In this document: in pieces, positions 1 through 64,000 of the stretch
Position numbering within the stretch: the first letter of the stretch is position 1
How the letters are laid out: each line of letters starts with the position of its first letter
Source of the DNA: Runella sp. CRIBMP
GTDB taxonomy: Bacteria > Bacteroidota > Bacteroidia > Cytophagales > Spirosomataceae
Length of the DNA: 64,000 nt
Assembly: GCF_009905605.1 (NCBI RefSeq)
Contig: NZ_JAAAKZ010000011.1
Location: 62,001 to 126,000, forward strand
Direction of reading: 5' to 3'
Program-made: the position numbers and the translations under genes
Notes under the pieces: generated by a model
What the model saw: the letters and a program-made list of their open reading frames with translations, nothing else
What the model was told of the DNA's origin: nothing
Databases searched by the model: none

Positions 1-204
1 GTGACGGTATACAAAGGAAAACGCGGCTACGGTAAAAGCGGCGAAACTGGTGAATTTGATATTATTTACACGGTTATTACGCGTTTGGAGCTTAATAAAT
101 TGAACACCGAGATTCAAACCATTGATCCCAATTCTTTCGTTGTAATGAGCAGTGTAAAAGATACCAAAGGTGGGATGATTAAAAAACGCTCATTGAAGCA
201 CTGA
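1..204 (+). CDS. C-terminus of YitT/DUF2179-family membrane protein (5' truncated by window)
   Basis: Only the last 67 residues are present; the reading frame is open at base 1, so the gene begins outside the window. The segment has the pattern of the cytosolic DUF2179 domain that ends YitT-family proteins: an opening V-Y-K-G-K-x-G-Y, a middle stretch D-I-I-Y-T-V-I-T-R with following hydrophilic helix, then I-D-P-N-S-F-V-V and a basic tail K-K-R. YitT proteins are multi-pass membrane proteins of poorly known function. The membrane part is not visible here. A hairpin follows the stop codon. Family assignment is from pattern recognition and is fairly secure; function is not known. Confidence 0.75.
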   Translation: MTVYKGKRGYGKSGETGEFDIIYTVITRLELNKLNTEIQTIDPNSFVVMSSVKDTKGGMIKKRSLKH

Positions 205-241
205 TTAAAGTTTGTGAAAAACAGTATCGTTTAGTTTCGCG

Positions 242-266
242 GGGAGTAGTAGAGGCTACTCCCTTT
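242..266. terminator. Bidirectional terminator hairpin
   Basis: Perfect 8-bp stem GGGAGTAG/CTACTCCC with a 6-nt loop, followed by TTT on the plus strand. It sits between two convergent genes (YitT-like tail on plus, repressor on minus), the expected place for a shared terminator. Confidence 0.6.
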
Positions 267-279
267 GAGTGCAAAAGGC

Positions 280-1101
280 TTATTTCTTGTCATTCAATCC
301 TAACTTCAGGGCAATAAACTCTCTTTTTAGCCCCCTAATTTCATTCAGTATTTCGCCAAAGGGTGCTTCTTGTTCGGGTTCGGGAAGTTCAGAACTCATA
401 TAAAGACTGAATTCCCAAATCTCCAACACCTCTTCCAATTTTAAATCATAGGGAGCATAAAGCTTATTTAAGGAAGTGAGTGTCAGGTACGGTTCGGTGG
501 TTTGGACTGAGGGTTTAGCTGTTACTATTTTAAAAACAATGTCTTCTTTGGTGATGATGATATAAGCATTGTTTTCGCGGACGCTAAACCAGTTATGAAC
601 ATGAGAGCCAAGTACATACGAGCCATCAGGTATTGGATACATAGAATCTCCTTCTATCTGAAACATCCGAAACTTCCGATTTGTGGGGAGCATTGGTAAC
701 CTAAACTGTACCAACTCGGATATAAAATCGGCATCTTCGTGCCCTCCGCCAATGTACCCTGCTTTGGCTTTTTTCGGTACCAATTCTACGTTATCAAGGT
801 TGTCGTTGCCCACTGATATGGGCAGAATGCGCAAGTTGAGGCCCTTGGCATTTTTGAGGTGAGCATTAAAGATTTCATCCAGTTGGCTGGCATTCATTGT
901 TGCCAAATTTTTTCTAACCAACGTCTCCAGGCTTACCTTAAAAATATCAGCCAGACGCAGGAGAACGTCCATCGGTGGCATAGAACGTCCGCGTTCGTAT
1001 TGAGAATAGCTTCCCCGCCCGATTTGTACTGCATCGGCGATGTCATTCTGACTTTTATGTTCTTTGTTTCTGAGGAAAACAAGGTTTGAGGATACGTACA
1101 T
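280..1101 (-). CDS. XRE-HTH / S24 LexA-like autoproteolytic repressor
   Basis: A 273-residue phage-type repressor. The N-terminus is an XRE helix-turn-helix (S-Q-N-D-I-A-D-A-V then S-Y-S-Q-Y-E-R-G-R). The C-terminal half is a peptidase S24 fold: G-D-S-M-Y-P supplies the catalytic Ser and I-V-F-K-I-V the general-base Lys. An Ala-Gly pair in K-A-G-Y-I-G between the domains is a plausible self-cleavage site, as in LexA/CI proteins that inactivate themselves upon RecA filament formation. I chose the ATG at 1101; the longer frame would begin with TTG and swallow a 14-bp palindrome at 1110-1123 that looks like an operator. Divergent from the YopX-like gene and close to an integrase, so probably the switch of a small mobile element. 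Regulation by DNA damage is inferred. Confidence 0.85.
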   Translation of the reverse strand: MYVSSNLVFLRNKEHKSQNDIADAVQIGRGSYSQYERGRSMPPMDVLLRLADIFKVSLETLVRKNLATMNASQLDEIFNAHLKNAKGLNLRILPISVGNDNLDNVELVPKKAKAGYIGGGHEDADFISELVQFRLPMLPTNRKFRMFQIEGDSMYPIPDGSYVLGSHVHNWFSVRENNAYIIITKEDIVFKIVTAKPSVQTTEPYLTLTSLNKLYAPYDLKLEEVLEIWEFSLYMSSELPEPEQEAPFGEILNEIRGLKREFIALKLGLNDKK

Positions 1102-1109
1102 GCTACAAA

Positions 1110-1123
1110 TTGTTACGTAACAA
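1110..1123. promoter_or_regulatory. Operator candidate at repressor start (14-bp palindrome)
   Basis: Perfect palindrome TTGTTACGTAACAA nine bases upstream of the repressor ATG on the minus strand, well placed for negative autoregulation. It shares a GTAAC core with the inverted repeat at 1215-1254. Binding by the S24 repressor is inferred. Confidence 0.5.
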
Positions 1124-1207
1124 ATGTACAAATGGTTGGATAAATACCCAAATAGTAGCCAATTTATTGGTATACAAAAAATATACCTGAAAAATCATTG
1201 CAAAAAC

Positions 1208-1254
1208 TTGTATGTGATACATATTGTAACATATATTTGCAACAATATGTATCA
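1208..1254 (+). promoter_or_regulatory. Promoter embedded in an inverted repeat, divergent from the repressor
   Basis: Two perfect 12-bp arms (TGATACATATTG at 1215-1226, CAATATGTATCA at 1243-1254) flank a 16-bp spacer that contains TATATTTG (1232-1239), a match to the Bacteroidota -7 consensus TAnnTTTG. A TTG lies 21 bp upstream (1208-1210), a normal spacing for the -33 element. A repressor on this repeat would cover the -7 box, so this is the likely regulated rightward promoter for the YopX-like gene. Confidence 0.5.
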
Positions 1255-1353
1255 AAAATAATCATCTGATGTACAAGCTCAAATCTTTTGCGATACGGTT
1301 TTGGGTACAGTCATCCGAAGTGCTTTAAGTTCAAAATTTAAAACAACAATACG

Positions 1354-1824
1354 ATGGATTGGCTACCTAACAAACGAAATGTATTTAAGGTATGGGATGG
1401 AAAAAAAATGCATCTATCGCCAGTTAAGCTAACACTCGATGGTTTGCCTGTGCAACTTCATATTGATGAGGGATTGAAACTTATCTTACCTGATGGCTCA
1501 GCTTTTCAAACTAATCCGAAAATAAAACGGTTTATCGAACTCCAATTTATTGGCTTTAGTGACAAAAACGGGGAGAATCTCTTCGAAGCAGATATTGTCA
1601 TTTACAACGGACAACCTTGCGTCATTCTTTGGAATGAGGTTTTTAAAGCTTATCATTTTTATTCGGTCAAAGACAATAAACTCCATTTAGAAGGCCCAGT
1701 TAGAAGTTCGCATGAAAAAGAAATTGAGATATTAGGAAATATTTTAGAGAATCCTGAATTCATAAAACCATTTCGGGTTCAAATAAATAACTCCTTCAAT
1801 AACTCTCGACGCATGGCAGGATAG
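1354..1824 (+). CDS. YopX-like phage protein
   Basis: A 156-residue soluble protein. The N-terminal F-K-V-W-D-G-K-K-M, central F-I-G-F-S-D-K-N-G-E-N-L-F-E-A-D-I-V and C-terminal I-L-G-N-I-L-E-N-P-E segments follow the order and spacing of YopX-family proteins (known from Bacillus phage SPbeta and common in Bacteroidota prophages), whose biochemical role is not established. It is divergent from the S24 repressor and transcribed toward the integrase, consistent with a prophage or integrative-element remnant. A tail of about 17 residues after the family's usual end is not recognised. Confidence 0.6.
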   Translation: MDWLPNKRNVFKVWDGKKMHLSPVKLTLDGLPVQLHIDEGLKLILPDGSAFQTNPKIKRFIELQFIGFSDKNGENLFEADIVIYNGQPCVILWNEVFKAYHFYSVKDNKLHLEGPVRSSHEKEIEILGNILENPEFIKPFRVQINNSFNNSRRMAG

Positions 1825-1941
1825 TTGCCGTCTACTACTTTAAGCTAATATTTTTTTTGCCTTTTTTCTTCGCTCATTAAGCTGCATTTATTGAATAAAT
1901 CAATTGCACTTAGTTTTATAATTTTATATCTTTTTTTTATT

Positions 1942-2000
1942 CGTAAGTAAAATTATTACTTACGATAAGGTTTAATTATCACAAGTAATAATTATTTTTG
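1942..2000 (+). promoter_or_regulatory. Integrase promoter region with operator-like inverted repeat
   Basis: A perfect 9-bp inverted repeat CGTAAGTAA/TTACTTACG with a 5-bp spacer (1942-1964) lies just upstream of TATTTTTG (1993-2000), a TAnnTTTG-type -7 box ending 23 bases before the integrase ATG. No good -33 box is visible at the normal distance. The rest of 1825-2023 is AT-rich without genes. Confidence 0.4.
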
Positions 2001-2023
2001 TTTTTCACCCCTTTTTTGAACCG

Positions 2024-2992
2024 ATGTCAAAAAACACTGCCTCTCAAAACGTTCCAGCAACTTCGCCTAATGCCCAACTTCCCAAAGCACTTTCTGGAAA
2101 AATCGCCGATTATGTGCGCAAAGGCTTGGAAGGGGCAGCCAATACCCAACGCGCCTATAAATCGGATGTACATTATTTTAAGGAATGGTGTAATGAAAAC
2201 GGGCAAACAGAATTCCCCGCCACGGCTGCGACTTTGTCAGCGTACGTTTCACATTTGGCCGATACGCACAAGTGGGCGAGTATTAATCGTAAATTAGCGG
2301 CCATTCGGAAGTTGCACGAGTTGAATAATGTTGACCTGCCCACGCATGACCGGGCTTTCCAGGCGGTGATGGAGGGCATCAAACGAACCAAAGGCATTCG
2401 CCAAAAACAGGCTCCTGCTTTTCAGATGAATGAATTAAAGAAAGTTTTACGAACAATGGAGACCGAAACCAACGCTGGAATGCGTGATAAAAGCCTGATT
2501 TTATTGGGCTTTGCAGGAGCTTACCGCCGTTCAGAATTGGTGGATTTAAACATCGAAAATATTGAATTTAACGAAGAAGGAGCAATAATAACCTCGTCAA
2601 AAAGTAAAACCAATCAATACGGGGAAGCAGAAGAAAAGGCATTTTTTTACAGCCCCGAAGCAAGTTTATGTCCTATTAGGAATTTAAAAAACTGGATTAC
2701 GCGGCTAGAGCGCTCCGCTGGCCCGCTGTTCGTAAGAGTACGTAAGGGCGACCGACTAACGACTGACCGACTCAACGACATGACGGTTTATACTACGGTC
2801 AAAAAATACTTAGGAGAAAAATATTCGGCGCACTCCTTGCGGGCTTCATTTATCACCATTGCAAAGATCAACGGTGCCGACGATTCTGAAATTATGCGTC
2901 AAAGCAAGCATAAAACGAGTTTGATGATTCAGCGATACACCCGAATTGAGGACATCAAAAAACACAATGCCGCCACAAAATTAGGTCTTTAA
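2024..2992 (+). CDS. Tyrosine recombinase / integrase
   Basis: A 322-residue site-specific recombinase. The N-terminal SAM-like core-binding domain (about residues 20-120) is followed by the catalytic domain with the family residues in order: Arg in A-Y-R-R-S-E-L, Lys in S-K-S-K-T-N, H-S-L-R-A-S for the HxxR box, His in S-K-H-K-T, and the nucleophile Tyr in Q-R-Y-T-R. It is therefore complete and probably active. With the S24 repressor and YopX-like gene it forms a minimal integrative module, but no flanking direct repeats or tRNA target are visible, so the element's ends are undefined. A chromosomal orphan recombinase is the alternative. Confidence 0.9.
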   Translation: MSKNTASQNVPATSPNAQLPKALSGKIADYVRKGLEGAANTQRAYKSDVHYFKEWCNENGQTEFPATAATLSAYVSHLADTHKWASINRKLAAIRKLHELNNVDLPTHDRAFQAVMEGIKRTKGIRQKQAPAFQMNELKKVLRTMETETNAGMRDKSLILLGFAGAYRRSELVDLNIENIEFNEEGAIITSSKSKTNQYGEAEEKAFFYSPEASLCPIRNLKNWITRLERSAGPLFVRVRKGDRLTTDRLNDMTVYTTVKKYLGEKYSAHSLRASFITIAKINGADDSEIMRQSKHKTSLMIQRYTRIEDIKKHNAATKLGL

Positions 2993-2996
2993 AGCC

Positions 2997-3058
2997 GCCT
3001 GAGAATCGTTTATTTTCTGAGTCAAAGTAGTTAGCCCTAATTTAGACAATTCTCAGGC
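2997..3058. terminator. Inverted repeat between convergent genes
   Basis: Perfect 10-bp arms GCCTGAGAAT and ATTCTCAGGC separated by 42 bp, lying between the integrase stop and the convergent flavin-monooxygenase gene. The long loop makes a classic intrinsic terminator uncertain; it could also be a recombination-site arm. Confidence 0.35.
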
Positions 3059-3077
3059 AGTTTTCAGGCCTATAATT

Positions 3078-4100
3078 CTACTGATTTACCATTGTCGCAA
3101 CACGTGTCCCAATCAATTCGATGGATTTCATCAGCTTTAAATGCGATAATCCGGCATTGTCCATCTGGAAAGTTAATCGGGAAATACCACCAAGTGCTTC
3201 GCTGTGGCGCAGAATTTTTTCTGCTACTTCTTCTGGATTACCAATGAGCAGCGCCCCCTGTGGTCCTCTTTGGGCGTCAAAATGTTCTCTTCTCACGGGT
3301 GGCCAACCCCGTTCTTTACCGATTCGGGTAAAAGTTTCGGCGTAACCTGGATAAAAGTCGTCAATGGCTTCTTCGGTTGTATTTGCCACGTATCCGATAG
3401 AATGTAAGCCTACTTTTAATTTTTCTGGTGCGTGGCCAGCCCTTCTACCTGCTTCACGGTACAAATCAATTAAGGGCCGGAAACGGTGCGTTTCGCCCCC
3501 AATCACGGCCACCATCAGCGGTAAACCGAGCACTCCAGCTCGTACAAACGACTGAGGTGTTCCGCCTACCCCTAACCAAATGGGGAACGGATCCTGTTGG
3601 GGTCTTGGGTAAATGGGTTGGTTTTTAAGTGCAGGGCGGAATTTTCCAGACCACGTAACAGTCTCATTGTCACGGATGTTAAGCAATAATTCTAGCTTTT
3701 CTGAGAAAAGCGCATCGTAGTCCTGAAGATTCAGCCCAAACAATGGAAAGGCTTCAGTAAATGAGCCTCGTCCTACAACCATTTCGGCCCGACCTTGAGA
3801 AATCAAATCAAGGGTTGCAAAGTTTTGGAATACCCGCACAGGGTCAGCGGCGCTGAGCACAGTAACCGCGCTCGTCAGGCGGATTTGTTTGGTACGGGCG
3901 GCTGCCGCTGCCAAAATAAGCGCAGGGGCCGAGTCAAGAAACTCCTTGCGGTGGTGTTCTCCAATGCCAAACACATCAAGTCCTGCCTGATCTGCCTGTT
4001 CGATACGGTCCAATAAACGGGCCATTGCCTCAGTACTTGTATTTTCTGCACCCGTCGAGTTGATGGTTACCGCGGCGAAACTGTCAATTCCAATTTCCAT
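3078..4100 (-). CDS. LLM-class (luciferase-like) flavin-dependent oxidoreductase
   Basis: A 340-residue bacterial-luciferase-like TIM barrel. Typical landmarks are the N-terminal strand M-E-I-G-I-D-S-F, the G-I-G-E-H-H-R block, L-T-S-A-V-T-V-L-S-A-A-D-P-V-R, G-R-A-E-M-V-V-G-R-G-S-F and I-W-L-G-V-G-G-T-P. Members use reduced FMN (or F420) to oxidise small organic substrates; the substrate cannot be told from sequence. It starts only three bases after the stop of the minus-strand DUF4143 ATPase, so the two are probably co-transcribed, although no functional link is known. Confidence 0.85.
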   Translation of the reverse strand: MEIGIDSFAAVTINSTGAENTSTEAMARLLDRIEQADQAGLDVFGIGEHHRKEFLDSAPALILAAAAARTKQIRLTSAVTVLSAADPVRVFQNFATLDLISQGRAEMVVGRGSFTEAFPLFGLNLQDYDALFSEKLELLLNIRDNETVTWSGKFRPALKNQPIYPRPQQDPFPIWLGVGGTPQSFVRAGVLGLPLMVAVIGGETHRFRPLIDLYREAGRRAGHAPEKLKVGLHSIGYVANTTEEAIDDFYPGYAETFTRIGKERGWPPVRREHFDAQRGPQGALLIGNPEEVAEKILRHSEALGGISRLTFQMDNAGLSHLKLMKSIELIGTRVATMVNQ

Positions 4101-4103
4101 TTT

Positions 4104-5261
4104 TTAGTTTACAATTTTGTTGATTTGTTCAATGCTAAACACCGTCGTGTCACTTCTTTTTTGAAAATCGACGCCACCATAAACCAAGTTCAGTTGGGCA
4201 TCAGGGGCTATTTTTTTGAAATAATTGAGACCTTTAAAAAAATCGTTGTTGATGGTTTTTCCTGATTTTATCTCCACGGCTTTTAGTTGCGTTCCTTCTT
4301 GTATCAATAGATCCACTTCGTTTTGACCATAATCACGCCAAAAATAAAACCTTGGGCGGGCCCCTTCATTGAGTACATCTTTTTGTAACTCATTAATAAT
4401 CAGGTTTTCAAATAGTGTTCCTTTTGCAAAATGTAGGTTTAGGTCATCCGTAGATTTTATCCCTAGTAAATACGCCGCTAATCCTGTATCATAAAAATAG
4501 ACCTTAGGCGTACCCACCACACGCTTATTAAAATTTTGGTAATAAGGTTGTAAGCGAAAAGCGATGAAAGAAGTTTCCAAGACGGAAAGCCACGAATTCA
4601 TGGTTTTGTTGTCAAGCCCTAGTTCGATTCCCAAACTATTTTGGTTGAATAACTGCCCAATTCGGCCCGCTAGTAGCTGAATAAATCGCTGGAAAAGTCC
4701 TAAATCCAAAATGTTTTTTACCTGACGAACGTCCCTTTCAATGTAAGTACGGAGGTAATTCTCGTAAAATGTATCTGCATCAATATCATCGACGCGTTTG
4801 CGCGGATACGAGCCCTCTATCAGGTATTGCTCCCAGTTTTTCGACTGATATTCGGTGTTTTTTAGTTCGTTCCACGAAAAAGGTAAAAGATGAAATACCG
4901 CGACTCGTCCTGCCAATGATTGGGTAATTTTTTCCATCAACAGAAAATTTTGGGAACCCGTCAAAATGTATTCACCTTTTCGGTTTCTTTCGTCAGTGTA
5001 CACTTGCAAGTATGAAAACAATTCGGGTACGTATTGTACTTCATCCAAAATGACCCCGCCTTGGTATTGGGTCAAAAAACCCTGCGGGTCAGATTGGGCA
5101 AATTGACGAATACTCAAATTTTCCAGACTTACATACTGATAGTCAGGTCGTATCATTTTTGCGAGTGTTGTTTTACCCGACTGTCTTGGCCCCGTAATGC
5201 TCACAATCGGGTATTTTTCCAACAATGCATTTATCTTAGACGAGAGGTGTCGTTGAATCAT
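4104..5261 (-). CDS. AAA_14 / DUF4143 family ATPase
   Basis: A 385-residue protein with the standard two-part architecture. The N-terminal AAA_14 domain has Walker A G-P-R-Q-S-G-K-T-T (residues 24-32), Walker B G-G-V-I-L-D-E-V-Q (about 67-75) and the T-G-S-Q sensor. The C-terminal DUF4143 domain ends in a nuclease-like core: E-N-L-I-I-N-E-L-Q, then E-V-D-L-L-I and V-E-I-K-S-G-K, the E-D-ExK pattern of restriction-endonuclease-like folds. The family is widespread and its role is not settled. The start codon shares its first base with the end of a 41-bp palindrome, suggesting autoregulation or a structured leader. Confidence 0.85.
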   Translation of the reverse strand: MIQRHLSSKINALLEKYPIVSITGPRQSGKTTLAKMIRPDYQYVSLENLSIRQFAQSDPQGFLTQYQGGVILDEVQYVPELFSYLQVYTDERNRKGEYILTGSQNFLLMEKITQSLAGRVAVFHLLPFSWNELKNTEYQSKNWEQYLIEGSYPRKRVDDIDADTFYENYLRTYIERDVRQVKNILDLGLFQRFIQLLAGRIGQLFNQNSLGIELGLDNKTMNSWLSVLETSFIAFRLQPYYQNFNKRVVGTPKVYFYDTGLAAYLLGIKSTDDLNLHFAKGTLFENLIINELQKDVLNEGARPRFYFWRDYGQNEVDLLIQEGTQLKAVEIKSGKTINNDFFKGLNYFKKIAPDAQLNLVYGGVDFQKRSDTTVFSIEQINKIVN

Positions 5262-5301
5262 TTTCGTACATTTAGGAATTCAATTCCTAAATGTACGAAA
5301 A
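5261..5301. promoter_or_regulatory. 41-bp perfect palindrome overlapping the DUF4143 gene start
   Basis: Two perfect 20-bp arms (5261-5280 and 5282-5301) around a single central base. The A of the minus-strand ATG is the last base of one arm. In DNA it could be an operator for a dimeric regulator; in RNA it would form a 20-bp hairpin next to the start codon and restrict translation. No T-tract follows, so termination is unlikely. Confidence 0.6.
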
Positions 5302-5425
5302 ACTAACTTTCTAAAAAAACGAACAAATTTAAGCCAAGAAAAAATTGCTGCCAGCAAAAAACGCCCTCTCGTGGAAAATAGCCCTTTTCGTAGTATAAGT
5401 GCTACAATAAAAGCTTTTTATGTAT

Positions 5426-5446
5426 AGTTCGGAAATATACCGAACT
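5426..5446. promoter_or_regulatory. Operator-like inverted repeat upstream of SGNH gene
   Basis: AGTTCGG/CCGAACT arms of 7 bp with a 7-bp AT spacer, 74 bases before the SGNH ATG. No known operator is recognised. The rest of the 5302-5519 spacer shows nothing clear. Confidence 0.3.
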
Positions 5447-5519
5447 GGCTTATTCTATTAACTAAAACACATTCACACGACCTTCTATTGCCGGTATCCA
5501 TTACCGGGCCGCAAATTGT

Positions 5520-6767
5520 ATGAAAAAGAGAAATGTAAAGGCTTTACTCAGTCCTATTTTAGTCGTAATTTCCATTGCCATTGGGTCAGTAGTGGCCCAA
5601 AATCAGCCTAAAATAGCCCCATCTACGAGCCAAATTTTTGAACTTAAAGACAATGACAGAGTCGTTTTTCTAGGAAATTCGTTGTTTGAAAATGAATTTC
5701 AATATGGATACCTGGAATTGGCCCTCACCACGCGGTGGCCAGGCCATAATGTAACATTCAGAAATTTGGGTTGGACGGGGGATAATGTTTGGGGAGAAGC
5801 GAGGAGTACATTTACCAATCCTCCGACACCTTATGAGCACCTCATTCAACAAATCACCAAAGCACAGCCAACCGTGGTTTTTGTAGCTTATGGTGGCGTA
5901 GAGGCGCAAGAAGGTGAAGTAGGCCTGCCGCGTTTTAGGGATGGACTTTCCAAGTTGCTAGATAAAATTGATTCACTGGGCGCAAAGTCTATTCTGCTTT
6001 CACCGATTCCTGTCAAGTATGAAGATGTTACCGCAAATGTTGAAAAAAGAAATGCAAATCTTGCGGTTTATGCTTCTGCCATCGAAAAGTTGGCTGCTGA
6101 GCGCGGCAAAATGTTTATTGATATTTACAAACCCATTGAAGAAATGAGCAAAAAAACGACTATTTTGGAAAATGGAGTTCACTTAAATGAGGCGGGGTAT
6201 TATTACTTGGCCGAAGTACTGGAAAAGAATCTCGGATTGGATCCCCAACCAAAAGCCGTCAGCATTGCAGTGACAAAAGATAACGTTGAGGCGGTGGCAA
6301 CGGCTAAAATGCTAGACGCTGATGTTAAGAATGGGATGCTGAAATTTACTGCCGAGGAGCGTTTTTTACCCCTTCCGTTTCCGACAAATAATCCCTCGAT
6401 TCCTACCAAAGGCCAGATAATCAGGGTAACAGGGTTGAAAAAGGGGTTTTATACCTTGACTGCCGATAATCAGCATGTGATTACGGCGTCGGAAAAAAAA
6501 TGGGCTGAAGGGGTTGAAATTACCCAAGGGCCGTCATTCAATCAAGTCAGTAAATTGAGGGAAATGATTTTGAAAAAAAATGAGCAATTCTTTTTTCAAT
6601 ACCGCCCCCTCAATCGAACATACATTCTTGGGTTTCGCTCGTACGAGCAAGGGCGCCACGCCAAAGGCCTCGAAGACCAAAGTCTCATCATCAAATGGCT
6701 GGAAGGACAAATAGCCCTGCAAAGTGCTCCAAAGCCTATTGTGTATCAACTTGCCCCGGTAAAGTAG
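5520..6767 (+). CDS. Secreted SGNH/GDSL-like hydrolase, partner of the cytochrome dehydrogenase
   Basis: A 415-residue exported protein: basic start, hydrophobic stretch at about residues 10-25 ending V-V-A-Q. The SGNH fold is shown by V-F-L-G-N-S-L-F-E (Ser54 as block I serine), G-W-T-G-D-N-V (block II Gly) and a late N-G-V-H-L-N-E-A-G-Y (block V). The block V Asp that normally precedes the catalytic His by three residues is Asn here, and block III reads Y-G-G-V-E rather than GxND, so esterase activity is doubtful. A C-terminal domain of about 170 residues is unrecognised. It lies 22 bases before the HEAT/cytochrome gene; this pair is frequently seen together in Bacteroidota and Planctomycetota. 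Substrate unknown, probably carbohydrate-derived. Confidence 0.7.
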   Translation: MKKRNVKALLSPILVVISIAIGSVVAQNQPKIAPSTSQIFELKDNDRVVFLGNSLFENEFQYGYLELALTTRWPGHNVTFRNLGWTGDNVWGEARSTFTNPPTPYEHLIQQITKAQPTVVFVAYGGVEAQEGEVGLPRFRDGLSKLLDKIDSLGAKSILLSPIPVKYEDVTANVEKRNANLAVYASAIEKLAAERGKMFIDIYKPIEEMSKKTTILENGVHLNEAGYYYLAEVLEKNLGLDPQPKAVSIAVTKDNVEAVATAKMLDADVKNGMLKFTAEERFLPLPFPTNNPSIPTKGQIIRVTGLKKGFYTLTADNQHVITASEKKWAEGVEITQGPSFNQVSKLREMILKKNEQFFFQYRPLNRTYILGFRSYEQGRHAKGLEDQSLIIKWLEGQIALQSAPKPIVYQLAPVK

Positions 6768-6789
6768 TATAAAAGATTTAAAAGTTATT

Positions 6790-9700
6790 ATGCAAAAGTT
6801 CAGCTTTTTCAATTCGTCCAACACCACACTTGTGTTTATTAAACGGTTTATTTTCATTCCTTTATCTCTGCTCATTACATCTACGGTTTACCAAGACGAC
6901 CGCAAGGCAAATCCAGAACCAGATGTGGAGCGAGAGCTTCGTTCGTTTAAAGTAGCAGAAGGATTTGAAGTAACCTTGTTTGCCGCTGACCCGCTCGTGG
7001 CCAAGCCCATTCAAATGAACTGGGACGCTGACGGACGTTTGTGGGTGGTGAGCAGTACTGCTTATCCTCACCTTAAAACTGGGGAAGAAGCAAACGATAA
7101 AATTTTTGTAATCGAGGATACCGACGGCGACGGCAAGGCCGATAAGTCAACCGTTTTTGCCGAAGGGCTAATCACGCCCACGGGAATATTGCCTGGGGAT
7201 GGAGGTGTCTATGTGGCGAATTCCACCGAAATTCTGCATTTTTCCGATACTGACGGAGATGGAAAAGCCGACAAAAGACGCCGCATCTTAAACGGTTTTG
7301 GAACAGCCGATACACACCACCTTATTCATACGTTTCGGTGGGGACCAGAGGGTAGACTTTATTTTAACCAGTCGATTTACATCTACAGCCACGTCGAAAC
7401 GCCGTTTGGGACCAAGCGCCTAGAAGGCGGTGGTGTGTGGCAGCTTAACCCCAAAAATCTCGACATGGATGTGTATGCCCGTGGGTTGATTAATCCGTGG
7501 GGGCTGCAATTTGACCGCTGGGGGCAATCTTTCCTGACCGACGGGGCAGGTGGAGAAGGCATCAATTATGCTTTTCCGGGGGCTACTTTCGTAACCGCTC
7601 CTGGTGCGGCGCGAATCATCAGGGGCCTGAATCCGGGTCAACCTAAACACAGCGGGTTGGATATTGTTTCGGGTAGGCACTTGCCAGAATCGTGGCAAGG
7701 AAGCTTGATTACCAACGACTTTCGTGCCAACCGAATCAATCGCTTTAAACTAGAAGAACAGGGAAGTGGGTATGCTTCGAAGCAGGTTGAGGACCTGATG
7801 TGGACTGATAACGTAGCTTTTCGCCCCGTTGATATTTCGGTTGGACCCGACGGAGCTATTTATGTAGCCGATTGGTATAACCCGATTATCCAACACGGAG
7901 AAGTGGATTTTCATGACCCGCGCCGCGACCAGCAGCACGGTCGTATCTGGCGGATTGTGGCAAAAAATCGTCCGCTGGTAAAAAAAATGCAGTTAACTAA
8001 AGCTTCAGTGAATGAACTCTTAGAAGCACTCAAACTGCCCGAAGACTGGACCAGGGCGCAGGCCAAGCAGGTATTGAAAACCCGTGGGGCCACGGAAGTG
8101 ATTCCAGCCCTTCAAAAATGGGTTCAGAATTTGGATAAAAATGACTCCAATTATGAACATCATTTGTTGGAGGGACTTTGGGTGTACCAAACCCTCGACA
8201 CCGTCAATGAACCGCTACTTTTGTCTTTATTGAACGCCAAAAATCACAAAGCGCGCGCGGCTGCCTTGAGGGCTCTTGGGCTTTGGTTTACGAAAGTCAC
8301 AAATCCTGTTGCCCATTTGACCAAGGCTGTAGCCGACCCTCATCCGCAGGTGCGATTGGAAGCTGTGATTGGACTTCGCAATGTAAAAACCGCCGAATCG
8401 GCCAGAACGGCGCTCTCATTATTAGATAATTCTATGGACGAGTTTCTGGATTTTGCCCTTTGGCAAACCGTTCGAGAGTTAGAGCCGTTGTGGGCAGCGC
8501 GAGTGAAAACTACTCCAGATTTCTTTGGAGATACCAAAAAGACGGTTTTTGCCCTGAAATCAACCAGTAGTACCGAAGCGGTTTCGCAATTGGCGCAGTT
8601 ATACCAAGCCGACCGGGTGCCTGAGGAATACCGCAGCGATGTATTGGCATCAATTTCTAAATTTGGTAAGGCGGCAGATTTAGCCATCATTTTTGGCAAA
8701 GCTGTTGATTTAAATGCAAATAAAAATAAACAAGTTGCAGCACAATTAACCGCGCTAGAAGAGGCCGCCCGTCGAGGTGCAAAACCATCTGGTGACTTGA
8801 ATCGCATTACATGGTTTATTGAAAGTGAAGATGAAGCGGTTGCCACTGCTGCTATTCGTCTGATTGGTTTGTGGCAAATCAAGGAATTGAACGGCAAATT
8901 GGTCAATTTGGCCGAAAAAGGGGAAAAAACCAGCCGAAAAGCCGCTCTTGACGCGTTGGTTTCTATGAAAAATGACCAAGCGCGCAAAGCCCTCATTGGG
9001 CTTACGGATAGTAAAAACCCAGCTGATTTGCGAGTTGCGGCCGCTTCACGATTGGTTTCGACAGATGCCACTGATGCAGCCCGCATCGCCTCGGACCTGT
9101 TGCGTACGCTGCCAAGTCAAACGGATGTTTCTGAATTATTTAGGTCATTTATTGCTACCAAAGCCGCTACCGTTGCATTGACCGAAGAATTGAATTCCCA
9201 AAAAATACCCGAGTCGATGGCTATCGCAGGGCGTCAGGTTTTGCAACGCTCCGTCCCTTACAACCGACGAAACAGTGAAGATATTAAAGCCTTCGTAAAA
9301 GCATTGGAAGCAACGGGGGGGGTATTGCCAGTTGAAAAAATGCCGCAGGAATTAAACGAAAAGGAAATCAGCAGTTTGGCAAAAACCATCGCAGAAACCG
9401 CAGACCCTGCCAAAGGAGAATTGATTTTCCGTAAAGCTGGACTTGCTTGTCTCACCTGCCATGCCATTGGAGGAGCAGGGGGGCGCATCGGGCCAGACCT
9501 AAGCAGCTTAGGAACTAGCTCGCCCGCCGAGACCATCATCCGCTCTATTCTGTACCCTAATGCCTCCATCAAAGAAGGTTACGAGCTACAACGCATCGTT
9601 AAAAAAGACAAAAGTGAGATGATGGGCTACATTGTCAGTAACGGGACGGCCGAAATCATCATCCGCGACGTAACGGGCTCTGAAGTAGCAGTACCTAAAA

Positions 9701-10293
9701 GTCAAATCAGTGTCGTTGAAAAAATTTCAGGCTCGCTGATGCCTGCGGGATTGACGGCTGGTTTGGACAAAGAAGAATTCAAAAACCTTATCGGTTTCCT
9801 TTCCAAAATGGGCGAATCTGGTAAATTTAGGGTTCCGACAACCCGCTTTGTTCGTCGTTGGAACAGTGTTTCTAATAGTAAGGAGTTGGTTAAAAAGATT
9901 CTTTCGGAAGGCCCTAACTACGTGGCGAAAGACAATGCCAAGCTTGCTTATGAGCCCTTTTATAGCAAAGTAGCGGGTGATTTGCCCTTGGAAGAACTGC
10001 CTGTTGTTGAAATAAATGCAAACAAAAAGTATACGTTTGTGAAGTTTGACATAGAAGTGTTAAGCAAGGGAAACGTCAACTTGGCTTTTAATTCTACCGC
10101 AGGTATCACCGCCTGGGTGGGCGGAAAACCGCTCAAACTAACGGAGCGAGGCGTAGCTTCCGACCTAGCACCAGGGATTCATACATTTACATTGGCATTG
10201 GATAGAAGTTTGTATAAAGACAATGTATTAAATGTGCAACTAACTGAAAATGAGAATGGAGCGGCACAAACACGATTGGTGATGGGCAGATAG
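6790..10293 (+). CDS. PVC-type membrane-bound dehydrogenase: beta-propeller + HEAT repeats + cytochrome c
   Basis: A 1167-residue exported protein. After an N-terminal hydrophobic segment (about residues 14-35) comes a glucose/sorbosone-dehydrogenase-like propeller (about 45-385) with two Asp-rich D-T-D-G-D-G-K-A-D loops typical of calcium-binding blades. HEAT-like helices follow (about 395-830). A c-type haem site C-L-T-C-H is at 887-891 with G-P-D-L downstream. The C-terminal 170 residues look like a beta-sandwich module. Such proteins are predicted to oxidise sugars in the periplasm and pass electrons to the respiratory chain; the substrate is unknown. Probably co-transcribed with the preceding SGNH gene. 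A terminator hairpin follows. Confidence 0.85.
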   Translation: MQKFSFFNSSNTTLVFIKRFIFIPLSLLITSTVYQDDRKANPEPDVERELRSFKVAEGFEVTLFAADPLVAKPIQMNWDADGRLWVVSSTAYPHLKTGEEANDKIFVIEDTDGDGKADKSTVFAEGLITPTGILPGDGGVYVANSTEILHFSDTDGDGKADKRRRILNGFGTADTHHLIHTFRWGPEGRLYFNQSIYIYSHVETPFGTKRLEGGGVWQLNPKNLDMDVYARGLINPWGLQFDRWGQSFLTDGAGGEGINYAFPGATFVTAPGAARIIRGLNPGQPKHSGLDIVSGRHLPESWQGSLITNDFRANRINRFKLEEQGSGYASKQVEDLMWTDNVAFRPVDISVGPDGAIYVADWYNPIIQHGEVDFHDPRRDQQHGRIWRIVAKNRPLVKKMQLTKASVNELLEALKLPEDWTRAQAKQVLKTRGATEVIPALQKWVQNLDKNDSNYEHHLLEGLWVYQTLDTVNEPLLLSLLNAKNHKARAAALRALGLWFTKVTNPVAHLTKAVADPHPQVRLEAVIGLRNVKTAESARTALSLLDNSMDEFLDFALWQTVRELEPLWAARVKTTPDFFGDTKKTVFALKSTSSTEAVSQLAQLYQADRVPEEYRSDVLASISKFGKAADLAIIFGKAVDLNANKNKQVAAQLTALEEAARRGAKPSGDLNRITWFIESEDEAVATAAIRLIGLWQIKELNGKLVNLAEKGEKTSRKAALDALVSMKNDQARKALIGLTDSKNPADLRVAAASRLVSTDATDAARIASDLLRTLPSQTDVSELFRSFIATKAATVALTEELNSQKIPESMAIAGRQVLQRSVPYNRRNSEDIKAFVKALEATGGVLPVEKMPQELNEKEISSLAKTIAETADPAKGELIFRKAGLACLTCHAIGGAGGRIGPDLSSLGTSSPAETIIRSILYPNASIKEGYELQRIVKKDKSEMMGYIVSNGTAEIIIRDVTGSEVAVPKSQISVVEKISGSLMPAGLTAGLDKEEFKNLIGFLSKMGESGKFRVPTTRFVRRWNSVSNSKELVKKILSEGPNYVAKDNAKLAYEPFYSKVAGDLPLEELPVVEINANKKYTFVKFDIEVLSKGNVNLAFNSTAGITAWVGGKPLKLTERGVASDLAPGIHTFTLALDRSLYKDNVLNVQLTENENGAAQTRLVMGR

Positions 10294-10342
10294 TAAGACC
10301 TAAAAATAACTTAATTTAGCGCAGAGGTTCTGCCCAAAAATC

Positions 10343-10380
10343 ATCCCTAACTTTTGGAAAGAAGAGTTAGGGATAATTTT
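10343..10380 (+). terminator. Intrinsic terminator after the dehydrogenase gene
   Basis: Stem ATCCCTAAC/GTTAGGGAT, extended by further A-T and G-T pairs toward a short loop, followed by AATTTTTG. It ends the SGNH-dehydrogenase unit and lies 25 bases before the next ATG. Confidence 0.65.
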
Positions 10381-10405
10381 TGTTACCTTTGAAAAAAAAC
10401 AATTG

Positions 10406-10726
10406 ATGCCGAATCAGGAGCGTATTGAGCAGTTGGAAGCTTATAAAATCAAAGAAAGGTTTATTTTGGATCATTGGGAAGACCGCGAAGTGGAGTCTTC
10501 CTCGGAGCAAACGATTGAACTAATGCGAAACGAAGTGCTGCGTTTTGCCGACTTTTTAATCCACCAACTCAGGGCAGAAGCAACTAACCTTCAAGAGCGC
10601 GTGCAGACTTATTTTACAGAATGGGATAATGAAAATTTTAGCCAAGATGAAACGGAGTTTATCGTAGAAGTGGAATACGAAGCCATGAGAATTGCAGGTG
10701 TCAAAATTGACGACCTTTTGATTTAA
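10406..10726 (+). CDS. Conserved-looking small acidic protein, function unknown
   Basis: A 106-residue acidic, helix-rich protein with no signal peptide or membrane segment. I do not recognise the family. Visible features are a charged N-terminal helix, a central L-M-R-N-E-V-L-R-F-A-D-F-L helix, and a Glu-rich stretch F-S-Q-D-E-T-E-F-I-V-E-V-E-Y-E-A. The start is placed at ATG 10406, since the frame's earlier start is a TTG one codon upstream. Codon use resembles its neighbours, so it is probably real. It lies between the terminator and mnmH, with 78 bases to the latter; co-transcription with the selenium genes is possible but not shown. Confidence 0.6.
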   Translation: MPNQERIEQLEAYKIKERFILDHWEDREVESSSEQTIELMRNEVLRFADFLIHQLRAEATNLQERVQTYFTEWDNENFSQDETEFIVEVEYEAMRIAGVKIDDLLI

Positions 10727-10804
10727 TTCCAAAGAAGTTCCTCCCAAAATCATGTTCTTGCAACGACTTCCATTATTAATTTTACGGCCAAAGGCTGTTT
10801 AAAT

Positions 10805-11848
10805 ATGATTAAAAATATCACCATTGATGAATTTCTTCCCTTAAAAAACGCCATCCCTTTGGTTGACGTTCGAACCCCCGCCGAATTTGAGCAGGGGCAC
10901 ATTCCTGATGCGTATAACTTACCGTTGTTTAGCAATGAAGAACGGGTTGTAGTGGGTACAACTTACAAACAAATAGGACGGGAAGAGGCGATTTTGCTGG
11001 GTTTTGATTTGACTGGACCGAAGTGGTCGGGTTTTATCAAACGGGCGTTGGAAATTGCTCCCGAAAAAAAGATTGGTGTATATTGCTGGCGGGGAGGCAT
11101 GCGAAGCGGGGCAATGGCCTGGGCACTAAATCTATATGGATTTGAAGTTTACCTTATTGAAGGGGGCTATAAAAGCTTCAGAAGGTGGGTATTGAATCAA
11201 TTTGGAAAAACCTATCAGCTCTGGATAATGGGAGGGATGACTGGGTCAGGAAAAACCAAACTCCTTCATGCCCTTGAAGACGAAGGTGAGCAGGTGATAG
11301 ACTTGGAAGATTTGGCGCAGCATCAAGGTTCTTCCTACGGTACGATGAACAAAATGGTGCAGCCCACGCAGGAACAGTTTGAAAATAATTTTGCCGACCA
11401 ATTGCGTATGCTTAATCCGCAACGCAGAATTTGGGTAGAAGATGAAAGCCTGACCATTGGTAAAATTTTTATTCCTAACCCTTTTTGGCATCAGATGAAA
11501 GAGGCAGTTTTAATTAATATTCAGGTAGGACTCGAACAACGAATCAATGCTTTGGTGCAGGAATATGGAGAATTGGACAAAGATTTTTTGGTCGAATGTA
11601 CCGAAAGAATCCACAAGCGACTCGGGCCGCTCCAAACTAAACTGGCCGTTACGGCCATTCGTGAGAACCGCATGACAGATTTTGTTCGGTTAGTGCTGGT
11701 ATATTATGATAAAACCTACACAACGGGTTTGGCTAAACGTCAACCAGAAAAACTATTTACTTTGGTTATCACTGATTATGACATGGCAGTAAATGCCAGC
11801 AAGATTTTAACTTTTACCCAAACCCTGCCTCTACTTGAGCAGGTATAG
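10805..11848 (+). CDS. mnmH: tRNA 2-selenouridine synthase
   Basis: MnmH (SelU/YbbB) replaces sulfur by selenium at the wobble 2-thiouridine of tRNAs for Lys, Glu and Gln, through a geranylated intermediate. The 347-residue length is normal. The N-terminal rhodanese domain carries the catalytic Cys94 in Y-C-W-R-G-G-M-R-S. The C-terminal half has a P-loop G-G-M-T-G-S-G-K-T (about residues 143-151) followed by D-L-E-D-L-A-Q-H-Q-G-S-S, both hallmarks of this family. It is nine bases upstream of selD, which supplies the selenophosphate donor, so the two form a functional operon. Confidence 0.95.
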   Translation: MIKNITIDEFLPLKNAIPLVDVRTPAEFEQGHIPDAYNLPLFSNEERVVVGTTYKQIGREEAILLGFDLTGPKWSGFIKRALEIAPEKKIGVYCWRGGMRSGAMAWALNLYGFEVYLIEGGYKSFRRWVLNQFGKTYQLWIMGGMTGSGKTKLLHALEDEGEQVIDLEDLAQHQGSSYGTMNKMVQPTQEQFENNFADQLRMLNPQRRIWVEDESLTIGKIFIPNPFWHQMKEAVLINIQVGLEQRINALVQEYGELDKDFLVECTERIHKRLGPLQTKLAVTAIRENRMTDFVRLVLVYYDKTYTTGLAKRQPEKLFTLVITDYDMAVNASKILTFTQTLPLLEQV

Positions 11849-11857
11849 CTTACGTCA

Positions 11858-12898
11858 ATGGATAGTTCAACAATAAAACTTACTCAGTACTCCCACGGTG
11901 CAGGTTGCGGTTGTAAAATCAGCCCTGCTATTCTTGATAAAATTCTTCACAGTCCGATTGCGGTTCATACAGACCCTCGCTTGCTCGTGGGCAATGACAA
12001 ACGCGACGACGCGGCGGTGTTGGATTTGGGCAACGGAACGGCTTTGATTTCTACGACCGATTTTTTTATGCCCATCGTGGACGATGCTTACGATTTTGGA
12101 CGCATCGCCTCGGCCAATGCCATCAGTGACGTATACGCAATGGGCGGAAAACCTGTCTTGGCCATTGCAATTTTAGGCTGGCCGATTGATAAACTTCCCC
12201 CTGAGGTTGCCCAAAAAGTATTGGAAGGCTCCCGAGCGGTTTGCGCTGAGGCGGGCATCACCTTGGCTGGAGGCCACAGCATTGACTGTCCTGAGCCCGT
12301 TTTTGGACTTGCTGTAAATGGAATGGTGAGCATTCCTCAACTTAAACAAAATTCTACCGCACTGGAGGGTTGTCGACTGTATTTGACCAAAGCGTTGGGG
12401 GTGGGAATATTATCAACCGCTCAGAAGAGAGGGGTTTTGCTGCCAGAGGATGCGGCTATTGCCTTGAAAAGTATGGTTACGCTCAATAAACTAGGCGAAG
12501 TTTTTGCCAAAATGGAAGGCGTTAAAGCGATGACCGACGTAACTGGTTTTGGATTATTGGGGCACCTTTCGGAGATGTGTGAGGGTAGCGGCCTATCAGC
12601 TGAAATTGAATTTGATAAAGTTCCTATTATTTCATCAATCCCGTATTACCTTGCCCTCAATTGTTTTCCGGGCGGCACACAGCGTAACTTGAAGAGTTAT
12701 GGCCATAAAGTAGGGCCGCTTACCGATGAACAAAAGTACATTTTGGCCGACCCCCAAACGAGCGGCGGTCTATTGGTTGCTGTTTCAGAAGAAACTACGG
12801 ACGAATTTGAGCAATCATTAAGAGGGCTAGGTCATAATTTTCAATCTTTTGGTCGGCTTAATGTACAGACTGATGGTCCATTGATTTCGGTTCAATAA
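11858..12898 (+). CDS. selD: Selenide, water dikinase (selenophosphate synthetase)
   Basis: SelD makes selenophosphate from selenide and ATP. The N-terminus [16 protein letters not shown] closely resembles E. coli SelD and places Cys17 and Lys20 at the known essential positions; this is the Cys rather than selenocysteine form. The glycine-rich A-G-G-H-S-I-D box and D-P-Q-T-S-G-G-L-L near the C-terminus complete the PurM-like ATP-binding fold. 346 residues is the usual length. No selA or selB lies in the window, so from here selenium use can only be tied to tRNA modification via the adjacent mnmH. Confidence 0.96.
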
Positions 12899-12911
12899 CT
12901 AATTTAGAGTC

Positions 12912-12948
12912 AAGTTGTGGATGAATGTTTTTTTTCGTCCACAAACTT
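12912..12948 (+). terminator. Weak hairpin after selD
   Basis: AAGTTGTGGA pairs with TCCACAAACTT with one bulged A around a T-rich loop, 14 bases after the selD stop. No U-tract follows the stem, so termination is uncertain. Confidence 0.35.
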
Positions 12949-13423
12949 TGACAAGATGTAATGAGGATTACATTACTTTAGAAGTTGGAGTATAATAAAA
13001 AATAAATTTATATCGTAATAAATCCGTTATAAAACCATATAATTTATTCGCAGTGATTTTTAAAAATATAGAAAAAAGACATAATTACTTACAGTTACTA
13101 AAATAACGAAAACAACAAAAACCGTAACACCCAATTATATAAATTATAGAGAACTACCATAAAATTAGCATAAATCTAAGTTAGCGATACGCGTATTAGA
13201 AACAAAACGATTGAACACTCCCAATATTTTTTTATTCTATCTTAAGATGATAAATTACTAAACGATTACCTCTAACCCTAAATTGATAATAATAGCCAAA
13301 CATATTCGGTCAATTATTTTGCTGATATCAACAAACAAAACAAACGTATATACATTATAGTTATATTTGAAGTACCGTTAGATAAATTCTTTACTAAATA
13401 AGAGGAAATAGAAAACAAAAGTG

Positions 13424-13500
13424 CCAGCAGGTAGAAGTGGAACTATTATTCAAATACAAAATATGTACCTAATAGAACAATTCCACTTTGCTAGTGTTGG
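13424..13500. other. Imperfect 77-nt hairpin in the long spacer
   Basis: The arms share a perfect AAGTGGAA/TTCCACTT core (13435-13442 with 13481-13488). The pairing is extended outward by CCA, CA and TAG blocks matching CTA, TG and TGG on the other arm. It may be part of a small RNA or a regulatory leader; no family is recognised. Confidence 0.35.
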
Positions 13501-13623
13501 CTCCTAACAGAATAAAATATGATTTTTCCCAGAAACTAACTCTGAATACCAGACACTTAATTAAAAAAAATACCCTACTTTAGAAAATATGACTGACAAT
13601 TTTTAGATAAATACAATTGGTAC

Positions 13624-13655
13624 TTGCAAATAGGAATATTTTTCATTTATTTTTG
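13624..13655 (+). promoter_or_regulatory. Bacteroidota-type promoter candidate for the LytTR gene
   Basis: TTG at 13624-13626 is separated by 21 bp from TATTTTTG (13648-13655), fitting the -33/-7 architecture (TTTG, 19-21 bp, TAnnTTTG). It would give a leader of about 130 nt before the ATG at 13794. Confidence 0.4.
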
Positions 13656-13793
13656 TATGAGTTTTTTTATGCTAATGATTGAGAACATTTAGTTGAAATA
13701 TCTAAATTTCGGGGTACAGTGGTTAATGCACAAGGCTTCATTTAATCTTATGTATTGACCGAATGGATGGAATTGGTATGAAAAACCTCACAC

Positions 13794-14534
13794 ATGAAAA
13801 AAACACATATACTTCTTGCAGAAGGTGAGCCCATTGCAGGAGCTGATCTTAAAGACCAACTACAGGAAATGGGTTACATTGTAACTGGCCCGTTTTCACA
13901 GGGAGAAAATGCGGTGAACTCATTAAATAACGGTTACCCAGATTTGGTTATCTTGGATATTCAACTGGCAGGAAAATGGGATGGAATCGAAACTGCCAAA
14001 CGAATACTAACAAAACAGAAGCTACCCATCATATTTTTATCGAGCAACTCCGATGCGGATACCTTCGCTAAAGCAAAGAATACGGCACCAGTAGCCTTTA
14101 TGTCTAAGCCATTCCGCATCCGTGATTTAAAATATACGATTGAATTAGCTCTTGAAAACTCAGAAAAAGAACCAAAAGATACAAGGCCCATAAAGTCTCC
14201 CGATTGTACTCCATGCCTCAGCGACCGACTGTTTATAAAGACAAAAGACCGAATGGAACGCGTTTTCTTTGATGATATATTATGGGTTGAAGCCGAAGAT
14301 TATTATTGTAAAATCATATCGAAAGAAAACGATATTCTGCTTACACAGAACTTGGGCAAATTAAGTGAAGCCCTCGAAAACCGCCCCGAATTTATAAGAG
14401 TACATCGGTCTTTCATTGTAAATCTTAAACATGTAGAGCAAATAAGGGAACTTCATCTTCATATTGGAACTAAACAGATTCCTCTAAGTAAATCATCGAA
14501 AGAAGAGTTAATGAGTCGACTTAGAAAGATATAA
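13794..14534 (+). CDS. LytTR-family response regulator (paralogue of the one at 48.6 kb)
   Basis: A 246-residue REC-LytTR transcription factor. In the receiver the phosphoacceptor is Asp55 in V-I-L-D-I-Q-L and the conserved Lys is in F-M-S-K-P-F. The acidic pocket reads A-E-G-E rather than the usual E-D-D, so one acidic residue is replaced by Gly and phosphorylation may be altered. The LytTR DNA-binding domain spans about 145-245 (F-I-R-V-H-R-S-F-I-V-N-L is its signature strand). It is highly similar throughout to the LytTR regulator at 48592-49335. No kinase gene adjoins it; the kinases lie 28-37 kb downstream. The 14.7-15.0 kb spacer next to it holds helically phased direct repeats, the expected type of LytTR target. 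Confidence 0.9.
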   Translation: MKKTHILLAEGEPIAGADLKDQLQEMGYIVTGPFSQGENAVNSLNNGYPDLVILDIQLAGKWDGIETAKRILTKQKLPIIFLSSNSDADTFAKAKNTAPVAFMSKPFRIRDLKYTIELALENSEKEPKDTRPIKSPDCTPCLSDRLFIKTKDRMERVFFDDILWVEAEDYYCKIISKENDILLTQNLGKLSEALENRPEFIRVHRSFIVNLKHVEQIRELHLHIGTKQIPLSKSSKEELMSRLRKI

Positions 14535-14702
14535 GTAATTTTTCTACTTATATTAACTCAAAAAGGACTTTTTGACTCCTAGAGCTATTTTTAAACCGTT
14601 AAATGGTATTTTTCTTTTAACTCTCATTACATTATCAAGCCCAAAATGAAGAATACTAATGATTTTTAAGAGACTTGACAAGTTTGTAACTAAAAATGAT
14701 AG

Positions 14703-14776
14703 TTTACTGGACAAAACGAATCGTTCACTGAAAAAACAAACACTTTCACTGAAAATACAAGGTTATTCACCTTTCA
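14703..14776 (+). promoter_or_regulatory. Array A: four direct repeats at exact 21-bp spacing (candidate LytTR sites)
   Basis: Elements begin at 14703 (TTTACTGGACA), 14724 (TTCACTGAAAA), 14745 (TTCACTGAAAA) and 14766 (TTCACCTTTCA), each 21 bp apart, i.e. on the same face of the helix. LytTR regulators such as AgrA bind 9-bp direct repeats with about 12-bp gaps, giving the same 21-bp period. Location between a LytTR gene and the glycogen synthase gene supports this role; binding is inferred. Confidence 0.6.
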
Positions 14777-14868
14777 ATAAAAAACAAGCACAGCCCTAAA
14801 AATGGCATATAAAGTTAATTTTATCCTAAAAAGACACCTATATATTAAAGGCATATAAAGTTTTTGCT

Positions 14869-14974
14869 TTCCCTGTAAATTTTAGCGTTAAAAAACCGAA
14901 TCCCTGACGAAGAATCGCATCTTCCCTGCGAATAACATACAATTCAATGGAAAATGAGCGTTCTTCACTGAAAA
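14869..14974 (+). promoter_or_regulatory. Array B: five more phased copies of the repeat
   Basis: Copies start at 14869 (TTCCCTGTAAA), 14900 (ATCCCTGACGA), 14922 (TTCCCTGCGAA), 14943 (TTCAATGGAAA) and 14964 (TTCACTGAAAA). Distances are 31, 22, 21 and 21 bp, all near whole helical turns. Together with array A this makes nine related elements in 272 bp. The remainder of the 14535-15262 spacer has no ORF; no clear -33/-7 pair was identified. Confidence 0.55.
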
Positions 14975-15262
14975 TATTTGGTATTCTTTAGGGTATCAAT
15001 GATTTTTGATATATCAATGTTAGCATAAAGACTCAAAACAAAGTATTCTCAAACGTTTTAACCCTTCGGCAAGCACAGCTGAAAAACTCTAAATCAATTG
15101 TGCTTGGTCCTGTAACACTCTTGTGGCAAGCAAATTCGTCAATCTTTTTTTTTAGGTTATGGCTTTTTTTGTTTTGCCTCTGATTTCAAATGTGCTCATT
15201 CAATGTGCATTTGTGGAGATGTGCATTATTATTGATTGTAACCCCTAAACCCGGTAACACTT

Positions 15263-17119
15263 TTGACCTCATTAATTACAAATTCGAAAAAGAAACTACT
15301 GTTTGAAGTTTCTTGGGAAATATGTAACCAAATTGGGGGAATTCATACTGTAATTCGTTCAAAAATTCCATCAATGATGGATAAATGGGGAGATGGCTAC
15401 ATAATGATGGGCCCCTATTTTGCCCAAAAGGCGGTAGAATTTGAACCGATTGATTATCCGAATGATTCCCCTGTTGGCAAAACAGTAGAAAAGTTACGAG
15501 GTATGGGCCTAACCATACATTGTGGCTATTGGTTGCTGGTTACAGGTAAACCAAGGGTAATTTTATTTGATTTAAACTGTATTTGGTCCAAACTTAGTCA
15601 TCTCAAAACCGAGTTTCAGGAACAACACAGAGTACAGGACTTTGGGACAGACCCACTTGTAAATCAAGTACTTGCATTCGGTGAATTGATTCGACTTTTT
15701 ATTGTTGAATTCATGTCGATCAATCCCATTTCTAATGAAGTTGTTGTCCATTTCCACGAGTGGATGACGGGGAGTGGTTTGCCAAAATTGTTCGCAAAAA
15801 AGGTAAACATCGCTACTGTATTTACCACCCATGCCACCATTTTAGGGCGGTATTTAGCCCAAAATGAACCAGATTTTTACACAAAACTCGAAAAATTTGA
15901 CTGGCGACATGAGTCTCGTCGATACGGTATTGAGGCGCAGGTGATTATTGAGAGGATGGCCGCCCAAAGTGCGGGTACTTTTACCACTATCAGTGAAATT
16001 ACCTCCCAGGAATGCATTCATTTTTTGGGTAGGGTTCCCGATTTAATTACGCCCAATGGCATCAAATTGGAAAAGTTCCCCCTCTTTAAATTAGAAAATC
16101 TGCATTTGCAGTACCGAAAGCACATTCATAAGTTTATAATGGGTCATTTTTTTCCGAGTTATTCATTTGACCTGAACAAGACCATCTATTTTTTTACTTC
16201 GGGTCGATTTGAATATAAAAACAAAGGATTTGATATTACCCTCGAAGCACTTTCTCTGCTTAACACTAAAATGAAGCAGGCGCGTATGGACACTACAGTG
16301 GTGATGTTTATAATTACCAATCAAAAAGTTAGGTCGGTCAATGCTTCGGTCATCAATTCACACTCTGTACTCAACGAATTGGAAGAAACCTGTAAATCCA
16401 TTCAAAAGGAAGTAGGCAGTAAGCTCTTCAAAAGTTTTGTAACAGGCGATCAGATTCAATTGCCTAATCTCAATTCTTTTGTTAGTGAATACCTCCAACA
16501 CCGGAGGGTAAGAACGATTCTGAGCTGGCGCTCAGAAAATCAACCTGCTTTTTTGACCCATGATTTGGCACAGGATGATGAAATCACGGATTATTGCCGA
16601 CAAACTAATCTCCTTAATAATCAGAAGGATAAGGTAAAGGTAGTTTATCACCCCGAATTTATTACTTCTTCCAATCCGCTATTTGGACTTGAATATGGGC
16701 AATTTGTGTGCGGATGCCATCTAGGGATTTTCCCGAGTTTTTATGAGCCCTGGGGTTATACTCCCCAAGAATGTGTGGTGGCAGGGGTGCCAACGGTGAC
16801 CAGTAATTTATCAGGTTTTGGACATTATGTTACCCAAAATATGAAAAATCACGACGACCGGGGTATCTATGTCGTCAACCGAAAATCTCAAACGTATACT
16901 GAATCCGTTGAGCAGTTGACAGATATCATGTTTCGGTTTGTCAAAAAGACCCGACGCAGCAATGAATCCGAGCGCAACCGAATGGAAAATGTGCTTGAAA
17001 AATTCAGTTGGAACAACATGCGCACCCATTACGACACCGCGCATGAAATAGCCCTAAAACGAAAAAAAAACATCCCTCATCCGCCGGCTTTGCCCGTCGA
17101 AGCGAGCGATATGTATTGA
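15263..17119 (+). CDS. GT3-type (eukaryote-like) glycogen synthase
   Basis: A 618-residue glycosyltransferase of the GT3 family that extends alpha-1,4-glucan from UDP-glucose in the cytoplasm. Landmarks: F-E-V-S-W-E-I-C-N-Q-I-G-G-I-H-T-V at the N-terminus (the GYS nucleotide-sugar loop), H-F-H-E-W-M-T-G and F-T-T-H-A-T in the first Rossmann domain, T-S-G-R-F-E-Y-K-N-K-G-F in the second, and the C-terminal F-P-S-F-Y-E-P-W-G-Y-T-P-Q-E donor-site motif with its two Glu residues. No ATG is available: the frame is closed by a stop at 15239 and the first usable start is TTG at 15263, which gives a normal N-terminus. First gene after the phased repeats; a glycogen debranching enzyme lies 13 kb downstream in the same direction. 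Confidence 0.9.
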   Translation: MTSLITNSKKKLLFEVSWEICNQIGGIHTVIRSKIPSMMDKWGDGYIMMGPYFAQKAVEFEPIDYPNDSPVGKTVEKLRGMGLTIHCGYWLLVTGKPRVILFDLNCIWSKLSHLKTEFQEQHRVQDFGTDPLVNQVLAFGELIRLFIVEFMSINPISNEVVVHFHEWMTGSGLPKLFAKKVNIATVFTTHATILGRYLAQNEPDFYTKLEKFDWRHESRRYGIEAQVIIERMAAQSAGTFTTISEITSQECIHFLGRVPDLITPNGIKLEKFPLFKLENLHLQYRKHIHKFIMGHFFPSYSFDLNKTIYFFTSGRFEYKNKGFDITLEALSLLNTKMKQARMDTTVVMFIITNQKVRSVNASVINSHSVLNELEETCKSIQKEVGSKLFKSFVTGDQIQLPNLNSFVSEYLQHRRVRTILSWRSENQPAFLTHDLAQDDEITDYCRQTNLLNNQKDKVKVVYHPEFITSSNPLFGLEYGQFVCGCHLGIFPSFYEPWGYTPQECVVAGVPTVTSNLSGFGHYVTQNMKNHDDRGIYVVNRKSQTYTESVEQLTDIMFRFVKKTRRSNESERNRMENVLEKFSWNNMRTHYDTAHEIALKRKKNIPHPPALPVEASDMY

Positions 17120-17190
17120 GGTAAACAAGCAAAATCAAAGAATAAAGTATAGTATTCAATTTATCGTTCATCATAGATTTTTTCTCTTTT

Positions 17191-18018
17191 ATGTCTAAGA
17201 AAATTTTGGCTATCCTGTCTGAGTACGGGTACTGGGGCGTTGAGTTAGTCGGGCCCCTCGAAAAATTGGAAGCCGCCGGTTATACCGTCGAGTTCATGAC
17301 CCCGAAGGGTAAAAAGGCCCAGGCCTTACCCCCAAGTTATGATACTACTTACGTAGATCCACCGCTAGGCACCTGCGTCACTACGCCCGAAGCCGCCGAA
17401 AAAGTGAAAGCTTTTGAGGCTACAAATCGCTTAGAGCAACGTCGCAACCTTTCGGAGGAAGTTCCTGAAAGACCTTATTTCTCAACGCCAAACTTTTTGA
17501 GAGCATTTGAGCAGTATTTCACTGACTTAAAAGTAGCCCAAGAAAAATTAACGGAAGAGTATGCAGGTCTTTTATTGGTCGGCGGTAGCGGTCCAATCAT
17601 CGACATGGTAAACAACCAGCGCGTACATGACCTAATTTTAGGTTTTTACAAAAAAAATCAACCCATCGGTGCGATTTGTTACGGGGTTGCTCCGTTGGTT
17701 TTTGCCCGTGATTTCAACGAGCGTATTTCCATCATCAAAGGCAAACACGTGACTGGTCACTGCATTGAGTATGATTATCACGACGGTACAGGATTCCTCA
17801 ACACCGACCTCAACATGGGGCCTCCACCATATTGCCTTGAATACATTCTGGCCGATGCCGTTGGCCCTGAAGGTCAATTCCATGGAAATTTTGGCAAAGA
17901 AACTTCCGTCATTGTGGATTATCCATTCATTACTGCTCGCTCTCTTCAATGTTCATTCGAGTTTGGCGAACAATTTGTAAATGTGCTTGATAAAGGAGTA
18001 AAACGGTATGGCTGGTAA
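17191..18018 (+). CDS. DJ-1/PfpI superfamily protein (first of two)
   Basis: A 275-residue class I amidotransferase-like protein. The nucleophile elbow A-I-C-Y-G-V-A-P places Cys163, and Glu18 in the N-terminal E-Y-G-Y-W-G-V-E-L segment is at the position of the Cys-activating Glu of DJ-1/PfpI proteins. The family includes glyoxalase III-like, protease-like and chaperone (Hsp31) members; this one is longer than PfpI and closer in length to Hsp31-type proteins. It overlaps the following ThDP enzyme gene by 11 bases, so they are translationally coupled. In context it may act on a reactive carbonyl intermediate, but the substrate is unknown. Confidence 0.8.
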   Translation: MSKKILAILSEYGYWGVELVGPLEKLEAAGYTVEFMTPKGKKAQALPPSYDTTYVDPPLGTCVTTPEAAEKVKAFEATNRLEQRRNLSEEVPERPYFSTPNFLRAFEQYFTDLKVAQEKLTEEYAGLLLVGGSGPIIDMVNNQRVHDLILGFYKKNQPIGAICYGVAPLVFARDFNERISIIKGKHVTGHCIEYDYHDGTGFLNTDLNMGPPPYCLEYILADAVGPEGQFHGNFGKETSVIVDYPFITARSLQCSFEFGEQFVNVLDKGVKRYGW

Positions 18019-19714
18019 AACTGGTAATCAAAAAATCGTCGAGCAGTTTTTGGCCGACGGGATGGACTTTATGTTTGGTAATCCGGGAACGGTTGAACAG
18101 GGTTTTCTGGACGCCGTTGCCGAATACCCCGACATGAAGTATATTCTTACGTTGCAAGAAAGTATTGCCGTAATGATGGCGGATGGGTATGCTCGGCATA
18201 CCCAACGCCCTACGTTGGTACAGCTCCACAGCTCTCCTGGGATTGGGAATGCGGTGGGTGCGGTTTACCAAGCCAAAAGAGGCCACGCCCCTCTGGTGGT
18301 GATTGGGTCGGATGCTGGTACGCAATACATGAACATGGATGCGCAAATGGCCAATGACTTAGTGGCAATGATGGCGCCCGTCACGAAGTTTTCGACGATG
18401 GTGATGGATTCGAAATCATTGTTGAGAACCCTCAGAAAAGCCGTAAAAATTGCCTCTACCCCACCAATGGGTCCCGTGTACGTTTGTTTGCCTATGAACG
18501 TCCTCGACGAAGTAAATGAAGAGGAAGTTTTCCCAACCTGTATTCCCTCTACGCGGGTACTTCCTGACCCTGAGCTGATTACCCAAACGGCAAATATGCT
18601 TTTGGCTTCCGAAAAACCCATGATTTTCATCGGGGACGGAGTGGCTTACTCTAATGCCATCCCAGAATTAACTCAGGTGGCGGAGCTCATCGGTGCCGAA
18701 GTATACGGTGTAGATTTTGGGGATGTTATTTTTGATACTACCCACCCGCTTTATCAAGGTACCACGGGGCACATGTTTGGGTCTTATAGTCTGCCCATTA
18801 CATCCAAAGGGGATATAAACCTTATCGTTGGCACTTATATGTTGCCAGAGGTATTTCCCGAAACGGGTGAGATTTATGCTCCTGGGGCCAAGGTGGTGCA
18901 TTTCGACCTCAACAGTTACGAAATCGCCAAGAATCACCGGGTTGATGTAGGCGTAGTCAGCGACCCAAAACTTTCGCTAAAAGCACTGGCCGACGCGCTG
19001 AAATCAGCCATGACGCCCGAATTTAAAGCAGCGGCGGCGGCCCGGGTTCACCAGATTGGTGACGAAAAAGCCAAAAAACATTCTGCCGAACTGGCCAAAG
19101 ACCAAGACGAACCCGCTCGAGAAACCTTACGAATGGCGCAGTTTGCCGAAGTACTGTCTCGAAAATTGCCATCAGATGCCATTATTTTCGACGAAGCCTT
19201 GACCAATTCGCCCGCCATTACGCGGTACATTCCACCGCGCCAAGCGGGGCATTACTTTGTTACCCGGGGCGGTTCGCTCGGGGTTGGTTTTCCAGGTGCC
19301 ATTGGCGTAAAACTGGCAAATCCTGACAAAGTAGTGATTGGATTTTCGGGAGACGGGGGCAGTATGTACACGATACAAGCGCTTTGGTCGGCCATAAGAC
19401 ACAAGTCAGGGGCTAAGTTTATCGTCTGCAACAACGGTTCGTATAAGTTGCTTCAACTCAACATTGACGTTTATTGGAAAGAACGCAACATTGATAAGCA
19501 CGATTACCCGCTGCCCTTTGATTTATCTTACCCTGCCATTCGTTTCGACCTTTTGGCCCAATCCATGGGAGTCAAAGCGGTGCGGGTAGAAAAAGAATCA
19601 GAAATCCTGCCAGCCATTGAAAAAATGCTGGCCGACGACGAACCATTCCTGATTGACTTGGTGCTTGAAGGAGATTATAAACCCGACTTGATTAAAATCA
19701 ATTGTTCTCATTAA
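18008..19714 (+). CDS. Thiamine-diphosphate-dependent decarboxylase/carboligase-like enzyme
   Basis: A 568-residue ThDP enzyme of the acetolactate synthase / benzoylformate decarboxylase superfamily. The catalytic Glu51 lies in L-Q-E-S-I-A-V-M-M-A-D-G-Y-A-R. A central nucleotide-fold domain runs from about residue 190 to 320. The ThDP/Mg site is G-D-G-G-S followed by C-N-N-G-S-Y about 28 residues later. Such enzymes decarboxylate 2-keto acids or ligate the resulting activated aldehyde; sequence reading favours a benzoylformate-decarboxylase-like rather than a biosynthetic AHAS role, since no small regulatory subunit or ilv genes are nearby. It is coupled to the DJ-1 gene before it and followed by a GMC oxidoreductase. 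Confidence 0.85.
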   Translation: MAGKTGNQKIVEQFLADGMDFMFGNPGTVEQGFLDAVAEYPDMKYILTLQESIAVMMADGYARHTQRPTLVQLHSSPGIGNAVGAVYQAKRGHAPLVVIGSDAGTQYMNMDAQMANDLVAMMAPVTKFSTMVMDSKSLLRTLRKAVKIASTPPMGPVYVCLPMNVLDEVNEEEVFPTCIPSTRVLPDPELITQTANMLLASEKPMIFIGDGVAYSNAIPELTQVAELIGAEVYGVDFGDVIFDTTHPLYQGTTGHMFGSYSLPITSKGDINLIVGTYMLPEVFPETGEIYAPGAKVVHFDLNSYEIAKNHRVDVGVVSDPKLSLKALADALKSAMTPEFKAAAAARVHQIGDEKAKKHSAELAKDQDEPARETLRMAQFAEVLSRKLPSDAIIFDEALTNSPAITRYIPPRQAGHYFVTRGGSLGVGFPGAIGVKLANPDKVVIGFSGDGGSMYTIQALWSAIRHKSGAKFIVCNNGSYKLLQLNIDVYWKERNIDKHDYPLPFDLSYPAIRFDLLAQSMGVKAVRVEKESEILPAIEKMLADDEPFLIDLVLEGDYKPDLIKINCSH

Positions 19715-19752
19715 TATCAGTTGACGTTATTTAAAACTTTCCTAAACCTTTA

Positions 19753-21267
19753 ATGAAATCTCACTGTCACTACATTATTATCGGAGCAGGTGCTTCGGGA
19801 AGCGTGATTGCAAACCGACTCAGTGCCGATCCTTCCGTGCAGGTTGTACTGCTCGAAGCCGGAGAATGGGATCAAACCGCCAATGTTGTTGACCCAGGCG
19901 GCTTTGTAAAATTGTGGGGTTCTCAACTTGATTGGTCGCTCCCTACCACTCCCCAACCTGCAATGGCTGGCCGCGAGCTGACCATCAATCAGGGAAAAGT
20001 GGTAGGGGGTAGTACCTCTATCAATGCCATGATGTATGTAAGGGGCAACCCCGCTAACTTCGATCAATGGCAAGCACTAGGGGCCGACGGGTGGAGCTAC
20101 AAGGATGTCTTACCTTATTTCAAAAGATTGGAGGATTACCAAGGTGGAGATCCCAATTTTAGAGGTACAGGCGGTGAAATCTCCGTGCGTGACTGTCCCG
20201 ACGAAGTAATGCGCTCTGAAGAATTTCTGCAAGGAGCTGTTGAGCTCGGTTATGATGGCCCACACTGGGACTATAACGGTGAGCGACAAGAAAATGGAGC
20301 TGCGTTGCTTCAGTTTCACATCACTCCTGAAGGCCAACGAGCAAGCAGCGCCACCGCTTTTTTGCAGCCTATTCTTGACCGTCCAAATTTTACGCTCATT
20401 ACGGGCGCCGAAGTAACGCGTATATTGATCAAGGATAAGCGGGCAATCGGCGTTGAATACCAACTGAACGGCAAGATTGAGCAACTCCTCGTTGAGAAGG
20501 AAGTAATTGTCAGTGCGGGAGCGCTAAGTTCTCCTAAAATCCTCTTGCTGTCGGGCATTGGTGAGGCTGAACATTTACAAAGCGTTGGTATTCCAATACA
20601 GCATGAGCTGCCAGGTGTGGGTAAAAACTTGCAGGATCACGTGCAGTTGCCCGTTATTTTCCGTACCAACGACGGTCCAATGACCACTTTATTGACGGGA
20701 AATGCGTTGTTTGTCAGAACCAACGAAAATTCAGTTGGGCCAGATTTACAGCTCAATTTTACCCCCAGTATTCCCGCACCTTTAGCCCCTGTTTTGCCAG
20801 ATTTTGGCGGTAATGTCTGCATTTTTCTCCCGATTCTTGTGCAACCCAAAAGCGTAGGCGACGTAAAACTTCGTTCAGACGACCCGCACGACAAGCCGCT
20901 CATTAATCCCAATTATCTGGAGCATCCCGACGACATGGAGGTATTGCGAAAAGCCATTCAACTGGTTCGAAATTTGAGCAATACCAAAGCATTTGCGCCC
21001 ATTAATGGGGGTGAGTTAGCGCCTGGTCCTGGAGATCCTGATGGGTTCATTCGTACCCAAAGCTCAACGCTTTGGCATCCCGCAGGTACTTGCAAAATCG
21101 GCACTGACGACTTAGCTGTGGTAGACTCCCGCTTGCGTGTTCACGGAATATCTGGTTTGCGCGTGGCCGATGCCTCCGTAATGCCAAACGTGACGAGTGG
21201 CAATACCGTAGCGGTCTGCTTTATGATTGGCGAAAAAGCCGCTGATATGATTTTGGCAGACGCCTAA
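19753..21267 (+). CDS. GMC-family FAD oxidoreductase (choline/alcohol dehydrogenase-like)
   Basis: A 504-residue glucose-methanol-choline oxidoreductase. It has the FAD dinucleotide motif I-I-I-G-A-G-A-S-G-S at the N-terminus, the GMC signature G-K-V-V-G-G-S-T-S-I-N-A at about residues 80-91, a second signature G-A-L-S-S-P-K-I-L near 256, and the catalytic pair His442 (H-P-A-G-T-C) and Asn484 (S-G-N-T). These enzymes oxidise alcohols to aldehydes. No signal peptide, so cytoplasmic. It sits between the ThDP enzyme and the SnoaL array, suggesting that it generates or consumes the substrate of that pathway. The actual alcohol is unknown. Confidence 0.9.
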   Translation: MKSHCHYIIIGAGASGSVIANRLSADPSVQVVLLEAGEWDQTANVVDPGGFVKLWGSQLDWSLPTTPQPAMAGRELTINQGKVVGGSTSINAMMYVRGNPANFDQWQALGADGWSYKDVLPYFKRLEDYQGGDPNFRGTGGEISVRDCPDEVMRSEEFLQGAVELGYDGPHWDYNGERQENGAALLQFHITPEGQRASSATAFLQPILDRPNFTLITGAEVTRILIKDKRAIGVEYQLNGKIEQLLVEKEVIVSAGALSSPKILLLSGIGEAEHLQSVGIPIQHELPGVGKNLQDHVQLPVIFRTNDGPMTTLLTGNALFVRTNENSVGPDLQLNFTPSIPAPLAPVLPDFGGNVCIFLPILVQPKSVGDVKLRSDDPHDKPLINPNYLEHPDDMEVLRKAIQLVRNLSNTKAFAPINGGELAPGPGDPDGFIRTQSSTLWHPAGTCKIGTDDLAVVDSRLRVHGISGLRVADASVMPNVTSGNTVAVCFMIGEKAADMILADA

Positions 21268-21332
21268 ATGAATAATTACAAATCTTGATTTGAAGTAACT
21301 AAACCAGCTTATAAATTTTAATTTCTACACAA

Positions 21333-22205
21333 ATGTCACAAGGCAACCCAAACAAAGCCATCGCGCGTCGGTACTTTCATGAAATCATGAACCAGGCGAA
21401 TAAGGATTCAGCCTATGAAATTCTGTCAGAAGACTTCGTTTTTACGTTACCCACTCACCCCGAGCCCTTCCACGGGCCAGATGGTTTTTTGGGTCTGGTA
21501 AATATGTTACACAGTGCATTCCCTGATTTTTACATTGACCCTCAAGACATGGTGGCCAGTGGAGATTGGGTAGCTACCCGCTGGGTAGGTGGCGGCACGC
21601 ACGTTGGTGGACCATTGTTGACCGTAAAAGGCAATTTGGAAGCTACTGGAAATTATTTCCAGATTGATGGAATGACTTGGCACACCATCAAAGACGGCAA
21701 AATCACCGAGTCAATCGGTCACGAAGATACCCTCGGATTGATGATGCAACTCGGCGTAATTCCTGCCCCAGAGATTGTGGAAGAAACCACTCCTGAGCAA
21801 AACGAAGCCTTGGCGATGCGTTATTTCCAAGACATCATGAGCGAAGGTAAACTGGAAGTGATTGAAGAAATTCTGGCTCCCAATTTCGCCTTCATTATTC
21901 CAACCCAACCAGAGCCAATTACGGGATACGAGGCTTTCAAAGGCTTTGTGATGTACCTCCGTAATGCATTCCCCGATATTCAGTTTACGGCATTGCGCCA
22001 CATGAGCGAAGGCAACAAAGTAGCCAGCCGTTGGCAAATTACGGGAACTCACTTGGGAGAGTTCTTGGGAGCACCTGCCACAGGAAACAAAATCAAAGAC
22101 TTTGGTATCGACATTTTCACCATTCGCCACGGCAAGATTGTTTCTGTTCACGTCAACGAAAATGATTTCGGTCTCATGCAGCAATTAGGCGTAATTCCTG
22201 CCTAA
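21333..22205 (+). CDS. Tandem two-domain SnoaL-like (ester cyclase family) protein
   Basis: A 290-residue protein made of two SnoaL-like alpha+beta barrels (about residues 1-145 and 150-290). Each begins with a helix of the N-x-A-x-x-R-Y-F type and ends in the same signature, L-G-L-M-M-Q-L-G-V-I-P and F-G-L-M-Q-Q-L-G-V-I-P. The family includes aldol cyclases of aromatic polyketide pathways and many enzymes of unknown reaction. Internal duplication is evident. It is the first of eight genes in a row with this fold; no polyketide synthase is present, so a polyketide cyclase role is unlikely. Confidence 0.85.
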   Translation: MSQGNPNKAIARRYFHEIMNQANKDSAYEILSEDFVFTLPTHPEPFHGPDGFLGLVNMLHSAFPDFYIDPQDMVASGDWVATRWVGGGTHVGGPLLTVKGNLEATGNYFQIDGMTWHTIKDGKITESIGHEDTLGLMMQLGVIPAPEIVEETTPEQNEALAMRYFQDIMSEGKLEVIEEILAPNFAFIIPTQPEPITGYEAFKGFVMYLRNAFPDIQFTALRHMSEGNKVASRWQITGTHLGEFLGAPATGNKIKDFGIDIFTIRHGKIVSVHVNENDFGLMQQLGVIPA

Positions 22206-22247
22206 ATAAACTCTGTTTTTTTTACCGAAAACGTTAAAGCTATTCTC

Positions 22248-22658
22248 ATGTCAATTGAAGCCAACAAAGCAGTGGTTACCAGATACTGGACTGACCTTTG
22301 GAACAAAAAGGACGAAAAGGTAATCGACGAGATTACGCATCCAGACGTAAAATTGCACTTTCCGCCTGGTCAGGCACACCAGCCTCCATCTTTTCAAGTA
22401 TGGTTAAAAACGGCACTCATTGCCTTTCCAAATGTTCATTTTACGATCCATGATTTGGTAGCTGAAGGTGATAAGGTGGTTTGCAGGTGGTCCTATACTG
22501 CCACAAATACGGGTGTATTTTTGGGAAACCCTGCCACCAATCGCGATGTGACCGACCAAGGGATCAATATGTTTCGCATCCAAGACGGAAAGATTGCCGA
22601 AATGTGGATGTCGGGCGATAGCCTCGGTTTATTACAGCAATTGGGTGTGATTAAATAA
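22248..22658 (+). CDS. SnoaL-like ester cyclase family protein
   Basis: A 136-residue single-domain member of the array. N-terminal N-K-A-V-V-T-R-Y-W-T-D helix, central V-A-E-G-D-K-V-V-C-R-W strand pair, G-V-F-L-G-N-P-A-T-N-R-D-V, and the terminal S-L-G-L-L-Q-Q-L-G-V-I. Fold and length are standard for SnoaL/ester cyclases; the substrate is unknown. It lies 42 bases after the two-domain paralogue, to which its C-terminal signature is very close, implying recent duplication. Confidence 0.85.
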   Translation: MSIEANKAVVTRYWTDLWNKKDEKVIDEITHPDVKLHFPPGQAHQPPSFQVWLKTALIAFPNVHFTIHDLVAEGDKVVCRWSYTATNTGVFLGNPATNRDVTDQGINMFRIQDGKIAEMWMSGDSLGLLQQLGVIK

Positions 22659-22695
22659 ACAATAATACCTCCAACGAAAAAAGTCATTTTCAATC

Positions 22696-23487
22696 ATGCA
22701 GGAAAATCAAAACCCCCAAACCGCTGAAGTCGAAGCTTTGCAAGCGAAGCAAATGGGTTTTCTGCAAAGAGGCGATATTGACGGAATGGTTGAGGAGTGT
22801 TATTCTGCCGATGCCCGTATCCATGGATTCACTTTCAGGGCGGAAGGACACCTAGCCCTAAAAGAGTTGATACGACTGTATTTGAGCCGCTTAAGCACAC
22901 TTGGAGAACGTACCATAGACAAGTTTACGGTGGGCAAAAATTTTATTTGGATGGAAATGACCATTCAAAATCCCCAAGGTAATCCTGTCAAAATTTACGA
23001 GGTAAAGTTTATTCAAAACGGAAAATTTTACCTTCAACTCTTTGGCTTACGCCAAGGTACCGTGTGGCAATCCGATGATTTTTCGGGCTTTACAGCTCCT
23101 GATTCCAGCATGGCACGGGCTTTTCACAGTCGCTATCTTGAATTTCACAGTGAGGGTGATTTTAATGGATTGGCGGATGATTTTTTTACAGAGGATGCTC
23201 AATTGATAACGGCCCGGGTAGATGTAGCCGGTCGCGAAGCCATCAGGCAGATGTTTCAAGACCTGTTTGCCAAAGAATCGGGATTTACGCCCCTTTCGGT
23301 CGAAAACATTACCAACGACCATGATTACATTTGGTTTGAGGCCACCGTAAAAAGTTCGTTGGGCCAACGACGTGTTTATGATGTGATGCTGATTCGGGAA
23401 GGAAAAGTACATCTACAATTGGTGGGTTCATTGATGGGCGCACTACCGACCGAAGTGGCTTTTTCCAACGACACAACCACCTCATAA
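22696..23487 (+). CDS. Two-domain NTF2-like protein
   Basis: A 263-residue protein with two NTF2/SnoaL-like domains (about residues 5-125 and 135-255). The halves share parallel features: a helix with a hydrophilic G-D-I/F-D/N-G turn, a D-A-R/Q-I/L pair, and F-I-W-M-E / Y-I-W-F-E strands followed by K-F-Y-L-Q-L-F and K-V-H-L-Q-L-V. It lacks the L-G-L-L-Q-Q-L-G-V tail of its neighbours and is therefore a divergent branch. Function unknown; small-ligand binding or a scaffold role is possible. Confidence 0.75.
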   Translation: MQENQNPQTAEVEALQAKQMGFLQRGDIDGMVEECYSADARIHGFTFRAEGHLALKELIRLYLSRLSTLGERTIDKFTVGKNFIWMEMTIQNPQGNPVKIYEVKFIQNGKFYLQLFGLRQGTVWQSDDFSGFTAPDSSMARAFHSRYLEFHSEGDFNGLADDFFTEDAQLITARVDVAGREAIRQMFQDLFAKESGFTPLSVENITNDHDYIWFEATVKSSLGQRRVYDVMLIREGKVHLQLVGSLMGALPTEVAFSNDTTTS

Positions 23488-23560
23488 ATAACATTTTACA
23501 ACAAAGTAAGAAACAATTTCCTTTACAAAAAACCAATAATAAAACCTAAAACACACAGTT

Positions 23561-23998
23561 ATGTCACTTACTCCCGAACAAAATAATGCGATTTGCATTG
23601 AGTTTTTTGAGGCCGCATGGAACACAGGCAACGTACGCGAAGATTTATTATCTGCCGATGCAGTTGACCACTCTTTGGTAGGTGGTAAAAGTAAGACAGA
23701 ACCCGGCTCTGGCAGCTTCAAACACATCGTTGGTATGTTTCGTCATGCCATGCCTGATGTTAAGTTGACCATCCTTGACGAGATTTATACAGCTGATAAG
23801 GTGGTACACCGTTGGAGCCTTTTAGGAACAGATACGGGTGGTGTGATGGGAATGCCCCCTAGCGGCAAGACTATCACTCTTACTGGTACAACGATTGTAA
23901 GAATGGCAGACGGCAAAATTGCTGAGCGCTGGGCAAACGTGGATGAATTAGGGCTATTGCAACAATTAGGCGTGGTTCCTCCTCCTCCGGGTGCATAA
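23561..23998 (+). CDS. SnoaL-like ester cyclase family protein
   Basis: A 145-residue single-domain SnoaL-like protein with F-F-E-A-A-W-N-T-G-N at the N-terminus, D-H-S-L-V-G near the pocket, M-P-D-V-K-L-T-I-L-D-E, H-R-W-S-L-L-G-T-D-T-G-G-V, and the shared tail E-L-G-L-L-Q-Q-L-G-V-V-P with a Pro-rich end. Member of the eight-gene array; a perfect hairpin (24008-24030) follows, separating it from the next paralogue. Substrate unknown. Confidence 0.85.
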   Translation: MSLTPEQNNAICIEFFEAAWNTGNVREDLLSADAVDHSLVGGKSKTEPGSGSFKHIVGMFRHAMPDVKLTILDEIYTADKVVHRWSLLGTDTGGVMGMPPSGKTITLTGTTIVRMADGKIAERWANVDELGLLQQLGVVPPPPGA

Positions 23999-24007
23999 TC
24001 AATCCAT

Positions 24008-24030
24008 AAGTTGGGTTCAAAACCCAACTT
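24008..24030 (+). terminator. Perfect hairpin inside the SnoaL operon
   Basis: A 10-bp perfect stem AAGTTGGGTT/AACCCAACTT with a 3-nt loop, ten bases after a stop codon and 26 before the next ATG, followed by TTATCC. It could be a partial terminator or an RNA-stabilising element giving unequal expression of upstream and downstream genes. Confidence 0.5.
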
Positions 24031-24055
24031 TTATCCTCTCAAGCCAACTGTCATC

Positions 24056-24496
24056 ATGACTAGAATTGAACAAAACAGAGTAGCGATTCGCCAGTTTCTG
24101 GAAGATGTCTGGAGCAAAGGCAACGTAGAAATCGCCGAGAGAATCATTGACCCAAACTTCCAGTTTATACTGGCTTTTGCGCACCTCGACGGTCGTGCTG
24201 CATTCATGGGATTGGTTGAAAGAAACAGAAGTATTTTTGAGAATTTGACCTATTCAGTTGAGTCAGAAGAAGATATTGTAGCTGATGAAAAAAACGGCGC
24301 CGCTTTTTGGGCCATGAAATCCAAGCACATTGGTACTTGGCGCAATGTACCAGCCAGCTACAAAGATGTTGCCATCAACGGAATGACACTCTTCAGATTT
24401 AACGAAGAAGGGAAAATTTACGAAGCCAAGGTTCAGAATGACGTCATGAGCCTGATGAATCAAATCGGCGGCATCAAAAAACTGTACGACTTTTAA
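24056..24496 (+). CDS. SnoaL-like protein
   Basis: A 146-residue member of the array. The start is the ATG at 24056; the longer frame begins with TTG inside the preceding hairpin. N-terminal N-R-V-A-I-R-Q-F-L-E-D-V-W-S-K-G-N, then F-A-H-L-D-G-R-A-A-F, and a degenerate tail M-S-L-M-N-Q-I-G-G-I that corresponds to the L-G-L-L-Q-Q-L-G-V signature of its paralogues. Function unknown. Confidence 0.8.
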   Translation: MTRIEQNRVAIRQFLEDVWSKGNVEIAERIIDPNFQFILAFAHLDGRAAFMGLVERNRSIFENLTYSVESEEDIVADEKNGAAFWAMKSKHIGTWRNVPASYKDVAINGMTLFRFNEEGKIYEAKVQNDVMSLMNQIGGIKKLYDF

Positions 24497-24544
24497 GAAT
24501 TGCGGGTTGCAGTTATTAAACTCTTTTTAAAACTCCAAAAAATT

Positions 24545-24952
24545 ATGTCAGTCGAAGCAAACAAAGAACTTGTCAGAGGATACGTAAATGCCATCCTTGT
24601 CAATCGAGACTTTAGTAAATTCAATGATTTTACGGCCCCTGGTTTCTATATCGACCGTTCGGCCGTTCCAGAGGCAATCAAAGGGGAAAATGCCCTCCAT
24701 AATCAAATGGATATGCTCTACGGCGCGTTTCCTGACCTTGACCTCCAAATCGTAGACATGGTGGCCGAGGGTGACAAAGTTGTGGTACGGTTTGCCGCAC
24801 CAGGCACGCACCAAAACACGTTTGCTGGAATCCCAGCTACGGGTAAAAGAGCCACCTGGAAAGGCATAGTTATGTACCACGTCGTAGATGGTAAAATAAC
24901 AGAAGCATGGGCGAACTGGGACGATTGGGGATTGCTGGAGCAACTTCGCTAA
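24545..24952 (+). CDS. SnoaL-like ester cyclase family protein
   Basis: A 135-residue single-domain protein starting at ATG 24545 (M-S-V-E-A-N-K-E-L, nearly the same start as the paralogue at 22248). It shows Y-G-A-F-P-D-L-D-L-Q-I-V-D-M-V-A-E-G-D-K-V-V-V-R-F, G-I-P-A-T-G-K-R, and a shortened tail W-G-L-L-E-Q-L-R. The family fold is clear; the reaction is not. Confidence 0.85.
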   Translation: MSVEANKELVRGYVNAILVNRDFSKFNDFTAPGFYIDRSAVPEAIKGENALHNQMDMLYGAFPDLDLQIVDMVAEGDKVVVRFAAPGTHQNTFAGIPATGKRATWKGIVMYHVVDGKITEAWANWDDWGLLEQLR

Positions 24953-24988
24953 ACCTTACCTTCAACAAAATCCCAACTAAACACAAAA

Positions 24989-25645
24989 ATGGAAACTAAC
25001 ACCTTATCCAAAGTACTGGTAAGATTACCGAATCTAATTACGTTGTTTTTTTCACTTACGCTCGTAACGGGCTTTCGTCTTCTTAATGACCGCTTTCATT
25101 GGAACACATCCCCAAACTTTGATTTTACCGTTTGGAACGATGTCTTGGTGTTAGTTTCTTTTCTGACCACGCTGTTTTTTATCGTTACGGCGTGGTTGGG
25201 ATTCAGTGTTTTGATGGAGCGCGTGCCGTATCAGGGTTCTTTCAACCGATTTATCTTCGATACCGCCCGTTTTTCGGCTTTATTTCCGATTTTGATGTGG
25301 TCATTTTTGGCAGAATCTCCGCATCATTTTCAACTGTATGTTTGGGCCCTTTCAACTTGGCATTTTGCCATGACGATTTGGTACGTTTGGCCCATTGTTT
25401 TTAACCATAGCAACCGTACTGGCCATTCTTCAGACCTTAATAGCCACGCAATCATTTGCGCGGTCTATTTTGTATTAGGACTTGCTTATTATCTGTTGAT
25501 TAAAAAGAGATGGGAAACCGAGCCCAACGACACGCTACGAATTGCCCTCGTTTTGGTGACGTTGGCCAGTATCTTTTTTTGGTCACTCAACCGGCTTTTG
25601 GGACTTCAAAAACGCCTTGTCAACGAAGCTGCTCACAAAGAATAA
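24989..25645 (+). CDS. Integral membrane protein within the SnoaL operon
   Basis: A 218-residue protein with about six hydrophobic segments (approximately residues 14-30, 47-72, 90-108, 115-135, 150-168 and 182-202), a cytosolic basic tail and several aromatic residues in the helices. I do not recognise a named family. It lies in line between SnoaL-like genes with 36-base and 25-base gaps, so it is probably co-expressed. It could anchor or serve the pathway at the membrane, for example as transporter or lipid-soluble substrate handler; this is guesswork. Confidence 0.7.
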   Translation: METNTLSKVLVRLPNLITLFFSLTLVTGFRLLNDRFHWNTSPNFDFTVWNDVLVLVSFLTTLFFIVTAWLGFSVLMERVPYQGSFNRFIFDTARFSALFPILMWSFLAESPHHFQLYVWALSTWHFAMTIWYVWPIVFNHSNRTGHSSDLNSHAIICAVYFVLGLAYYLLIKKRWETEPNDTLRIALVLVTLASIFFWSLNRLLGLQKRLVNEAAHKE

Positions 25646-25670
25646 ACAACCTGAAAAAATATTATTTGTC

Positions 25671-26063
25671 ATGAAAAACGTACCCGACAGCCCGCTGGGC
25701 AACATGTACCGCGAACACATCCAACTTATCCTTGACAAAAACATTGAGGCCCTGCTGGATCAATACACTGATGACGCGCTTCTGATCAGCAGTTTTTCAA
25801 AAGCGCCCGTTATTTACAAAGGTCGTGACCAAATCCGTGAACACATGCAGGGAATTTTGGGGATCGACGGACTAGAAACCGACATCGTGTTTTGGGCCGA
25901 AACCGAAGACCCACAAACCCTGATGATTACCGAACAAATCACGATGAAATTCGGGAATGATACCGCCAATATGCGCTTTGCCGACAGCTGGGTGCTTAAA
26001 GACGGCAAAATCGCCATTCACTTTGCAGGTATGGTGCAACACCCCGACGGTACACTGGCCTAA
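25671..26063 (+). CDS. NTF2/SnoaL-like protein
   Basis: A 130-residue protein starting at ATG 25671 (an upstream in-frame TTG overlaps the membrane-protein gene and is not favoured). It shows the general NTF2-like layout: an N-terminal helix with L-I-L-D-K-N-I-E-A-L-L-D-Q-Y-T-D-D-A-L, a G-R-D-Q-I-R-E-H-M helix, then antiparallel strands ending S-W-V-L-K-D-G-K-I-A-I-H-F-A-G. It lacks the L-G-L-L-Q-Q tail. Related to polyketide-cyclase-like or ketosteroid-isomerase-like proteins; reaction unknown. Confidence 0.75.
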   Translation: MKNVPDSPLGNMYREHIQLILDKNIEALLDQYTDDALLISSFSKAPVIYKGRDQIREHMQGILGIDGLETDIVFWAETEDPQTLMITEQITMKFGNDTANMRFADSWVLKDGKIAIHFAGMVQHPDGTLA

Positions 26064-26118
26064 GCCTTACTCCTAACCCATCGCATCAAATTATAACTTT
26101 TATTAAACAAGAAATTAT

Positions 26119-26544
26119 ATGTTAACTCCAGAATCAATACAATCACTTGCCGAGGTTTGGTACCGCAAGTTAGACGTTCACGCTCCTATGGTTGAAGTAC
26201 TTCCGATGCTGGCTGACGAAGGATTGGAAATGGTTTTTCCAGAAGCAACGGTCTATGGCTACGCTGGCTTTGAAGGCTGGTTTCAGCGCGTTATCCGCAT
26301 TTTCTTCGATGAAGTACACACCGTAAAATCGACCGAAGCCGTCATCAATGGCGACACCGCCGTGGTAAAAGTTGTAGTAAAATGGGAAGCAAGTGTTTGG
26401 AATGCACCCGATGCTTACAGCAAGCGCATTACACTTGACGCATACCAAACATGGGACGTGAAAGTGGGCCCCAACGGTAGCCCCATCATCACCAGATATA
26501 CAGTCGACGATTTGAAATACTATGAAGGGTCGGCAACGCTTTAA
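26119..26544 (+). CDS. NTF2/SnoaL-like protein (last of the array)
   Basis: A 141-residue protein. The pattern of an amphipathic N-terminal helix, F-P-E-A-T-V-Y-G-Y-A-G-F-E-G-W-F helix, V-V-K-V-V-V-K-W-E-A strands and a final I-I-T-R-Y-T-V-D-D-L strand suits an NTF2-like barrel, more divergent than the ester-cyclase members. It closes the run of ten such domains and is followed by a 15-bp perfect hairpin. Confidence 0.7.
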   Translation: MLTPESIQSLAEVWYRKLDVHAPMVEVLPMLADEGLEMVFPEATVYGYAGFEGWFQRVIRIFFDEVHTVKSTEAVINGDTAVVKVVVKWEASVWNAPDAYSKRITLDAYQTWDVKVGPNGSPIITRYTVDDLKYYEGSATL

Positions 26545-26552
26545 TTCAAAGC

Positions 26553-26593
26553 AGGTAAAATAAAGAATTAATACCGAGTTCTTTATTTTACCT
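26553..26593. terminator. 15-bp perfect hairpin ending the SnoaL gene run
   Basis: Arms 26553-26567 and 26579-26593 are perfectly complementary, with an 11-nt loop, nine bases after the stop of the last NTF2-like gene. The stem is AT-rich and no long T-run follows, so it may be a weak terminator, an mRNA 3' stabiliser or an operator. Confidence 0.5.
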
Positions 26594-26662
26594 ATCTTAC
26601 TGAAATTATTTAAAAAGTTGCTGATTTACAGCCCATTAAATTAGCCTTTAAACCGGATTAAC

Positions 26663-27235
26663 ATGAAACTTATTGGTAAAAAAATTGGAATTCTCTTTGA
26701 AGCCGACTATTACGAAAACGAGATATTTTATTATCAATATCGTTTTCCGGAAGAAGGGGCCGAAGTTCATTTCCTGACCCGACTCTGGGGGCAGCCCAAA
26801 ATCACTTTCACCGGTCACGAACACAAAGTGCCGATGGACTGTTGGGAAAGTTTTGAAAACATGAGCGACGAAGAGTTGCGGAGCTACTCGGCCATCATCG
26901 TGCCCTCGGGTATGGTGTCTGACAGGCTGCGGTATACTGAAGATGTTGAAAAAATCCCTCCTGCTACTGAGTTCCTCAAACGCGTTTTTGCCGAGCCAAC
27001 TATCCTCAAAGGCATCATTTGCCATGGGTTGTGGCTTACGGCCCCCGCTACTGAGCTAGTTAAAGGTCGTAAATTAGTTTGTCATAACAACCTTATCGGC
27101 GACGCCAAAGCCTACGGAGCGATATACGTCAATGAGGATGTCGTCGTTGACGGCGATTTAGTCACGGGTCGTTCGGGCGGACATGCGCACTTTTTTGCTG
27201 CCAAAATCATCGAAATCTTATCCGAAAAAGCTTAA
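26663..27235 (+). CDS. DJ-1/PfpI superfamily protein (second)
   Basis: A 190-residue PfpI-length protein. The nucleophile elbow G-I-I-C-H-G-L-W gives Cys120 followed by His121, the Cys-His pair used by PfpI/YhbO-type members; Glu20 in Y-E-N-E sits at the activating position. It differs from the 275-residue DJ-1 protein at 17191, so the locus carries two subclasses. A second His in the C-terminal G-R-S-G-G-H-A-H is notable. Probably removes or converts a reactive carbonyl; immediately followed by a glyoxalase-fold gene. Confidence 0.8.
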   Translation: MKLIGKKIGILFEADYYENEIFYYQYRFPEEGAEVHFLTRLWGQPKITFTGHEHKVPMDCWESFENMSDEELRSYSAIIVPSGMVSDRLRYTEDVEKIPPATEFLKRVFAEPTILKGIICHGLWLTAPATELVKGRKLVCHNNLIGDAKAYGAIYVNEDVVVDGDLVTGRSGGHAHFFAAKIIEILSEKA

Positions 27236-27247
27236 ATAAGGCTGTAT

Positions 27248-27667
27248 ATGCTCTCTACCTCATTTTTTCACGTAGCGGTAACGGTCAAAGACCTCGCCGC
27301 ATTTGAGAATTTTTATACAAAATACTTCGGGTTTAAACGAGCGCGAACCATTTCGTTGGGCGAAGGAAAAGAACTGGTCTTCTTGAAAGATGCTGGTAAT
27401 TTTTACTTTGAAGTTTTCCCCCCCGACGAAGAGCGCCCCATTCCCAACGTGGAAGGTGATGGCCCCCATTATCCTGGACTGCGTCATTTGGCTTTTTCTG
27501 TTGCCGACGTAGACGCCAAACTGGCAGAAATGGGTTCAGATGCGGTCATTACATTGGGCCCACTTGCATTTGATGATTTTATACCCGGCTGGAAAACCGC
27601 CTGGGTCAAAGACCCCGAAGGGAATATCATTGAAATCACCCAAGGCTACGTTGACCAAGAGGATTAA
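27248..27667 (+). CDS. VOC / glyoxalase-like protein
   Basis: A 139-residue vicinal-oxygen-chelate protein of two beta-alpha-beta-beta-beta modules. Candidate metal ligands are the His in F-F-H-V-A-V-T-V, the Glu in F-Y-F-E-V-F, the His in G-L-R-H-L-A-F-S-V and the Glu in G-N-I-I-E-I-T; their order matches glyoxalase I-type metal sites. The substrate is unknown. It is 12 bases downstream of the second DJ-1 gene, so the two are likely a functional pair against, or acting on, a 2-oxoaldehyde-type compound. Confidence 0.8.
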   Translation: MLSTSFFHVAVTVKDLAAFENFYTKYFGFKRARTISLGEGKELVFLKDAGNFYFEVFPPDEERPIPNVEGDGPHYPGLRHLAFSVADVDAKLAEMGSDAVITLGPLAFDDFIPGWKTAWVKDPEGNIIEITQGYVDQED

Positions 27668-27730
27668 TCACCGATTCAAATTCTGACTGATTTCTAAATC
27701 CTTAATTTAACACTATTAAACTCTCAATTC

Positions 27731-29557
27731 ATGAAACTCGATTTTACCTTCTCTGATACCCTTGCAGGGTACATCATAGAATACAACGCTGCCGAAAAAT
27801 GGTATACTGTCGAAACCTCCGATAAGCGGGTTTTTAAAGTAAATTTGCTTCCTTCTACGTATGCACGTACGTTCCGAAACCTTGATGAATCCTATCAGGA
27901 TGCCTCTGGAGTGATGCAAGATTTGCTAGCCCAAAAAGGTCAATTTCTGTATTCTTACGGTACATTTTATCCACCAGTAGAAGGTGGCGAGCCCGTTTTT
28001 GAAGTTCAGTGGATTATTTTCCCAAGTACCCAACCCCATGAATACCGCCACGAAGCGCAAGATTGGTGGATTCAGCAAATTTCTTCCATTGCCACGAGTT
28101 ATTTGAAATGGCAGTTTAATTATCCGCAAGAGCCGATTAATTATAAAAACTACCGCACCATGCTTCATTTGGCGGGTGCAAAAAAAGGGGATTATTTGCA
28201 GGAAACGGATACCATTTCCCGCATGATTTACGGGTTTGCTTCGGCGTACATGCTCACTGGGAATGACTCGTTTTTGGAAGGTGCTGAATTGGGAACGGAA
28301 TACCTCCGCGACCACATGCGTTTTTATGACAAAGATGCTGACTTGGTATACTGGTACCACGGCGTAAAAGTAGATGGCCAAAAAGAAACCAAGTTATTGA
28401 CTTCCGAATTCGGCGATGACTTGGATTCGTTGCCAATGTATGAGCAAATTTATGCCTTGGCTGGTCCTACCCAGACTTACCGTTTGACGGGTGATCCACG
28501 AATCATGTGGGACATCGAAAAAACGATTGAACTGTTTGAGAAATACTTCAAAGATGACAAACTAGAGGGCTATTACTCACACATTGACCCGATTTCGTTG
28601 GATGCCCACGAAGAATCGTTGGCTCACAACCGTGCCCGCAAAAACTGGAACTCAGTCGGTGACCACGCGCCCGCTTACCTCATCAACCTTTACTTGGCCA
28701 CGGGTGAGAAAAAATACGCCGACTTCCTTGAGTACACTTTTGATACCATCACCAAATACTTCCCTGATTACGAAAACAGTCCATTTGTACAGGAGAAATT
28801 CTTTGAAGATTGGAGCAAAGACCAAACTTGGGGCTGGCAGCAAAACCGGGCCGTTGTGGGTCACAACCTCAAAATAGCCTGGAACTTGATGCGTATGCAG
28901 TCGCTCGTTGCCAAAGATTCTTACCTCGAATTTGCCAAGAAAATCGCCGCCCTGATGCCAGAAGCAGGCTCTGACCCGCAGCGTGGTGGTTGGTATGACG
29001 TGGTAGAGCGCGAAACCAAAACCAACGGTCGTCACCAATTTGTATGGCACGACCGCAAGGCGTGGTGGCAACAAGAGCAAGCCATTCTTGCGTACATGAT
29101 TTTGCACGGAATCCTGAAAGACGACGAATACCTCAAATACGCCCGCGAGTCGGCCGCCTTCTACAACGCGTTTTTCCTTGATACCGACGACGGTGGGGTG
29201 TACTTCAACGTGTTTGGCAACGGTATGCCATATCTATTGGGTACTGAGCGCTTCAAAGGTAGCCACTCAATGAGTGCCTATCACAGCACTGAGTTGTGCT
29301 TCTTGTCGGCAGTATATACCAACTTGCTTATCACCAAAAAACCAACTTATTTCTACTTCAAGCCATACCCTAATGGTTTCAAAAACAATAAGTTATTTGT
29401 TTCGCCTGATATTCTTCCCAAAGGAAGTGTTTATATCAGCGCGTGCTACATCAACGATGAGCCGTACCCCAATTTTGACGCCAACGAGTTATTTGTCACA
29501 CTCCCTAAAACCGACGAAAGGGTTCGGGTGAAAGTGCTTATAAGTCCAGTTATTTAA
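27731..29557 (+). CDS. AGE-like (alpha/alpha)6-barrel protein
   Basis: A 608-residue protein. After about 120 residues of unrecognised N-terminal sequence comes an alpha/alpha-toroid of the N-acylglucosamine 2-epimerase / cellobiose 2-epimerase / thioredoxin-associated DUF255 type: repeated Y-L-x-x-A-x-x-x helices, W-G-W-Q-Q-N-R-A-V-V-G-H-N-L-K-I-A-W, a W-W-Q-Q-E-Q-A-I-L-A helix and G-S-H-S-M-S-A-Y-H-S-T-E near the end. The conserved His residues in the second and fourth of these positions match catalytic or substrate-contact His of AGE enzymes. A sugar isomerase or glycosidase role is plausible, fitting the glycogen setting. It is followed by STAS-GlgX-STAS. Confidence 0.7.
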   Translation: MKLDFTFSDTLAGYIIEYNAAEKWYTVETSDKRVFKVNLLPSTYARTFRNLDESYQDASGVMQDLLAQKGQFLYSYGTFYPPVEGGEPVFEVQWIIFPSTQPHEYRHEAQDWWIQQISSIATSYLKWQFNYPQEPINYKNYRTMLHLAGAKKGDYLQETDTISRMIYGFASAYMLTGNDSFLEGAELGTEYLRDHMRFYDKDADLVYWYHGVKVDGQKETKLLTSEFGDDLDSLPMYEQIYALAGPTQTYRLTGDPRIMWDIEKTIELFEKYFKDDKLEGYYSHIDPISLDAHEESLAHNRARKNWNSVGDHAPAYLINLYLATGEKKYADFLEYTFDTITKYFPDYENSPFVQEKFFEDWSKDQTWGWQQNRAVVGHNLKIAWNLMRMQSLVAKDSYLEFAKKIAALMPEAGSDPQRGGWYDVVERETKTNGRHQFVWHDRKAWWQQEQAILAYMILHGILKDDEYLKYARESAAFYNAFFLDTDDGGVYFNVFGNGMPYLLGTERFKGSHSMSAYHSTELCFLSAVYTNLLITKKPTYFYFKPYPNGFKNNKLFVSPDILPKGSVYISACYINDEPYPNFDANELFVTLPKTDERVRVKVLISPVI

Positions 29558-29578
29558 ATTAGACAATACACTATCGAC

Positions 29579-29917
29579 ATGAAAGTAGCCGAGAATATAA
29601 TAGAGAGCATTGCTGTCATTGAGGTGGAAGGCAACATAGATAGCAAAACCGCCCCCGAATTTGAAAAAGCCGCCATTTCGGCCATCAAAGGACAAGGGCA
29701 AGTCATTATTGACCTGAGCAAAGTGGAATTTCTTTCAAGCGCTGGTTTACGGGTTTTATTGATGATTTATCGGCAAATAAAATCGCAAAGCGGTAAAGTG
29801 GTGCTCGTAGGAGTATCCGAAGATATTCAGGACGTAATGTCGAACACTGGTTTTATCAACTTCTTTATCATCGTTAATAAGTTAGAAGAAGCGGTAGAAA
29901 CACTAAAAAAGGGCTAA
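29579..29917 (+). CDS. STAS-domain protein, RsbV/SpoIIAA-like antagonist (first)
   Basis: A 112-residue single STAS domain. The phosphorylatable Ser region is V-E-F-L-S-S-A-G-L-R-V-L (Ser53/Ser54), as in anti-sigma-factor antagonists, which release a partner from an RsbW-type kinase when unphosphorylated. It sits two bases before glgX, and a second STAS gene follows glgX. An RsbW-like kinase and an RsbU-like phosphatase are in the same locus, so a full partner switch can be formed. No sigma factor is present in the window, so the controlled partner is unknown. Confidence 0.9.
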   Translation: MKVAENIIESIAVIEVEGNIDSKTAPEFEKAAISAIKGQGQVIIDLSKVEFLSSAGLRVLLMIYRQIKSQSGKVVLVGVSEDIQDVMSNTGFINFFIIVNKLEEAVETLKKG

Positions 29918-29919
29918 CT

Positions 29920-32037
29920 ATGGCAGATATTCGTATTGATTACTACCCAACCCACGAACACGAGGGTATAAAATTCCGACGGGGGCATACGCTACCGTTT
30001 GGAGCAACCATGGTGCCAAACGGGGTCAATTTCAGCGTCTATTCAAGTGCCGCTATTTCATGTACTTTGGTTCTTTTTGAACGTGGTGAAGCCCAGCCCT
30101 ACGCAGAAATCCCGTTTCCCGACGAATTCAGGATTGGGGATGTGTATTGCATGACGGTTTTTGACCTTGATTTTGAACGACTTGAGTATGGCTATCGCAT
30201 GGACGGGCCGTTTAAACCCGAAGAAGGTCATCGGTTTGACAAAAATGTCATCTTGAGCGACCCTTACGCCAAAGTTTTGGGTGGCCGTGATACCTGGCGT
30301 GCCCAACCCAACTGGGATGATGTGTACCCCTACCGTTCGCGGTTGGCCTTTGAGGATTTTGACTGGGAAAACGACCACCCGCTCGAAACACCCATCGAAG
30401 ATTTATCCATCTACGAAATGCACGTGCGGGGTTTTACGAGTCACCCATCGTCTGAAACCAAAAACGCGGGTACATTCGCGGGTATTCGTAGCAAAATTCC
30501 GTATCTCAAATCGCTGGGTATCAACTGTATTGAACTCATGCCCATTTATGAATTTGATGAGTGGGAAAATAGCCGCACCAACCCCAAAACGGGCGAAATG
30601 CTGGTTAACTATTGGGGATACAGTACCGTAAACTTCTTCTCACCCAAAGCAGGCTACGCCGCCACTGGTAAGTTTGGAATGCAGGTGGATGAATTGAAAA
30701 CCCTCATCAAGGAACTGCACAAAAACGGTATCGAGGTTTTTCTGGACGTGGTGTTTAACCACACCGCCGAAGGCGACCACCGTGGGCATACTATCTCGTT
30801 TAGAGGAATTGACAATAAAACCTACTACATGCTTACGCCTGAGGGGTATTATTTCAACTTCTCTGGAACAGGCAACACCCTGAATTGCAACCACCCCGTG
30901 GTTAGAAACATGGTGCTTGACTGCCTGCGTTATTGGGCATCCGATTACCACATCGACGGTTTCCGCTTCGACTTAGCCGCTATTTTGGGCCGTGCCCAAG
31001 ACGGTAGCCCGTTGAGTAACCCGCCGCTGTTGGAATCACTGGCCTACGACCCCATTTTGGCTAAGTGTAAATTGATTGCCGAAGCCTGGGACGCGGGCGG
31101 TTTGTACCAAGTGGGTTCGTTTCCTGCCTACGGTCGCTGGGCCGAATGGAACGGAAAATACCGCGATACCGTACGCCGTTTTCTGAAAGGAGATACGGGC
31201 CTGGTAGGAGAAATGGCCCAACGGCTTCAAGGCTCCCCCGATTTATACCCCTCCAGAGGACCAACCGCGAGTATTAATTTCGTAGCCTGTCACGATGGAT
31301 TTACGTTGCACGATATGTTTGCCTACAACGAAAAACATAACGAGGCCAACGGCGAAGACAACAACGACGGTGCCAACGACAACAACTCGTGGAACTGCGG
31401 TTGGGAAGGAGAAACCGACGACCAAGCCATTAATTTTCTGCGCCACAAACAAATCAAAAATGCCTTGACGATTTTAATGGTTAGTCAGGGAATTCCGATG
31501 ATTTTGATGGGCGACGAAATGGGACATACCCAACTCGGCAACAACAATACGTATTGCCAAGATGTGGAATGGAACTGGCTGAATTGGTCATTGGTCAATA
31601 AAAACGCTGATTTGTTTCATTATGCCCAACAGATTCTTCGATTCCGTCGGGCGCACCCTGTACTCAGAAGCCCAACGCACTTCCGTCATTACGACTACGT
31701 AGGAAGCGGTTTGCCCGATATTAGCTTCCATGGTACGTTGGCATGGCGGCCAGATTGGTCGGCAGAAAGCCGCACCTTGGCTTTTATGCTCTGCGGAAGC
31801 CACGCCAAAGGGGGAACCATACGCGACGAAACCATCTACGTAGCCCTGAATATGTACTGGGAGCCGCTGCATTTTGAACTTCCGACGCTGGAGCCTGGGT
31901 TGAAATGGCACGTTTTTGCCAACACCGACATGGCCAACTCAGAAGACATCCACCAAATTGGAGAGGAACCTTTGCTCGAAAATCAAGCAGGCTTTTTTGT
32001 AGGCGGACGCTCAGTCATTGTTCTGGTCGCAAAATAA
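29920..32037 (+). CDS. glgX: Glycogen debranching enzyme (isoamylase-type GH13)
   Basis: A 705-residue GH13 enzyme that cleaves alpha-1,6 branches of glycogen. The N-terminal CBM48 module starts with R-R-G-H-T-L-P-F-G-A-T; the barrel has region I D-V-V-F-N-H-T, the nucleophile Asp351 in G-F-R-F-D-L-A, the acid Glu388 in I-A-E-A-W-D-A-G-G and the stabilising Asp459 in C-H-D-G-F-T-L-H-D. The order and length fit GlgX/TreX. It is tightly packed between two STAS genes (2 and 34 bases), an unusual arrangement that hints that glycogen breakdown is co-regulated with, or directly controlled by, the partner-switch proteins. Confidence 0.93.
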   Translation: MADIRIDYYPTHEHEGIKFRRGHTLPFGATMVPNGVNFSVYSSAAISCTLVLFERGEAQPYAEIPFPDEFRIGDVYCMTVFDLDFERLEYGYRMDGPFKPEEGHRFDKNVILSDPYAKVLGGRDTWRAQPNWDDVYPYRSRLAFEDFDWENDHPLETPIEDLSIYEMHVRGFTSHPSSETKNAGTFAGIRSKIPYLKSLGINCIELMPIYEFDEWENSRTNPKTGEMLVNYWGYSTVNFFSPKAGYAATGKFGMQVDELKTLIKELHKNGIEVFLDVVFNHTAEGDHRGHTISFRGIDNKTYYMLTPEGYYFNFSGTGNTLNCNHPVVRNMVLDCLRYWASDYHIDGFRFDLAAILGRAQDGSPLSNPPLLESLAYDPILAKCKLIAEAWDAGGLYQVGSFPAYGRWAEWNGKYRDTVRRFLKGDTGLVGEMAQRLQGSPDLYPSRGPTASINFVACHDGFTLHDMFAYNEKHNEANGEDNNDGANDNNSWNCGWEGETDDQAINFLRHKQIKNALTILMVSQGIPMILMGDEMGHTQLGNNNTYCQDVEWNWLNWSLVNKNADLFHYAQQILRFRRAHPVLRSPTHFRHYDYVGSGLPDISFHGTLAWRPDWSAESRTLAFMLCGSHAKGGTIRDETIYVALNMYWEPLHFELPTLEPGLKWHVFANTDMANSEDIHQIGEEPLLENQAGFFVGGRSVIVLVAK

Positions 32038-32071
32038 AATTGATTAATCTCAACCAAAAACACTCAATAAC

Positions 32072-32392
32072 ATGGATTTTACAATAACCTCAGAAGTAGT
32101 CGATAAAGTTGCCAAGCTTAAACTGACGGGCGAGCTGGATTCATTATCGGCCAGGGTTTTTCAAAAAGAAATCGAAAAAGTAGCGCTTGAATCGCCTACC
32201 GAACTCGTTCTGGACTTAGAAAATCTGTCGTTTATGTCATCGGCAGGATTGCGCGTTTTGATATTTTCAAAGCAAAAAATGGGCGTTGGACTTACGATTT
32301 ACATTGTAAAACCGCAGGAAATCATCGTCGATACGCTCGAAAAAACGGGGCTTCAACACAGCGTCAATATTGTTGATCAATACCCCGTTTAG
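32072..32392 (+). CDS. STAS-domain protein, RsbV/SpoIIAA-like antagonist (second)
   Basis: A 106-residue STAS domain with the Ser motif L-S-F-M-S-S-A-G-L-R-V-L (Ser56/Ser57). It differs considerably from the STAS protein at 29579, so the two may serve different partners or act as competing antagonists. A 13-bp perfect stem follows at 32431-32487, and the RsbW-like kinase gene comes next. Confidence 0.9.
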   Translation: MDFTITSEVVDKVAKLKLTGELDSLSARVFQKEIEKVALESPTELVLDLENLSFMSSAGLRVLIFSKQKMGVGLTIYIVKPQEIIVDTLEKTGLQHSVNIVDQYPV

Positions 32393-32430
32393 GTCATCAC
32401 GACAAGTAAATGTTTTTGGATACATCAAAT

Positions 32431-32487
32431 AGACTTTAAGTGGTTGAAAAGTGGTGATACTACCATATTTCTCAACCACTTAAATCT
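32431..32487 (+). terminator. Stem-loop between second STAS gene and RsbW-like gene
   Basis: Perfect 13-bp stem (32435-32447 with 32472-32484), extended by AGA/TCT across a one-base bulge, followed by ATTTTA. It probably attenuates or ends transcription after the glgX-STAS unit, leaving the kinase gene to its own promoter or to read-through. Confidence 0.5.
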
Positions 32488-32572
32488 ATTTTAATGGCAA
32501 AAGCATTCACTAACATTTATGCTTCGTATAGAGAATCAACTCAATCATCGTTCGTACTTTGTCAATTAACAA

Positions 32573-32998
32573 ATGGAACTGAAAACCTTTCCGGCAATCA
32601 TTGACTCGCTTGATGCCATACGGCAGTACGTCAAAGAAAAATCCCAAGAGGCGGGAGTAGACAAAAAAGCAACCTATAATTTATTGGTAGCAGTCGATGA
32701 AATTGCGACAAACATCATCTTGTACGGTTATCAGAATGTTGGATTAGAGGGAAATATTGACGTCTTTAGCGAAGCTACCCCCAATCAATTTAAAGTGATT
32801 TTTGAGGATGATGCTACGCCCTTTGACCCTACCACTCGTGAACTCCCCGACGAGGAGGATTTCAATCTGCCACTGGAAGAAAGGCCCATTGGCGGACTAG
32901 GAATTTACCTTACCATCACCGGTGTAAGTGATTTTTCTTATGAGTACAAGAATAATCGAAATCGAAATATTTTCGTAGTGGATATCAAAAGTCCCTAG
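32573..32998 (+). CDS. RsbW/SpoIIAB-like serine kinase (anti-sigma type HATPase)
   Basis: A 141-residue GHKL ATPase. N-box V-D-E-I-A-T-N-I-I-L-Y-G-Y (Glu43, Asn47), G1 box E-D-D-A-T-P-F-D-P and G2 box I-G-G-L-G-I-Y-L identify the RsbW/SpoIIAB group. These kinases phosphorylate STAS proteins on Ser and sequester a target protein. With two STAS proteins upstream and a REC-PP2C phosphatase 14 kb downstream the module is complete. The target is not evident. It is followed after 35 bases by the nSTAND-WD40 gene. Confidence 0.9.
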   Translation: MELKTFPAIIDSLDAIRQYVKEKSQEAGVDKKATYNLLVAVDEIATNIILYGYQNVGLEGNIDVFSEATPNQFKVIFEDDATPFDPTTRELPDEEDFNLPLEERPIGGLGIYLTITGVSDFSYEYKNNRNRNIFVVDIKSP

Positions 32999-33033
32999 CC
33001 CAAAGGGGCAACCCTTGACTGTCTTTTTTTAAT

Positions 33034-36000
33034 ATGGCACCCAACAGAACTTATGCGAACCCCTACCCTGGACTGAGAAGTTTTGACTCCAAAGACGCAA
33101 ATCTTTTTTTTGGAAGAGAAACGCACGTCAAAAAGCTGAGAGAAAAATTAAGTAGCTCGCGTTTTTTGGCCATTATCGGTTCGTCTGGAAGTGGAAAATC
33201 TTCGTTAATTAAAGCCGGCTTGATTCCTTCATTGGAAAAAAACCGATTGGAAAATACGCTCGAAAATGGCTGGCATATTCTCATTTTAAAACCAGGTGCT
33301 AACCCTATAAAAAACCTAATAAGTATTCTTACCGATTACATTTCAAAATATAACATCGGTAGTTCTTCCCCTAAAATCATTAACAACCTAGAGTCGTTCA
33401 TTTTTAATGATTCTGACGGTTTAACCAAAGTTTTTCAACTTTTCGGTGACAAAAATATCTTGTTGGTCATTGACCAGTTTGAAGAAGTATTTCGCTACCG
33501 CCAAAAAGAAGCGCAAATCACCACAGACCGTGATGAAACCATTCTTTTTATTGAATTTTTAATCCGACTCATTCAGCAACGCACGATGCCCATCCACGTG
33601 GCACTAACGATGCGCTCCGATTACTTAGATTATTGCACCAACTACAACGGCCTGACTGAAGCCATAAACCGCGGGTATTATCTATTGCCCAAGATGAACC
33701 ACGCCGAAATCATTCAGGCCATCAACGGGCCACTCGAAACCGTTGGCGTGGATATTTCGCCCAGTTTAGTAGATCGTCTCTTGGGCGACATTGGCAGCAA
33801 AACTGACCAACTTCCTGTACTTCAACATTCACTCATGCGTACTTGGGACTATTGGCAAGTCCACAAATCACCGCAGCAGCCGATTGATGAACAAGACTAT
33901 GAGGCCATTGGTACCATGTCTGATGCGCTATCACTCCACGCCGAAGAAATTTATCAGGATGTATTTGATACTAAACGCAAACAAGTTACCGAAAAACTTT
34001 TTAAGTCACTGATTGTAGTTGGTTCAGGAGATGTCGGGGTGGTTAGCCCAACTACGGTTTCAACCATTAAAAAAGTAACGGGGGTAAATGAATTTTTGCT
34101 TTTGGATGTCATTGACCGCCTGCGTGAATTGGGGACTTCTTTTCTTTCTCCCTCCTACTCCACTCCGCTTTCTGATGCATCGGTAGTGGACCTCACCCAC
34201 GAACGCCTTACCTACCTCTGGAAACGCCTGAAAACATGGGTCGATGAGGAAACTGAATCAGCAAAACTATACAAAAACCTAAGTTTTTCGGCCGACTTAT
34301 ACCAACAAGGGAAAACAGGTTTATGGGTAAATCCCGAATTACAAATTGGGTTGAGGTGGTTAAAAGAAAACCGCCCCAACAAAGAATGGGCGCTCCGCTA
34401 CGACCCCTATTTTGAAAGAGCCATAAATTACCTCGAATACAGCCGTAGCCAATATGAATTTGAGGTACAAAATAAAGAAAGTCGCCACAAAAAAGAGGTA
34501 AAACGAACCCGCCAATTTGCCATAGCCTTGGGGATTGGCTCGTTGTTGTCGCTCATGTTTTTGGTGGTATCCATCATTCTCCGAACGCAAGCCCAACAAA
34601 GTGAAAAGGAATCGTTAGAAAAGGAGCAACTGGCTTTGTCAGAACAAAAAAAGGCTGAAATCCAAAAAAGAGAAGCAATCTCTCAAAAAAGGATTGCCCA
34701 ACAACAAGAAGAAATTGCGGAAGCCCAAAAACAACTAACCGAAGAACAAAAAAGGATAGCGGTAACCGAACAACGAAAAGCGGAGATTCAGCGACAGGAA
34801 GCAATAATGGCCCAAAAGGCCGCAACTGAACAAAAAAACAAAGCAGAAATAGCCCGTCGAGACGCTGAAAATCAAAAGACAATTGCCGTAACCGCCAAAA
34901 GTGAGGCCGAAAAACGCAAAGATGAGGCCGAAAAAGCAAGCCGCGAAGCGGAAAGGCAAAGAACCATCGCCGAAAACGCCAAGCGAGATGCTGAACGGCA
35001 AAAAATAAAAGCAATTGCCCGGGCAATTGCCATTCAGTCGTTTCAAATGCCCGAAAATTCGCAGGATGAATTGCCCGCCTTGCTGGCCCTGCACGCTTAT
35101 AATCTCAACCTGAAAAGCCTAGGTGAAAAAAGCAATCCAGATATTTTTAATGCCCTCGCCAAAGCCGCTGGTACAACTGCAAAAGTAATATTAAGGCGGC
35201 ACACCGATGTGGTACGCTCAGTAGCCGTTGGGGTGAAATCAGTCGATAATATCTTTGCCTCAGGTAGCGATGATGCCACCATTAAACTCTGGGATTATGG
35301 CATCAACCCGATTCAACCTACTCGTTCGTTCAGTCGCGGCAATAAATCAAACGAGGGATTTAGGTCTGTTATCTTAGACAACGATGAGAAAAAACTTATT
35401 GCGGGTGGAGCTTTGGGCACCTTATTCAGTTGGAACATCGACTCCCCTACCCCAACGCCAGTGGTAGTAAAAGGGCACCGCAGCCCAATCCATTCACTTT
35501 TGCTGGCCCAAAACAATCAGCTGGTTTCAGTGAGCAATGATGGAAATATTCGTACCTGGAATCTATCGGGCAACGGCATTGACTCCGTGGCCAATTTGCG
35601 TTCAGGGATTGATATATTTTGCGCAAAACTTAGCCCAGATGGCCAAAAAATTGTTTGTGGCTCAAAAGAAAAAGTTGTTGTTTTTGAACTAAATGATTTG
35701 AAAAAAGCACCCGCCGTTTTTGCTTTTTACGGAATGGGTGCACGAGTAACAGCGCTCGCATTTAGCCCTAATGGTAGGAAAATATTGACCGGAAACTCTG
35801 CTGGGGTCCTAACGGTATGGGATTATGAAAATGACAAAATCGTTGAATTTTCGGCGGGTACAGTACTGGGTAAACACAATTCGACCGTCAGTGATATTGT
35901 TTTTTCTCCCGATGGTCATTTGGTGGCAACGAGCAGTTTTGATTGGTCGGTTCACCTATTTAATTACGAAGATATAACACGACAACAACAGCCCATTGTC

Positions 36001-36225
36001 ATCAACGATTTCAACACTTGGGTAACGGGTGTGCGGTTTACAAAAGACAGTAAAAAACTCATCTCTTATGGTGCCGACCGTACGGTACGACTCTGGGATA
36101 TTGGCATCGAAGAGCTGTATGCCAAAGTAAGTAAAAAAATCACCCGGGACTTGACCGTCGACGAATGGAATAAATATGTAGGAAAAGATGTCGAATTCAC
36201 AAAAGTGCAAACGGCCTTAAAGTAA
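33034..36225 (+). CDS. nSTAND-type NTPase with membrane helix, coiled coil and WD40 repeats
   Basis: A 1063-residue protein. It opens with N-P-Y-P-G-L-R-S-F-D-S-K-D-A and F-F-G-R-E, the start of the nSTAND1/novel STAND group; Walker A G-S-S-G-S-G-K-S-S (49-57) and Walker B L-L-V-I-D-Q-F-E-E-V-F (about 150-160) follow. A single hydrophobic helix (about 496-516) is followed by a long Glu/Lys/Gln-rich coiled coil (about 520-665) of A-E-I-Q-K/R-x-E-A-I repeats, and then WD40 repeats from about 715 to the end (G-S-D-D-A-T-I-K-L-W-D, T-V-R-L-W-D). STAND proteins oligomerise on ligand sensing. Position between the RsbW-like kinase and a TonB receptor suggests a signalling platform rather than immunity, since no effector domain is present. 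Confidence 0.85.
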   Translation: MAPNRTYANPYPGLRSFDSKDANLFFGRETHVKKLREKLSSSRFLAIIGSSGSGKSSLIKAGLIPSLEKNRLENTLENGWHILILKPGANPIKNLISILTDYISKYNIGSSSPKIINNLESFIFNDSDGLTKVFQLFGDKNILLVIDQFEEVFRYRQKEAQITTDRDETILFIEFLIRLIQQRTMPIHVALTMRSDYLDYCTNYNGLTEAINRGYYLLPKMNHAEIIQAINGPLETVGVDISPSLVDRLLGDIGSKTDQLPVLQHSLMRTWDYWQVHKSPQQPIDEQDYEAIGTMSDALSLHAEEIYQDVFDTKRKQVTEKLFKSLIVVGSGDVGVVSPTTVSTIKKVTGVNEFLLLDVIDRLRELGTSFLSPSYSTPLSDASVVDLTHERLTYLWKRLKTWVDEETESAKLYKNLSFSADLYQQGKTGLWVNPELQIGLRWLKENRPNKEWALRYDPYFERAINYLEYSRSQYEFEVQNKESRHKKEVKRTRQFAIALGIGSLLSLMFLVVSIILRTQAQQSEKESLEKEQLALSEQKKAEIQKREAISQKRIAQQQEEIAEAQKQLTEEQKRIAVTEQRKAEIQRQEAIMAQKAATEQKNKAEIARRDAENQKTIAVTAKSEAEKRKDEAEKASREAERQRTIAENAKRDAERQKIKAIARAIAIQSFQMPENSQDELPALLALHAYNLNLKSLGEKSNPDIFNALAKAAGTTAKVILRRHTDVVRSVAVGVKSVDNIFASGSDDATIKLWDYGINPIQPTRSFSRGNKSNEGFRSVILDNDEKKLIAGGALGTLFSWNIDSPTPTPVVVKGHRSPIHSLLLAQNNQLVSVSNDGNIRTWNLSGNGIDSVANLRSGIDIFCAKLSPDGQKIVCGSKEKVVVFELNDLKKAPAVFAFYGMGARVTALAFSPNGRKILTGNSAGVLTVWDYENDKIVEFSAGTVLGKHNSTVSDIVFSPDGHLVATSSFDWSVHLFNYEDITRQQQPIVINDFNTWVTGVRFTKDSKKLISYGADRTVRLWDIGIEELYAKVSKKITRDLTVDEWNKYVGKDVEFTKVQTALK

Positions 36226-36238
36226 CCATACTTTGAAA

Positions 36239-38851
36239 ATGACCTGTACAATGATGAAAATTATACAACTGATAAAATGGGGAATTTTGGTTGGGGCATG
36301 CTTACAGGCAACGTGCTCAATGGGACAGATTTGTGACGAAACGGTGAGCATTCCTGAGGCCGAAAAAAAGTACACCACGGGCAACTTTGACGAAGTCTTC
36401 CAAATCCTTTTGCCTTGTCTAAAAACCGATTTTTCGCCAACGGCCAAGGTTCAAGCCTATAAAATACTGGCCATGGCGCATTTGGCAATGGACTCAAGCG
36501 CTAGAGCTGCTGAATCCATTCAGAGTTTGTTGGCTATTAACCCCAATTTTGACCCTGATTTTGCTGCATCACCCCAATTCAAAGATATGTTTCAACGTAT
36601 CAAAGATTCGCAGGAACGCATTATACAAATTACATCTGTATCTAAAAGGGCTGAAAACGTATTGAAAGTACCCGCAACAGTAATTGTTATTACTGAGAAA
36701 GATTTTGTAAGACGAGGTTATCAAAACTTAGAACAACTTCTGCACGATTTATCAGGATTCGACATTGCTAAAGGCAACGGCCCAGGCTATTCAAATTTCT
36801 ACACGCGGGGCTACCGTTCTACTTCCAACGACCGTATGCTGATGCTCATTGACGGGGTGGAAGAAAACGATTTGGCCTCAGACAATATCCCCATTTCGCG
36901 CCAGTATACGCTTTCCGACATAGACCGGGTGGAGGTAGTGTACGGGCCCGCTTCTACTTTATACGGAAACAACGCTTTCATGGGGGTAATAAATATCATT
37001 ACTAAAAAATACCGCGAGATTATCGACGGCAACAACAAAGTACGGTTTAATGGCCAAATAAAGTCAGGAACTTGGAAAACCCGATATGCTGACGGAACTG
37101 TAGCAGTCAAAACCAAAGACGTGGCCATTTCGGTTACGGGTAGGTTTTTTGAGTCCAACGAAATGAATTTGTCGAAATACCCTGAATGGAATTACGACGC
37201 CCGTAACCCCGCCGCCTATGGCACACGACTCGACAAAACAGGCACCGACGCGCTCAATTACATCAACAGTACCCAACTATTGACCAAATTTCCAAACTCT
37301 GATTTGTTCAACGTTGAATTCACAAACGGTGTACCTAGCGCACTCCGACTTACTCCGAAAGGAGCCGAAAAAGCCGCTGAGCTAGATAACCGACTTTTTA
37401 ACGGAAATGCCTTGGATAAACCCGTCCAGTTCAACGATTATTCTAAGAACTGGTACATGAAAACCAAAATTGAATTTAAAGAATTAACCATTGCCATCAC
37501 CAACTGGAAAACCGACGAAGGGGCTGTACCTTGGTATACAAATTTATCCCGAATCAATACCGCCGACTTAGGTCGGTGGATAACTTATTATCGAAGTTTT
37601 GCCGTGACTTACAACAAGGTAATAAATGATAAATTCCAGATTATCAACCTTTCATCCTACCGCCTTCATGAAATAGACGGAGGAACAAATTTGCCTTCAT
37701 ACCGCGGTTATTACAACGCCCGTCTGGGTATCGCCGACTTAGCAGCAGGTACTGGACCTACTTTCTCCACTACTTACAATTACCGCGTTTCCAACCAGTT
37801 TCGCAACGAATTTCGGGCGCTCTGGAGTCCTTTGCTCAACCTCGACGTCAACGGCGGGGTAGAGTATCGAAACAGTATTATTCAGGGCAATTATGTTACC
37901 TCTGGTACTGGTAATCCCGAAGAACAGGGTTTTCCAGCCGATACACTTCGGGGTGGCAACAACTTTCGGGTTTTTGATATAGGCATCTACGCCCAAGCCA
38001 CATATCGTTATTCCGAATCGCTCAGTTTAGTAGGTGGTTTGCGGGTTGACAACAACCGCGTTAGAAACAACGGCGGGTACGGCATGGTAGCAAACCCTAG
38101 ATTATCAGCCATTTATAGCAAGGGGAGCTTTATCTTAAAGGCTATATATGCAGAAGCCTTTAAGGATGCTTCATATCTTCAAAAATACGGCACCACCGCC
38201 GAACGGCGGCTGAATAACCCCACGCTCCAACCAGAAAAAGTGAGAAACATGGAATTCAGCCTTTATTACAAACCCATCAAAGACCTCAATATTACAGTTG
38301 CTGCCTACCGCGCCAACTACAGTAATGCGGTGGGTTTGGCCTCGGTAGTATTGGAAAACGGAACCAAAACCAATCAATTTCAGGGCATTGGTCGTCAGCG
38401 GATTTGGGGGCTCCAGGCCGAAGTAAACTATCAATGGGAGAAACTCAACGTGTGGAGCAATTTTACCTACACCAACCCACTCGACTTAACCTCAAATTTA
38501 CGCATCAGCGATATTGCCGATTTTTCATTCAATATTGGGGCAAACTATCAATTCACAAAAAGTCTGAGGCTAAACATCACCTCTCATTATGTGGGTGCCC
38601 GTAAAACTGGAGCTGGAACTTCTGGCAGCCGAAACCCCATCCAACTCTTCGACCCTTATTTTATCATGGATGGTGCGCTGACTTACCACGACGTCATCAA
38701 AGGGGTATCGTTGCAGGTAACAAGTTATAATCTACTAAACAAAGAATATTTTGTCCCTGGAATCAGAGAAGCCGACAATATTGTGGGAGCTTCGCGTTTT
38801 CCGCAAGAAAAACGAAATATTTCAATGGGTATATTATTTGAAATAAAATGA
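36239..38851 (+). CDS. TonB-dependent outer-membrane receptor with TPR-like N-terminal domain
   Basis: An 870-residue exported protein. The start could be ATG 36239, 36251 or 36254; all precede a clear signal peptide (hydrophobic core near W-G-I-L-V-G-A-C). Residues about 35-125 form a helical TPR-like segment (A-Y-K-I-L-A-M-A-H-L-A-M, then P-N-F-D-P) in place of the usual carboxypeptidase-like domain. A plug domain follows (V-P-A-T-V-I-V-I-T, R-M-L-M-L-I-D-G-V, V-V-Y-G-P-A-S-T-L-Y-G-N-N-A) and then a beta-barrel ending in K-R-N-I-S-M-G-I-L-F-E. No SusD partner is adjacent. In this regulatory neighbourhood it may import a signal molecule or a siderophore-like ligand. Confidence 0.88.
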   Translation: MTCTMMKIIQLIKWGILVGACLQATCSMGQICDETVSIPEAEKKYTTGNFDEVFQILLPCLKTDFSPTAKVQAYKILAMAHLAMDSSARAAESIQSLLAINPNFDPDFAASPQFKDMFQRIKDSQERIIQITSVSKRAENVLKVPATVIVITEKDFVRRGYQNLEQLLHDLSGFDIAKGNGPGYSNFYTRGYRSTSNDRMLMLIDGVEENDLASDNIPISRQYTLSDIDRVEVVYGPASTLYGNNAFMGVINIITKKYREIIDGNNKVRFNGQIKSGTWKTRYADGTVAVKTKDVAISVTGRFFESNEMNLSKYPEWNYDARNPAAYGTRLDKTGTDALNYINSTQLLTKFPNSDLFNVEFTNGVPSALRLTPKGAEKAAELDNRLFNGNALDKPVQFNDYSKNWYMKTKIEFKELTIAITNWKTDEGAVPWYTNLSRINTADLGRWITYYRSFAVTYNKVINDKFQIINLSSYRLHEIDGGTNLPSYRGYYNARLGIADLAAGTGPTFSTTYNYRVSNQFRNEFRALWSPLLNLDVNGGVEYRNSIIQGNYVTSGTGNPEEQGFPADTLRGGNNFRVFDIGIYAQATYRYSESLSLVGGLRVDNNRVRNNGGYGMVANPRLSAIYSKGSFILKAIYAEAFKDASYLQKYGTTAERRLNNPTLQPEKVRNMEFSLYYKPIKDLNITVAAYRANYSNAVGLASVVLENGTKTNQFQGIGRQRIWGLQAEVNYQWEKLNVWSNFTYTNPLDLTSNLRISDIADFSFNIGANYQFTKSLRLNITSHYVGARKTGAGTSGSRNPIQLFDPYFIMDGALTYHDVIKGVSLQVTSYNLLNKEYFVPGIREADNIVGASRFPQEKRNISMGILFEIK

Positions 38852-38857
38852 TTCATA

Positions 38858-39442
38858 ATGAACACTTTACCCGATTTTTTTGACTTTTTAGTAATGGAAA
38901 GAAACAAAATAAAGTCATTGCCCGACGGGTTTGAAATTCATGAGGGCTATTTTCCAGAACGAATGGAAGAAATAGGTCGGTTCAGAATTAGGGCTTGGCG
39001 AAATGAGAATGGCATAAATCCCACTTTTTTTTCACAGGAAGTGTGGATTGATTCTTTAGATAAAAACGCGCACCATTGGATTATTACCAAAGAAAAAGTC
39101 ATTGTGGCAGCGGCACGTTTAAGTTTTCATGAGTGCATCGAGGAGGTTCCTTACGCAGATTTTTTGCACGACGAACATCGTCCGCTTTTTCAAAAAAGCC
39201 CCATTGCTTCCATCAACCGTTTGGTGGTCGACCCCGCGTTTCGGGGTCGGGGTTTTGCTAGAATTCTGGACAATGAGCGCATAAAGTTAGCGGCAAAAGC
39301 GGGTTCAAAAATAATGATTGCTTTTCCTCAATTGTCCCGACTTGTGCATTTACAGAAATTAGGTTTTAATTTAATTTCTCAACTTGAAAATATCCCCGAA
39401 ATGCCCGAAAGGCCTTTTTTCCTGATGAAGCTAGACCTTTAG
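38858..39442 (+). CDS. GNAT-family N-acetyltransferase
   Basis: A 194-residue GNAT. The acetyl-CoA loop is seen in I-N-R-L-V-V-D-P-A-F-R-G-R-G-F-A-R-I-L-D (motif A with R-G-R-G-F), preceded by strands W-I-I-T-K-E-K-V-I-V-A-A-A-R-L. A second start, M-E-R-N-K, at codon 13 is possible. The family acylates amines of small molecules or proteins; the substrate is unknown. Six bases after the TonB receptor stop and 22 before the transporter ATG, so probably within the same transcript. Confidence 0.8.
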   Translation: MNTLPDFFDFLVMERNKIKSLPDGFEIHEGYFPERMEEIGRFRIRAWRNENGINPTFFSQEVWIDSLDKNAHHWIITKEKVIVAAARLSFHECIEEVPYADFLHDEHRPLFQKSPIASINRLVVDPAFRGRGFARILDNERIKLAAKAGSKIMIAFPQLSRLVHLQKLGFNLISQLENIPEMPERPFFLMKLDL

Positions 39443-39464
39443 TCCATTTATATTTTACTTGATT

Positions 39465-42353
39465 ATGTTAAAAAAAGAGCGACTATATCACCTGATGAAC
39501 TTGAAAGAAGGCGACCTCAAGGTTGTCAATCCTTTCATGCGTTACTCTTTTTTTATGGGTGTGTCCGTTGCTATTTTTTATACCGCAACGATGTCTTTGT
39601 TTCTCAATAGTTTTGACCGGACCATGCTGCCAAAAGCGTACATCGCGAGTGGCATCATCGTTTATGCTTTGGGATACATTGTTTCTAAAATTCAAGAACG
39701 CGTATACTTTTCAAAAATCGCTCTGTTTTTGATTGTTTTCTTGATTATTTCCGTTTCAGGACTGCTCATTGGCCACTTCATTACGGGCAACAAATGGATT
39801 TACTTTTTTCTGTTTATCTGGAACCGCGTCTTTGTTTTTGTCAATGGAATTTCATTTTGGGCCATTGTCTCTCGCATTTTTAATATTCAACAAGCCAAGC
39901 GGCTCGTTAGCTTTATTACCACAGGAGACGTAGTATCATCCATCCTTAGTTATTTATCCGTTCCGCTGCTATTGCAGTTTACTGATACCAACGGATTGTT
40001 GTATTTATCGATTGGCACACTGGTCTTTTGTTTGGTTTTGATGGTAACGATTTCTAAGAAATACGAATCAGAACTTTCCATTTTCTCGCGCGAAAAAGAA
40101 AAACCGAAACAAAAAACCTTCAATTATTTTTTCAAAACCCCGTATTATACAGCGGTATTTATGTTGGCGTTGTTCCCCGTAATGGGGTTGTTTTATGTCG
40201 AATTTATTTTTGCCGTTGAATCCAAAAAGGTATTTCCCGACAAAGAATTATTAACTGGCTTTTTGGGGTTATTTTTTGGCCTTTGCGCTATTATTGAGCT
40301 GTTAATCAAAACCTTACTATACGGACGCTTTATTGAAAAATACGGTTTAAAACTTGGCTTGATTGTATTGCCCTTGGTACTGACCATCTTTTATGCGTTT
40401 GCCGCCGTTTATGGAACCTTTTATGGTACTACCTACGTCTTTTTTGCGTTTATCGTCATGAGCCGTTTTGCAATGAGTACGGTTAGAAAATCTATCAGTG
40501 ACCCTTCCTACCAATTGCTTTTCCAACCCATACATCCTGAAGAAAGGCTTGAACTACAAAGCCGGATTGAAGGAGGCCCCAAAGCAGGAGGAAATATTGT
40601 AGCTGGAGTACTACTTTTAGGTCTGACCTATTTTACGTTTATCGACACCATTTATCTTTCCTACATTTTTGTGGGTATTCTAATTGTATGGTTATGGGTT
40701 GCGTTCAGTACCCAAACTCTTTACCGGAATGTGTTGAAAAATTTATTGAAAGAATCAGCACAACGTAAAAATACAAGCGATAAAAAAAACACAGAAACAT
40801 TTATGCCAGTGGAGTATACGGGCAAAAAAACGGATTTCGATGATGTCATCAAAATGGCAAACTCTCCGTTGCCCGAAGAACGGCTTGAGTCGGTGGCCCT
40901 TCTTGAAAACTCAGGACGGTATTATGCCTTCAAATATATTGATGCCCTGATGCAGGACCCCAACCCTCGCGTAAAAAGGGCAGCTCTGCTGGCCGCTGGA
41001 AACATCCGAAAAATGGAATTATGGCCCCATTTGTTGAATAATATCACGTCAAACTACTTTAAGCTCCCCACAAAAACCGCTCTAGCTTCCATCGGCGACC
41101 CTGTCATGGGAGAATTAGAACGTTTTTTTAACCGCTCTGAAAACGACCGGGCAACCCAAAAAGAAATTATCAGTATAGTTGAAAAAATTGATAGCCTATC
41201 TTCAACGCGTTTTTTGAGAGCCAAAATGAACCACCCCGACCCCCACATCAGAGACCGGGTTTTTGAGGCGCTTAATCAGAATCGTTATACCGCAACGGTG
41301 CTCGAACGCACCCACATCAACGCTGAAATTGACGAAAAGGCAGCCTTTGTGGTTTGGCTAATTGCCGCCCAAGCCGATATTGAGCGAATGCCCGAATTAG
41401 CTCCGCTACTCCGTTCGTTGGAAGAAGAAACCAGACAAACAGCCCCTAAACTATTCAATCTGCTCAATATTTTGATTGTAGACCAAGATTTTAACTTAAT
41501 TAAGGACTTATACGAAAATAAAAATGAAACCACACAAGGCTTTGTTCAGGAAGTCTTTTCGATGGCCCTTTCAGAAGAACTTCGCGTAAAATTGGCCCCT
41601 ATTTTTGAAGATGAGTCGATTGAAGAAAAACTACAAAAATGTCGCGAAAATTATCCACAGCAACGCTTATCGCCCGAGGAGCGCGTGCTTGACATTATAA
41701 ACCGGGATTTTGCGCAGCTTTCGAGTGAATTAAAAGCCTCGGCAATTCAAAGCTTATTGCATTTTCCAAACTCCCAAAATCAATACATTTTAATCTCTTG
41801 TGCACACTCAAACAGTGAAGTGATTGTTGAAACTGCCCTTTATGTGTTGCACCAGTTATACCCTACTGCATTTGAAGAATTTAAGGAAACAGCCGCTTTT
41901 TTACCCAACTGCCATCGGTCTGACCTTTGCAAAAAAATTGAACATGGGTTTAATAGGGAAGATTTATTAATCAATAAACTCAATGCCATTCGGTCCATAG
42001 ATTTATTAAAAAAATTGCCCGCCGATTCGCTCTTACCAGTGACCATTTCACTGCAAAAACTTCAATTAACCTCCTACGAAACCATTCTCATGGATCGGTA
42101 TTGTACGGCGGGCCCACCATTGTTGTTTGTATATGACGGTGAAATTGAATTAATTGAAACCGACGGTAATCAGCAATGGATAAACGAAGGTGGGTATTGG
42201 TTTCGCGAACCCGAACCTCCACCCAAGGTGTATCTACACTCAGTTAATACCCTGAAAGACAGCACTATTTTTCTTTTGGACCCCTATTTAGTTTATAATC
42301 TTATTGCCGAAAATACTGCTTACAAAGAGGATGTTGCTTTGGAAACAGCCTAA
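39465..42353 (+). CDS. NTT/MFS-like nucleotide transporter fused to HEAT repeats and a cyclic-nucleotide-binding-like end
   Basis: A 962-residue three-part membrane protein (ATG at 39465; the frame's TTG two codons earlier is not favoured). Residues about 25-430 contain roughly twelve hydrophobic helices resembling the ATP/ADP-translocase-like (Npt1/Npt2) family, for example the segment W-A-I-V-S-R-I-F-N-I-Q-Q-A-K-R-L. Residues about 470-830 are HEAT-like helix pairs (L-M-Q-D-P-N-P-R-V-K-R-A-A-L-L-A-A-G-N). The C-terminal 120 residues look like a degenerate cNMP-binding barrel (L-F-V-Y-D-G-E-I-E-L-I-E). Such fusions exist in other free-living bacteria; what is transported is not known. Confidence 0.75.
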   Translation: MLKKERLYHLMNLKEGDLKVVNPFMRYSFFMGVSVAIFYTATMSLFLNSFDRTMLPKAYIASGIIVYALGYIVSKIQERVYFSKIALFLIVFLIISVSGLLIGHFITGNKWIYFFLFIWNRVFVFVNGISFWAIVSRIFNIQQAKRLVSFITTGDVVSSILSYLSVPLLLQFTDTNGLLYLSIGTLVFCLVLMVTISKKYESELSIFSREKEKPKQKTFNYFFKTPYYTAVFMLALFPVMGLFYVEFIFAVESKKVFPDKELLTGFLGLFFGLCAIIELLIKTLLYGRFIEKYGLKLGLIVLPLVLTIFYAFAAVYGTFYGTTYVFFAFIVMSRFAMSTVRKSISDPSYQLLFQPIHPEERLELQSRIEGGPKAGGNIVAGVLLLGLTYFTFIDTIYLSYIFVGILIVWLWVAFSTQTLYRNVLKNLLKESAQRKNTSDKKNTETFMPVEYTGKKTDFDDVIKMANSPLPEERLESVALLENSGRYYAFKYIDALMQDPNPRVKRAALLAAGNIRKMELWPHLLNNITSNYFKLPTKTALASIGDPVMGELERFFNRSENDRATQKEIISIVEKIDSLSSTRFLRAKMNHPDPHIRDRVFEALNQNRYTATVLERTHINAEIDEKAAFVVWLIAAQADIERMPELAPLLRSLEEETRQTAPKLFNLLNILIVDQDFNLIKDLYENKNETTQGFVQEVFSMALSEELRVKLAPIFEDESIEEKLQKCRENYPQQRLSPEERVLDIINRDFAQLSSELKASAIQSLLHFPNSQNQYILISCAHSNSEVIVETALYVLHQLYPTAFEEFKETAAFLPNCHRSDLCKKIEHGFNREDLLINKLNAIRSIDLLKKLPADSLLPVTISLQKLQLTSYETILMDRYCTAGPPLLFVYDGEIELIETDGNQQWINEGGYWFREPEPPPKVYLHSVNTLKDSTIFLLDPYLVYNLIAENTAYKEDVALETA

Positions 42354-42375
42354 ACCGTCCAGTATAAAAGAATCA

Positions 42376-45300
42376 ATGAAAAACTTATTGTCAACCTATC
42401 AACTACCAAACAGTTTACGCCAAATAGCTGTTTTTGCCCGTGGAATGACCATGTGGCTTTTGTTACTGTGGGGAGGTGGAGTGTGGGGACAATACAACAA
42501 ACAGGCTACTGAAAAGGGAATACCCCTCAGCAGAATGTTTAATCCGAAACAATACAATGCCCACGGTCAAAACTTCGCCATTGCGCAAGATAAACGGGGT
42601 TTGATGTATTTCGGAAATTTTGCGGGAGTGCTTGAGTACGACGGCGTTTCGTGGCGAACCATTCCTACCCAAAACATCACAAAGGTTTCGGCCCTGTGTG
42701 TAAGTGAATTCGGACGGGTGTTTGTGGGTGGAAAAGGTGAGTTTGGCTATTTAAAACCTGATAGCACCGGAACGCTCTATTTTGAAAGTTTAAGCAAAGC
42801 CATTAAAACTTCCTTTGGGCAAATCCTGAATATATTTCAAACAAAGGCGGGGGTATATTTTATCTCACAAGAATACGTTTTTTTGCTCACCTCCAAAGGA
42901 CTCAAAGAATTTAGAGTTAAGGGTACCATTCTGTCTTCGTTTTATGAAAATCAAAAAATTATCTTATTTCTAAAAAACGGAGGGCCTCAGTATTTAGAGG
43001 GCCAAAACTTGGTTCCGATCCCCAAAACCGCTATCACCCCTACTCTTTTTGATCTAACCGCGGTATTTCCATTAGAAAACAATGAATTCCTGTTGCTTAC
43101 GAGCAGTCAAGGTTTATTTAAATTATCCCAAAATACCATCAAAGTTTTTGATTGTGAAGCCAATAGCCAATTAATTACCAATCAAACTACCTCTGGAACT
43201 GTACTAAGAAATGGTCAATTTGCCATTGGAACCTTAAATGCAGGAATCGTTATTATTTCTAAAAATGGTCAAATTATCAACCAAATTAAAGACAATGACT
43301 ACCTGCAAAACATGCTCGTTAATGCCATGTTTACCAACCGTGACGGTGCATTATGGTTAGCGCTTAATAACGGTATTGTACAAATTGAAGTAGACTCTCC
43401 CATTGAAAAATTCAATGAATTTAGTAACCTGAAGGGCGAAGTAAAAGCCGTAGTACGGGCCAATGGACGCCTATATGCTGCCACTCTCAACGGCCTTTTT
43501 TACATCGACAATTTTAACGTCAAGCCCGTAGCTACCCTCAATGCAGGTTGTTTTGACTTGGCTGTGGCCTCTAATGGACTTTTAGCAGCTACCAACAGAG
43601 GCTTATTTTTAGTTTCAGAACGTGGTAGTCAACAACTTACTCCTTTTTATTCACTGTGCGTCTACGTTTCTAAAATAAATCCCTCCGTGGTTTTTGTGGG
43701 GCAGCAAAATGGGTTAGGAATGTTGAACCTAGCAGGCGGTGGACGAAACTTCCGACTTGTTGGTAAAACCAATGAGCAAATAGTAGGCATAACCGAAGAT
43801 GAAAAAGGGAATCTGTGGCTTGAAACCCTATCTGACGGCGTCATAAAAATCAACGTTCAAACCAACGAGGAAAAAAAGTACTCCGCCCAAGATGGTTTGC
43901 CGCCCTTATCGTACAATCGTATCACCAACACCTCCAAAGGACTTATTGCTTATAATCAAAAGGGAATTTTTCGGTTTCAGTCGCAAAAAGACAAATTCGA
44001 ACCTTTTAATCTTTTCCAAACCGATAGTGCAGCAACTGTATATTGGAACGGAAAAATTTTGGAAGAGCGAAGTGGAAAAATATGGACCACCCGTGGCGAC
44101 GAAAAATTGATAACTTCTTATCTACCAACAGGCCAACCCAACAAGCCTTATCAGGCCACTAATACCCCATTTTTGCCGATTTCAGATATACCATTTAACG
44201 TTATTTATCCAGACCAATCAAACATAATTTGGTTTGGAGGATCTGAGGGTTTGATTCGGTTTGATTTAAACCTCAGTCAAGAATACCAAAGGTCGTTTCC
44301 AGCATTGATTCGAAAAGTGACGGTCAAAGGCGAACAAGCGCTATTCAACGGTTATCCTACCGATTCAACAGCCATTACTGATAATCTGTCGGTGCCGAAA
44401 ATTCGTTTAGAGCCCAATAATAATAACATAGAATTTGAATTTTCAGCCCCGAGTTTTAATGTTAACGAAGTATTGAGCTTTCAATACTACCTCGAAAACT
44501 TTGATAAAGTGTGGTCAGAATGGACTACACAATCTCAAAAGGAATATACCAACCTTCCGCCAGGAAACTATAAATTTAGGGTAAGAGCCCGCAATATTTA
44601 CGGAAAACAAAGTGATGAAGCCATCGTCGAATTTTCGATAGCAACGCCAATGTATCTTAAATGGTGGGCTATTGCCGCCTACATTTTGCTGATTGGAGCG
44701 CTTATTTACAACTCCGTACGTTGGCGTTTGCGGGTATTGGTTCGTGAAAAATTGGAACTTGAAAACCTCATTCGTGAGCGTACGGAGGAAGTGGTGACCC
44801 AAAAAGTTGAGTTGGAACAACAATCAGAAGAGCTTACTACCAAAAATGATCAACTCGAAAAAATTGACTTTATCGTTCAGGCCATCAATACAGAAATCAA
44901 CTTCGCGAATTTGTTTCAAACCGTCTTAAACCGTTTGAAAATCATTCGTAACATGGACTGTGCCAGTGCTTTGATTTTTAATAAAGAAACCAACGGCTAT
45001 CAATTCAAAGCGCTTTATGGCTTCAATGAACTATCGACGGTAGAATCGGTTCAATTAAGCCTTGAAGAAGCCGAAAATCGCTATATTTACGAAGCCATAG
45101 AAGTCTACGAAGATATTTATTTTAAGAATGACATTACCTATGAAAAACTGAATAACCCCATTGATTCTTTGGTGACTCCTAAATCCATGATTGCCATCGT
45201 TATCAAAGTGGATAATCATATTGAAGGTTTTATCACGCTCGAAAACTCCGTCCGCGCAAACGCGTTTGACCAACGAGATTTCAACATGATTAAAAACTTA

Positions 45301-46173
45301 AAGGAACACCTGATTGCGGCTTACATCAAAACCCGCATTCTGGAAGACCTCGAAAAGACCCTGAGCAACCTTAAGAATACCCAAGAAGAGTTGATTCGAC
45401 AGGAACGTCTGGCCTCGGTGGGTCAATTGACCAAAGGAATTGTTGACCGAATTTTGAATCCGTTGAATTATATAAACAACTTTTCTGAATCTTCAACCAT
45501 TTTGATTGATGAACTCAATGAGCTGCTCGAAAAGAACAAAGCGGGTATCAATCAGGATTTACAAGAAGAATTTGAAGATTCGCTGACGTTACTCAAAAAT
45601 AGCATTACCAAAATTTATGACCATGGAAACAGTACAACGCGTATTGTCAAGGACATGCAGAAATTGCTCAAAGAAAAATCCCGTGAGTTTTTTGAAACAG
45701 ATTTAAATTATTTTATTGAGAGCAGAGCAAAAGTCATTTTTCACGACTTTACCCAAAAGAACAGGGATTTTAACGGTGAATTGCTCATTGACCTAGAAAA
45801 CCAATCGCTAAAAACCCGCATTCTCCCGCCTGAGTTTGGGGATGTTCTTTCCAACATCATTGATAATGCCCTTTACACGGTGTCGGAAAAAAGTAAACTC
45901 AATAAAAATTTTTCACCCCAAATTAAATTAACAACGAAACTAATCAACGGTGAAATTCAGTTAAGAATCCGCGACAATGGAAAAGGAATCCCACAACGTG
46001 ATTTAAATCTAATTTTTAGCCCTTTCTTTACCACCAAACCAACTTCAAAAGGTACTGGATTGGGCCTTTTTATGACCAAAGACATCATTGAACTCCATAA
46101 AGGGAGAATAGAACTCACTTCCAAAGAGGGGGAGTTTACCGAAGTAATTATCACGTTACCAACGCTCAACTAA
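42376..46173 (+). CDS. Propeller-Y_Y_Y sensor with GAF and degenerate histidine-kinase core
   Basis: A 1265-residue membrane sensor (ATG 42376 precedes the signal segment; longer frames overlap the transporter gene). Periplasmic two-component-regulator propeller blades span about 40-660, a Y_Y_Y domain about 670-755, one transmembrane helix about 763-783, then a coiled coil, a GAF-like domain (about 835-985) and a HisKA-HATPase core. The H-box reads G-Q-L-T-K-G-I-V-D-R-I-L-N-P-L-N: the phosphoacceptor His is Asp (residue 1024) and the next acidic residue is Arg. The ATPase boxes are intact (I-I-D-N-A-L, D-N-G-K-G-I-P, F-F-T-T-K-P, G-T-G-L-G-L). It may be a pseudokinase sensor acting through the soluble kinase encoded next. 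Confidence 0.85.
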   Translation: MKNLLSTYQLPNSLRQIAVFARGMTMWLLLLWGGGVWGQYNKQATEKGIPLSRMFNPKQYNAHGQNFAIAQDKRGLMYFGNFAGVLEYDGVSWRTIPTQNITKVSALCVSEFGRVFVGGKGEFGYLKPDSTGTLYFESLSKAIKTSFGQILNIFQTKAGVYFISQEYVFLLTSKGLKEFRVKGTILSSFYENQKIILFLKNGGPQYLEGQNLVPIPKTAITPTLFDLTAVFPLENNEFLLLTSSQGLFKLSQNTIKVFDCEANSQLITNQTTSGTVLRNGQFAIGTLNAGIVIISKNGQIINQIKDNDYLQNMLVNAMFTNRDGALWLALNNGIVQIEVDSPIEKFNEFSNLKGEVKAVVRANGRLYAATLNGLFYIDNFNVKPVATLNAGCFDLAVASNGLLAATNRGLFLVSERGSQQLTPFYSLCVYVSKINPSVVFVGQQNGLGMLNLAGGGRNFRLVGKTNEQIVGITEDEKGNLWLETLSDGVIKINVQTNEEKKYSAQDGLPPLSYNRITNTSKGLIAYNQKGIFRFQSQKDKFEPFNLFQTDSAATVYWNGKILEERSGKIWTTRGDEKLITSYLPTGQPNKPYQATNTPFLPISDIPFNVIYPDQSNIIWFGGSEGLIRFDLNLSQEYQRSFPALIRKVTVKGEQALFNGYPTDSTAITDNLSVPKIRLEPNNNNIEFEFSAPSFNVNEVLSFQYYLENFDKVWSEWTTQSQKEYTNLPPGNYKFRVRARNIYGKQSDEAIVEFSIATPMYLKWWAIAAYILLIGALIYNSVRWRLRVLVREKLELENLIRERTEEVVTQKVELEQQSEELTTKNDQLEKIDFIVQAINTEINFANLFQTVLNRLKIIRNMDCASALIFNKETNGYQFKALYGFNELSTVESVQLSLEEAENRYIYEAIEVYEDIYFKNDITYEKLNNPIDSLVTPKSMIAIVIKVDNHIEGFITLENSVRANAFDQRDFNMIKNLKEHLIAAYIKTRILEDLEKTLSNLKNTQEELIRQERLASVGQLTKGIVDRILNPLNYINNFSESSTILIDELNELLEKNKAGINQDLQEEFEDSLTLLKNSITKIYDHGNSTTRIVKDMQKLLKEKSREFFETDLNYFIESRAKVIFHDFTQKNRDFNGELLIDLENQSLKTRILPPEFGDVLSNIIDNALYTVSEKSKLNKNFSPQIKLTTKLINGEIQLRIRDNGKGIPQRDLNLIFSPFFTTKPTSKGTGLGLFMTKDIIELHKGRIELTSKEGEFTEVIITLPTLN

Positions 46174-46196
46174 GCCTCTTTTAACCAAAAGGATAT

Positions 46197-47093
46197 ATGG
46201 AAAATGACAATAAAACGATTGAGTCTGAAAAAAAGGGTGAATTAGAACACCAAGAAAATCACCAATCTGAGCATGACATTGAGGCACTTAAAGAGCGGTA
46301 CAAACAAATGAATAAATTGGCCGAAATTGGTCAGTTAACGGCAGGAATTCTGCACGAAATTCAAAATCCCCTAAATTTTGTAAATAACTTCTCAAAACTC
46401 TCCATTGAATTAGTCAAAGAAATAAAAGAGATTTTTGACAATCGTAAGGATGTTCAACTCACCGAAGAGGAGGAAGATTTGCTTTTTTTGCTTGACCAAC
46501 TAACTGGTCTTAACCAGAAAATCGGAGAAAACGGGGCCCGAATTACCCGAATTATCCAAAGTATGTTAGCGCAAACAAGAAGCGAAAGCAAGGACCCCCA
46601 ATTTGATCCCGTTGATTTAAACGTTTTGTTAGAAGAATTTACAAAACTCGCCTATCAAGGCACCCGCGGAGAGGATAGGTCGTTCAATGTATCGTTGGTT
46701 TTTCAACTGGATACCACCGTAAAAATGGTAAAAATCTCCGCTACCGAGATTAGTAGGGTGATCCTTAATTTGGTTAATAATGCCTGCTACGCCATCAATG
46801 AAAAACTCAAACTGCAGATTGAAGGATACGCGCCCCAAATCATCGTCACTTCAAAACGGCTGAGTGATATGGTTGAGATAAAAATCAGGGACAACGGCAT
46901 AGGAATTCCAGATTCAATTAAAGAAAAACTATTTACACCTTTTTTTACCACTAAACCCGTTGGTAAAGGCACTGGATTAGGGCTAGCACTGAGCCGTGAT
47001 ATTGTAAATATTATGCACCGAGGCACGGTGAGTGTTGACTCTGAGGCAGGTAAATTTACTGAATTTACTCTTCAAATTCCTTTAACATTATAA
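46197..47093 (+). CDS. Soluble sensor-less histidine kinase
   Basis: A 298-residue cytoplasmic kinase with a short charged N-terminus and no sensor domain. The H-box G-Q-L-T-A-G-I-L-H-E-I-Q-N-P-L-N has the phosphoacceptor His53, exactly where the upstream sensor has Asp. ATP-binding boxes: N-L-V-N-N-A-C-Y-A-I, D-N-G-I-G-I-P, F-F-T-T-K-P and G-T-G-L-G-L. Its core is clearly homologous to the end of the upstream 1265-residue protein, so heterodimerisation is plausible. It is 79 bases before the REC-PP2C gene, the likely phosphotransfer target. Confidence 0.92.
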   Translation: MENDNKTIESEKKGELEHQENHQSEHDIEALKERYKQMNKLAEIGQLTAGILHEIQNPLNFVNNFSKLSIELVKEIKEIFDNRKDVQLTEEEEDLLFLLDQLTGLNQKIGENGARITRIIQSMLAQTRSESKDPQFDPVDLNVLLEEFTKLAYQGTRGEDRSFNVSLVFQLDTTVKMVKISATEISRVILNLVNNACYAINEKLKLQIEGYAPQIIVTSKRLSDMVEIKIRDNGIGIPDSIKEKLFTPFFTTKPVGKGTGLGLALSRDIVNIMHRGTVSVDSEAGKFTEFTLQIPLTL

Positions 47094-47172
47094 TATATTT
47101 AAGTGCATTATAACCCATTATAACCTAACCAATCAGTTAAAACGTTAAAACTCACCTCAAATTACCAAGACA

Positions 47173-48348
47173 ATGGCAATCAAGATACTAAGTATGGATG
47201 ACGAATTAGATATGGAAATGCTCATCCAAACTCGATTCAGAAAACAAATTCGTGAAAAAAGATACGAATTCATTTTTGTACACAATGGCGTTGAAGCCCT
47301 CGAAGCGTTAACTGAACATTCCGACATCGACATTGTGCTTTCGGATATCAACATGCCCGAAATGGACGGGCTGACTTTTTTGTCGCACCTCAACCAAATA
47401 AAAAAATCAAGGATAAAAGCGGTGATGGTTTCGGCTCATGGTGATATGGACAATATCCGGCGGGCCATGAACCTTGGAGCGTTTGATTTTATAACAAAAC
47501 CCATCAATTTTGATGACTTAGACATTACCATTGACAAAACCGCCGGGTACATCGAAATGGTGATACAGCATGAGAAGGAGCGAGACCAATTGGTCTCGAT
47601 TCAGAATGATTTGCTCATTGCCAGGGATATTCAACAATCAATGTTGCCTAAGATTTTTCCACCTTTCCCCAATCGAAAAGACCTAGATTTGCACGGCTTT
47701 CTCGAACCAGCCAAATCGGTAGGTGGAGATTTATTCGATTTCTTCTTGATTGACGAAAATCACCTTTTCTTTATCATCGGAGATGTATCTGATAAAGGAG
47801 TGCCAGCGTGTATGTTTATGGCCATTACAAAAGCCATTTTCAAAACCCATTTTTTACACCGTAACTATGAAGATATCGCCGATGAAGTAAAAGAAGTTAA
47901 CGCATTCTTATCGGAAGACAACGACTCTTTTATGTTTGTAACTGCCTTTATTGGCATTTTAGATTTACAGACAGGCGTCGTTGAATACGTTGATGCAGGC
48001 CATGAGCCACCTTTCATTTTACGAAAAGATAAGGGAGTTGAACCGGTGGTAAAAACAACGGGTATGGCACTTGGTATCGACCCGAGCTACAACTATAAAA
48101 AACAAGTGTTGACTTTAAACCCTGGCGACACCCTTTTTATGTATACAGATGGTGTAACCGATGCCAATAATACGGCAGGCGACCGCTTCGGCACCCATAG
48201 AGCAGAAGAAGTTTTAACACCTTTTGTTAATGCACCGTTGCCCCAAGACATCAACAACTCCATTCGCCAGCACTTGAAAGACTTTATCGGTGAAAACTCA
48301 CAATTTGATGATATTACCGTCTTGACGATTCAGTATAACGGCAACTAA
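47173..48348 (+). CDS. Response regulator with PP2C/SpoIIE phosphatase output (RsbU-like)
   Basis: A 391-residue REC-PP2C protein. Receiver: D-D at 9-10, phosphoacceptor Asp58 in V-L-S-D-I-N-M-P, Lys in I-T-K-P-I. Phosphatase: S-V-G-G-D-L-F-D-F-F, G-D-V-S-D-K-G-V-P-A, Y-V-D-A-G-H-E-P-P and F-M-Y-T-D-G-V-T-D-A carry the metal-binding Asp residues of the SpoIIE/RsbU group. Such proteins dephosphorylate STAS antagonists, here presumably the STAS proteins at 29.6 and 32.1 kb, joining the two-component input to the partner switch. A strong terminator follows. Confidence 0.93.
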   Translation: MAIKILSMDDELDMEMLIQTRFRKQIREKRYEFIFVHNGVEALEALTEHSDIDIVLSDINMPEMDGLTFLSHLNQIKKSRIKAVMVSAHGDMDNIRRAMNLGAFDFITKPINFDDLDITIDKTAGYIEMVIQHEKERDQLVSIQNDLLIARDIQQSMLPKIFPPFPNRKDLDLHGFLEPAKSVGGDLFDFFLIDENHLFFIIGDVSDKGVPACMFMAITKAIFKTHFLHRNYEDIADEVKEVNAFLSEDNDSFMFVTAFIGILDLQTGVVEYVDAGHEPPFILRKDKGVEPVVKTTGMALGIDPSYNYKKQVLTLNPGDTLFMYTDGVTDANNTAGDRFGTHRAEEVLTPFVNAPLPQDINNSIRQHLKDFIGENSQFDDITVLTIQYNGN

Positions 48349-48386
48349 GGAGAAAATTTCGTTTATTAAACGAATAAACTGCTTAA

Positions 48387-48441
48387 AAAGCAGCCTCGAA
48401 ACGCCCCCTTTTAGGGTTAGTTTCAGAGGCTGCTTTTTTTT
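48387..48441 (+). terminator. Strong intrinsic terminator after the REC-PP2C gene
   Basis: AGCAGCCTC pairs with GAGGCTGCT, with additional AAAC/GTTT pairs inside across single mismatches, and is followed by eight or more T. It cleanly ends the transcript and separates the LytTR-kinase pair downstream. Confidence 0.85.
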
Positions 48442-48591
48442 CGTATAATAAAAAACTACGATTGGCATATAATTTTTAGCCCTTTCGTACACAAAAAAAT
48501 GATTTTTAGTCCTAAAATGGCTTAATTAGACCCTTATTTAATACACTAATGATATTGACCTTTTTCCTCAAAACTTCCTTTTAAGTAAATT

Positions 48592-49335
48592 ATGGATGCA
48601 ATTCAAATCGTTATTGTTGAAGATGATGCCATTATCGGAGCAGACCTCCAAGACCGCCTTGAGGAGATGGGCTACGAAGTGATTGGACTTTTCGATAATG
48701 GTGAGGAAGCTTATGAATATCTCCAACAATCTTCTCCAGATTTAATTATCATGGATGTGCAGTTGTCGGGAAAATGGGATGGGATTGAAACAGTAAGACA
48801 GATTTCAAAAAAAGTTCAGTTTCCAATCATTTTTTTGACGGGTAATTCTGATGAAATTACCTTTTCAAAAGCAAAAACCACTGCACCAGCGGCTTTTCTT
48901 TCCAAACCTTATCGTGGTCGAGATTTAAAACATGCAATTGAATTAGCCATCATTCAATCAGCCGTAAAAACAAAAAAAATGGTTGATGTTGCTGAAAATG
49001 AAAGTGCCTACGTTCTTCAAGATCGGCTTTTTGTCAAAGTAAAAAACGGTATGGAACGATTATTTTTTCAGGACATCCAATGGGTCGAAGCCAACGATTA
49101 TTATTGTAAAGTTTTTACTCGGACGAAAGAGATTCAAATTTTACAAACCTTAGGTAAATTTAGTGAAACCCTGAGCAATCTATCTGAATTTTTGAGGGTA
49201 CATCGTTCATTTATTGTTAATTTGAACCATGTTGAGCAAATTGGTGACCTTTCCCTCTACATTGGTAAGCACCAAATTCCAGTTAGCAAATCCGCCCGAG
49301 AAGAAATCATGGGACGTTTAAAGAAGATTTCTTAA
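48592..49335 (+). CDS. LytTR-family response regulator (second, paralogue of the one at 13.8 kb)
   Basis: A 247-residue REC-LytTR regulator. Acidic pocket V-E-D-D, phosphoacceptor Asp55 in I-I-M-D-V-Q-L, Lys in F-L-S-K-P-Y, and the DNA-binding signature F-L-R-V-H-R-S-F-I-V-N-L. It aligns with the regulator at 13794 without large gaps, sharing G-A-D-L-x-D and G-K-W-D-G-I-E-T blocks, but has an intact acidic pocket. It is 13 bases before a TPR-HisKA_2 kinase gene, its evident partner. It probably recognises the same type of DNA repeat as its paralogue, making the 14.7-15.0 kb arrays a possible shared target. Confidence 0.92.
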   Translation: MDAIQIVIVEDDAIIGADLQDRLEEMGYEVIGLFDNGEEAYEYLQQSSPDLIIMDVQLSGKWDGIETVRQISKKVQFPIIFLTGNSDEITFSKAKTTAPAAFLSKPYRGRDLKHAIELAIIQSAVKTKKMVDVAENESAYVLQDRLFVKVKNGMERLFFQDIQWVEANDYYCKVFTRTKEIQILQTLGKFSETLSNLSEFLRVHRSFIVNLNHVEQIGDLSLYIGKHQIPVSKSAREEIMGRLKKIS

Positions 49336-49348
49336 TTTCATTTCAATA

Positions 49349-51241
49349 ATGAAAAAAACTTTACTCAAAACTCTGGCTTTTTTGTTTAGTTTTTCGGCAT
49401 TTTCACAAAATACACTTCCCGAAAGTTCTGAGAAAAAGATTTTGTTATTGAACAATACTCTCCTAAAAATCAGAAAATTATATACATTAGCAGAATCTAT
49501 TAACAACACTGATATAGGAAGCGCTAAAAGAATTTTTCACCTATCTTACCATATTGCAAAGGAAAATAATCACCAAGAGTGGATTCCCAAAATTGAGTTT
49601 AATCTAGGAAATGTCGGGGCAAATTTAAATCAACCCGACTCAGCTCTTTATTACTACAATCGAGCTTTATACGCATTTCAGAAGCAAAACAATTTAAAAT
49701 GGGAAGCCAAAACTTTTGGTAGAATCTGTTGGGTATACAATTATTTGGGCAATTTTGACAAAGCGTTACTTTACGGATTTCGGGCGCTTACAATTTATCA
49801 AAAACTCAATGACCCCATTGGAATTGCAAAAGCTAATTCGGATTTAGCTTCCGTTTTTTTTTCACAGAATAAATCTGAAGAAGCAATCAATTATGCACAA
49901 AAAGCATACGATGAGCAAAAACAATCAAATATTTTAAGAGACCTCTCCACGTCGGCCCAAATTCTGGGGGATGCTTGGCTGCTGTCTGGTAACTCTCAAA
50001 AAGCATTGACATTTCTTAATGAAAGTCTAAACATTAGGCGTCTTTTTAACTACGACACAGATATTGCGCTCTCATTGAATAGTAGAGCCAACGTTTACAA
50101 AAAAAAACGACAATATATAGCCGCCCTTGCTGATTATAAAGAGAGCCTCCGAATAGCCCAAAATAGCAGAATTTATTGGCTTACCGCCTCTATTACTGGC
50201 AGTATTGGACATATATACAATATGATGAGAAAATATCGGGAAGCTCTGCCATATTTAATTGAAAATGAAAAGCTATTAAAAAAAACATTTCGCTCCCAAC
50301 AGGCTGTAGATAATTATAAACTACTAGCTGATACCTATGGTCAACTAAAAAAGTACGATTCAGCCTTTTATTTTCAGAAGAAAGCATCGTTTATCGGTGA
50401 CAGTTTACTGAATGCTCAGAAAAATTTTCAATTTTCAAGTTTAAAGACGCAATACGAATCAGAACAAAAGGAGACTCAAATTGCATTACAAAATAAGCAA
50501 TTATCAGAGGACCGAATAAAACTTTGGACTTTATCTTCTTTTCTTGGTTTGATGATTATTGGTGGTCTGATGCTATTTAGGCTCATTCGCACCTTACGCC
50601 AACGCAATAAAGAAAAGGAATATTTGATTAGGGAGATTCACCATCGTGTGAAAAACAACCTTCAAGTTCTTTCAAGTTTATTACATCTACAAAGTAAATA
50701 CATAAAAGATAAAGCCGCATTGGAAGCAATAAGAGAAAGCGAAAACCGCGTAGAAGCGATGGGACTTATTCACCAAAAATTATACATGGGAATCAATCCA
50801 GGAACAGTGGATATGAACGATTATCTCAAAAACCTGGGTATTTCGTTATTGGATTCATTTGGTTTGCTTACCACTGAGCAAGTCACGATTAACTATAAGT
50901 TGGATCCAATTTATTTAGACGTAGACACCGCAATGATTATTGGCCTGATTGTTAATGAATTATTAACCAATTCCCTAAAATATGCTTTTCCCGAGGGGCG
51001 AACAGGCGAGATTGAACTTTCGTTTTGTGAGGAAAATGACAAACTCTGCCTTCAAGTAAAAGACAATGGTATTGGCTCTGCCAAAGCACCAGAATTAAAT
51101 AATGGAACCGCTTTTGGATTGAATCTGGTAAAGATTTTAAGTAAAAAACTCAAAGGAGACTCCAAAATAATCGAAACTACCGAGGGCTACTCAACATTTC
51201 TACAATTTGAAAAGGTAATGGGTAATCATGCGGTATACTAA
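49349..51241 (+). CDS. TPR-containing HisKA_2 sensor histidine kinase
   Basis: A 630-residue membrane kinase: signal peptide (F-L-F-S-F-S-A-F-S-Q), periplasmic TPR units (about 60-370; for example Y-Y-N-R-A-L-Y-A-F and A-I-N-Y-A-Q-K-A-Y), a transmembrane helix (about 392-413), HisKA_2 with E-I-H-H-R-V-K-N-N-L-Q-V-L (His431/432) and a HATPase with N-E-L-L-T-N-S-L-K-Y-A-F, D-N-G-I-G and F-G-L-N-L-V. This class is commonly paired with LytTR regulators, as here. The TPR region likely senses a periplasmic or envelope signal, unknown. Last intact gene of the long plus-strand locus. Confidence 0.92.
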   Translation: MKKTLLKTLAFLFSFSAFSQNTLPESSEKKILLLNNTLLKIRKLYTLAESINNTDIGSAKRIFHLSYHIAKENNHQEWIPKIEFNLGNVGANLNQPDSALYYYNRALYAFQKQNNLKWEAKTFGRICWVYNYLGNFDKALLYGFRALTIYQKLNDPIGIAKANSDLASVFFSQNKSEEAINYAQKAYDEQKQSNILRDLSTSAQILGDAWLLSGNSQKALTFLNESLNIRRLFNYDTDIALSLNSRANVYKKKRQYIAALADYKESLRIAQNSRIYWLTASITGSIGHIYNMMRKYREALPYLIENEKLLKKTFRSQQAVDNYKLLADTYGQLKKYDSAFYFQKKASFIGDSLLNAQKNFQFSSLKTQYESEQKETQIALQNKQLSEDRIKLWTLSSFLGLMIIGGLMLFRLIRTLRQRNKEKEYLIREIHHRVKNNLQVLSSLLHLQSKYIKDKAALEAIRESENRVEAMGLIHQKLYMGINPGTVDMNDYLKNLGISLLDSFGLLTTEQVTINYKLDPIYLDVDTAMIIGLIVNELLTNSLKYAFPEGRTGEIELSFCEENDKLCLQVKDNGIGSAKAPELNNGTAFGLNLVKILSKKLKGDSKIIETTEGYSTFLQFEKVMGNHAVY

Positions 51242-51535
51242 GTTGTAGTAGCTAATAATGAAGGGTAGAGAGATAAGCAAAAATGGTCTATATTTCGGGG
51301 GCGTGGCAATCGGTGCAAATTACGGTTTCAAAAATTGTTCGTGAAGTAACCACAATTGGAGCAATGATTTTGGAGAAAATAGCCCACTAATAAATACAAG
51401 TTAACCCCTATCCTCTAACTTTCCGACTAAACTTGCTAAAATAGTTTAAGTGTTCGCTAAAACTCTTCCACTTCTTCTTTATCGCGGATTATACCTTTGT
51501 ATCCAACAAAGTCTTGTATTATTTTAGTAAAAAGT
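51242..51535. other. Spacer with a possible 35-codon ORF (51283-51390)
   Basis: A 294-base region after the TPR kinase. An ATG at 51283 opens a 35-codon frame ending at 51390 (start M-V-Y-I-S-G-A-W, end I-L-E-K-I-A-H). It resembles a fragment of a larger protein but I do not recognise it. Given the broken genes that follow, it may be the relic of another carbohydrate gene. No terminator is seen. Confidence 0.3.
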
Positions 51536-51847
51536 ATGTCATTATCTTTATTCAATCTATCAGGCAAAAGGGCATTGATTACCGGAGGGACGCAGGGAAT
51601 CGGTTTTTCCATTGCCAAAGGGTTGGGAGAAGCTGGTGCATCGTTGGTCATTAATGCCCGTAATTCCGAAAAGCTAACTCAATGTATTCAGGAATTGAAA
51701 TCATTGAGAATCGACGCAATAGGCGCATTGTTTGACGTAACAAATGCCGAAAGTGTGAAAGAGGCGATACATGAAATTGAAACCCATATAGGCCCTATTG
51801 ATATTTTGGTCAACAACGCCGGCATCATCCGACGCTCTCCCGCCGAG
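51536..51847 (+). pseudogene. Short-chain dehydrogenase, N-terminal fragment
   Basis: About 104 residues of an SDR are present from ATG 51536: cofactor loop G-G-T-Q-G-I-G-F, then D-V-T-N-A-E-S-V and the N-N-A-G-I-I-R-R block typical of gluconate-5-dehydrogenase-like SDRs. The sequence then breaks off before the catalytic S-Y-x-x-x-K region and joins, out of frame, to a sugar isomerase remnant; the open frame stops at 51889. Loss of the catalytic half makes it non-functional. The C-terminus of an SDR is found separately at 61.2-61.3 kb on the other strand. Confidence 0.8.
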
Positions 51848-52235
51848 GGTATGAAATTGACTTTATCAATAACGTCGAGGGGGCGTTGAGTTAATGAAAA
51901 AAGTCAATCGGCCCAACATGAAACTCATGCCGGATGTATTCCACATGAATATTGAAGACCGAACCATAGGCCCCGAATTGGCATAACATATTGATTTTGT
52001 GAAGTACATTCATTTCGCTGACTCCAATCGTTTAGCACCCGGGCAGGGGCATTTAGACTTCCCCAAAATCATGAATAGCCTTTTTCAAGCCCACTATGAC
52101 GGGTGGGTCTCGGTTGAAATCCTTCCAAAGCCTGACCCCGATACTGCCGCCCGACAATCAGCGGAGTTTCTATTGCCTTTGATTCATGCCTATAATGAGC
52201 GAAGAGCAGAAGTATTGCCGATAATCGTTTCCTAA
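51848..52235 (+). pseudogene. Sugar phosphate isomerase/epimerase (TIM barrel), C-terminal remnant
   Basis: Reading across frames gives G-Y-E-I-D-F-I-N-N-V-E-G-A-L, a one-base loss near 51888-51890, then L-M-K-K-V-N-R-P-N-M-K-L-M-P-D-V-F-H-M-N-I-E-D, an in-frame TAA at 51984-51986 and H-I-D-F-V-K-Y-I-H-F-A-D-S-N-R to the end. This is the C-terminal half of a xylose-isomerase-like TIM barrel (D-V-F-H-M-N and H-F-A-D-S-N-R are metal/substrate-site blocks). The N-terminal half is missing. Frameshift, stop and truncation together mark it as dead. Confidence 0.8.
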
Positions 52236-52253
52236 CAGTTATTATAAAACACC

Positions 52254-52463
52254 ATGGAAAAACCAAAAATCTACATCGGAAATGACCACGGCGGCTATGC
52301 CCTTAAAGTGGCATTGGTGAAATACCTGACCGAAAAAAGCTACACCGTTGAGGATGTTTGCTGTTATTCCGAAGACATTGTACGGTATCCTTACTTTGCC
52401 GCCAAAGTAGCAAAAGCAGTACTGTTCGGGCGGTTAGGCAAAATACAAAAACAAGCGTGGTAA
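52254..52463 (+). pseudogene. RpiB/LacAB-type sugar-phosphate isomerase, truncated N-terminus
   Basis: The first about 55 residues match RpiB-like isomerases: I-Y-I-G-N-D-H-G-G-Y-A-L-K, then Y-L-T-E-K-S-Y-T-V-E-D and D-I-V-R-Y-P-Y-F-A-A-K-V-A-K-A-V. The usual G-I-L-I-C-G-T-G-x-G active-site loop is absent and the frame ends after 69 residues. Probably a relic of the same decayed sugar operon as the SDR and TIM-barrel fragments. Confidence 0.75.
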
Positions 52464-52513
52464 TTAGCTGTTTCATAACATTTAAAAATATTAAAAGTCT
52501 CGGGTTTCAGCAA

Positions 52514-53257
52514 TTATTTAAGCATTATTTCATCGGCCATTCGCTGTAAAGTTTCTGCCTGCGATTCCGAAAGGACGGCACTGGGTTGCCCATCTTTCAG
52601 TAATTGACGCGGCAATTCCAATGCACTTTTTCCCGACAGCGTTTGATAAATAACACAACAGGCCAAATAGCTTCCGAATAAATTGGGGTGTCTTCCGTCG
52701 GAGATGAACAAATCTATTCCTACCAAACCGGCCTGTTTCCAGGCTTCGCCCACAGGTGCCACTAAGCTGCCCGTTTCTTTGGCAATGGTTCGATACGCTT
52801 CCGAAAGTTTGGGCTGTTCGTCGGGATTTGCTTTGGCGGCCCATGTCATGTAGAACAGCGGCTTGGCTTTGGCTGCTTCTATTTCTTCCGTAAACAGCTT
52901 TGCGTAATGAAAAAAAGCTTCACGATGGCTAAACGGTCGCGTACTTTGTTCCTGCAACACCACATAATCCCAGGTCTGTTTGTGAATCGCTCCTTTTGCT
53001 TTCCCGTCCAACCAATGTTTTTCCAGCGTTGCCCCGCCAACGGTAACTGATTCATAGCTGACTTTTATTCCCTTGCCGTTCATGAGTTGAGCCAGTATTT
53101 CGGGCAGGTCGTTGCCGTAAGTGTAGCTGTTGCCGATGAACAGAATTTTCAGTTCTTTGGGCAACGAATTTTGAAGGGGCTGAGAACGGAGTGCATTAGA
53201 AAGGAAAACCAAGTACACTATCCCAATAAAAAAGACGCTTTTCTTTGCCATATTCAT
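52514..53257 (-). CDS. Secreted SGNH/GDSL hydrolase family protein
   Basis: A 247-residue exported protein (signal segment about residues 7-25). SGNH blocks are intact: F-I-G-N-S-Y-T-Y-G with the nucleophile Ser, and S-D-G-R-H-P-N with the Asp-His pair. It resembles the carbohydrate-esterase-like proteins of Bacteroidota, probably deacylating a polysaccharide or glycoconjugate in the periplasm. It is convergent with the RpiB relic and is the last gene of the minus-strand run. Confidence 0.8.
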   Translation of the reverse strand: MNMAKKSVFFIGIVYLVFLSNALRSQPLQNSLPKELKILFIGNSYTYGNDLPEILAQLMNGKGIKVSYESVTVGGATLEKHWLDGKAKGAIHKQTWDYVVLQEQSTRPFSHREAFFHYAKLFTEEIEAAKAKPLFYMTWAAKANPDEQPKLSEAYRTIAKETGSLVAPVGEAWKQAGLVGIDLFISDGRHPNLFGSYLACCVIYQTLSGKSALELPRQLLKDGQPSAVLSESQAETLQRMADEIMLK

Positions 53258-53407
53258 GGATGCATTGATTTAAACCTCGTTGTTTCTCCAAATATACCTC
53301 TACTAAAACACGTTAATGGCAGAATTTCCCGTTAAGAACTCTACTTTATTTTGAGCGGTGAAATTACCTCTTTTACACAAACCCTAAATCCAGTGCTTTC
53401 AAGCTCG

Positions 53408-54337
53408 CTAAAGCAACGCCTTGAACGTCTCTTTTACGACTTCCAAATCTTTCGTATGCGCCTCGACCGCATTGAGGGTATTGGGTGATTTTGCTTCCAG
53501 GCATTGTTCGATCACCACGTGCGGACGAATCTTCAAAGCCGAAAGTTCGCGCACCAGTCGACGATAATCAATATCTCCCTCTGCCGTAAACGTTTCGGCC
53601 CAAACACCGTTGACCGACTGACGAATATGCAGTTCCACAACTCTTTTTCCGTATAATTTCAGTACGTCAAAAACGGCGGCCTGCGAATTTTCGGTGCCGC
53701 GATAGACCCAGTGCACGTCAAAACAAAAAGAGACGTTTTCTGGAGTGGTATTCAGCAAAATATGATGAAACTCCCGGGCCCCTGCTTTCAATTCTATGTC
53801 GTGTGTGTGATAGGCCAACGTCAACCCTTTTTTTCGCAGTTCACTTCCTAACCGTTCTATGGCTGCGGCCTGCATTTCTAATTGTGCATCACTTTTCAGT
53901 TGATTTGCCCCCCACTTTATGGGGTTGGGATTGGTCACAATGATTTTGGTACCGTAGGTTTTTACTGTATCGGCAATTTCCAAAATCTTAGTAATTGACT
54001 TTTCAATTTCCTCCGTGTCGTGCAGGATACTGCCTACGTAAATAGAAGGCATGGCAATCACGTGTTTTTTTAAAGCGGCTATGTAGTTAAGTGCCATAGC
54101 TTTATCGGCTATATTAGGCTCAAAAGCCTTGATACCGGTCCGGGCAACCTCCGCTATATTTTGCTCCAAAGCTTCGCCTCCCCACACTTTGTTTTCCCGT
54201 TTATAAAAAGTAATCCAATTGTAATCGTTGCAGGCAATGGGAAAAGTAGCTACGGCTGAGGTCTTTGCTAATGAAGTAAATGAAATAGCCGGCAGAATGG
54301 AGAGAAAATTCCGCCTGTTCAGTGGGGTGGTTTCCAT
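53408..54337 (-). CDS. Exported sugar phosphate isomerase/epimerase-like TIM barrel
   Basis: A 309-residue AP-endonuclease-2/xylose-isomerase-like barrel. The start R-R-N-F-L-S-I-L-P-A-I-S is a Tat-type signal. Putative metal ligands are the Glu in A-F-E-P-N-I, the His residues of Y-H-T-H-D-I-E, the Asp in F-C-F-D-V-H-W, and Glu in V-V-I-E-Q-C. Such exported isomerases usually sit beside Gfo/Idh oxidoreductases, as here, in sugar-modification pathways of Bacteroidota. Substrate unknown. Confidence 0.85.
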   Translation of the reverse strand: METTPLNRRNFLSILPAISFTSLAKTSAVATFPIACNDYNWITFYKRENKVWGGEALEQNIAEVARTGIKAFEPNIADKAMALNYIAALKKHVIAMPSIYVGSILHDTEEIEKSITKILEIADTVKTYGTKIIVTNPNPIKWGANQLKSDAQLEMQAAAIERLGSELRKKGLTLAYHTHDIELKAGAREFHHILLNTTPENVSFCFDVHWVYRGTENSQAAVFDVLKLYGKRVVELHIRQSVNGVWAETFTAEGDIDYRRLVRELSALKIRPHVVIEQCLEAKSPNTLNAVEAHTKDLEVVKETFKALL

Positions 54338-54412
54338 AATGAATAGGTAAAAAATCAGAAGCTTAAAAACATCATTTCTAAGCCTCTTTGGAGAAAATTA
54401 ATAATTGAAAAA

Positions 54413-55798
54413 TCAGCTCAGCTTCATTTTTACAGCGTCCCAGTTCAGGGCTTTGTTTTGAGCCGAACTGATGTTGCAGGCGATGGAAGGCCCTGCCGTT
54501 CTCAGTCCAAAGGTGGCATCTTCCAAAATGGGTGAACCGGTCCGGATGCCGTTGAAAAACGAGATCATGTGATCCACACGATCATCATACCCTGCCGGTG
54601 GAGTAAACTCAATGGTTTTTCCCATCTCAAAACCGCCCTTGGCATCTCCGTATTTGTCTTTATACCACTTTTTGAACTCTTCTTTCTGTTGCGCCGAAAA
54701 GCTGTCAAACGAATCGTATCCGCCAAAACCTGGTGCAGCACTTCGCTTCAGGGTTTTTACTTTAAAGTCATTCCAACCGATGTCAATAGCTCCGTCCGTG
54801 CCAATTAGCTTGATACCAAATCCACCTTTGCCTTCGCCGCTGGCCAGATTGACGCGGGTGTATAATTGAAATGAAGGGTGAGTTTTGGCTTCGGGATAGG
54901 TCATAAAGGAGTTGACCAGGTCGTAGGCATCCCGGCCGTCATTCCAATAATTGACCTCACCCAACGCCATAATTTTGGTAGGTCCGATGGAACCCGTGAT
55001 GGTATGAAGTCCCGTTAAAAGATGCACAATCAAATCTCCCGCCGAACCGGTACCGTATTCTTTGTAATTACGCCACCGAAAAAAACGCTCCGCACTGAAA
55101 GGTATTTTGGGAGCATTGCCCAGAAAGGTATCAAAATCAATGGTTTGCGGCGACGCATCGGTCGGAATGGAATATTGCCAGGCCCCTTTGGCATCGGTTC
55201 GGTCACAGTAGGCTTCTACATAGGTTAATTCTCCGATGACGCCCTGTTCGAAGTATTTTTTAGCTTCCAGTATGGCAATGCTGCTGGCCCGTTGACTGCC
55301 TACCTGAAACACTTTACCGGTCTTCTTTTGGGTATCAATAATGGCCTGTCCTTCCTCGATTCGCTTGACCATAGGTTTTTCGCAATAGACGTGCTTACCA
55401 GCATTCATGGCATCAATCGCTATTTTTTGGTGCCAGTGGTCGGGCGTACAGATGAGGACAGCGTCGATGTCTTTTCGGGCCAACAGTTCGCGGTAATCTT
55501 TGGTCACAAACAGGTCTTTGCTCCATTTCTCTTTAGCTCGTACCAATCTTCCGTCGTACAAATCGCACACAGCTCCCAACTCCACGCCGTCGACTTTCAA
55601 CGCGGCATCGGTATCAATTAACCCAATAATTCCCGAACCAATCAGCCCGATTCTGATTTTATCCACAGCGGCTACTTTGGCCGCAGGCAGCAAGGTTTTT
55701 TTGAGGGTTTGTTCCTGGGCGAAAGTATTTCCTGCCAAGCTCAGCGCTGCGACGGAGCCGCTAACGTTTTTTAAAAATTTCCTTCGTGAATTTGCCAT
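54413..55798 (-). CDS. Tat-exported Gfo/Idh/MocA family oxidoreductase
   Basis: A 461-residue NAD(P)-dependent oxidoreductase. The N-terminus S-R-R-K-F-L-K-N-V-S-G-S is a canonical twin-arginine signal. The Rossmann fold has G-L-I-G-S-G-I-I-G and the family E-K-P motif occurs in V-Y-C-E-K-P-M. It belongs to the long exported subgroup typical of Bacteroidota and Planctomycetota glycan loci. The substrate sugar is unknown. It is 75 bases upstream of the isomerase gene and 28 bases after the second Gfo/Idh gene, likely one operon. Confidence 0.88.
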   Translation of the reverse strand: MANSRRKFLKNVSGSVAALSLAGNTFAQEQTLKKTLLPAAKVAAVDKIRIGLIGSGIIGLIDTDAALKVDGVELGAVCDLYDGRLVRAKEKWSKDLFVTKDYRELLARKDIDAVLICTPDHWHQKIAIDAMNAGKHVYCEKPMVKRIEEGQAIIDTQKKTGKVFQVGSQRASSIAILEAKKYFEQGVIGELTYVEAYCDRTDAKGAWQYSIPTDASPQTIDFDTFLGNAPKIPFSAERFFRWRNYKEYGTGSAGDLIVHLLTGLHTITGSIGPTKIMALGEVNYWNDGRDAYDLVNSFMTYPEAKTHPSFQLYTRVNLASGEGKGGFGIKLIGTDGAIDIGWNDFKVKTLKRSAAPGFGGYDSFDSFSAQQKEEFKKWYKDKYGDAKGGFEMGKTIEFTPPAGYDDRVDHMISFFNGIRTGSPILEDATFGLRTAGPSIACNISSAQNKALNWDAVKMKLS

Positions 55799-55826
55799 AT
55801 TGGTAAGGGTTTTATAAATTAAAATT

Positions 55827-57038
55827 TTAGTTCATATCATTGTTCAACGTTTCCAACTCCACAATTTCCCCTGTTTCTTTTTTTCGTAAAATGACCTTTT
55901 TATCACCGTTGGGTAAAATTTCATCTTTGATAAACCAATGCTCCGCGTCGTATTCCTTAAAAACGGACGGTTTGGTCAGCCCCGTTTGTCCGCGCCATAC
56001 CGGCAAATCCACGGGTTCCCACTGCTTGGTTTTGGCCGATTTATAGGCAGCATCAATGATGGCATTGACAACGTAGCCATCATAAAAAGTCTCGTTGGGT
56101 TGTTTTCTTTGTTCCATCGCATTAAACATGTCAATAAACATGTTTGTATAGCCCAACTCATGCGCTTCGTCTCCCACTGGAAATTGCCAACCGGTGACCG
56201 ATTCGGCCTTTTCCACCACGTACCCGCCGTCGCCCGCGCCGCTCGTGAACATTTCAAAACCCGTTCGGAGCCAGGAATTCAGCCAGATGGTGCCTTCCGT
56301 GCCCATGATTTCATCGCGTAAATCCATGCCGCCCCGGAACGTCCAGCTTACTTCAAACTGTCCGATGGCTCCGTTTTCGTATTTTACCAACCCAATGGCG
56401 TGGTCTTCGGCGTCGATGGGTTTTACCTGTGTATCGGCCCAGCACATGACCTCCACGGGTTTGATGTCTTTGCCGATAAAGCTTCGCGAGATTTCCACGC
56501 AGTGGCATCCCATGTCCAAAATGGCTCCGCCTCCTGCCAAGTTGAGGTCCCAAAACCAATCGGAATGCGGCCCGGGATGCGTTTCTCTGGATTTTGCCCA
56601 AAGAACACGGCCAATGGCACCGCTCCTGACGCTGCTGAGTGATTTCAGAAACTTGGGGGTGTAACACAGGTCTTCCAGATAGCCCGCAAAGATACCGGCC
56701 TCTTCGCAGGCGGTCATCATGCGCAGAGCTTCTTCGGCGGTGCGCCCTAAAGGTTTTGTACACAAAACTGCCTTTTTATGCTTAACGCACAGGTTTACTG
56801 CTTCTTCATGCTGATAATTGGGAAGAGCAATGACGATGATTTCGGCCGCCGAATGTTTTACCGCTTCTTCCATGTCAGTAAAAAAATACGGAACGCCGTA
56901 GTCTTTTGCAAAGCGTTCTGCCGATTCTTCGCGGCGGGAGAAGACGACTTCGACCGTATCTTTTCCGCGTCTGCCGCTCAATGATTCGGCATAAAAACGC
57001 CCGATAAAACCACCGCCCAGAATACCGATTTTTGCCAT
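55827..57038 (-). CDS. Cytoplasmic Gfo/Idh/MocA family oxidoreductase
   Basis: A 403-residue oxidoreductase without signal peptide. Nucleotide-binding I-L-G-G-G-F-I-G-R-F, the K-P motif in L-C-T-K-P-L-G-R-T, and G-G-G-A-I-L-D-M-G-C-H in the substrate domain with the usual catalytic His region. It is not closely similar to its exported neighbour. Members act on myo-inositol, deoxysugars or keto-sugars; the exact role cannot be read here. Part of the minus-strand catabolic run. Confidence 0.88.
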   Translation of the reverse strand: MAKIGILGGGFIGRFYAESLSGRRGKDTVEVVFSRREESAERFAKDYGVPYFFTDMEEAVKHSAAEIIVIALPNYQHEEAVNLCVKHKKAVLCTKPLGRTAEEALRMMTACEEAGIFAGYLEDLCYTPKFLKSLSSVRSGAIGRVLWAKSRETHPGPHSDWFWDLNLAGGGAILDMGCHCVEISRSFIGKDIKPVEVMCWADTQVKPIDAEDHAIGLVKYENGAIGQFEVSWTFRGGMDLRDEIMGTEGTIWLNSWLRTGFEMFTSGAGDGGYVVEKAESVTGWQFPVGDEAHELGYTNMFIDMFNAMEQRKQPNETFYDGYVVNAIIDAAYKSAKTKQWEPVDLPVWRGQTGLTKPSVFKEYDAEHWFIKDEILPNGDKKVILRKKETGEIVELETLNNDMN

Positions 57039-57128
57039 TGTTGTTATAATTTTAAAGATTATTGTTTCTTATGTAGCTAATTCAATGACGGAGGTTACTA
57101 CATGCAGATCGTCGCAAGAATTATCTCG

Positions 57129-58082
57129 CTAATCTGTTGAAAAAGAAAAAATGCGTCTCGGGTTGTCGATGAACAGTTTATTGAAAAAGGATTTTAACCC
57201 TCTGACATTCAGCTCATCGACAAACGTTGTTAATAAATAACTCAGTCCAGGTGTTCCGCCGTAAGAGCTCCAATAAGCGTTTCGGGCGGCATCCATCCCG
57301 ACCGTTATTTGGTCAGGATAAGCTAACAGTAATTTTTCCAACAGGCCATACGTCCAATTCTCTTCGCCTTTTTTCCAACGAAAAGCACTGTCATACTCCA
57401 CACTTACGCCCGTTTGCATCAATTCAAGATGATAGCCCAAATCCCTGTTTCGGTCGGTATGAGAGAGAACCACATGGTTCAAATCAGCCCCCAGTTTGTC
57501 AAAAAGTAACGCCTGCTCCATCGCCTGATTTCCGTTATTTGTATGGGTTAAAATGGGCGCGCCTGTTTCCCGGTGCGCATTGACCACCGCCCGGATTATT
57601 TTTTGTTGGTGCCGGTTAAATGGTTCATCGCCTGTGGCTACTTTGAGCAGTCCCGCTTTGAATAAGCTTCGTTCGACCACTGGGCCATTATAATCGAATT
57701 TATCAATGCCCGACTGAATATCGGCCATAAACAGATGGGTCAGTTGGTCTTCCGAGTACTGATATCGCCAATGGTTGGCGGGATAATACATTTCCTGGTG
57801 CATTCCCGTACAGCCGATCAAATGAACCCCCGTTTGTCGAGAGATTCGGGCCATTTTAACCGCATTTCTGCCAGCATTGGCGGGCATGGCATCGACCATC
57901 AGGCTGCATCCCAGTTGTTTTATCTCGGACAATTCCTGACTGATTTTATCTACATCGTTCAATAAAAATTCGGGATACCAGTGGGTTACATAACTTTCAT
58001 CAATCATCACGTGCTCGTGAGAAAAAGTGATTCCAATTTCTTCCGTCCGAATGTCACCTAAAATAGTTCTAATGAAAGACAT
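57129..58082 (-). CDS. Phosphotriesterase-family (PTE/Php-like) amidohydrolase
   Basis: A 317-residue TIM-barrel metal hydrolase. Ligands appear in order: S-H-E-H-V (HxH), a Lys in A-G-L-L-K-V-A-T-G (the residue carbamylated or replaced by Glu in the family), H in I-L-T-H-T-N, H in V-L-S-H-T-D-R and D in V-G-M-D-A-A-R. The family includes lactonases and phosphotriesterase homology proteins; a sugar lactonase role would fit the adjacent dehydrogenases. Its start overlaps the FAD oxidoreductase stop by 14 bases, implying coupling. Confidence 0.88.
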   Translation of the reverse strand: MSFIRTILGDIRTEEIGITFSHEHVMIDESYVTHWYPEFLLNDVDKISQELSEIKQLGCSLMVDAMPANAGRNAVKMARISRQTGVHLIGCTGMHQEMYYPANHWRYQYSEDQLTHLFMADIQSGIDKFDYNGPVVERSLFKAGLLKVATGDEPFNRHQQKIIRAVVNAHRETGAPILTHTNNGNQAMEQALLFDKLGADLNHVVLSHTDRNRDLGYHLELMQTGVSVEYDSAFRWKKGEENWTYGLLEKLLLAYPDQITVGMDAARNAYWSSYGGTPGLSYLLTTFVDELNVRGLKSFFNKLFIDNPRRIFSFSTD

Positions 58083-59433
58083 GACTGTTTAAGTTTAATT
58101 TCCAATCTTCTTTGCCCGTAAAAGCTATTTTATCAGGCACTTCCAATACACCGCCTGTGCGGTACAACTCATTCTGCAAAAGACGCACGTCCAACTCATT
58201 GGCCGCCGAATCATCGGTCAGCGACTGCACGGCCGCCAAGCCTGCCGCCGTTCCCATGGACATCGTTTGCGCCATGGAGCGACACGACGCATGAGCGTCG
58301 TGGGTAGCTGAAAAACACCTTCCAACCACCCACACTGTTTGGCTTCCCTCAGGCACGATGGTTCCATAGGGAACGCCGTAAATGCCGCTTTTCGGGATGT
58401 ATTCCCAATGCGTTTCGCTCGCTCCGTTTTTGCCTTCACGGTGGTCTTCGATGGGCGCACCGCAGAGAAAGATAGAATCGTTGGGGATTTGTGCCGACAT
58501 ACACTCTTCTTTCGTGAGTCGATGCTCGCCGTACACGCGTCGGGTTTCACGAACGCCGATTTGGTGGGATAACCCAATGATTTTGGCATCGGCATAACCA
58601 GGTACTTCCTTCTGAAAAAAGCTTTCAACCAAAAACGCCTGCTTTCTGCCTTCAATCTCGGCTTGTGTCAATTCGTTCACGTTCAGCGCATTTAAGCCCG
58701 AAACTTTGACAGCCACGGTCGAAATGCACTTGGGGATATTCATTGCGTGCGCGGAGCCTTCTTTTCTCGGTAATGGCATGGCAGTAGCGGCCATTCGTTG
58801 AGCGAGCATTTTTTTGCCCCCCGCTTTTTCATATTCTTCCAAGTCAACATTGGCCATTCGAAAAGTAGTAGTCATACTTTGGGCAGGTTCTTTTTCACCC
58901 GCGGTTTCGTAAATAAATCCTGCCAAGTGACAGAAATCCGCATCGCCGGAAGCATCTATAACGCGTTTGGGGATGACCGAATAAAATCCTGATTTATTCC
59001 AAAAAATACATTCATACCGACAGTCAGGCAGTGGATAGACGTCAATCAACGTGCTATGCAGTAACACATTAACGCCTGCTCCGAGCAACAGCGAATCCCA
59101 CACATGTTTGAGTCGTTCGGGATTGTAGTTGACTCCCGTTCCTGCTCCGTAGGTATTGGGTCTCAGAAAAATTTCTCCGTAGTTGTCCAGTTCGTTTACC
59201 ACAATGTCGGGCAATCCTCCCACAATTTTTTTGGGGTTTTCGCCGGGAGTAAAAAAACCGTAAAAGGTATCCAACATCTGCGTGGATGTTCCTCCAAAAA
59301 AACCGTAACGTTCAACGAGCAAAACGCGATGCGACGAGTGGGAAGCCGCCGCAATGGCCGCCATACAGCCCGCCGAGCCCGCGCCGATGACCAAAATGTC
59401 CACGTTTTTGATTGATTCCGCTATTTTAACCAT
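58069..59433 (-). CDS. FAD-dependent oxidoreductase (FAD_oxidored family)
   Basis: A 454-residue flavoprotein from ATG 59433; a longer frame to 59559 overlaps the SIS gene and lacks family sequence. Dinucleotide motif I-L-V-I-G-A-G-S-A-G, then R-Y-G-F-F-G-G-T-S-T, V-I-D-A-S-G-D-A-D and a late V-V-G-R-C-F-S-A-T-H motif. This group oxidises or reduces sugar- or organic-acid-like substrates and is common in polysaccharide catabolism loci. No signal peptide. Overlaps the PTE-like gene downstream, suggesting successive steps, perhaps oxidation followed by lactone opening. Confidence 0.85.
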   Translation of the reverse strand: MVKIAESIKNVDILVIGAGSAGCMAAIAAASHSSHRVLLVERYGFFGGTSTQMLDTFYGFFTPGENPKKIVGGLPDIVVNELDNYGEIFLRPNTYGAGTGVNYNPERLKHVWDSLLLGAGVNVLLHSTLIDVYPLPDCRYECIFWNKSGFYSVIPKRVIDASGDADFCHLAGFIYETAGEKEPAQSMTTTFRMANVDLEEYEKAGGKKMLAQRMAATAMPLPRKEGSAHAMNIPKCISTVAVKVSGLNALNVNELTQAEIEGRKQAFLVESFFQKEVPGYADAKIIGLSHQIGVRETRRVYGEHRLTKEECMSAQIPNDSIFLCGAPIEDHREGKNGASETHWEYIPKSGIYGVPYGTIVPEGSQTVWVVGRCFSATHDAHASCRSMAQTMSMGTAAGLAAVQSLTDDSAANELDVRLLQNELYRTGGVLEVPDKIAFTGKEDWKLNLNSHVFH

Positions 59434-59440
59434 CGCTTTT

Positions 59441-60244
59441 TCAGTTTTTCTCCGACACATAACTCGGAATTCCCACTCTTTTGTACAATCGTGAAACGCG
59501 GTGTGCGTGCTCATCATATGCCGACTGAAATAACTCAGTAGCCCGTTCAGCTCCCACAATGGCGGCAGCCGTCAGCACTTTGGGTGGCTCACCGGCCTGC
59601 GTCAACAAATTGGCCAACTCGGCTTTGATGCAGTTGATGAGCATGCAGGAACCTACCGTAGAACCGGGCGCAACGGGTGTTTCCAAGTGTTCAACTTTGA
59701 TCATCGCGTCGCCGACTGGTGCGCCCGAATCCAGAACGATATCACAATAATCCTGCAATTTTCGGCCGTCTTTTCGTTTGCTCAAGCTTACTTCAGAATG
59801 CTTTTTGGAGATGATCCCTATTGTTTTGATGCCCTGCTCCTTAAAAAGCTCAGCCAATTCGATGGGTACTACATTGCAGCCCGACGACGATATAATGAGG
59901 GCCGAATCTTCGTTCGACAGGTCAAAATTGCGTAATATCTGCCGGGCAAAACCGGGGACATTTTCCAAAAACATGGCCTGTCGCTGCCCATTGGCTCCCA
60001 CAACGAGGTTATGAAACGTGAGCGACAGCTCCACGATCGGATTGAAACCCGGAAAGGACCCGTAGCGCGGCCACATTTCTTCGACCATGATGCGGCTGTG
60101 TCCGCTGCCAAAAATATGCACCATACGGCCCGACAAAATGGAATCGGCAAACAGTCGGGCCACTTCTAAAATTTTATCTTCCTGAAGGGCAACGGCTTCC
60201 ATCAGCCCTTGGCATTTTTGAAGGTATTGTTGTGTATAAGTCAT
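59441..60244 (-). CDS. SIS-domain sugar isomerase-like protein
   Basis: A 267-residue SIS protein. The phosphosugar-binding core shows I-F-G-S-G-H-S-R and I-I-S-S-S-G-C-N-V-V-P, with a Pro-Gly rich A-P-G-S-T-V-G-S end motif. It resembles the UPF0309/SIS_2 group related to GmhA and GlmS-type isomerases. It binds or isomerises a sugar phosphate, perhaps the product of the adjacent ROK kinase. Seven bases separate it from the FAD oxidoreductase. Confidence 0.85.
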   Translation of the reverse strand: MTYTQQYLQKCQGLMEAVALQEDKILEVARLFADSILSGRMVHIFGSGHSRIMVEEMWPRYGSFPGFNPIVELSLTFHNLVVGANGQRQAMFLENVPGFARQILRNFDLSNEDSALIISSSGCNVVPIELAELFKEQGIKTIGIISKKHSEVSLSKRKDGRKLQDYCDIVLDSGAPVGDAMIKVEHLETPVAPGSTVGSCMLINCIKAELANLLTQAGEPPKVLTAAAIVGAERATELFQSAYDEHAHRVSRLYKRVGIPSYVSEKN

Positions 60245-60266
60245 AAGTATCGGAGAAAGGATTTTT

Positions 60267-60332
60267 TGGAAAACGGATGAATGGAAAACAGATAGCGGAA
60301 AACGGATAAACGGTTAACAATTAACAGTTAAC
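60267..60332. repeat. Short degenerate tandem repeats at ROK/SIS junction
   Basis: Three units of GGAAAACGGAT-like sequence (starting 60267, 60282, 60296) are followed by TTAAC-containing heptamers (GTTAAC, AATTAAC, AGTTAAC). The repeats run into the 3' end of the ROK gene. Confidence 0.5.
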
Positions 60333-61223
60333 TTTTTTTAATTTTCCAAAGGCAAAAGCCGCCGCCCCGACTGCACCTGCTAAGTCACTGAATTTGGCCT
60401 GTTTTATCAGGGTTTGTTTGTTTTTTGGCCTAAATTCGTACACGTCTAAAAAACCATTGAGCGGCGTAAACAGGGCTGTATCGGCCTTGGTAATGCCGCC
60501 CGCCAATACAATGATCTCAGGCGATAACACATTGGCAAAGGAAGCAATGGTCAACCCCAGTTTACGAATGGAATCCAGCCAAAGCCACGAAGCAAAAGGG
60601 TCGTATTCCTTATAACCCTGTACTAACTCATAGGTGGACGAAAAGCGCCCCGAAGAGCGGCGACGAATGGAATAATTTCCTAAGGCGTATTCGAGGCTGC
60701 CCGGCATGCCCAAAAGGCTCAATTCATCGTCGTGGGGAGTGATAGACAGGTGGCCAAAATGCCCCGCCATTTGGCTCAAGCCCTGATACAGCTCCCCGTT
60801 GATGAGCAACCCGCCTCCCACGCCCGTTCCCAACGTCAGCAAAATGGCATTTTTGTAACCACGGATTTCTCCAAACGTTGCCTCAGCGATCAGGGCTGCG
60901 TGAGCATCATTAATGACATAGGTTTTTGTTCCGAAACAGGCTTCCCACTGAAAATGCTCAACGCCCGACAACCGCCCCGGCATGTAGGAAATACAGCTGT
61001 TTGTCTCATCGGCAAAGCCTGGGCACGACAAACCTATCAGTTCAATCGGCTCATTATGAGACTTTTTCAAGTACCGGACTACGTCCTGTACCGTCTCCCG
61101 CCATTTTCCTTCTCCGTCATCATTGGTTGGTACAAAATGTTGCTTCAGTATCTCTCCGTCGGCGGTGAGAATGATTCCCTTGATATTGGTCCCTCCAACG
61201 TCAATTCCAATGGCTGTTTTCAT
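60321..61223 (-). CDS. ROK-family sugar kinase
   Basis: A 300-residue ROK protein starting at ATG 61223 (G-I-D-V-G-G-T-N-I-K-G phosphate loop). It has the L-T-L-G-T-G-V-G-G-G ATP motif and A-G-H-F-G-H-L-S-I with the catalytic-site His residues. The C-x-C-G-x-x-G-C zinc motif of classical ROK kinases is missing: the aligned stretch is L-S-L-L-G-M-P-G-S-L-E. The ATG overlaps the stop of an SDR C-terminal fragment (ATGA), and the upstream GH38 remnant is in frame with it without intervening stop, so a fused 479-residue read-through product is conceivable. Likely phosphorylates glucose or a hexosamine; the substrate is unknown. Confidence 0.85.
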   Translation of the reverse strand: MKTAIGIDVGGTNIKGIILTADGEILKQHFVPTNDDGEGKWRETVQDVVRYLKKSHNEPIELIGLSCPGFADETNSCISYMPGRLSGVEHFQWEACFGTKTYVINDAHAALIAEATFGEIRGYKNAILLTLGTGVGGGLLINGELYQGLSQMAGHFGHLSITPHDDELSLLGMPGSLEYALGNYSIRRRSSGRFSSTYELVQGYKEYDPFASWLWLDSIRKLGLTIASFANVLSPEIIVLAGGITKADTALFTPLNGFLDVYEFRPKNKQTLIKQAKFSDLAGAVGAAAFAFGKLKKVNC

Positions 61224-61338
61224 TTCACCGGTGCGTTTTGGTATTGCCCCTCCGATACTTCCCAGCCACCGTCCACATAGAGTGTTTGTCCGGTAGTAAA
61301 GCGCGAACCATCCGACATGAAATAGACCGCTGGTACTG
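61220..61338 (-). pseudogene. Short-chain dehydrogenase, C-terminal fragment
   Basis: In the frame ending TGA at 61222-61220 the minus strand reads V-P-A-V-Y-F-M-S-D-G-S-R-F-T-T-G-Q and then L-Y-V-D-G-G-W, the standard C-terminus of SDR enzymes, with a tail Y-Q-N-A-P-V-K. Everything N-terminal is missing: it abuts a GH38 remnant. Its stop overlaps the ROK start codon, so the original gene order was SDR-ROK with coupled translation. Confidence 0.8.
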
Positions 61339-62884
61339 TCGGTGACCGTGATTCTTACAGGAAAAGGACTTGCACTGCTTTTGGGCTGAATTTCAAAGAC
61401 TTTATACCCCAACGAAGGAACATTGGCCGCTAAAATCCGCATGTAGGGTTTGTCTTTTTTGATAATGCGTTGAAACGGCACTTCCTTACCGTTGGTTTTA
61501 TCAATAACACGGATAGAAGTTGGGCCGACGTAAGCATAATCGCTATAGTCGGTGCGGGTCCAATTCAAGGAATTGAATACGTAAAATGATGTATTGGTGC
61601 TTTTGGGCTTTTCAATCAATTGCCCAAGGCGTTTGAGCGACCGATTGTACAGCGTATCCACATAACTCGTAAAAATGTTCGCCATTTTCTTCTGCCTATC
61701 CGCCCGTTGTTTGCGGGTAATGTGCGGGCCGTCGGCCGTCCAGTCGTGTTCAAAATACATGCCGCAGGCCAGCTACGCTTTTTCTTTTTGGGTGGACAGA
61801 TCAGCCGCAAAGGTTTTATCCTTCAACGCCACCAACGTATAAAGGGCTTCGGCGGCTCTTAATTTTTCAATACCACGTTTAACCGAAGCCGAAACTTCGG
61901 CCAACGAGGCAAAGCTGTTGCCCCATTCTGTACTGCCGTAAGAAACGGTTTCGGAAGGCAGCGTGGCGGCATATTGTTTTTCGAAGTCTTTGAAGAAATC
62001 TATTTCGTTGGATACGATGACCTCATAGTCTTTGTCCGTTTTTTCTTTGGCGATTTTCGGGAAATTATCGGTCAGCGTTTTGAGGTCGTCGCCGCCTTTG
62101 CCAAACGCTGCTGCGAGTCCAAAAGGATAAACGGGATCGTTCATCAGCTCTTTGCAGTCAATAATGGCATTTCCCTGATGACTTGCTTCGAGGTAGTTTC
62201 CCAAATTATAGCGGTATTCTTTTCGATTGGTAATCATGGACGGATTAACCGAATACCATTTCATCAACACTTTTTGATCGTCCAGCCCTTTGTACCAGAA
62301 CATCTGATTCCGTTTCCGTTCCAGCGCGGTTACTTTGGTGGCGCAGGCGCACACGCCTTTCCACGAATATTTAGCCCCACACCGGCCCACAACGACGATA
62401 AGCCCAATGGTAACACCTGATCTTCCATGTTTAGAGCCAATGAAATGTCTACGTCATATTTGCGCTTGAGGGAGCCGGCATAATACATATCGCGCAAGGT
62501 GGCTTCGGCCGGGGCTGCTCCCAACAACACGATCATTGAGTTCAGCGGTACCGTGATCTTACCTTCTTTCATCTGCCGGATGAGTTGCGCAAACTGCGCC
62601 GGGGTGCGGGTTTCCCGGTAGTTATACACCCAATAGGAACCGTCACAATTCCATTTGTTTTGCTGGTTGTACGGCAAATGTGCGGTGGAATCATTGAGTT
62701 TGATGTAGTAATCCAACATCTCGGAAAATGCCTTTTTATAGGTTTCTTCATCGCCCGTCCACATGTAATCGGTATGGTCGTCGTTGGCAAGGTATATCTT
62801 TTTGGGTTGCGCGTTCAGACTGATAGTCAGCAGCAACAGAAACCCGGTAAGTAACTTTCTCAAAACATGTTGACGTTTCTTCAT
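61339..62884 (-). pseudogene. GH38-like alpha-mannosidase, N-terminal and central part, inactivated
   Basis: A signal peptide (G-F-L-L-L-L-T-I-S-L-N-A-Q) is followed by I-Y-L-A-N-D-D-H-T-D-Y-M-W-T, which resembles the metal-binding H-x-D start of GH38 enzymes. A one-base frameshift near 62375-62390 joins two frames, an amber TAG at 61775-61773 interrupts the second frame (K-A-stop-L-A-C-G-M-Y-F-E-H-D-W), and the gene breaks at about 61338 after R-I-T-V-T-D-S where an SDR fragment begins. The usual C-terminal beta domain is absent. Three independent lesions make it a pseudogene, and family assignment is by overall pattern. Confidence 0.65.
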
Positions 62885-63000
62885 TCAATTTCAGGGTTTA
62901 TTGCATGTATTTTCCCGTTGTATTTTAAAGGGAGGGGGAAGCTGAATATCCCGTTTTTAAGCAAAATTTACTCCACTTTAACTCTGTTAGGGCCATGTAG

Positions 63001-63367
63001 TCAATTGCTTACATCCACCACGCACCTAAAACCGAACGTAGCGCTGCGGTCCAAGCCCAGCCACGTCAGCAAATACTTGGCTCCGAAAGAGGGTTTGGGC
63101 ACCTTGGTTGGCGTACCATTCAGAAGCACAATTGACGTACCACGCTCCACCGCGTAAAATGCAGTAGTTGTTGTAGCCGTCGGTGCGCTCACTTTCCGTG
63201 AGTTGCCACAGGTTACTGCTCATGTCGTAAAGTCCGAGTGGGATTTTGCCTTTTTCAAATTGGGTACGGGGGTCGTACTTTTCCATTGTCTGGTATTGAC
63301 CAACGTAGAATCGTAGGTATTTCACCACAGATATGCTGTTGGATTTGCACCGCCAATGGCGAGCCAA
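63001..63367 (-). pseudogene. FGE-sulfatase (SUMF1-like) domain, C-terminal remnant with frameshift
   Basis: The frame from 63367 has G-L-Y-D-M-S-S-N-L-W-Q-L-T and L-R-G-G-A-W, the hallmark of formylglycine-generating-enzyme/SUMF1-like domains. Near 63110 the frame must change to continue with F-G-A-K-Y-L-L-T-W and F-G-F-R-C-V-V-D-V, the domain's end, at 63001. The N-terminal part is missing. Truncation and frameshift indicate a relic. Confidence 0.75.
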
Positions 63368-63377
63368 GCGATTGTGG

Positions 63378-64000
63378 CTATTTCAAAATCAAACGGTAGG
63401 TTTTCAATTGATGCTGCCGAAAAGAAGCTTTCAAGCTTCCGTTTATGGGTGCTGTTTTATGTTCATTGGTCTCAATATGAGTCGTTTGCCACGCGCTGTT
63501 GATGGGTCGGGCAAGTTTTATGACAGGGGTAACGGGCTTGGCATTCATGTTCCAAAAACGGGTAATCAGCCCCTGTTCAATGCCCTCTTCCGACGGCTTA
63601 ACACTCCACAAAAACACGTTGGGGTCATTGACGCTAAGGAGCGAAAAGGTGTTGTTAGTTTCTCCGTTATTGTCACCCGTAATCATTCCCGCGACCAGTG
63701 GATTTTGGTGTTCCAGCGAAAATTTCATGGCAGAAGCGGCATCAAAAGCCGATGGGTGCGTTTGGATGGCAAATTGGTAGAAAAAAGCACTGTCGCCATT
63801 TTGGGCAGAAATTCCCAGTTTTTCACCGTCGGTTTGGCCGCCCGCCAGCGCATTCAGTTGCGACGATTGTTCCCACAATGAATCCGGCGAACTTTTTCCT
63901 AATTTGAAAAAACTGCAATCCTGATTGGAAATTGTAACGCCGTAGTTGACTTCACTCAAGTCGGCAAAGTGATTGAAAGTCAACCAGTCGTAGCGGGCCG
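63378..64000 (-). CDS. GH38-family alpha-mannosidase, C-terminal part (runs off the window)
   Basis: About 207 residues, open to the window edge (upstream codons read A-R-Y-D-W-L-T-F-N-H-F). The sequence has the beta-sandwich character of the GH38 C-terminal domain (L-I-T-R-F-W-N-M-N-A-K-P-V-T-P, then a final K-T-Y-R-L-I-L-K). It cannot be the missing end of the pseudogene at 61.3-62.9 kb because it lies upstream of that gene's start; two tandem GH38 genes are implied. Whether the rest of this copy is intact cannot be seen. Confidence 0.6.
   Translation of the reverse strand, partial: ARYDWLTFNHFADLSEVNYGVTISNQDCSFFKLGKSSPDSLWEQSSQLNALAGGQTDGEKLGISAQNGDSAFFYQFAIQTHPSAFDAASAMKFSLEHQNPLVAGMITGDNNGETNNTFSLLSVNDPNVFLWSVKPSEEGIEQGLITRFWNMNAKPVTPVIKLARPINSAWQTTHIETNEHKTAPINGSLKASFRQHQLKTYRLILK

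Follow-up and report, generated by a model that had tools for sequence, protein, structure and literature searches.

Layout of the gene block

The window is a 64,000-nucleotide stretch of Runella sp. CRIBMP DNA. We accepted 30 genes between 13,794 and 51,241, and all 30 lie on the plus strand, as the preliminary description had stated; minus-strand frames of at least 100 amino acids in the block overlap plus-strand genes. Intergenic gaps are below 120 nt throughout, except for three of 728, 180 and 243 nt. The run was said to begin at 13.8 kb with the glycogen synthase. A REC-LytTR regulator in fact opens the block, followed by the synthase, and plus-strand genes are already present from 5,520. 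Genes upstream of the block had close matches from Runella stretches only. The features are as follows.

13794..14534, +, REC-LytTR response regulator 1 (Pfam Response_reg and LytTR; close relatives here only in Runella)
15263..17119, +, GT3 glycogen synthase, accessory paralogue (Pfam Glycogen_syn)
17191..18018, +, DJ1a, DJ-1/PfpI protein (Pfam ThiJ_like/DJ-1_PfpI; 11-nt overlap with ThDP)
18008..19714, +, ThDP enzyme type 1, benzoylformate-decarboxylase-like (Pfam TPP_enzyme N/M/C; top PDB matches are benzoylformate decarboxylases)
19753..21267, +, GMC oxidoreductase (Pfam GMC_oxred; choline dehydrogenase/alcohol oxidase-like, under NCBIfam cut-offs)
21333..24952, +, SnoaL array of six genes (Pfam SnoaL/SnoaL_2)
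24989..25645, +, Unk1, unknown protein in which long hydrophobic runs are visible by eye (neither Pfam nor NCBIfam gave a match)
25617..26063, +, SnoA7, SnoaL_2 protein (Pfam SnoaL_2; 40/80 loci)
26119..26544, +, Unk2, NTF2-like as read from its AF2 model (pLDDT 95.1; 46/80 loci)
26663..27235, +, DJ1b, DJ-1/PfpI protein (Pfam DJ-1_PfpI; 70/80 loci)
27248..27667, +, VOC/glyoxalase-like protein (Pfam Glyoxalase; 58/80 loci)
27731..29557, +, AGE-type barrel enzyme, Slr1855 counterpart by gene order (Pfam GlcNAc_2-epim)
29579..29917, +, STAS1, Slr1856 counterpart by gene order, Ser54 (Pfam STAS)
29920..32037, +, GlgX glycogen debranching enzyme (NCBIfam TIGR02100 over cut-off)
32072..32392, +, STAS2, Slr1859 counterpart by gene order, Ser57 (Pfam STAS)
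32573..32998, +, RsbW/SpoIIAB-type serine kinase, Slr1861 counterpart by gene content (Pfam HATPase_c_2)
33034..36225, +, nSTAND1-WD40 protein (Pfam nSTAND1, WD40; 32/80 loci)
36233..38851, +, TonB-dependent receptor (Pfam; order kept)
38858..39442, +, GNAT acyltransferase (Acetyltransf_1 over cut-off; FeeM below, a weak similarity)
39459..42353, +, MFS-like transporter with HEAT repeats (HEAT_2 exceeds its cut-off, MFS_1 falls short)
42304..46173, +, Reg_prop-Y_Y_Y sensor kinase (Pfam)
46197..47093, +, histidine kinase, HK (Pfam HATPase_c over cut-off, HisKA below)
47173..48348, +, REC-SpoIIE/PP2C phosphatase, IcfG counterpart by gene content (Pfam SpoIIE and Response_reg; order kept in four other genera)
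48592..51241, +, REC-LytTR 2 and TPR histidine kinase (Pfam; close relatives only in Runella)

Pfam agreed with the protein families named from sequence alone for GT3, both DJ-1/PfpI proteins, the ThDP enzyme, GMC, the SnoaL array, VOC and AGE; for STAS-GlgX-STAS, the RsbW-like ATPase, nSTAND1-WD40, the TonB receptor and GNAT; and for the Y_Y_Y sensor, histidine kinase, REC-SpoIIE/PP2C, REC-LytTR and TPR kinase. The transporter had been called NTT-HEAT, which did not hold: it matched no ATP/ADP-carrier model, scored 31.7 bits against an MFS_1 cut-off of 33.4 and exceeded the HEAT_2 cut-off, and in R. rosea the annotation of its copy reads 'MFS transporter'. For GlgX, ThDP, DJ-1, VOC, GMC and PP2C, catalytic residues were checked by eye against motifs and are excluded from the evidence.

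An Rfam scan gave no matches at gathering scores, and a tRNA scan gave none. A Bacteroidota-type promoter pattern was found 6 times against 5.3 expected. Other promoter scans gave 47 against 37.1 expected and 44 against 42.9, and terminator scans gave 26 against 23.3 and 32 against 20.7; many of these lie inside genes.

The icfG-type core and its extensions

Within the block, the AGE-type gene lies directly 5' of the first STAS gene, two STAS proteins with a conserved serine flank GlgX, the RsbW/SpoIIAB-type kinase carries ATP-binding residues, and a SpoIIE/PP2C phosphatase lies inside the cluster. The icfG cluster of Synechocystis, which belongs to carbon control in cyanobacteria, comprises AGE (slr1855), STAS (slr1856), a GlgX-type isoamylase (slr1857), a second STAS (slr1859), the PP2C phosphatase IcfG (slr1860) and an RsbW-type kinase (slr1861) (PMC12329169, PMC8670252). 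Because the core of AGE, STAS1, GlgX, STAS2, RsbW-type kinase and PP2C matches this cluster, the earlier claim that no described system has this content was wrong for the core, which is already known and is surrounded here by a second module. We assigned the Slr counterparts from published gene content and order and by comparison with Calothrix brevissima NIES-22 (L176). The block shares with slr1852-slr1862 of PCC 6803 the AGE-STAS-GlgX-STAS order, a PP2C and an RsbW-type kinase, but in Runella RsbW comes after STAS2 and REC-PP2C lies 14 kb beyond. The Runella block also adds DJ1a-ThDP-GMC-SnoaL-VOC, nSTAND-TonB-GNAT-transporter-sensor-HK, LytTR and glycogen synthase, in a genome with one region-3 sigma factor only. 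Literature searches for the whole gene set returned no match, and none of the papers listed (10 of 133 in one search) was on this cluster, judging from its title and the start of its abstract.

The core was widely kept. Among 80 loci, AGE was accompanied by STAS1 in 79, GlgX in 79, STAS2 in 72 and RsbW in 71, and the AGE of the block shares 65-92% identity with the 29 others in a 30-row alignment. RsbW residues E43, N47, D79, G108 and G110, which we take to be the ATP-binding ones, were present in 69/69 sequences. This choice is partly backed by E43 and N50 of Slr1861 (PMC12329169). The sensor part of PP2C differs among the eight loci scanned. Gene order from DJ1b to PP2C, including the nSTAND-to-PP2C half, was kept in four other genera. 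With this order and the linkage in several phyla, we conclude that the block is real and its arrangement beyond chance. That there is one conserved icfG-type unit here we regard as very probable; our best explanation as a whole, an enlarged icfG-type cluster working by the mechanism proposed below, commands roughly even credence.

Some genes extend this unit in fewer lineages. The nSTAND protein, TonB receptor, GNAT and transporter form an add-on seen in Bacteroidota. The accessory GT3 paralogue was found in Runella only; a second glycogen synthase copy lies at G000:C23:499364 and is the one related to copies in the other 36 genomes from the genus and family, and the GT3 gene of Rhabdobacter is different and inverted. 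We conclude that the extra glycogen synthase is a Runella addition, recruited there. The LytTR regulator and TPR kinase were likewise seen in Runella only at 56% identity or more, and a distant pair (30-33%) adjoins the Arsenicibacter cluster (L107).

A putative carbonyl-processing module linked to the core

The second module around the core consists of DJ-1, the ThDP enzyme, NTF2/SnoaL proteins, GMC or a molybdenum hydroxylase, and VOC. Unk2, which has no Pfam match, serves as a marker of this metabolic module; the order of helices and strands in its AlphaFold model, read by eye, suggests an NTF2/SnoaL-like fold. GMC and the Mo-hydroxylase occurred together in 0/80 loci, with Mo genes counted only if like one family (35% identity, 60% coverage). 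This exclusion partly reflects kinship, yet both states occur within Runella and also within Dyadobacter.

All 14 ThDP-positive plasmids, from five genera, also carried AGE (72,556 plasmids searched), as did 7 of 8 ThDP-positive genomes (395 searched); in the remaining one, the ThDP gene lies at a contig end and the genome is 85% complete. ThDP type 1 and Unk2 were both absent from 14 of the 21 AGE-positive genomes searched. The module is tightly linked to the core, and the core is also found without it. The preliminary description had joined glucan turnover, a carbonyl pathway and a partner switch in one system. Debranching, carbonyl-type enzymes and the switch do occur together in many lineages, but a place for glycogen synthase in the wider system was not supported, this paralogue being seen only in Runella. 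The finding named beforehand as speaking against such a system, relatives with the metabolic half at one site and the regulatory half at an unrelated one, was not made, but the core-only genomes qualify the joint picture.

In R. rosea the cluster lies on a plasmid, as it probably does in this Runella genome, and AGE is carried on plasmids of seven genera. By annotation, plasmid AGE clusters of Streptomyces, Deinococcus, Nostoc and Gemmobacter have DJ1a-ThDP-DJ1-AGE in common, mostly with GlgX and/or STAS; in the papers seen we found no description of them as a system. The three Streptomyces plasmids viewed have an additional GlgE-type maltosyltransferase with GlgB or TreS. By Pfam, GlgE and TreS are absent beside the Runella cluster, which sets it apart from a GlgE (alpha-glucan/trehalose) cluster.

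We rejected recent transfer between phyla as an account of the AGE tree, which was built from the best 80 of 278 hits. On this 75-row tree the phylum labels need eight changes, which is the minimum, so the set shows no signal of between-phylum transfer. The presence of AGE on plasmids in seven genera still leaves room for transfer.

Candidate targets of the switch

AGE was fused to a STAS domain in 8 of 112 AGE frames (8 loci); Gemmobacter and three cyanobacterial plasmids carry such fusions, unlike the Runella block. All eight fused domains score higher with the STAS2 profile than with the STAS1 profile, and the STAS model is over the Pfam cut-off in five and below it or unseen in three. The fusions sit on long branches and seem to stem from a single event. 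Stand-alone STAS proteins have the switch serine in 125/125 cases (STAS1 66/66, STAS2 59/59), whereas the fused domains keep it in one of eight and have it changed in seven. As sequence evidence, the fusion of STAS2 to AGE suggests, short of proof, contact between the separate proteins, and the clusters with such fusions raise the possibility that the switch has enzymes as direct targets, beyond gene expression.

We propose the following mechanism, in which the switch acts in part on AGE itself. The PP2C phosphatase would receive phosphate on its REC domain from HK and/or the Y_Y_Y sensor. STAS1 and STAS2 would both be substrates of the RsbW-type kinase, and PP2C would reverse the phosphorylation of at least one of them. 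Unphosphorylated STAS2 would bind the AGE-barrel enzyme directly, perhaps with GlgX in the same complex, and so set the fate of glycogen-derived sugar, with kinase and phosphatase shifting STAS2 between enzyme and kinase. ThDP, DJ-1, GMC (or Mo-hydroxylase), VOC and NTF2 proteins would then process a putative 2-oxo or aldehyde product. That STAS2 acts on AGE is a tentative reading to which we give somewhat less than even credence. The fuller proposal is more doubtful: a switch ruling metabolic enzymes directly, phosphorylation placing STAS2 on AGE (perhaps with GlgX) or on RsbW with no sigma factor needed, in a cassette that, together with its carbonyl-processing module, moves on plasmids in several phyla and in one branch of which STAS2 was fused to the enzyme and lost the serine.

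Published work on Synechocystis bears on this proposal in both directions. In its favour, loss of Slr1859 weakens growth in low carbon with glucose and loss of Slr1856 does not (PMC11619594). Against it, IcfG acted in vitro as a phosphatase on Slr1856 and not on Slr1859, and of the two the kinase also phosphorylates Slr1856 better (PMC12329169, PMC11619594). A simple cycle between PP2C and STAS2 does not account for these two properties.

A classical anti-sigma switch, in which the kinase sequesters a sigma factor, STAS1 and STAS2 free it and the enzymes are a regulon beside their regulator, is possible, though we doubt it. SigB/SigF partner-switching modules (RsbU/RsbV/RsbW) share the PP2C, the STAS with conserved serine and the RsbW kinase family with the block. 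In favour of this rival, and against direct action on AGE, Slr1861 is documented in Synechocystis as an anti-SigC factor (PMC12329169); a Streptomyces RsbW copy is annotated 'anti-sigma regulatory factor'. Further region-4 sigma matches in the window genome, probably ECF factors, could also supply a target. However, this genome has a single sigma factor with region 3 and none over the curated SigB/F/G cut-off (1 of 14 control genomes had one), the annotation of the cluster regions viewed, an incomplete gene table, lists no sigma gene, and the STAS2-AGE fusions are left unexplained. Side-by-side units without common function (an icfG-type core, a carbonyl/oxidation operon and a receptor/transport/two-component unit) are improbable: the 14 core-only genomes favour them, as does the presence of nSTAND in 32/80 loci within the flanks covered, but ThDP without AGE occurred in 0/14 plasmids and only at the contig end noted above, and order is kept across genera.

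A 2025 paper describes the sigma factors targeted by Slr1856 and Slr1859 as unknown (PMC12329169). With AGE-STAS fusions, a changed serine and no SigB-type sigma factor here, this target question can be put as whether two named proteins bind each other. The plasmid-borne cluster, found in several phyla, links glycogen to an uncharacterised oxidative branch.

The eight fusion loci gave no RsbW match. At three of them a gene is annotated 'ATP-binding protein', where tblastn with the HK of the block found matches at 30-33%; these fusions may have a diverged kinase close by. In the two fusions that have Thr in place of the switch serine, this residue could still be phosphorylated.

The conserved core

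The window occupies positions 62001-126000 of a contig of 194,064 bp, in a genome of 7.13 Mb. The block (window 13,794-51,241) comprises thirty genes, all on the plus strand. The preliminary description was mostly right: Pfam backed the majority of its gene names, and the name NTT for the transporter was without support. It had called the system undescribed, which is wrong for the core of AGE, STAS1, GlgX, STAS2, RsbW, and PP2C, because this core is the icfG cluster. As described in parts of PMC12329169 and PMC8670252, the Synechocystis icfG operon encodes an AGE (Slr1855), a STAS protein (Slr1856), an isoamylase (Slr1857), another STAS protein (Slr1859), the phosphatase IcfG, and the kinase Slr1861. 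Compared by published gene content, these are the same parts as the core. In the portions of the open-licence PMC literature consulted, we found no link of the carbonyl module, an AGE-STAS fusion, or non-cyanobacterial copies to icfG.

We scanned GTDB with the AGE alignment and kept the best 80 of 278 places (65-100% identical), counting neighbors at 50 bits or more in flanks of at most 10 kb per side, several of them shorter, with distal genes under-counted. Among these 80 loci, AGE was accompanied by STAS1 and GlgX (79 each), STAS2 (72), RsbW (71), PP2C (37), and nSTAND (32). Calothrix brevissima NIES-22 had the order DJ1b (33%)-AGE-STAS1-GlgX-STAS2-PP2C-RsbW, DJ1b being a DJ-1/PfpI protein.

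We also compared the window proteins with stretches from relatives' genomes. The run DJ1b-VOC-AGE-STAS1-GlgX-STAS2-RsbW-nSTAND-TonB-GNAT-transporter-sensor-histidine kinase-PP2C had the same order in four other genera at 38-88% identity, represented by genome G015, Arundinibacter roseus, Persicitalea jodogahamensis, and Rhabdobacter roseus. The SnoaL genes, DJ1a (also DJ-1/PfpI), ThDP, GMC, and the putatively NTF2-like Unk2 adjoin this run in Arundinibacter and Rhabdobacter, and in part in Persicitalea and Runella sp. MFBS21; none of them was found within the 80 kb examined in G015. In the AGE tree, Runella sequences were nearest to the window protein. In Arsenicibacter (L107, 4602-7217), genes for a TPR kinase and a LytTR regulator (30-33%) lie upstream of the AGE cluster and share its strand.

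An optional metabolic module

Module genes were counted in the best 80 of 278 loci as follows: DJ1b in 70, ThDP in 59 (counting a second type at ~24%), VOC in 58, DJ1a in 56, Unk2 in 46, the SnoaL_2 protein SnoA7 in 40, and GMC in 32. In a phylum sample of 395 genomes, AGE (E <= 1e-100) was present in 13, eight at 58% or more and five at 42-49%. ThDP was present in eight, seven of which also had AGE, always of the stronger kind (Fisher p = 2e-13, using the eight strong AGE genomes and ignoring kinship). The eighth, G361, has ThDP at a contig end in a genome 85% complete. Six of the 13 AGE genomes had no ThDP. Among 72,556 plasmids, 17 carried AGE and 14 ThDP, all 14 within the AGE set (eight Streptomyces, three Nostoc, and one each of Runella, Deinococcus, and Gemmobacter). 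By listed coordinates, the two genes lay less than 12 kb apart in 13 of the 14, and ~23 kb apart in Nostoc edaphicum. ThDP type 1 and Unk2 occurred in the same seven of 21 AGE-positive genomes, and both were absent from the other 14; these 21 were mostly chosen because type 1 had not been seen near AGE, two with type 1 serving as positive checks. We conclude that the metabolic module is linked to the core but optional. The earlier claim of one unit holds, on order and linkage evidence, for this module plus the partner switch.

Parts of the module appear to replace one another. GMC, counted by frames in 31 of the 80 loci, and one molybdenum-hydroxylase family, in 8, never shared a locus; nor did ThDP type 1 (41 loci) and type 2 (15 loci), two scanned type 2 proteins being acetolactate-synthase-like. 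Exchange in both pairs suggests that a 2-oxo-acid or carboligase reaction may be followed by an oxidation. Where relatives have no GMC, the cluster contains a metallo-beta-lactamase-fold protein as well as a molybdenum hydroxylase with its FAD subunit (L100, 2750-7784).

A proposed target of the partner switch

The stand-alone STAS proteins keep Ser54 (STAS1, 66/66 relatives) and Ser57 (STAS2, 59/59), which we take, as in SpoIIAA and RsbV, to be the switch sites. RsbW residues E43, N47, D79, G108, and G110 were invariant in 69/69. We examined 112 AGE frames, some being one gene fetched twice, and nine had long C-terminal tails, eight of them STAS-like; the ninth (Nostoc plasmid locus L215) was not. 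The Pfam STAS model scored five of the eight over cut-off and two below, and did not see one. In all eight the STAS2 profile outscored the STAS1 profile (lowest 41.5 vs 13.6 bits, highest 106.7 vs 45.8, closest pair 46.1 vs 33.3), and a tree, with long-branch warnings, placed them together as a single clade on its STAS2 side. At the serine position one has Ser, two Thr, and five another residue. The eight fusion loci, two of them short (12.0 and 5.6 kb), gave no match to the window RsbW; three contain an annotated 'ATP-binding protein', which may be a diverged kinase. The fusions suggest that the separate STAS2 and AGE touch.

From these sequences we tentatively propose, at somewhat less than an even chance, that STAS2 acts on AGE. 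That the switch controls metabolic enzymes directly, with no sigma factor needed, is possible, and we hold it with less confidence. Streptomyces offers a precedent for controlling GlgX directly: there c-di-GMP is reported to bind the enzyme (PMC9530166). PMC11619594 reports that loss of Slr1859, not of Slr1856, attenuates Synechocystis growth, and PMC7466104 that phosphorylation of both rises in the dark. The alternative, an anti-sigma switch in which the RsbW-type kinase targets a sigma factor, we consider slightly less likely still. The window's genome has one region-3 sigma factor and no SigB/F/G factor over cut-off (1/14 control genomes had one); its further sigma matches cover region 4 alone and are probably ECF factors. 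On the other side, Slr1861 is a documented anti-SigC factor. Excerpts of PMC12329169 and PMC11619594 also report that Slr1856 is a better kinase substrate than Slr1859 and that IcfG dephosphorylates Slr1856, not Slr1859, in vitro, so a plain PP2C-STAS2 cycle misfits Synechocystis. This misfit lowered our estimates for STAS2 acting on AGE and for direct enzyme control, and slightly raised that for the anti-sigma switch.

Glucan genes, plasmids, and flanking genes

The Runella cluster has an extra GT3 synthase, Rhabdobacter has a different, inverted one (44%), and in three Streptomyces plasmid regions examined a GlgE-type maltosyltransferase with GlgB or TreS adjoins the cluster. From these neighbors we conclude that the cluster is tied to alpha-glucans; the glucan genes were recruited separately. 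Of the 13 genomes of the genus, seven have both the block's GlgX (at least 91%) and its accessory glycogen synthase (at least 71%), and the other six have neither; in G009 and G002, GlgX is cut by contig ends. Several glycogen synthase matches (G013, G014, G020, G021, G022, G028, G032, and others) cross a stop codon, possibly mere alignment past the gene end.

In Runella rosea HYN0085 the corresponding contig is a complete plasmid (NZ_CP030852.1). Contig C31 of R. aurantiaca YX9 is likely a closed circle, because its ends overlap exactly over 127 bp; it carries a ParA-like gene and matches the window contig over ~61 kb at ~91%. The window contig is probably a plasmid too, given its Rep3-type initiator gene; no end overlap was found in it. 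On the Nostoc plasmid, two genes annotated as Nif11-like leader peptides lie within the cluster (L215, 17543-18203).

Upstream of the block is a tyrosine recombinase gene (window 2024-2992); in Runella sp. MFBS21 a 79% relative lies past the cluster, ~10 kb downstream (G006:C3:105899-106810). Beyond the block is perhaps a sugar-type catabolic operon:

52514-61760, minus strand: GDSL-like protein, TIM barrel, two Gfo/Idh proteins, phosphotriesterase-like protein, FAD oxidoreductase, SIS protein, ROK protein

Directly after the block (window 51497-51889) is a 130-aa short-chain dehydrogenase fragment, perhaps a truncated gene.
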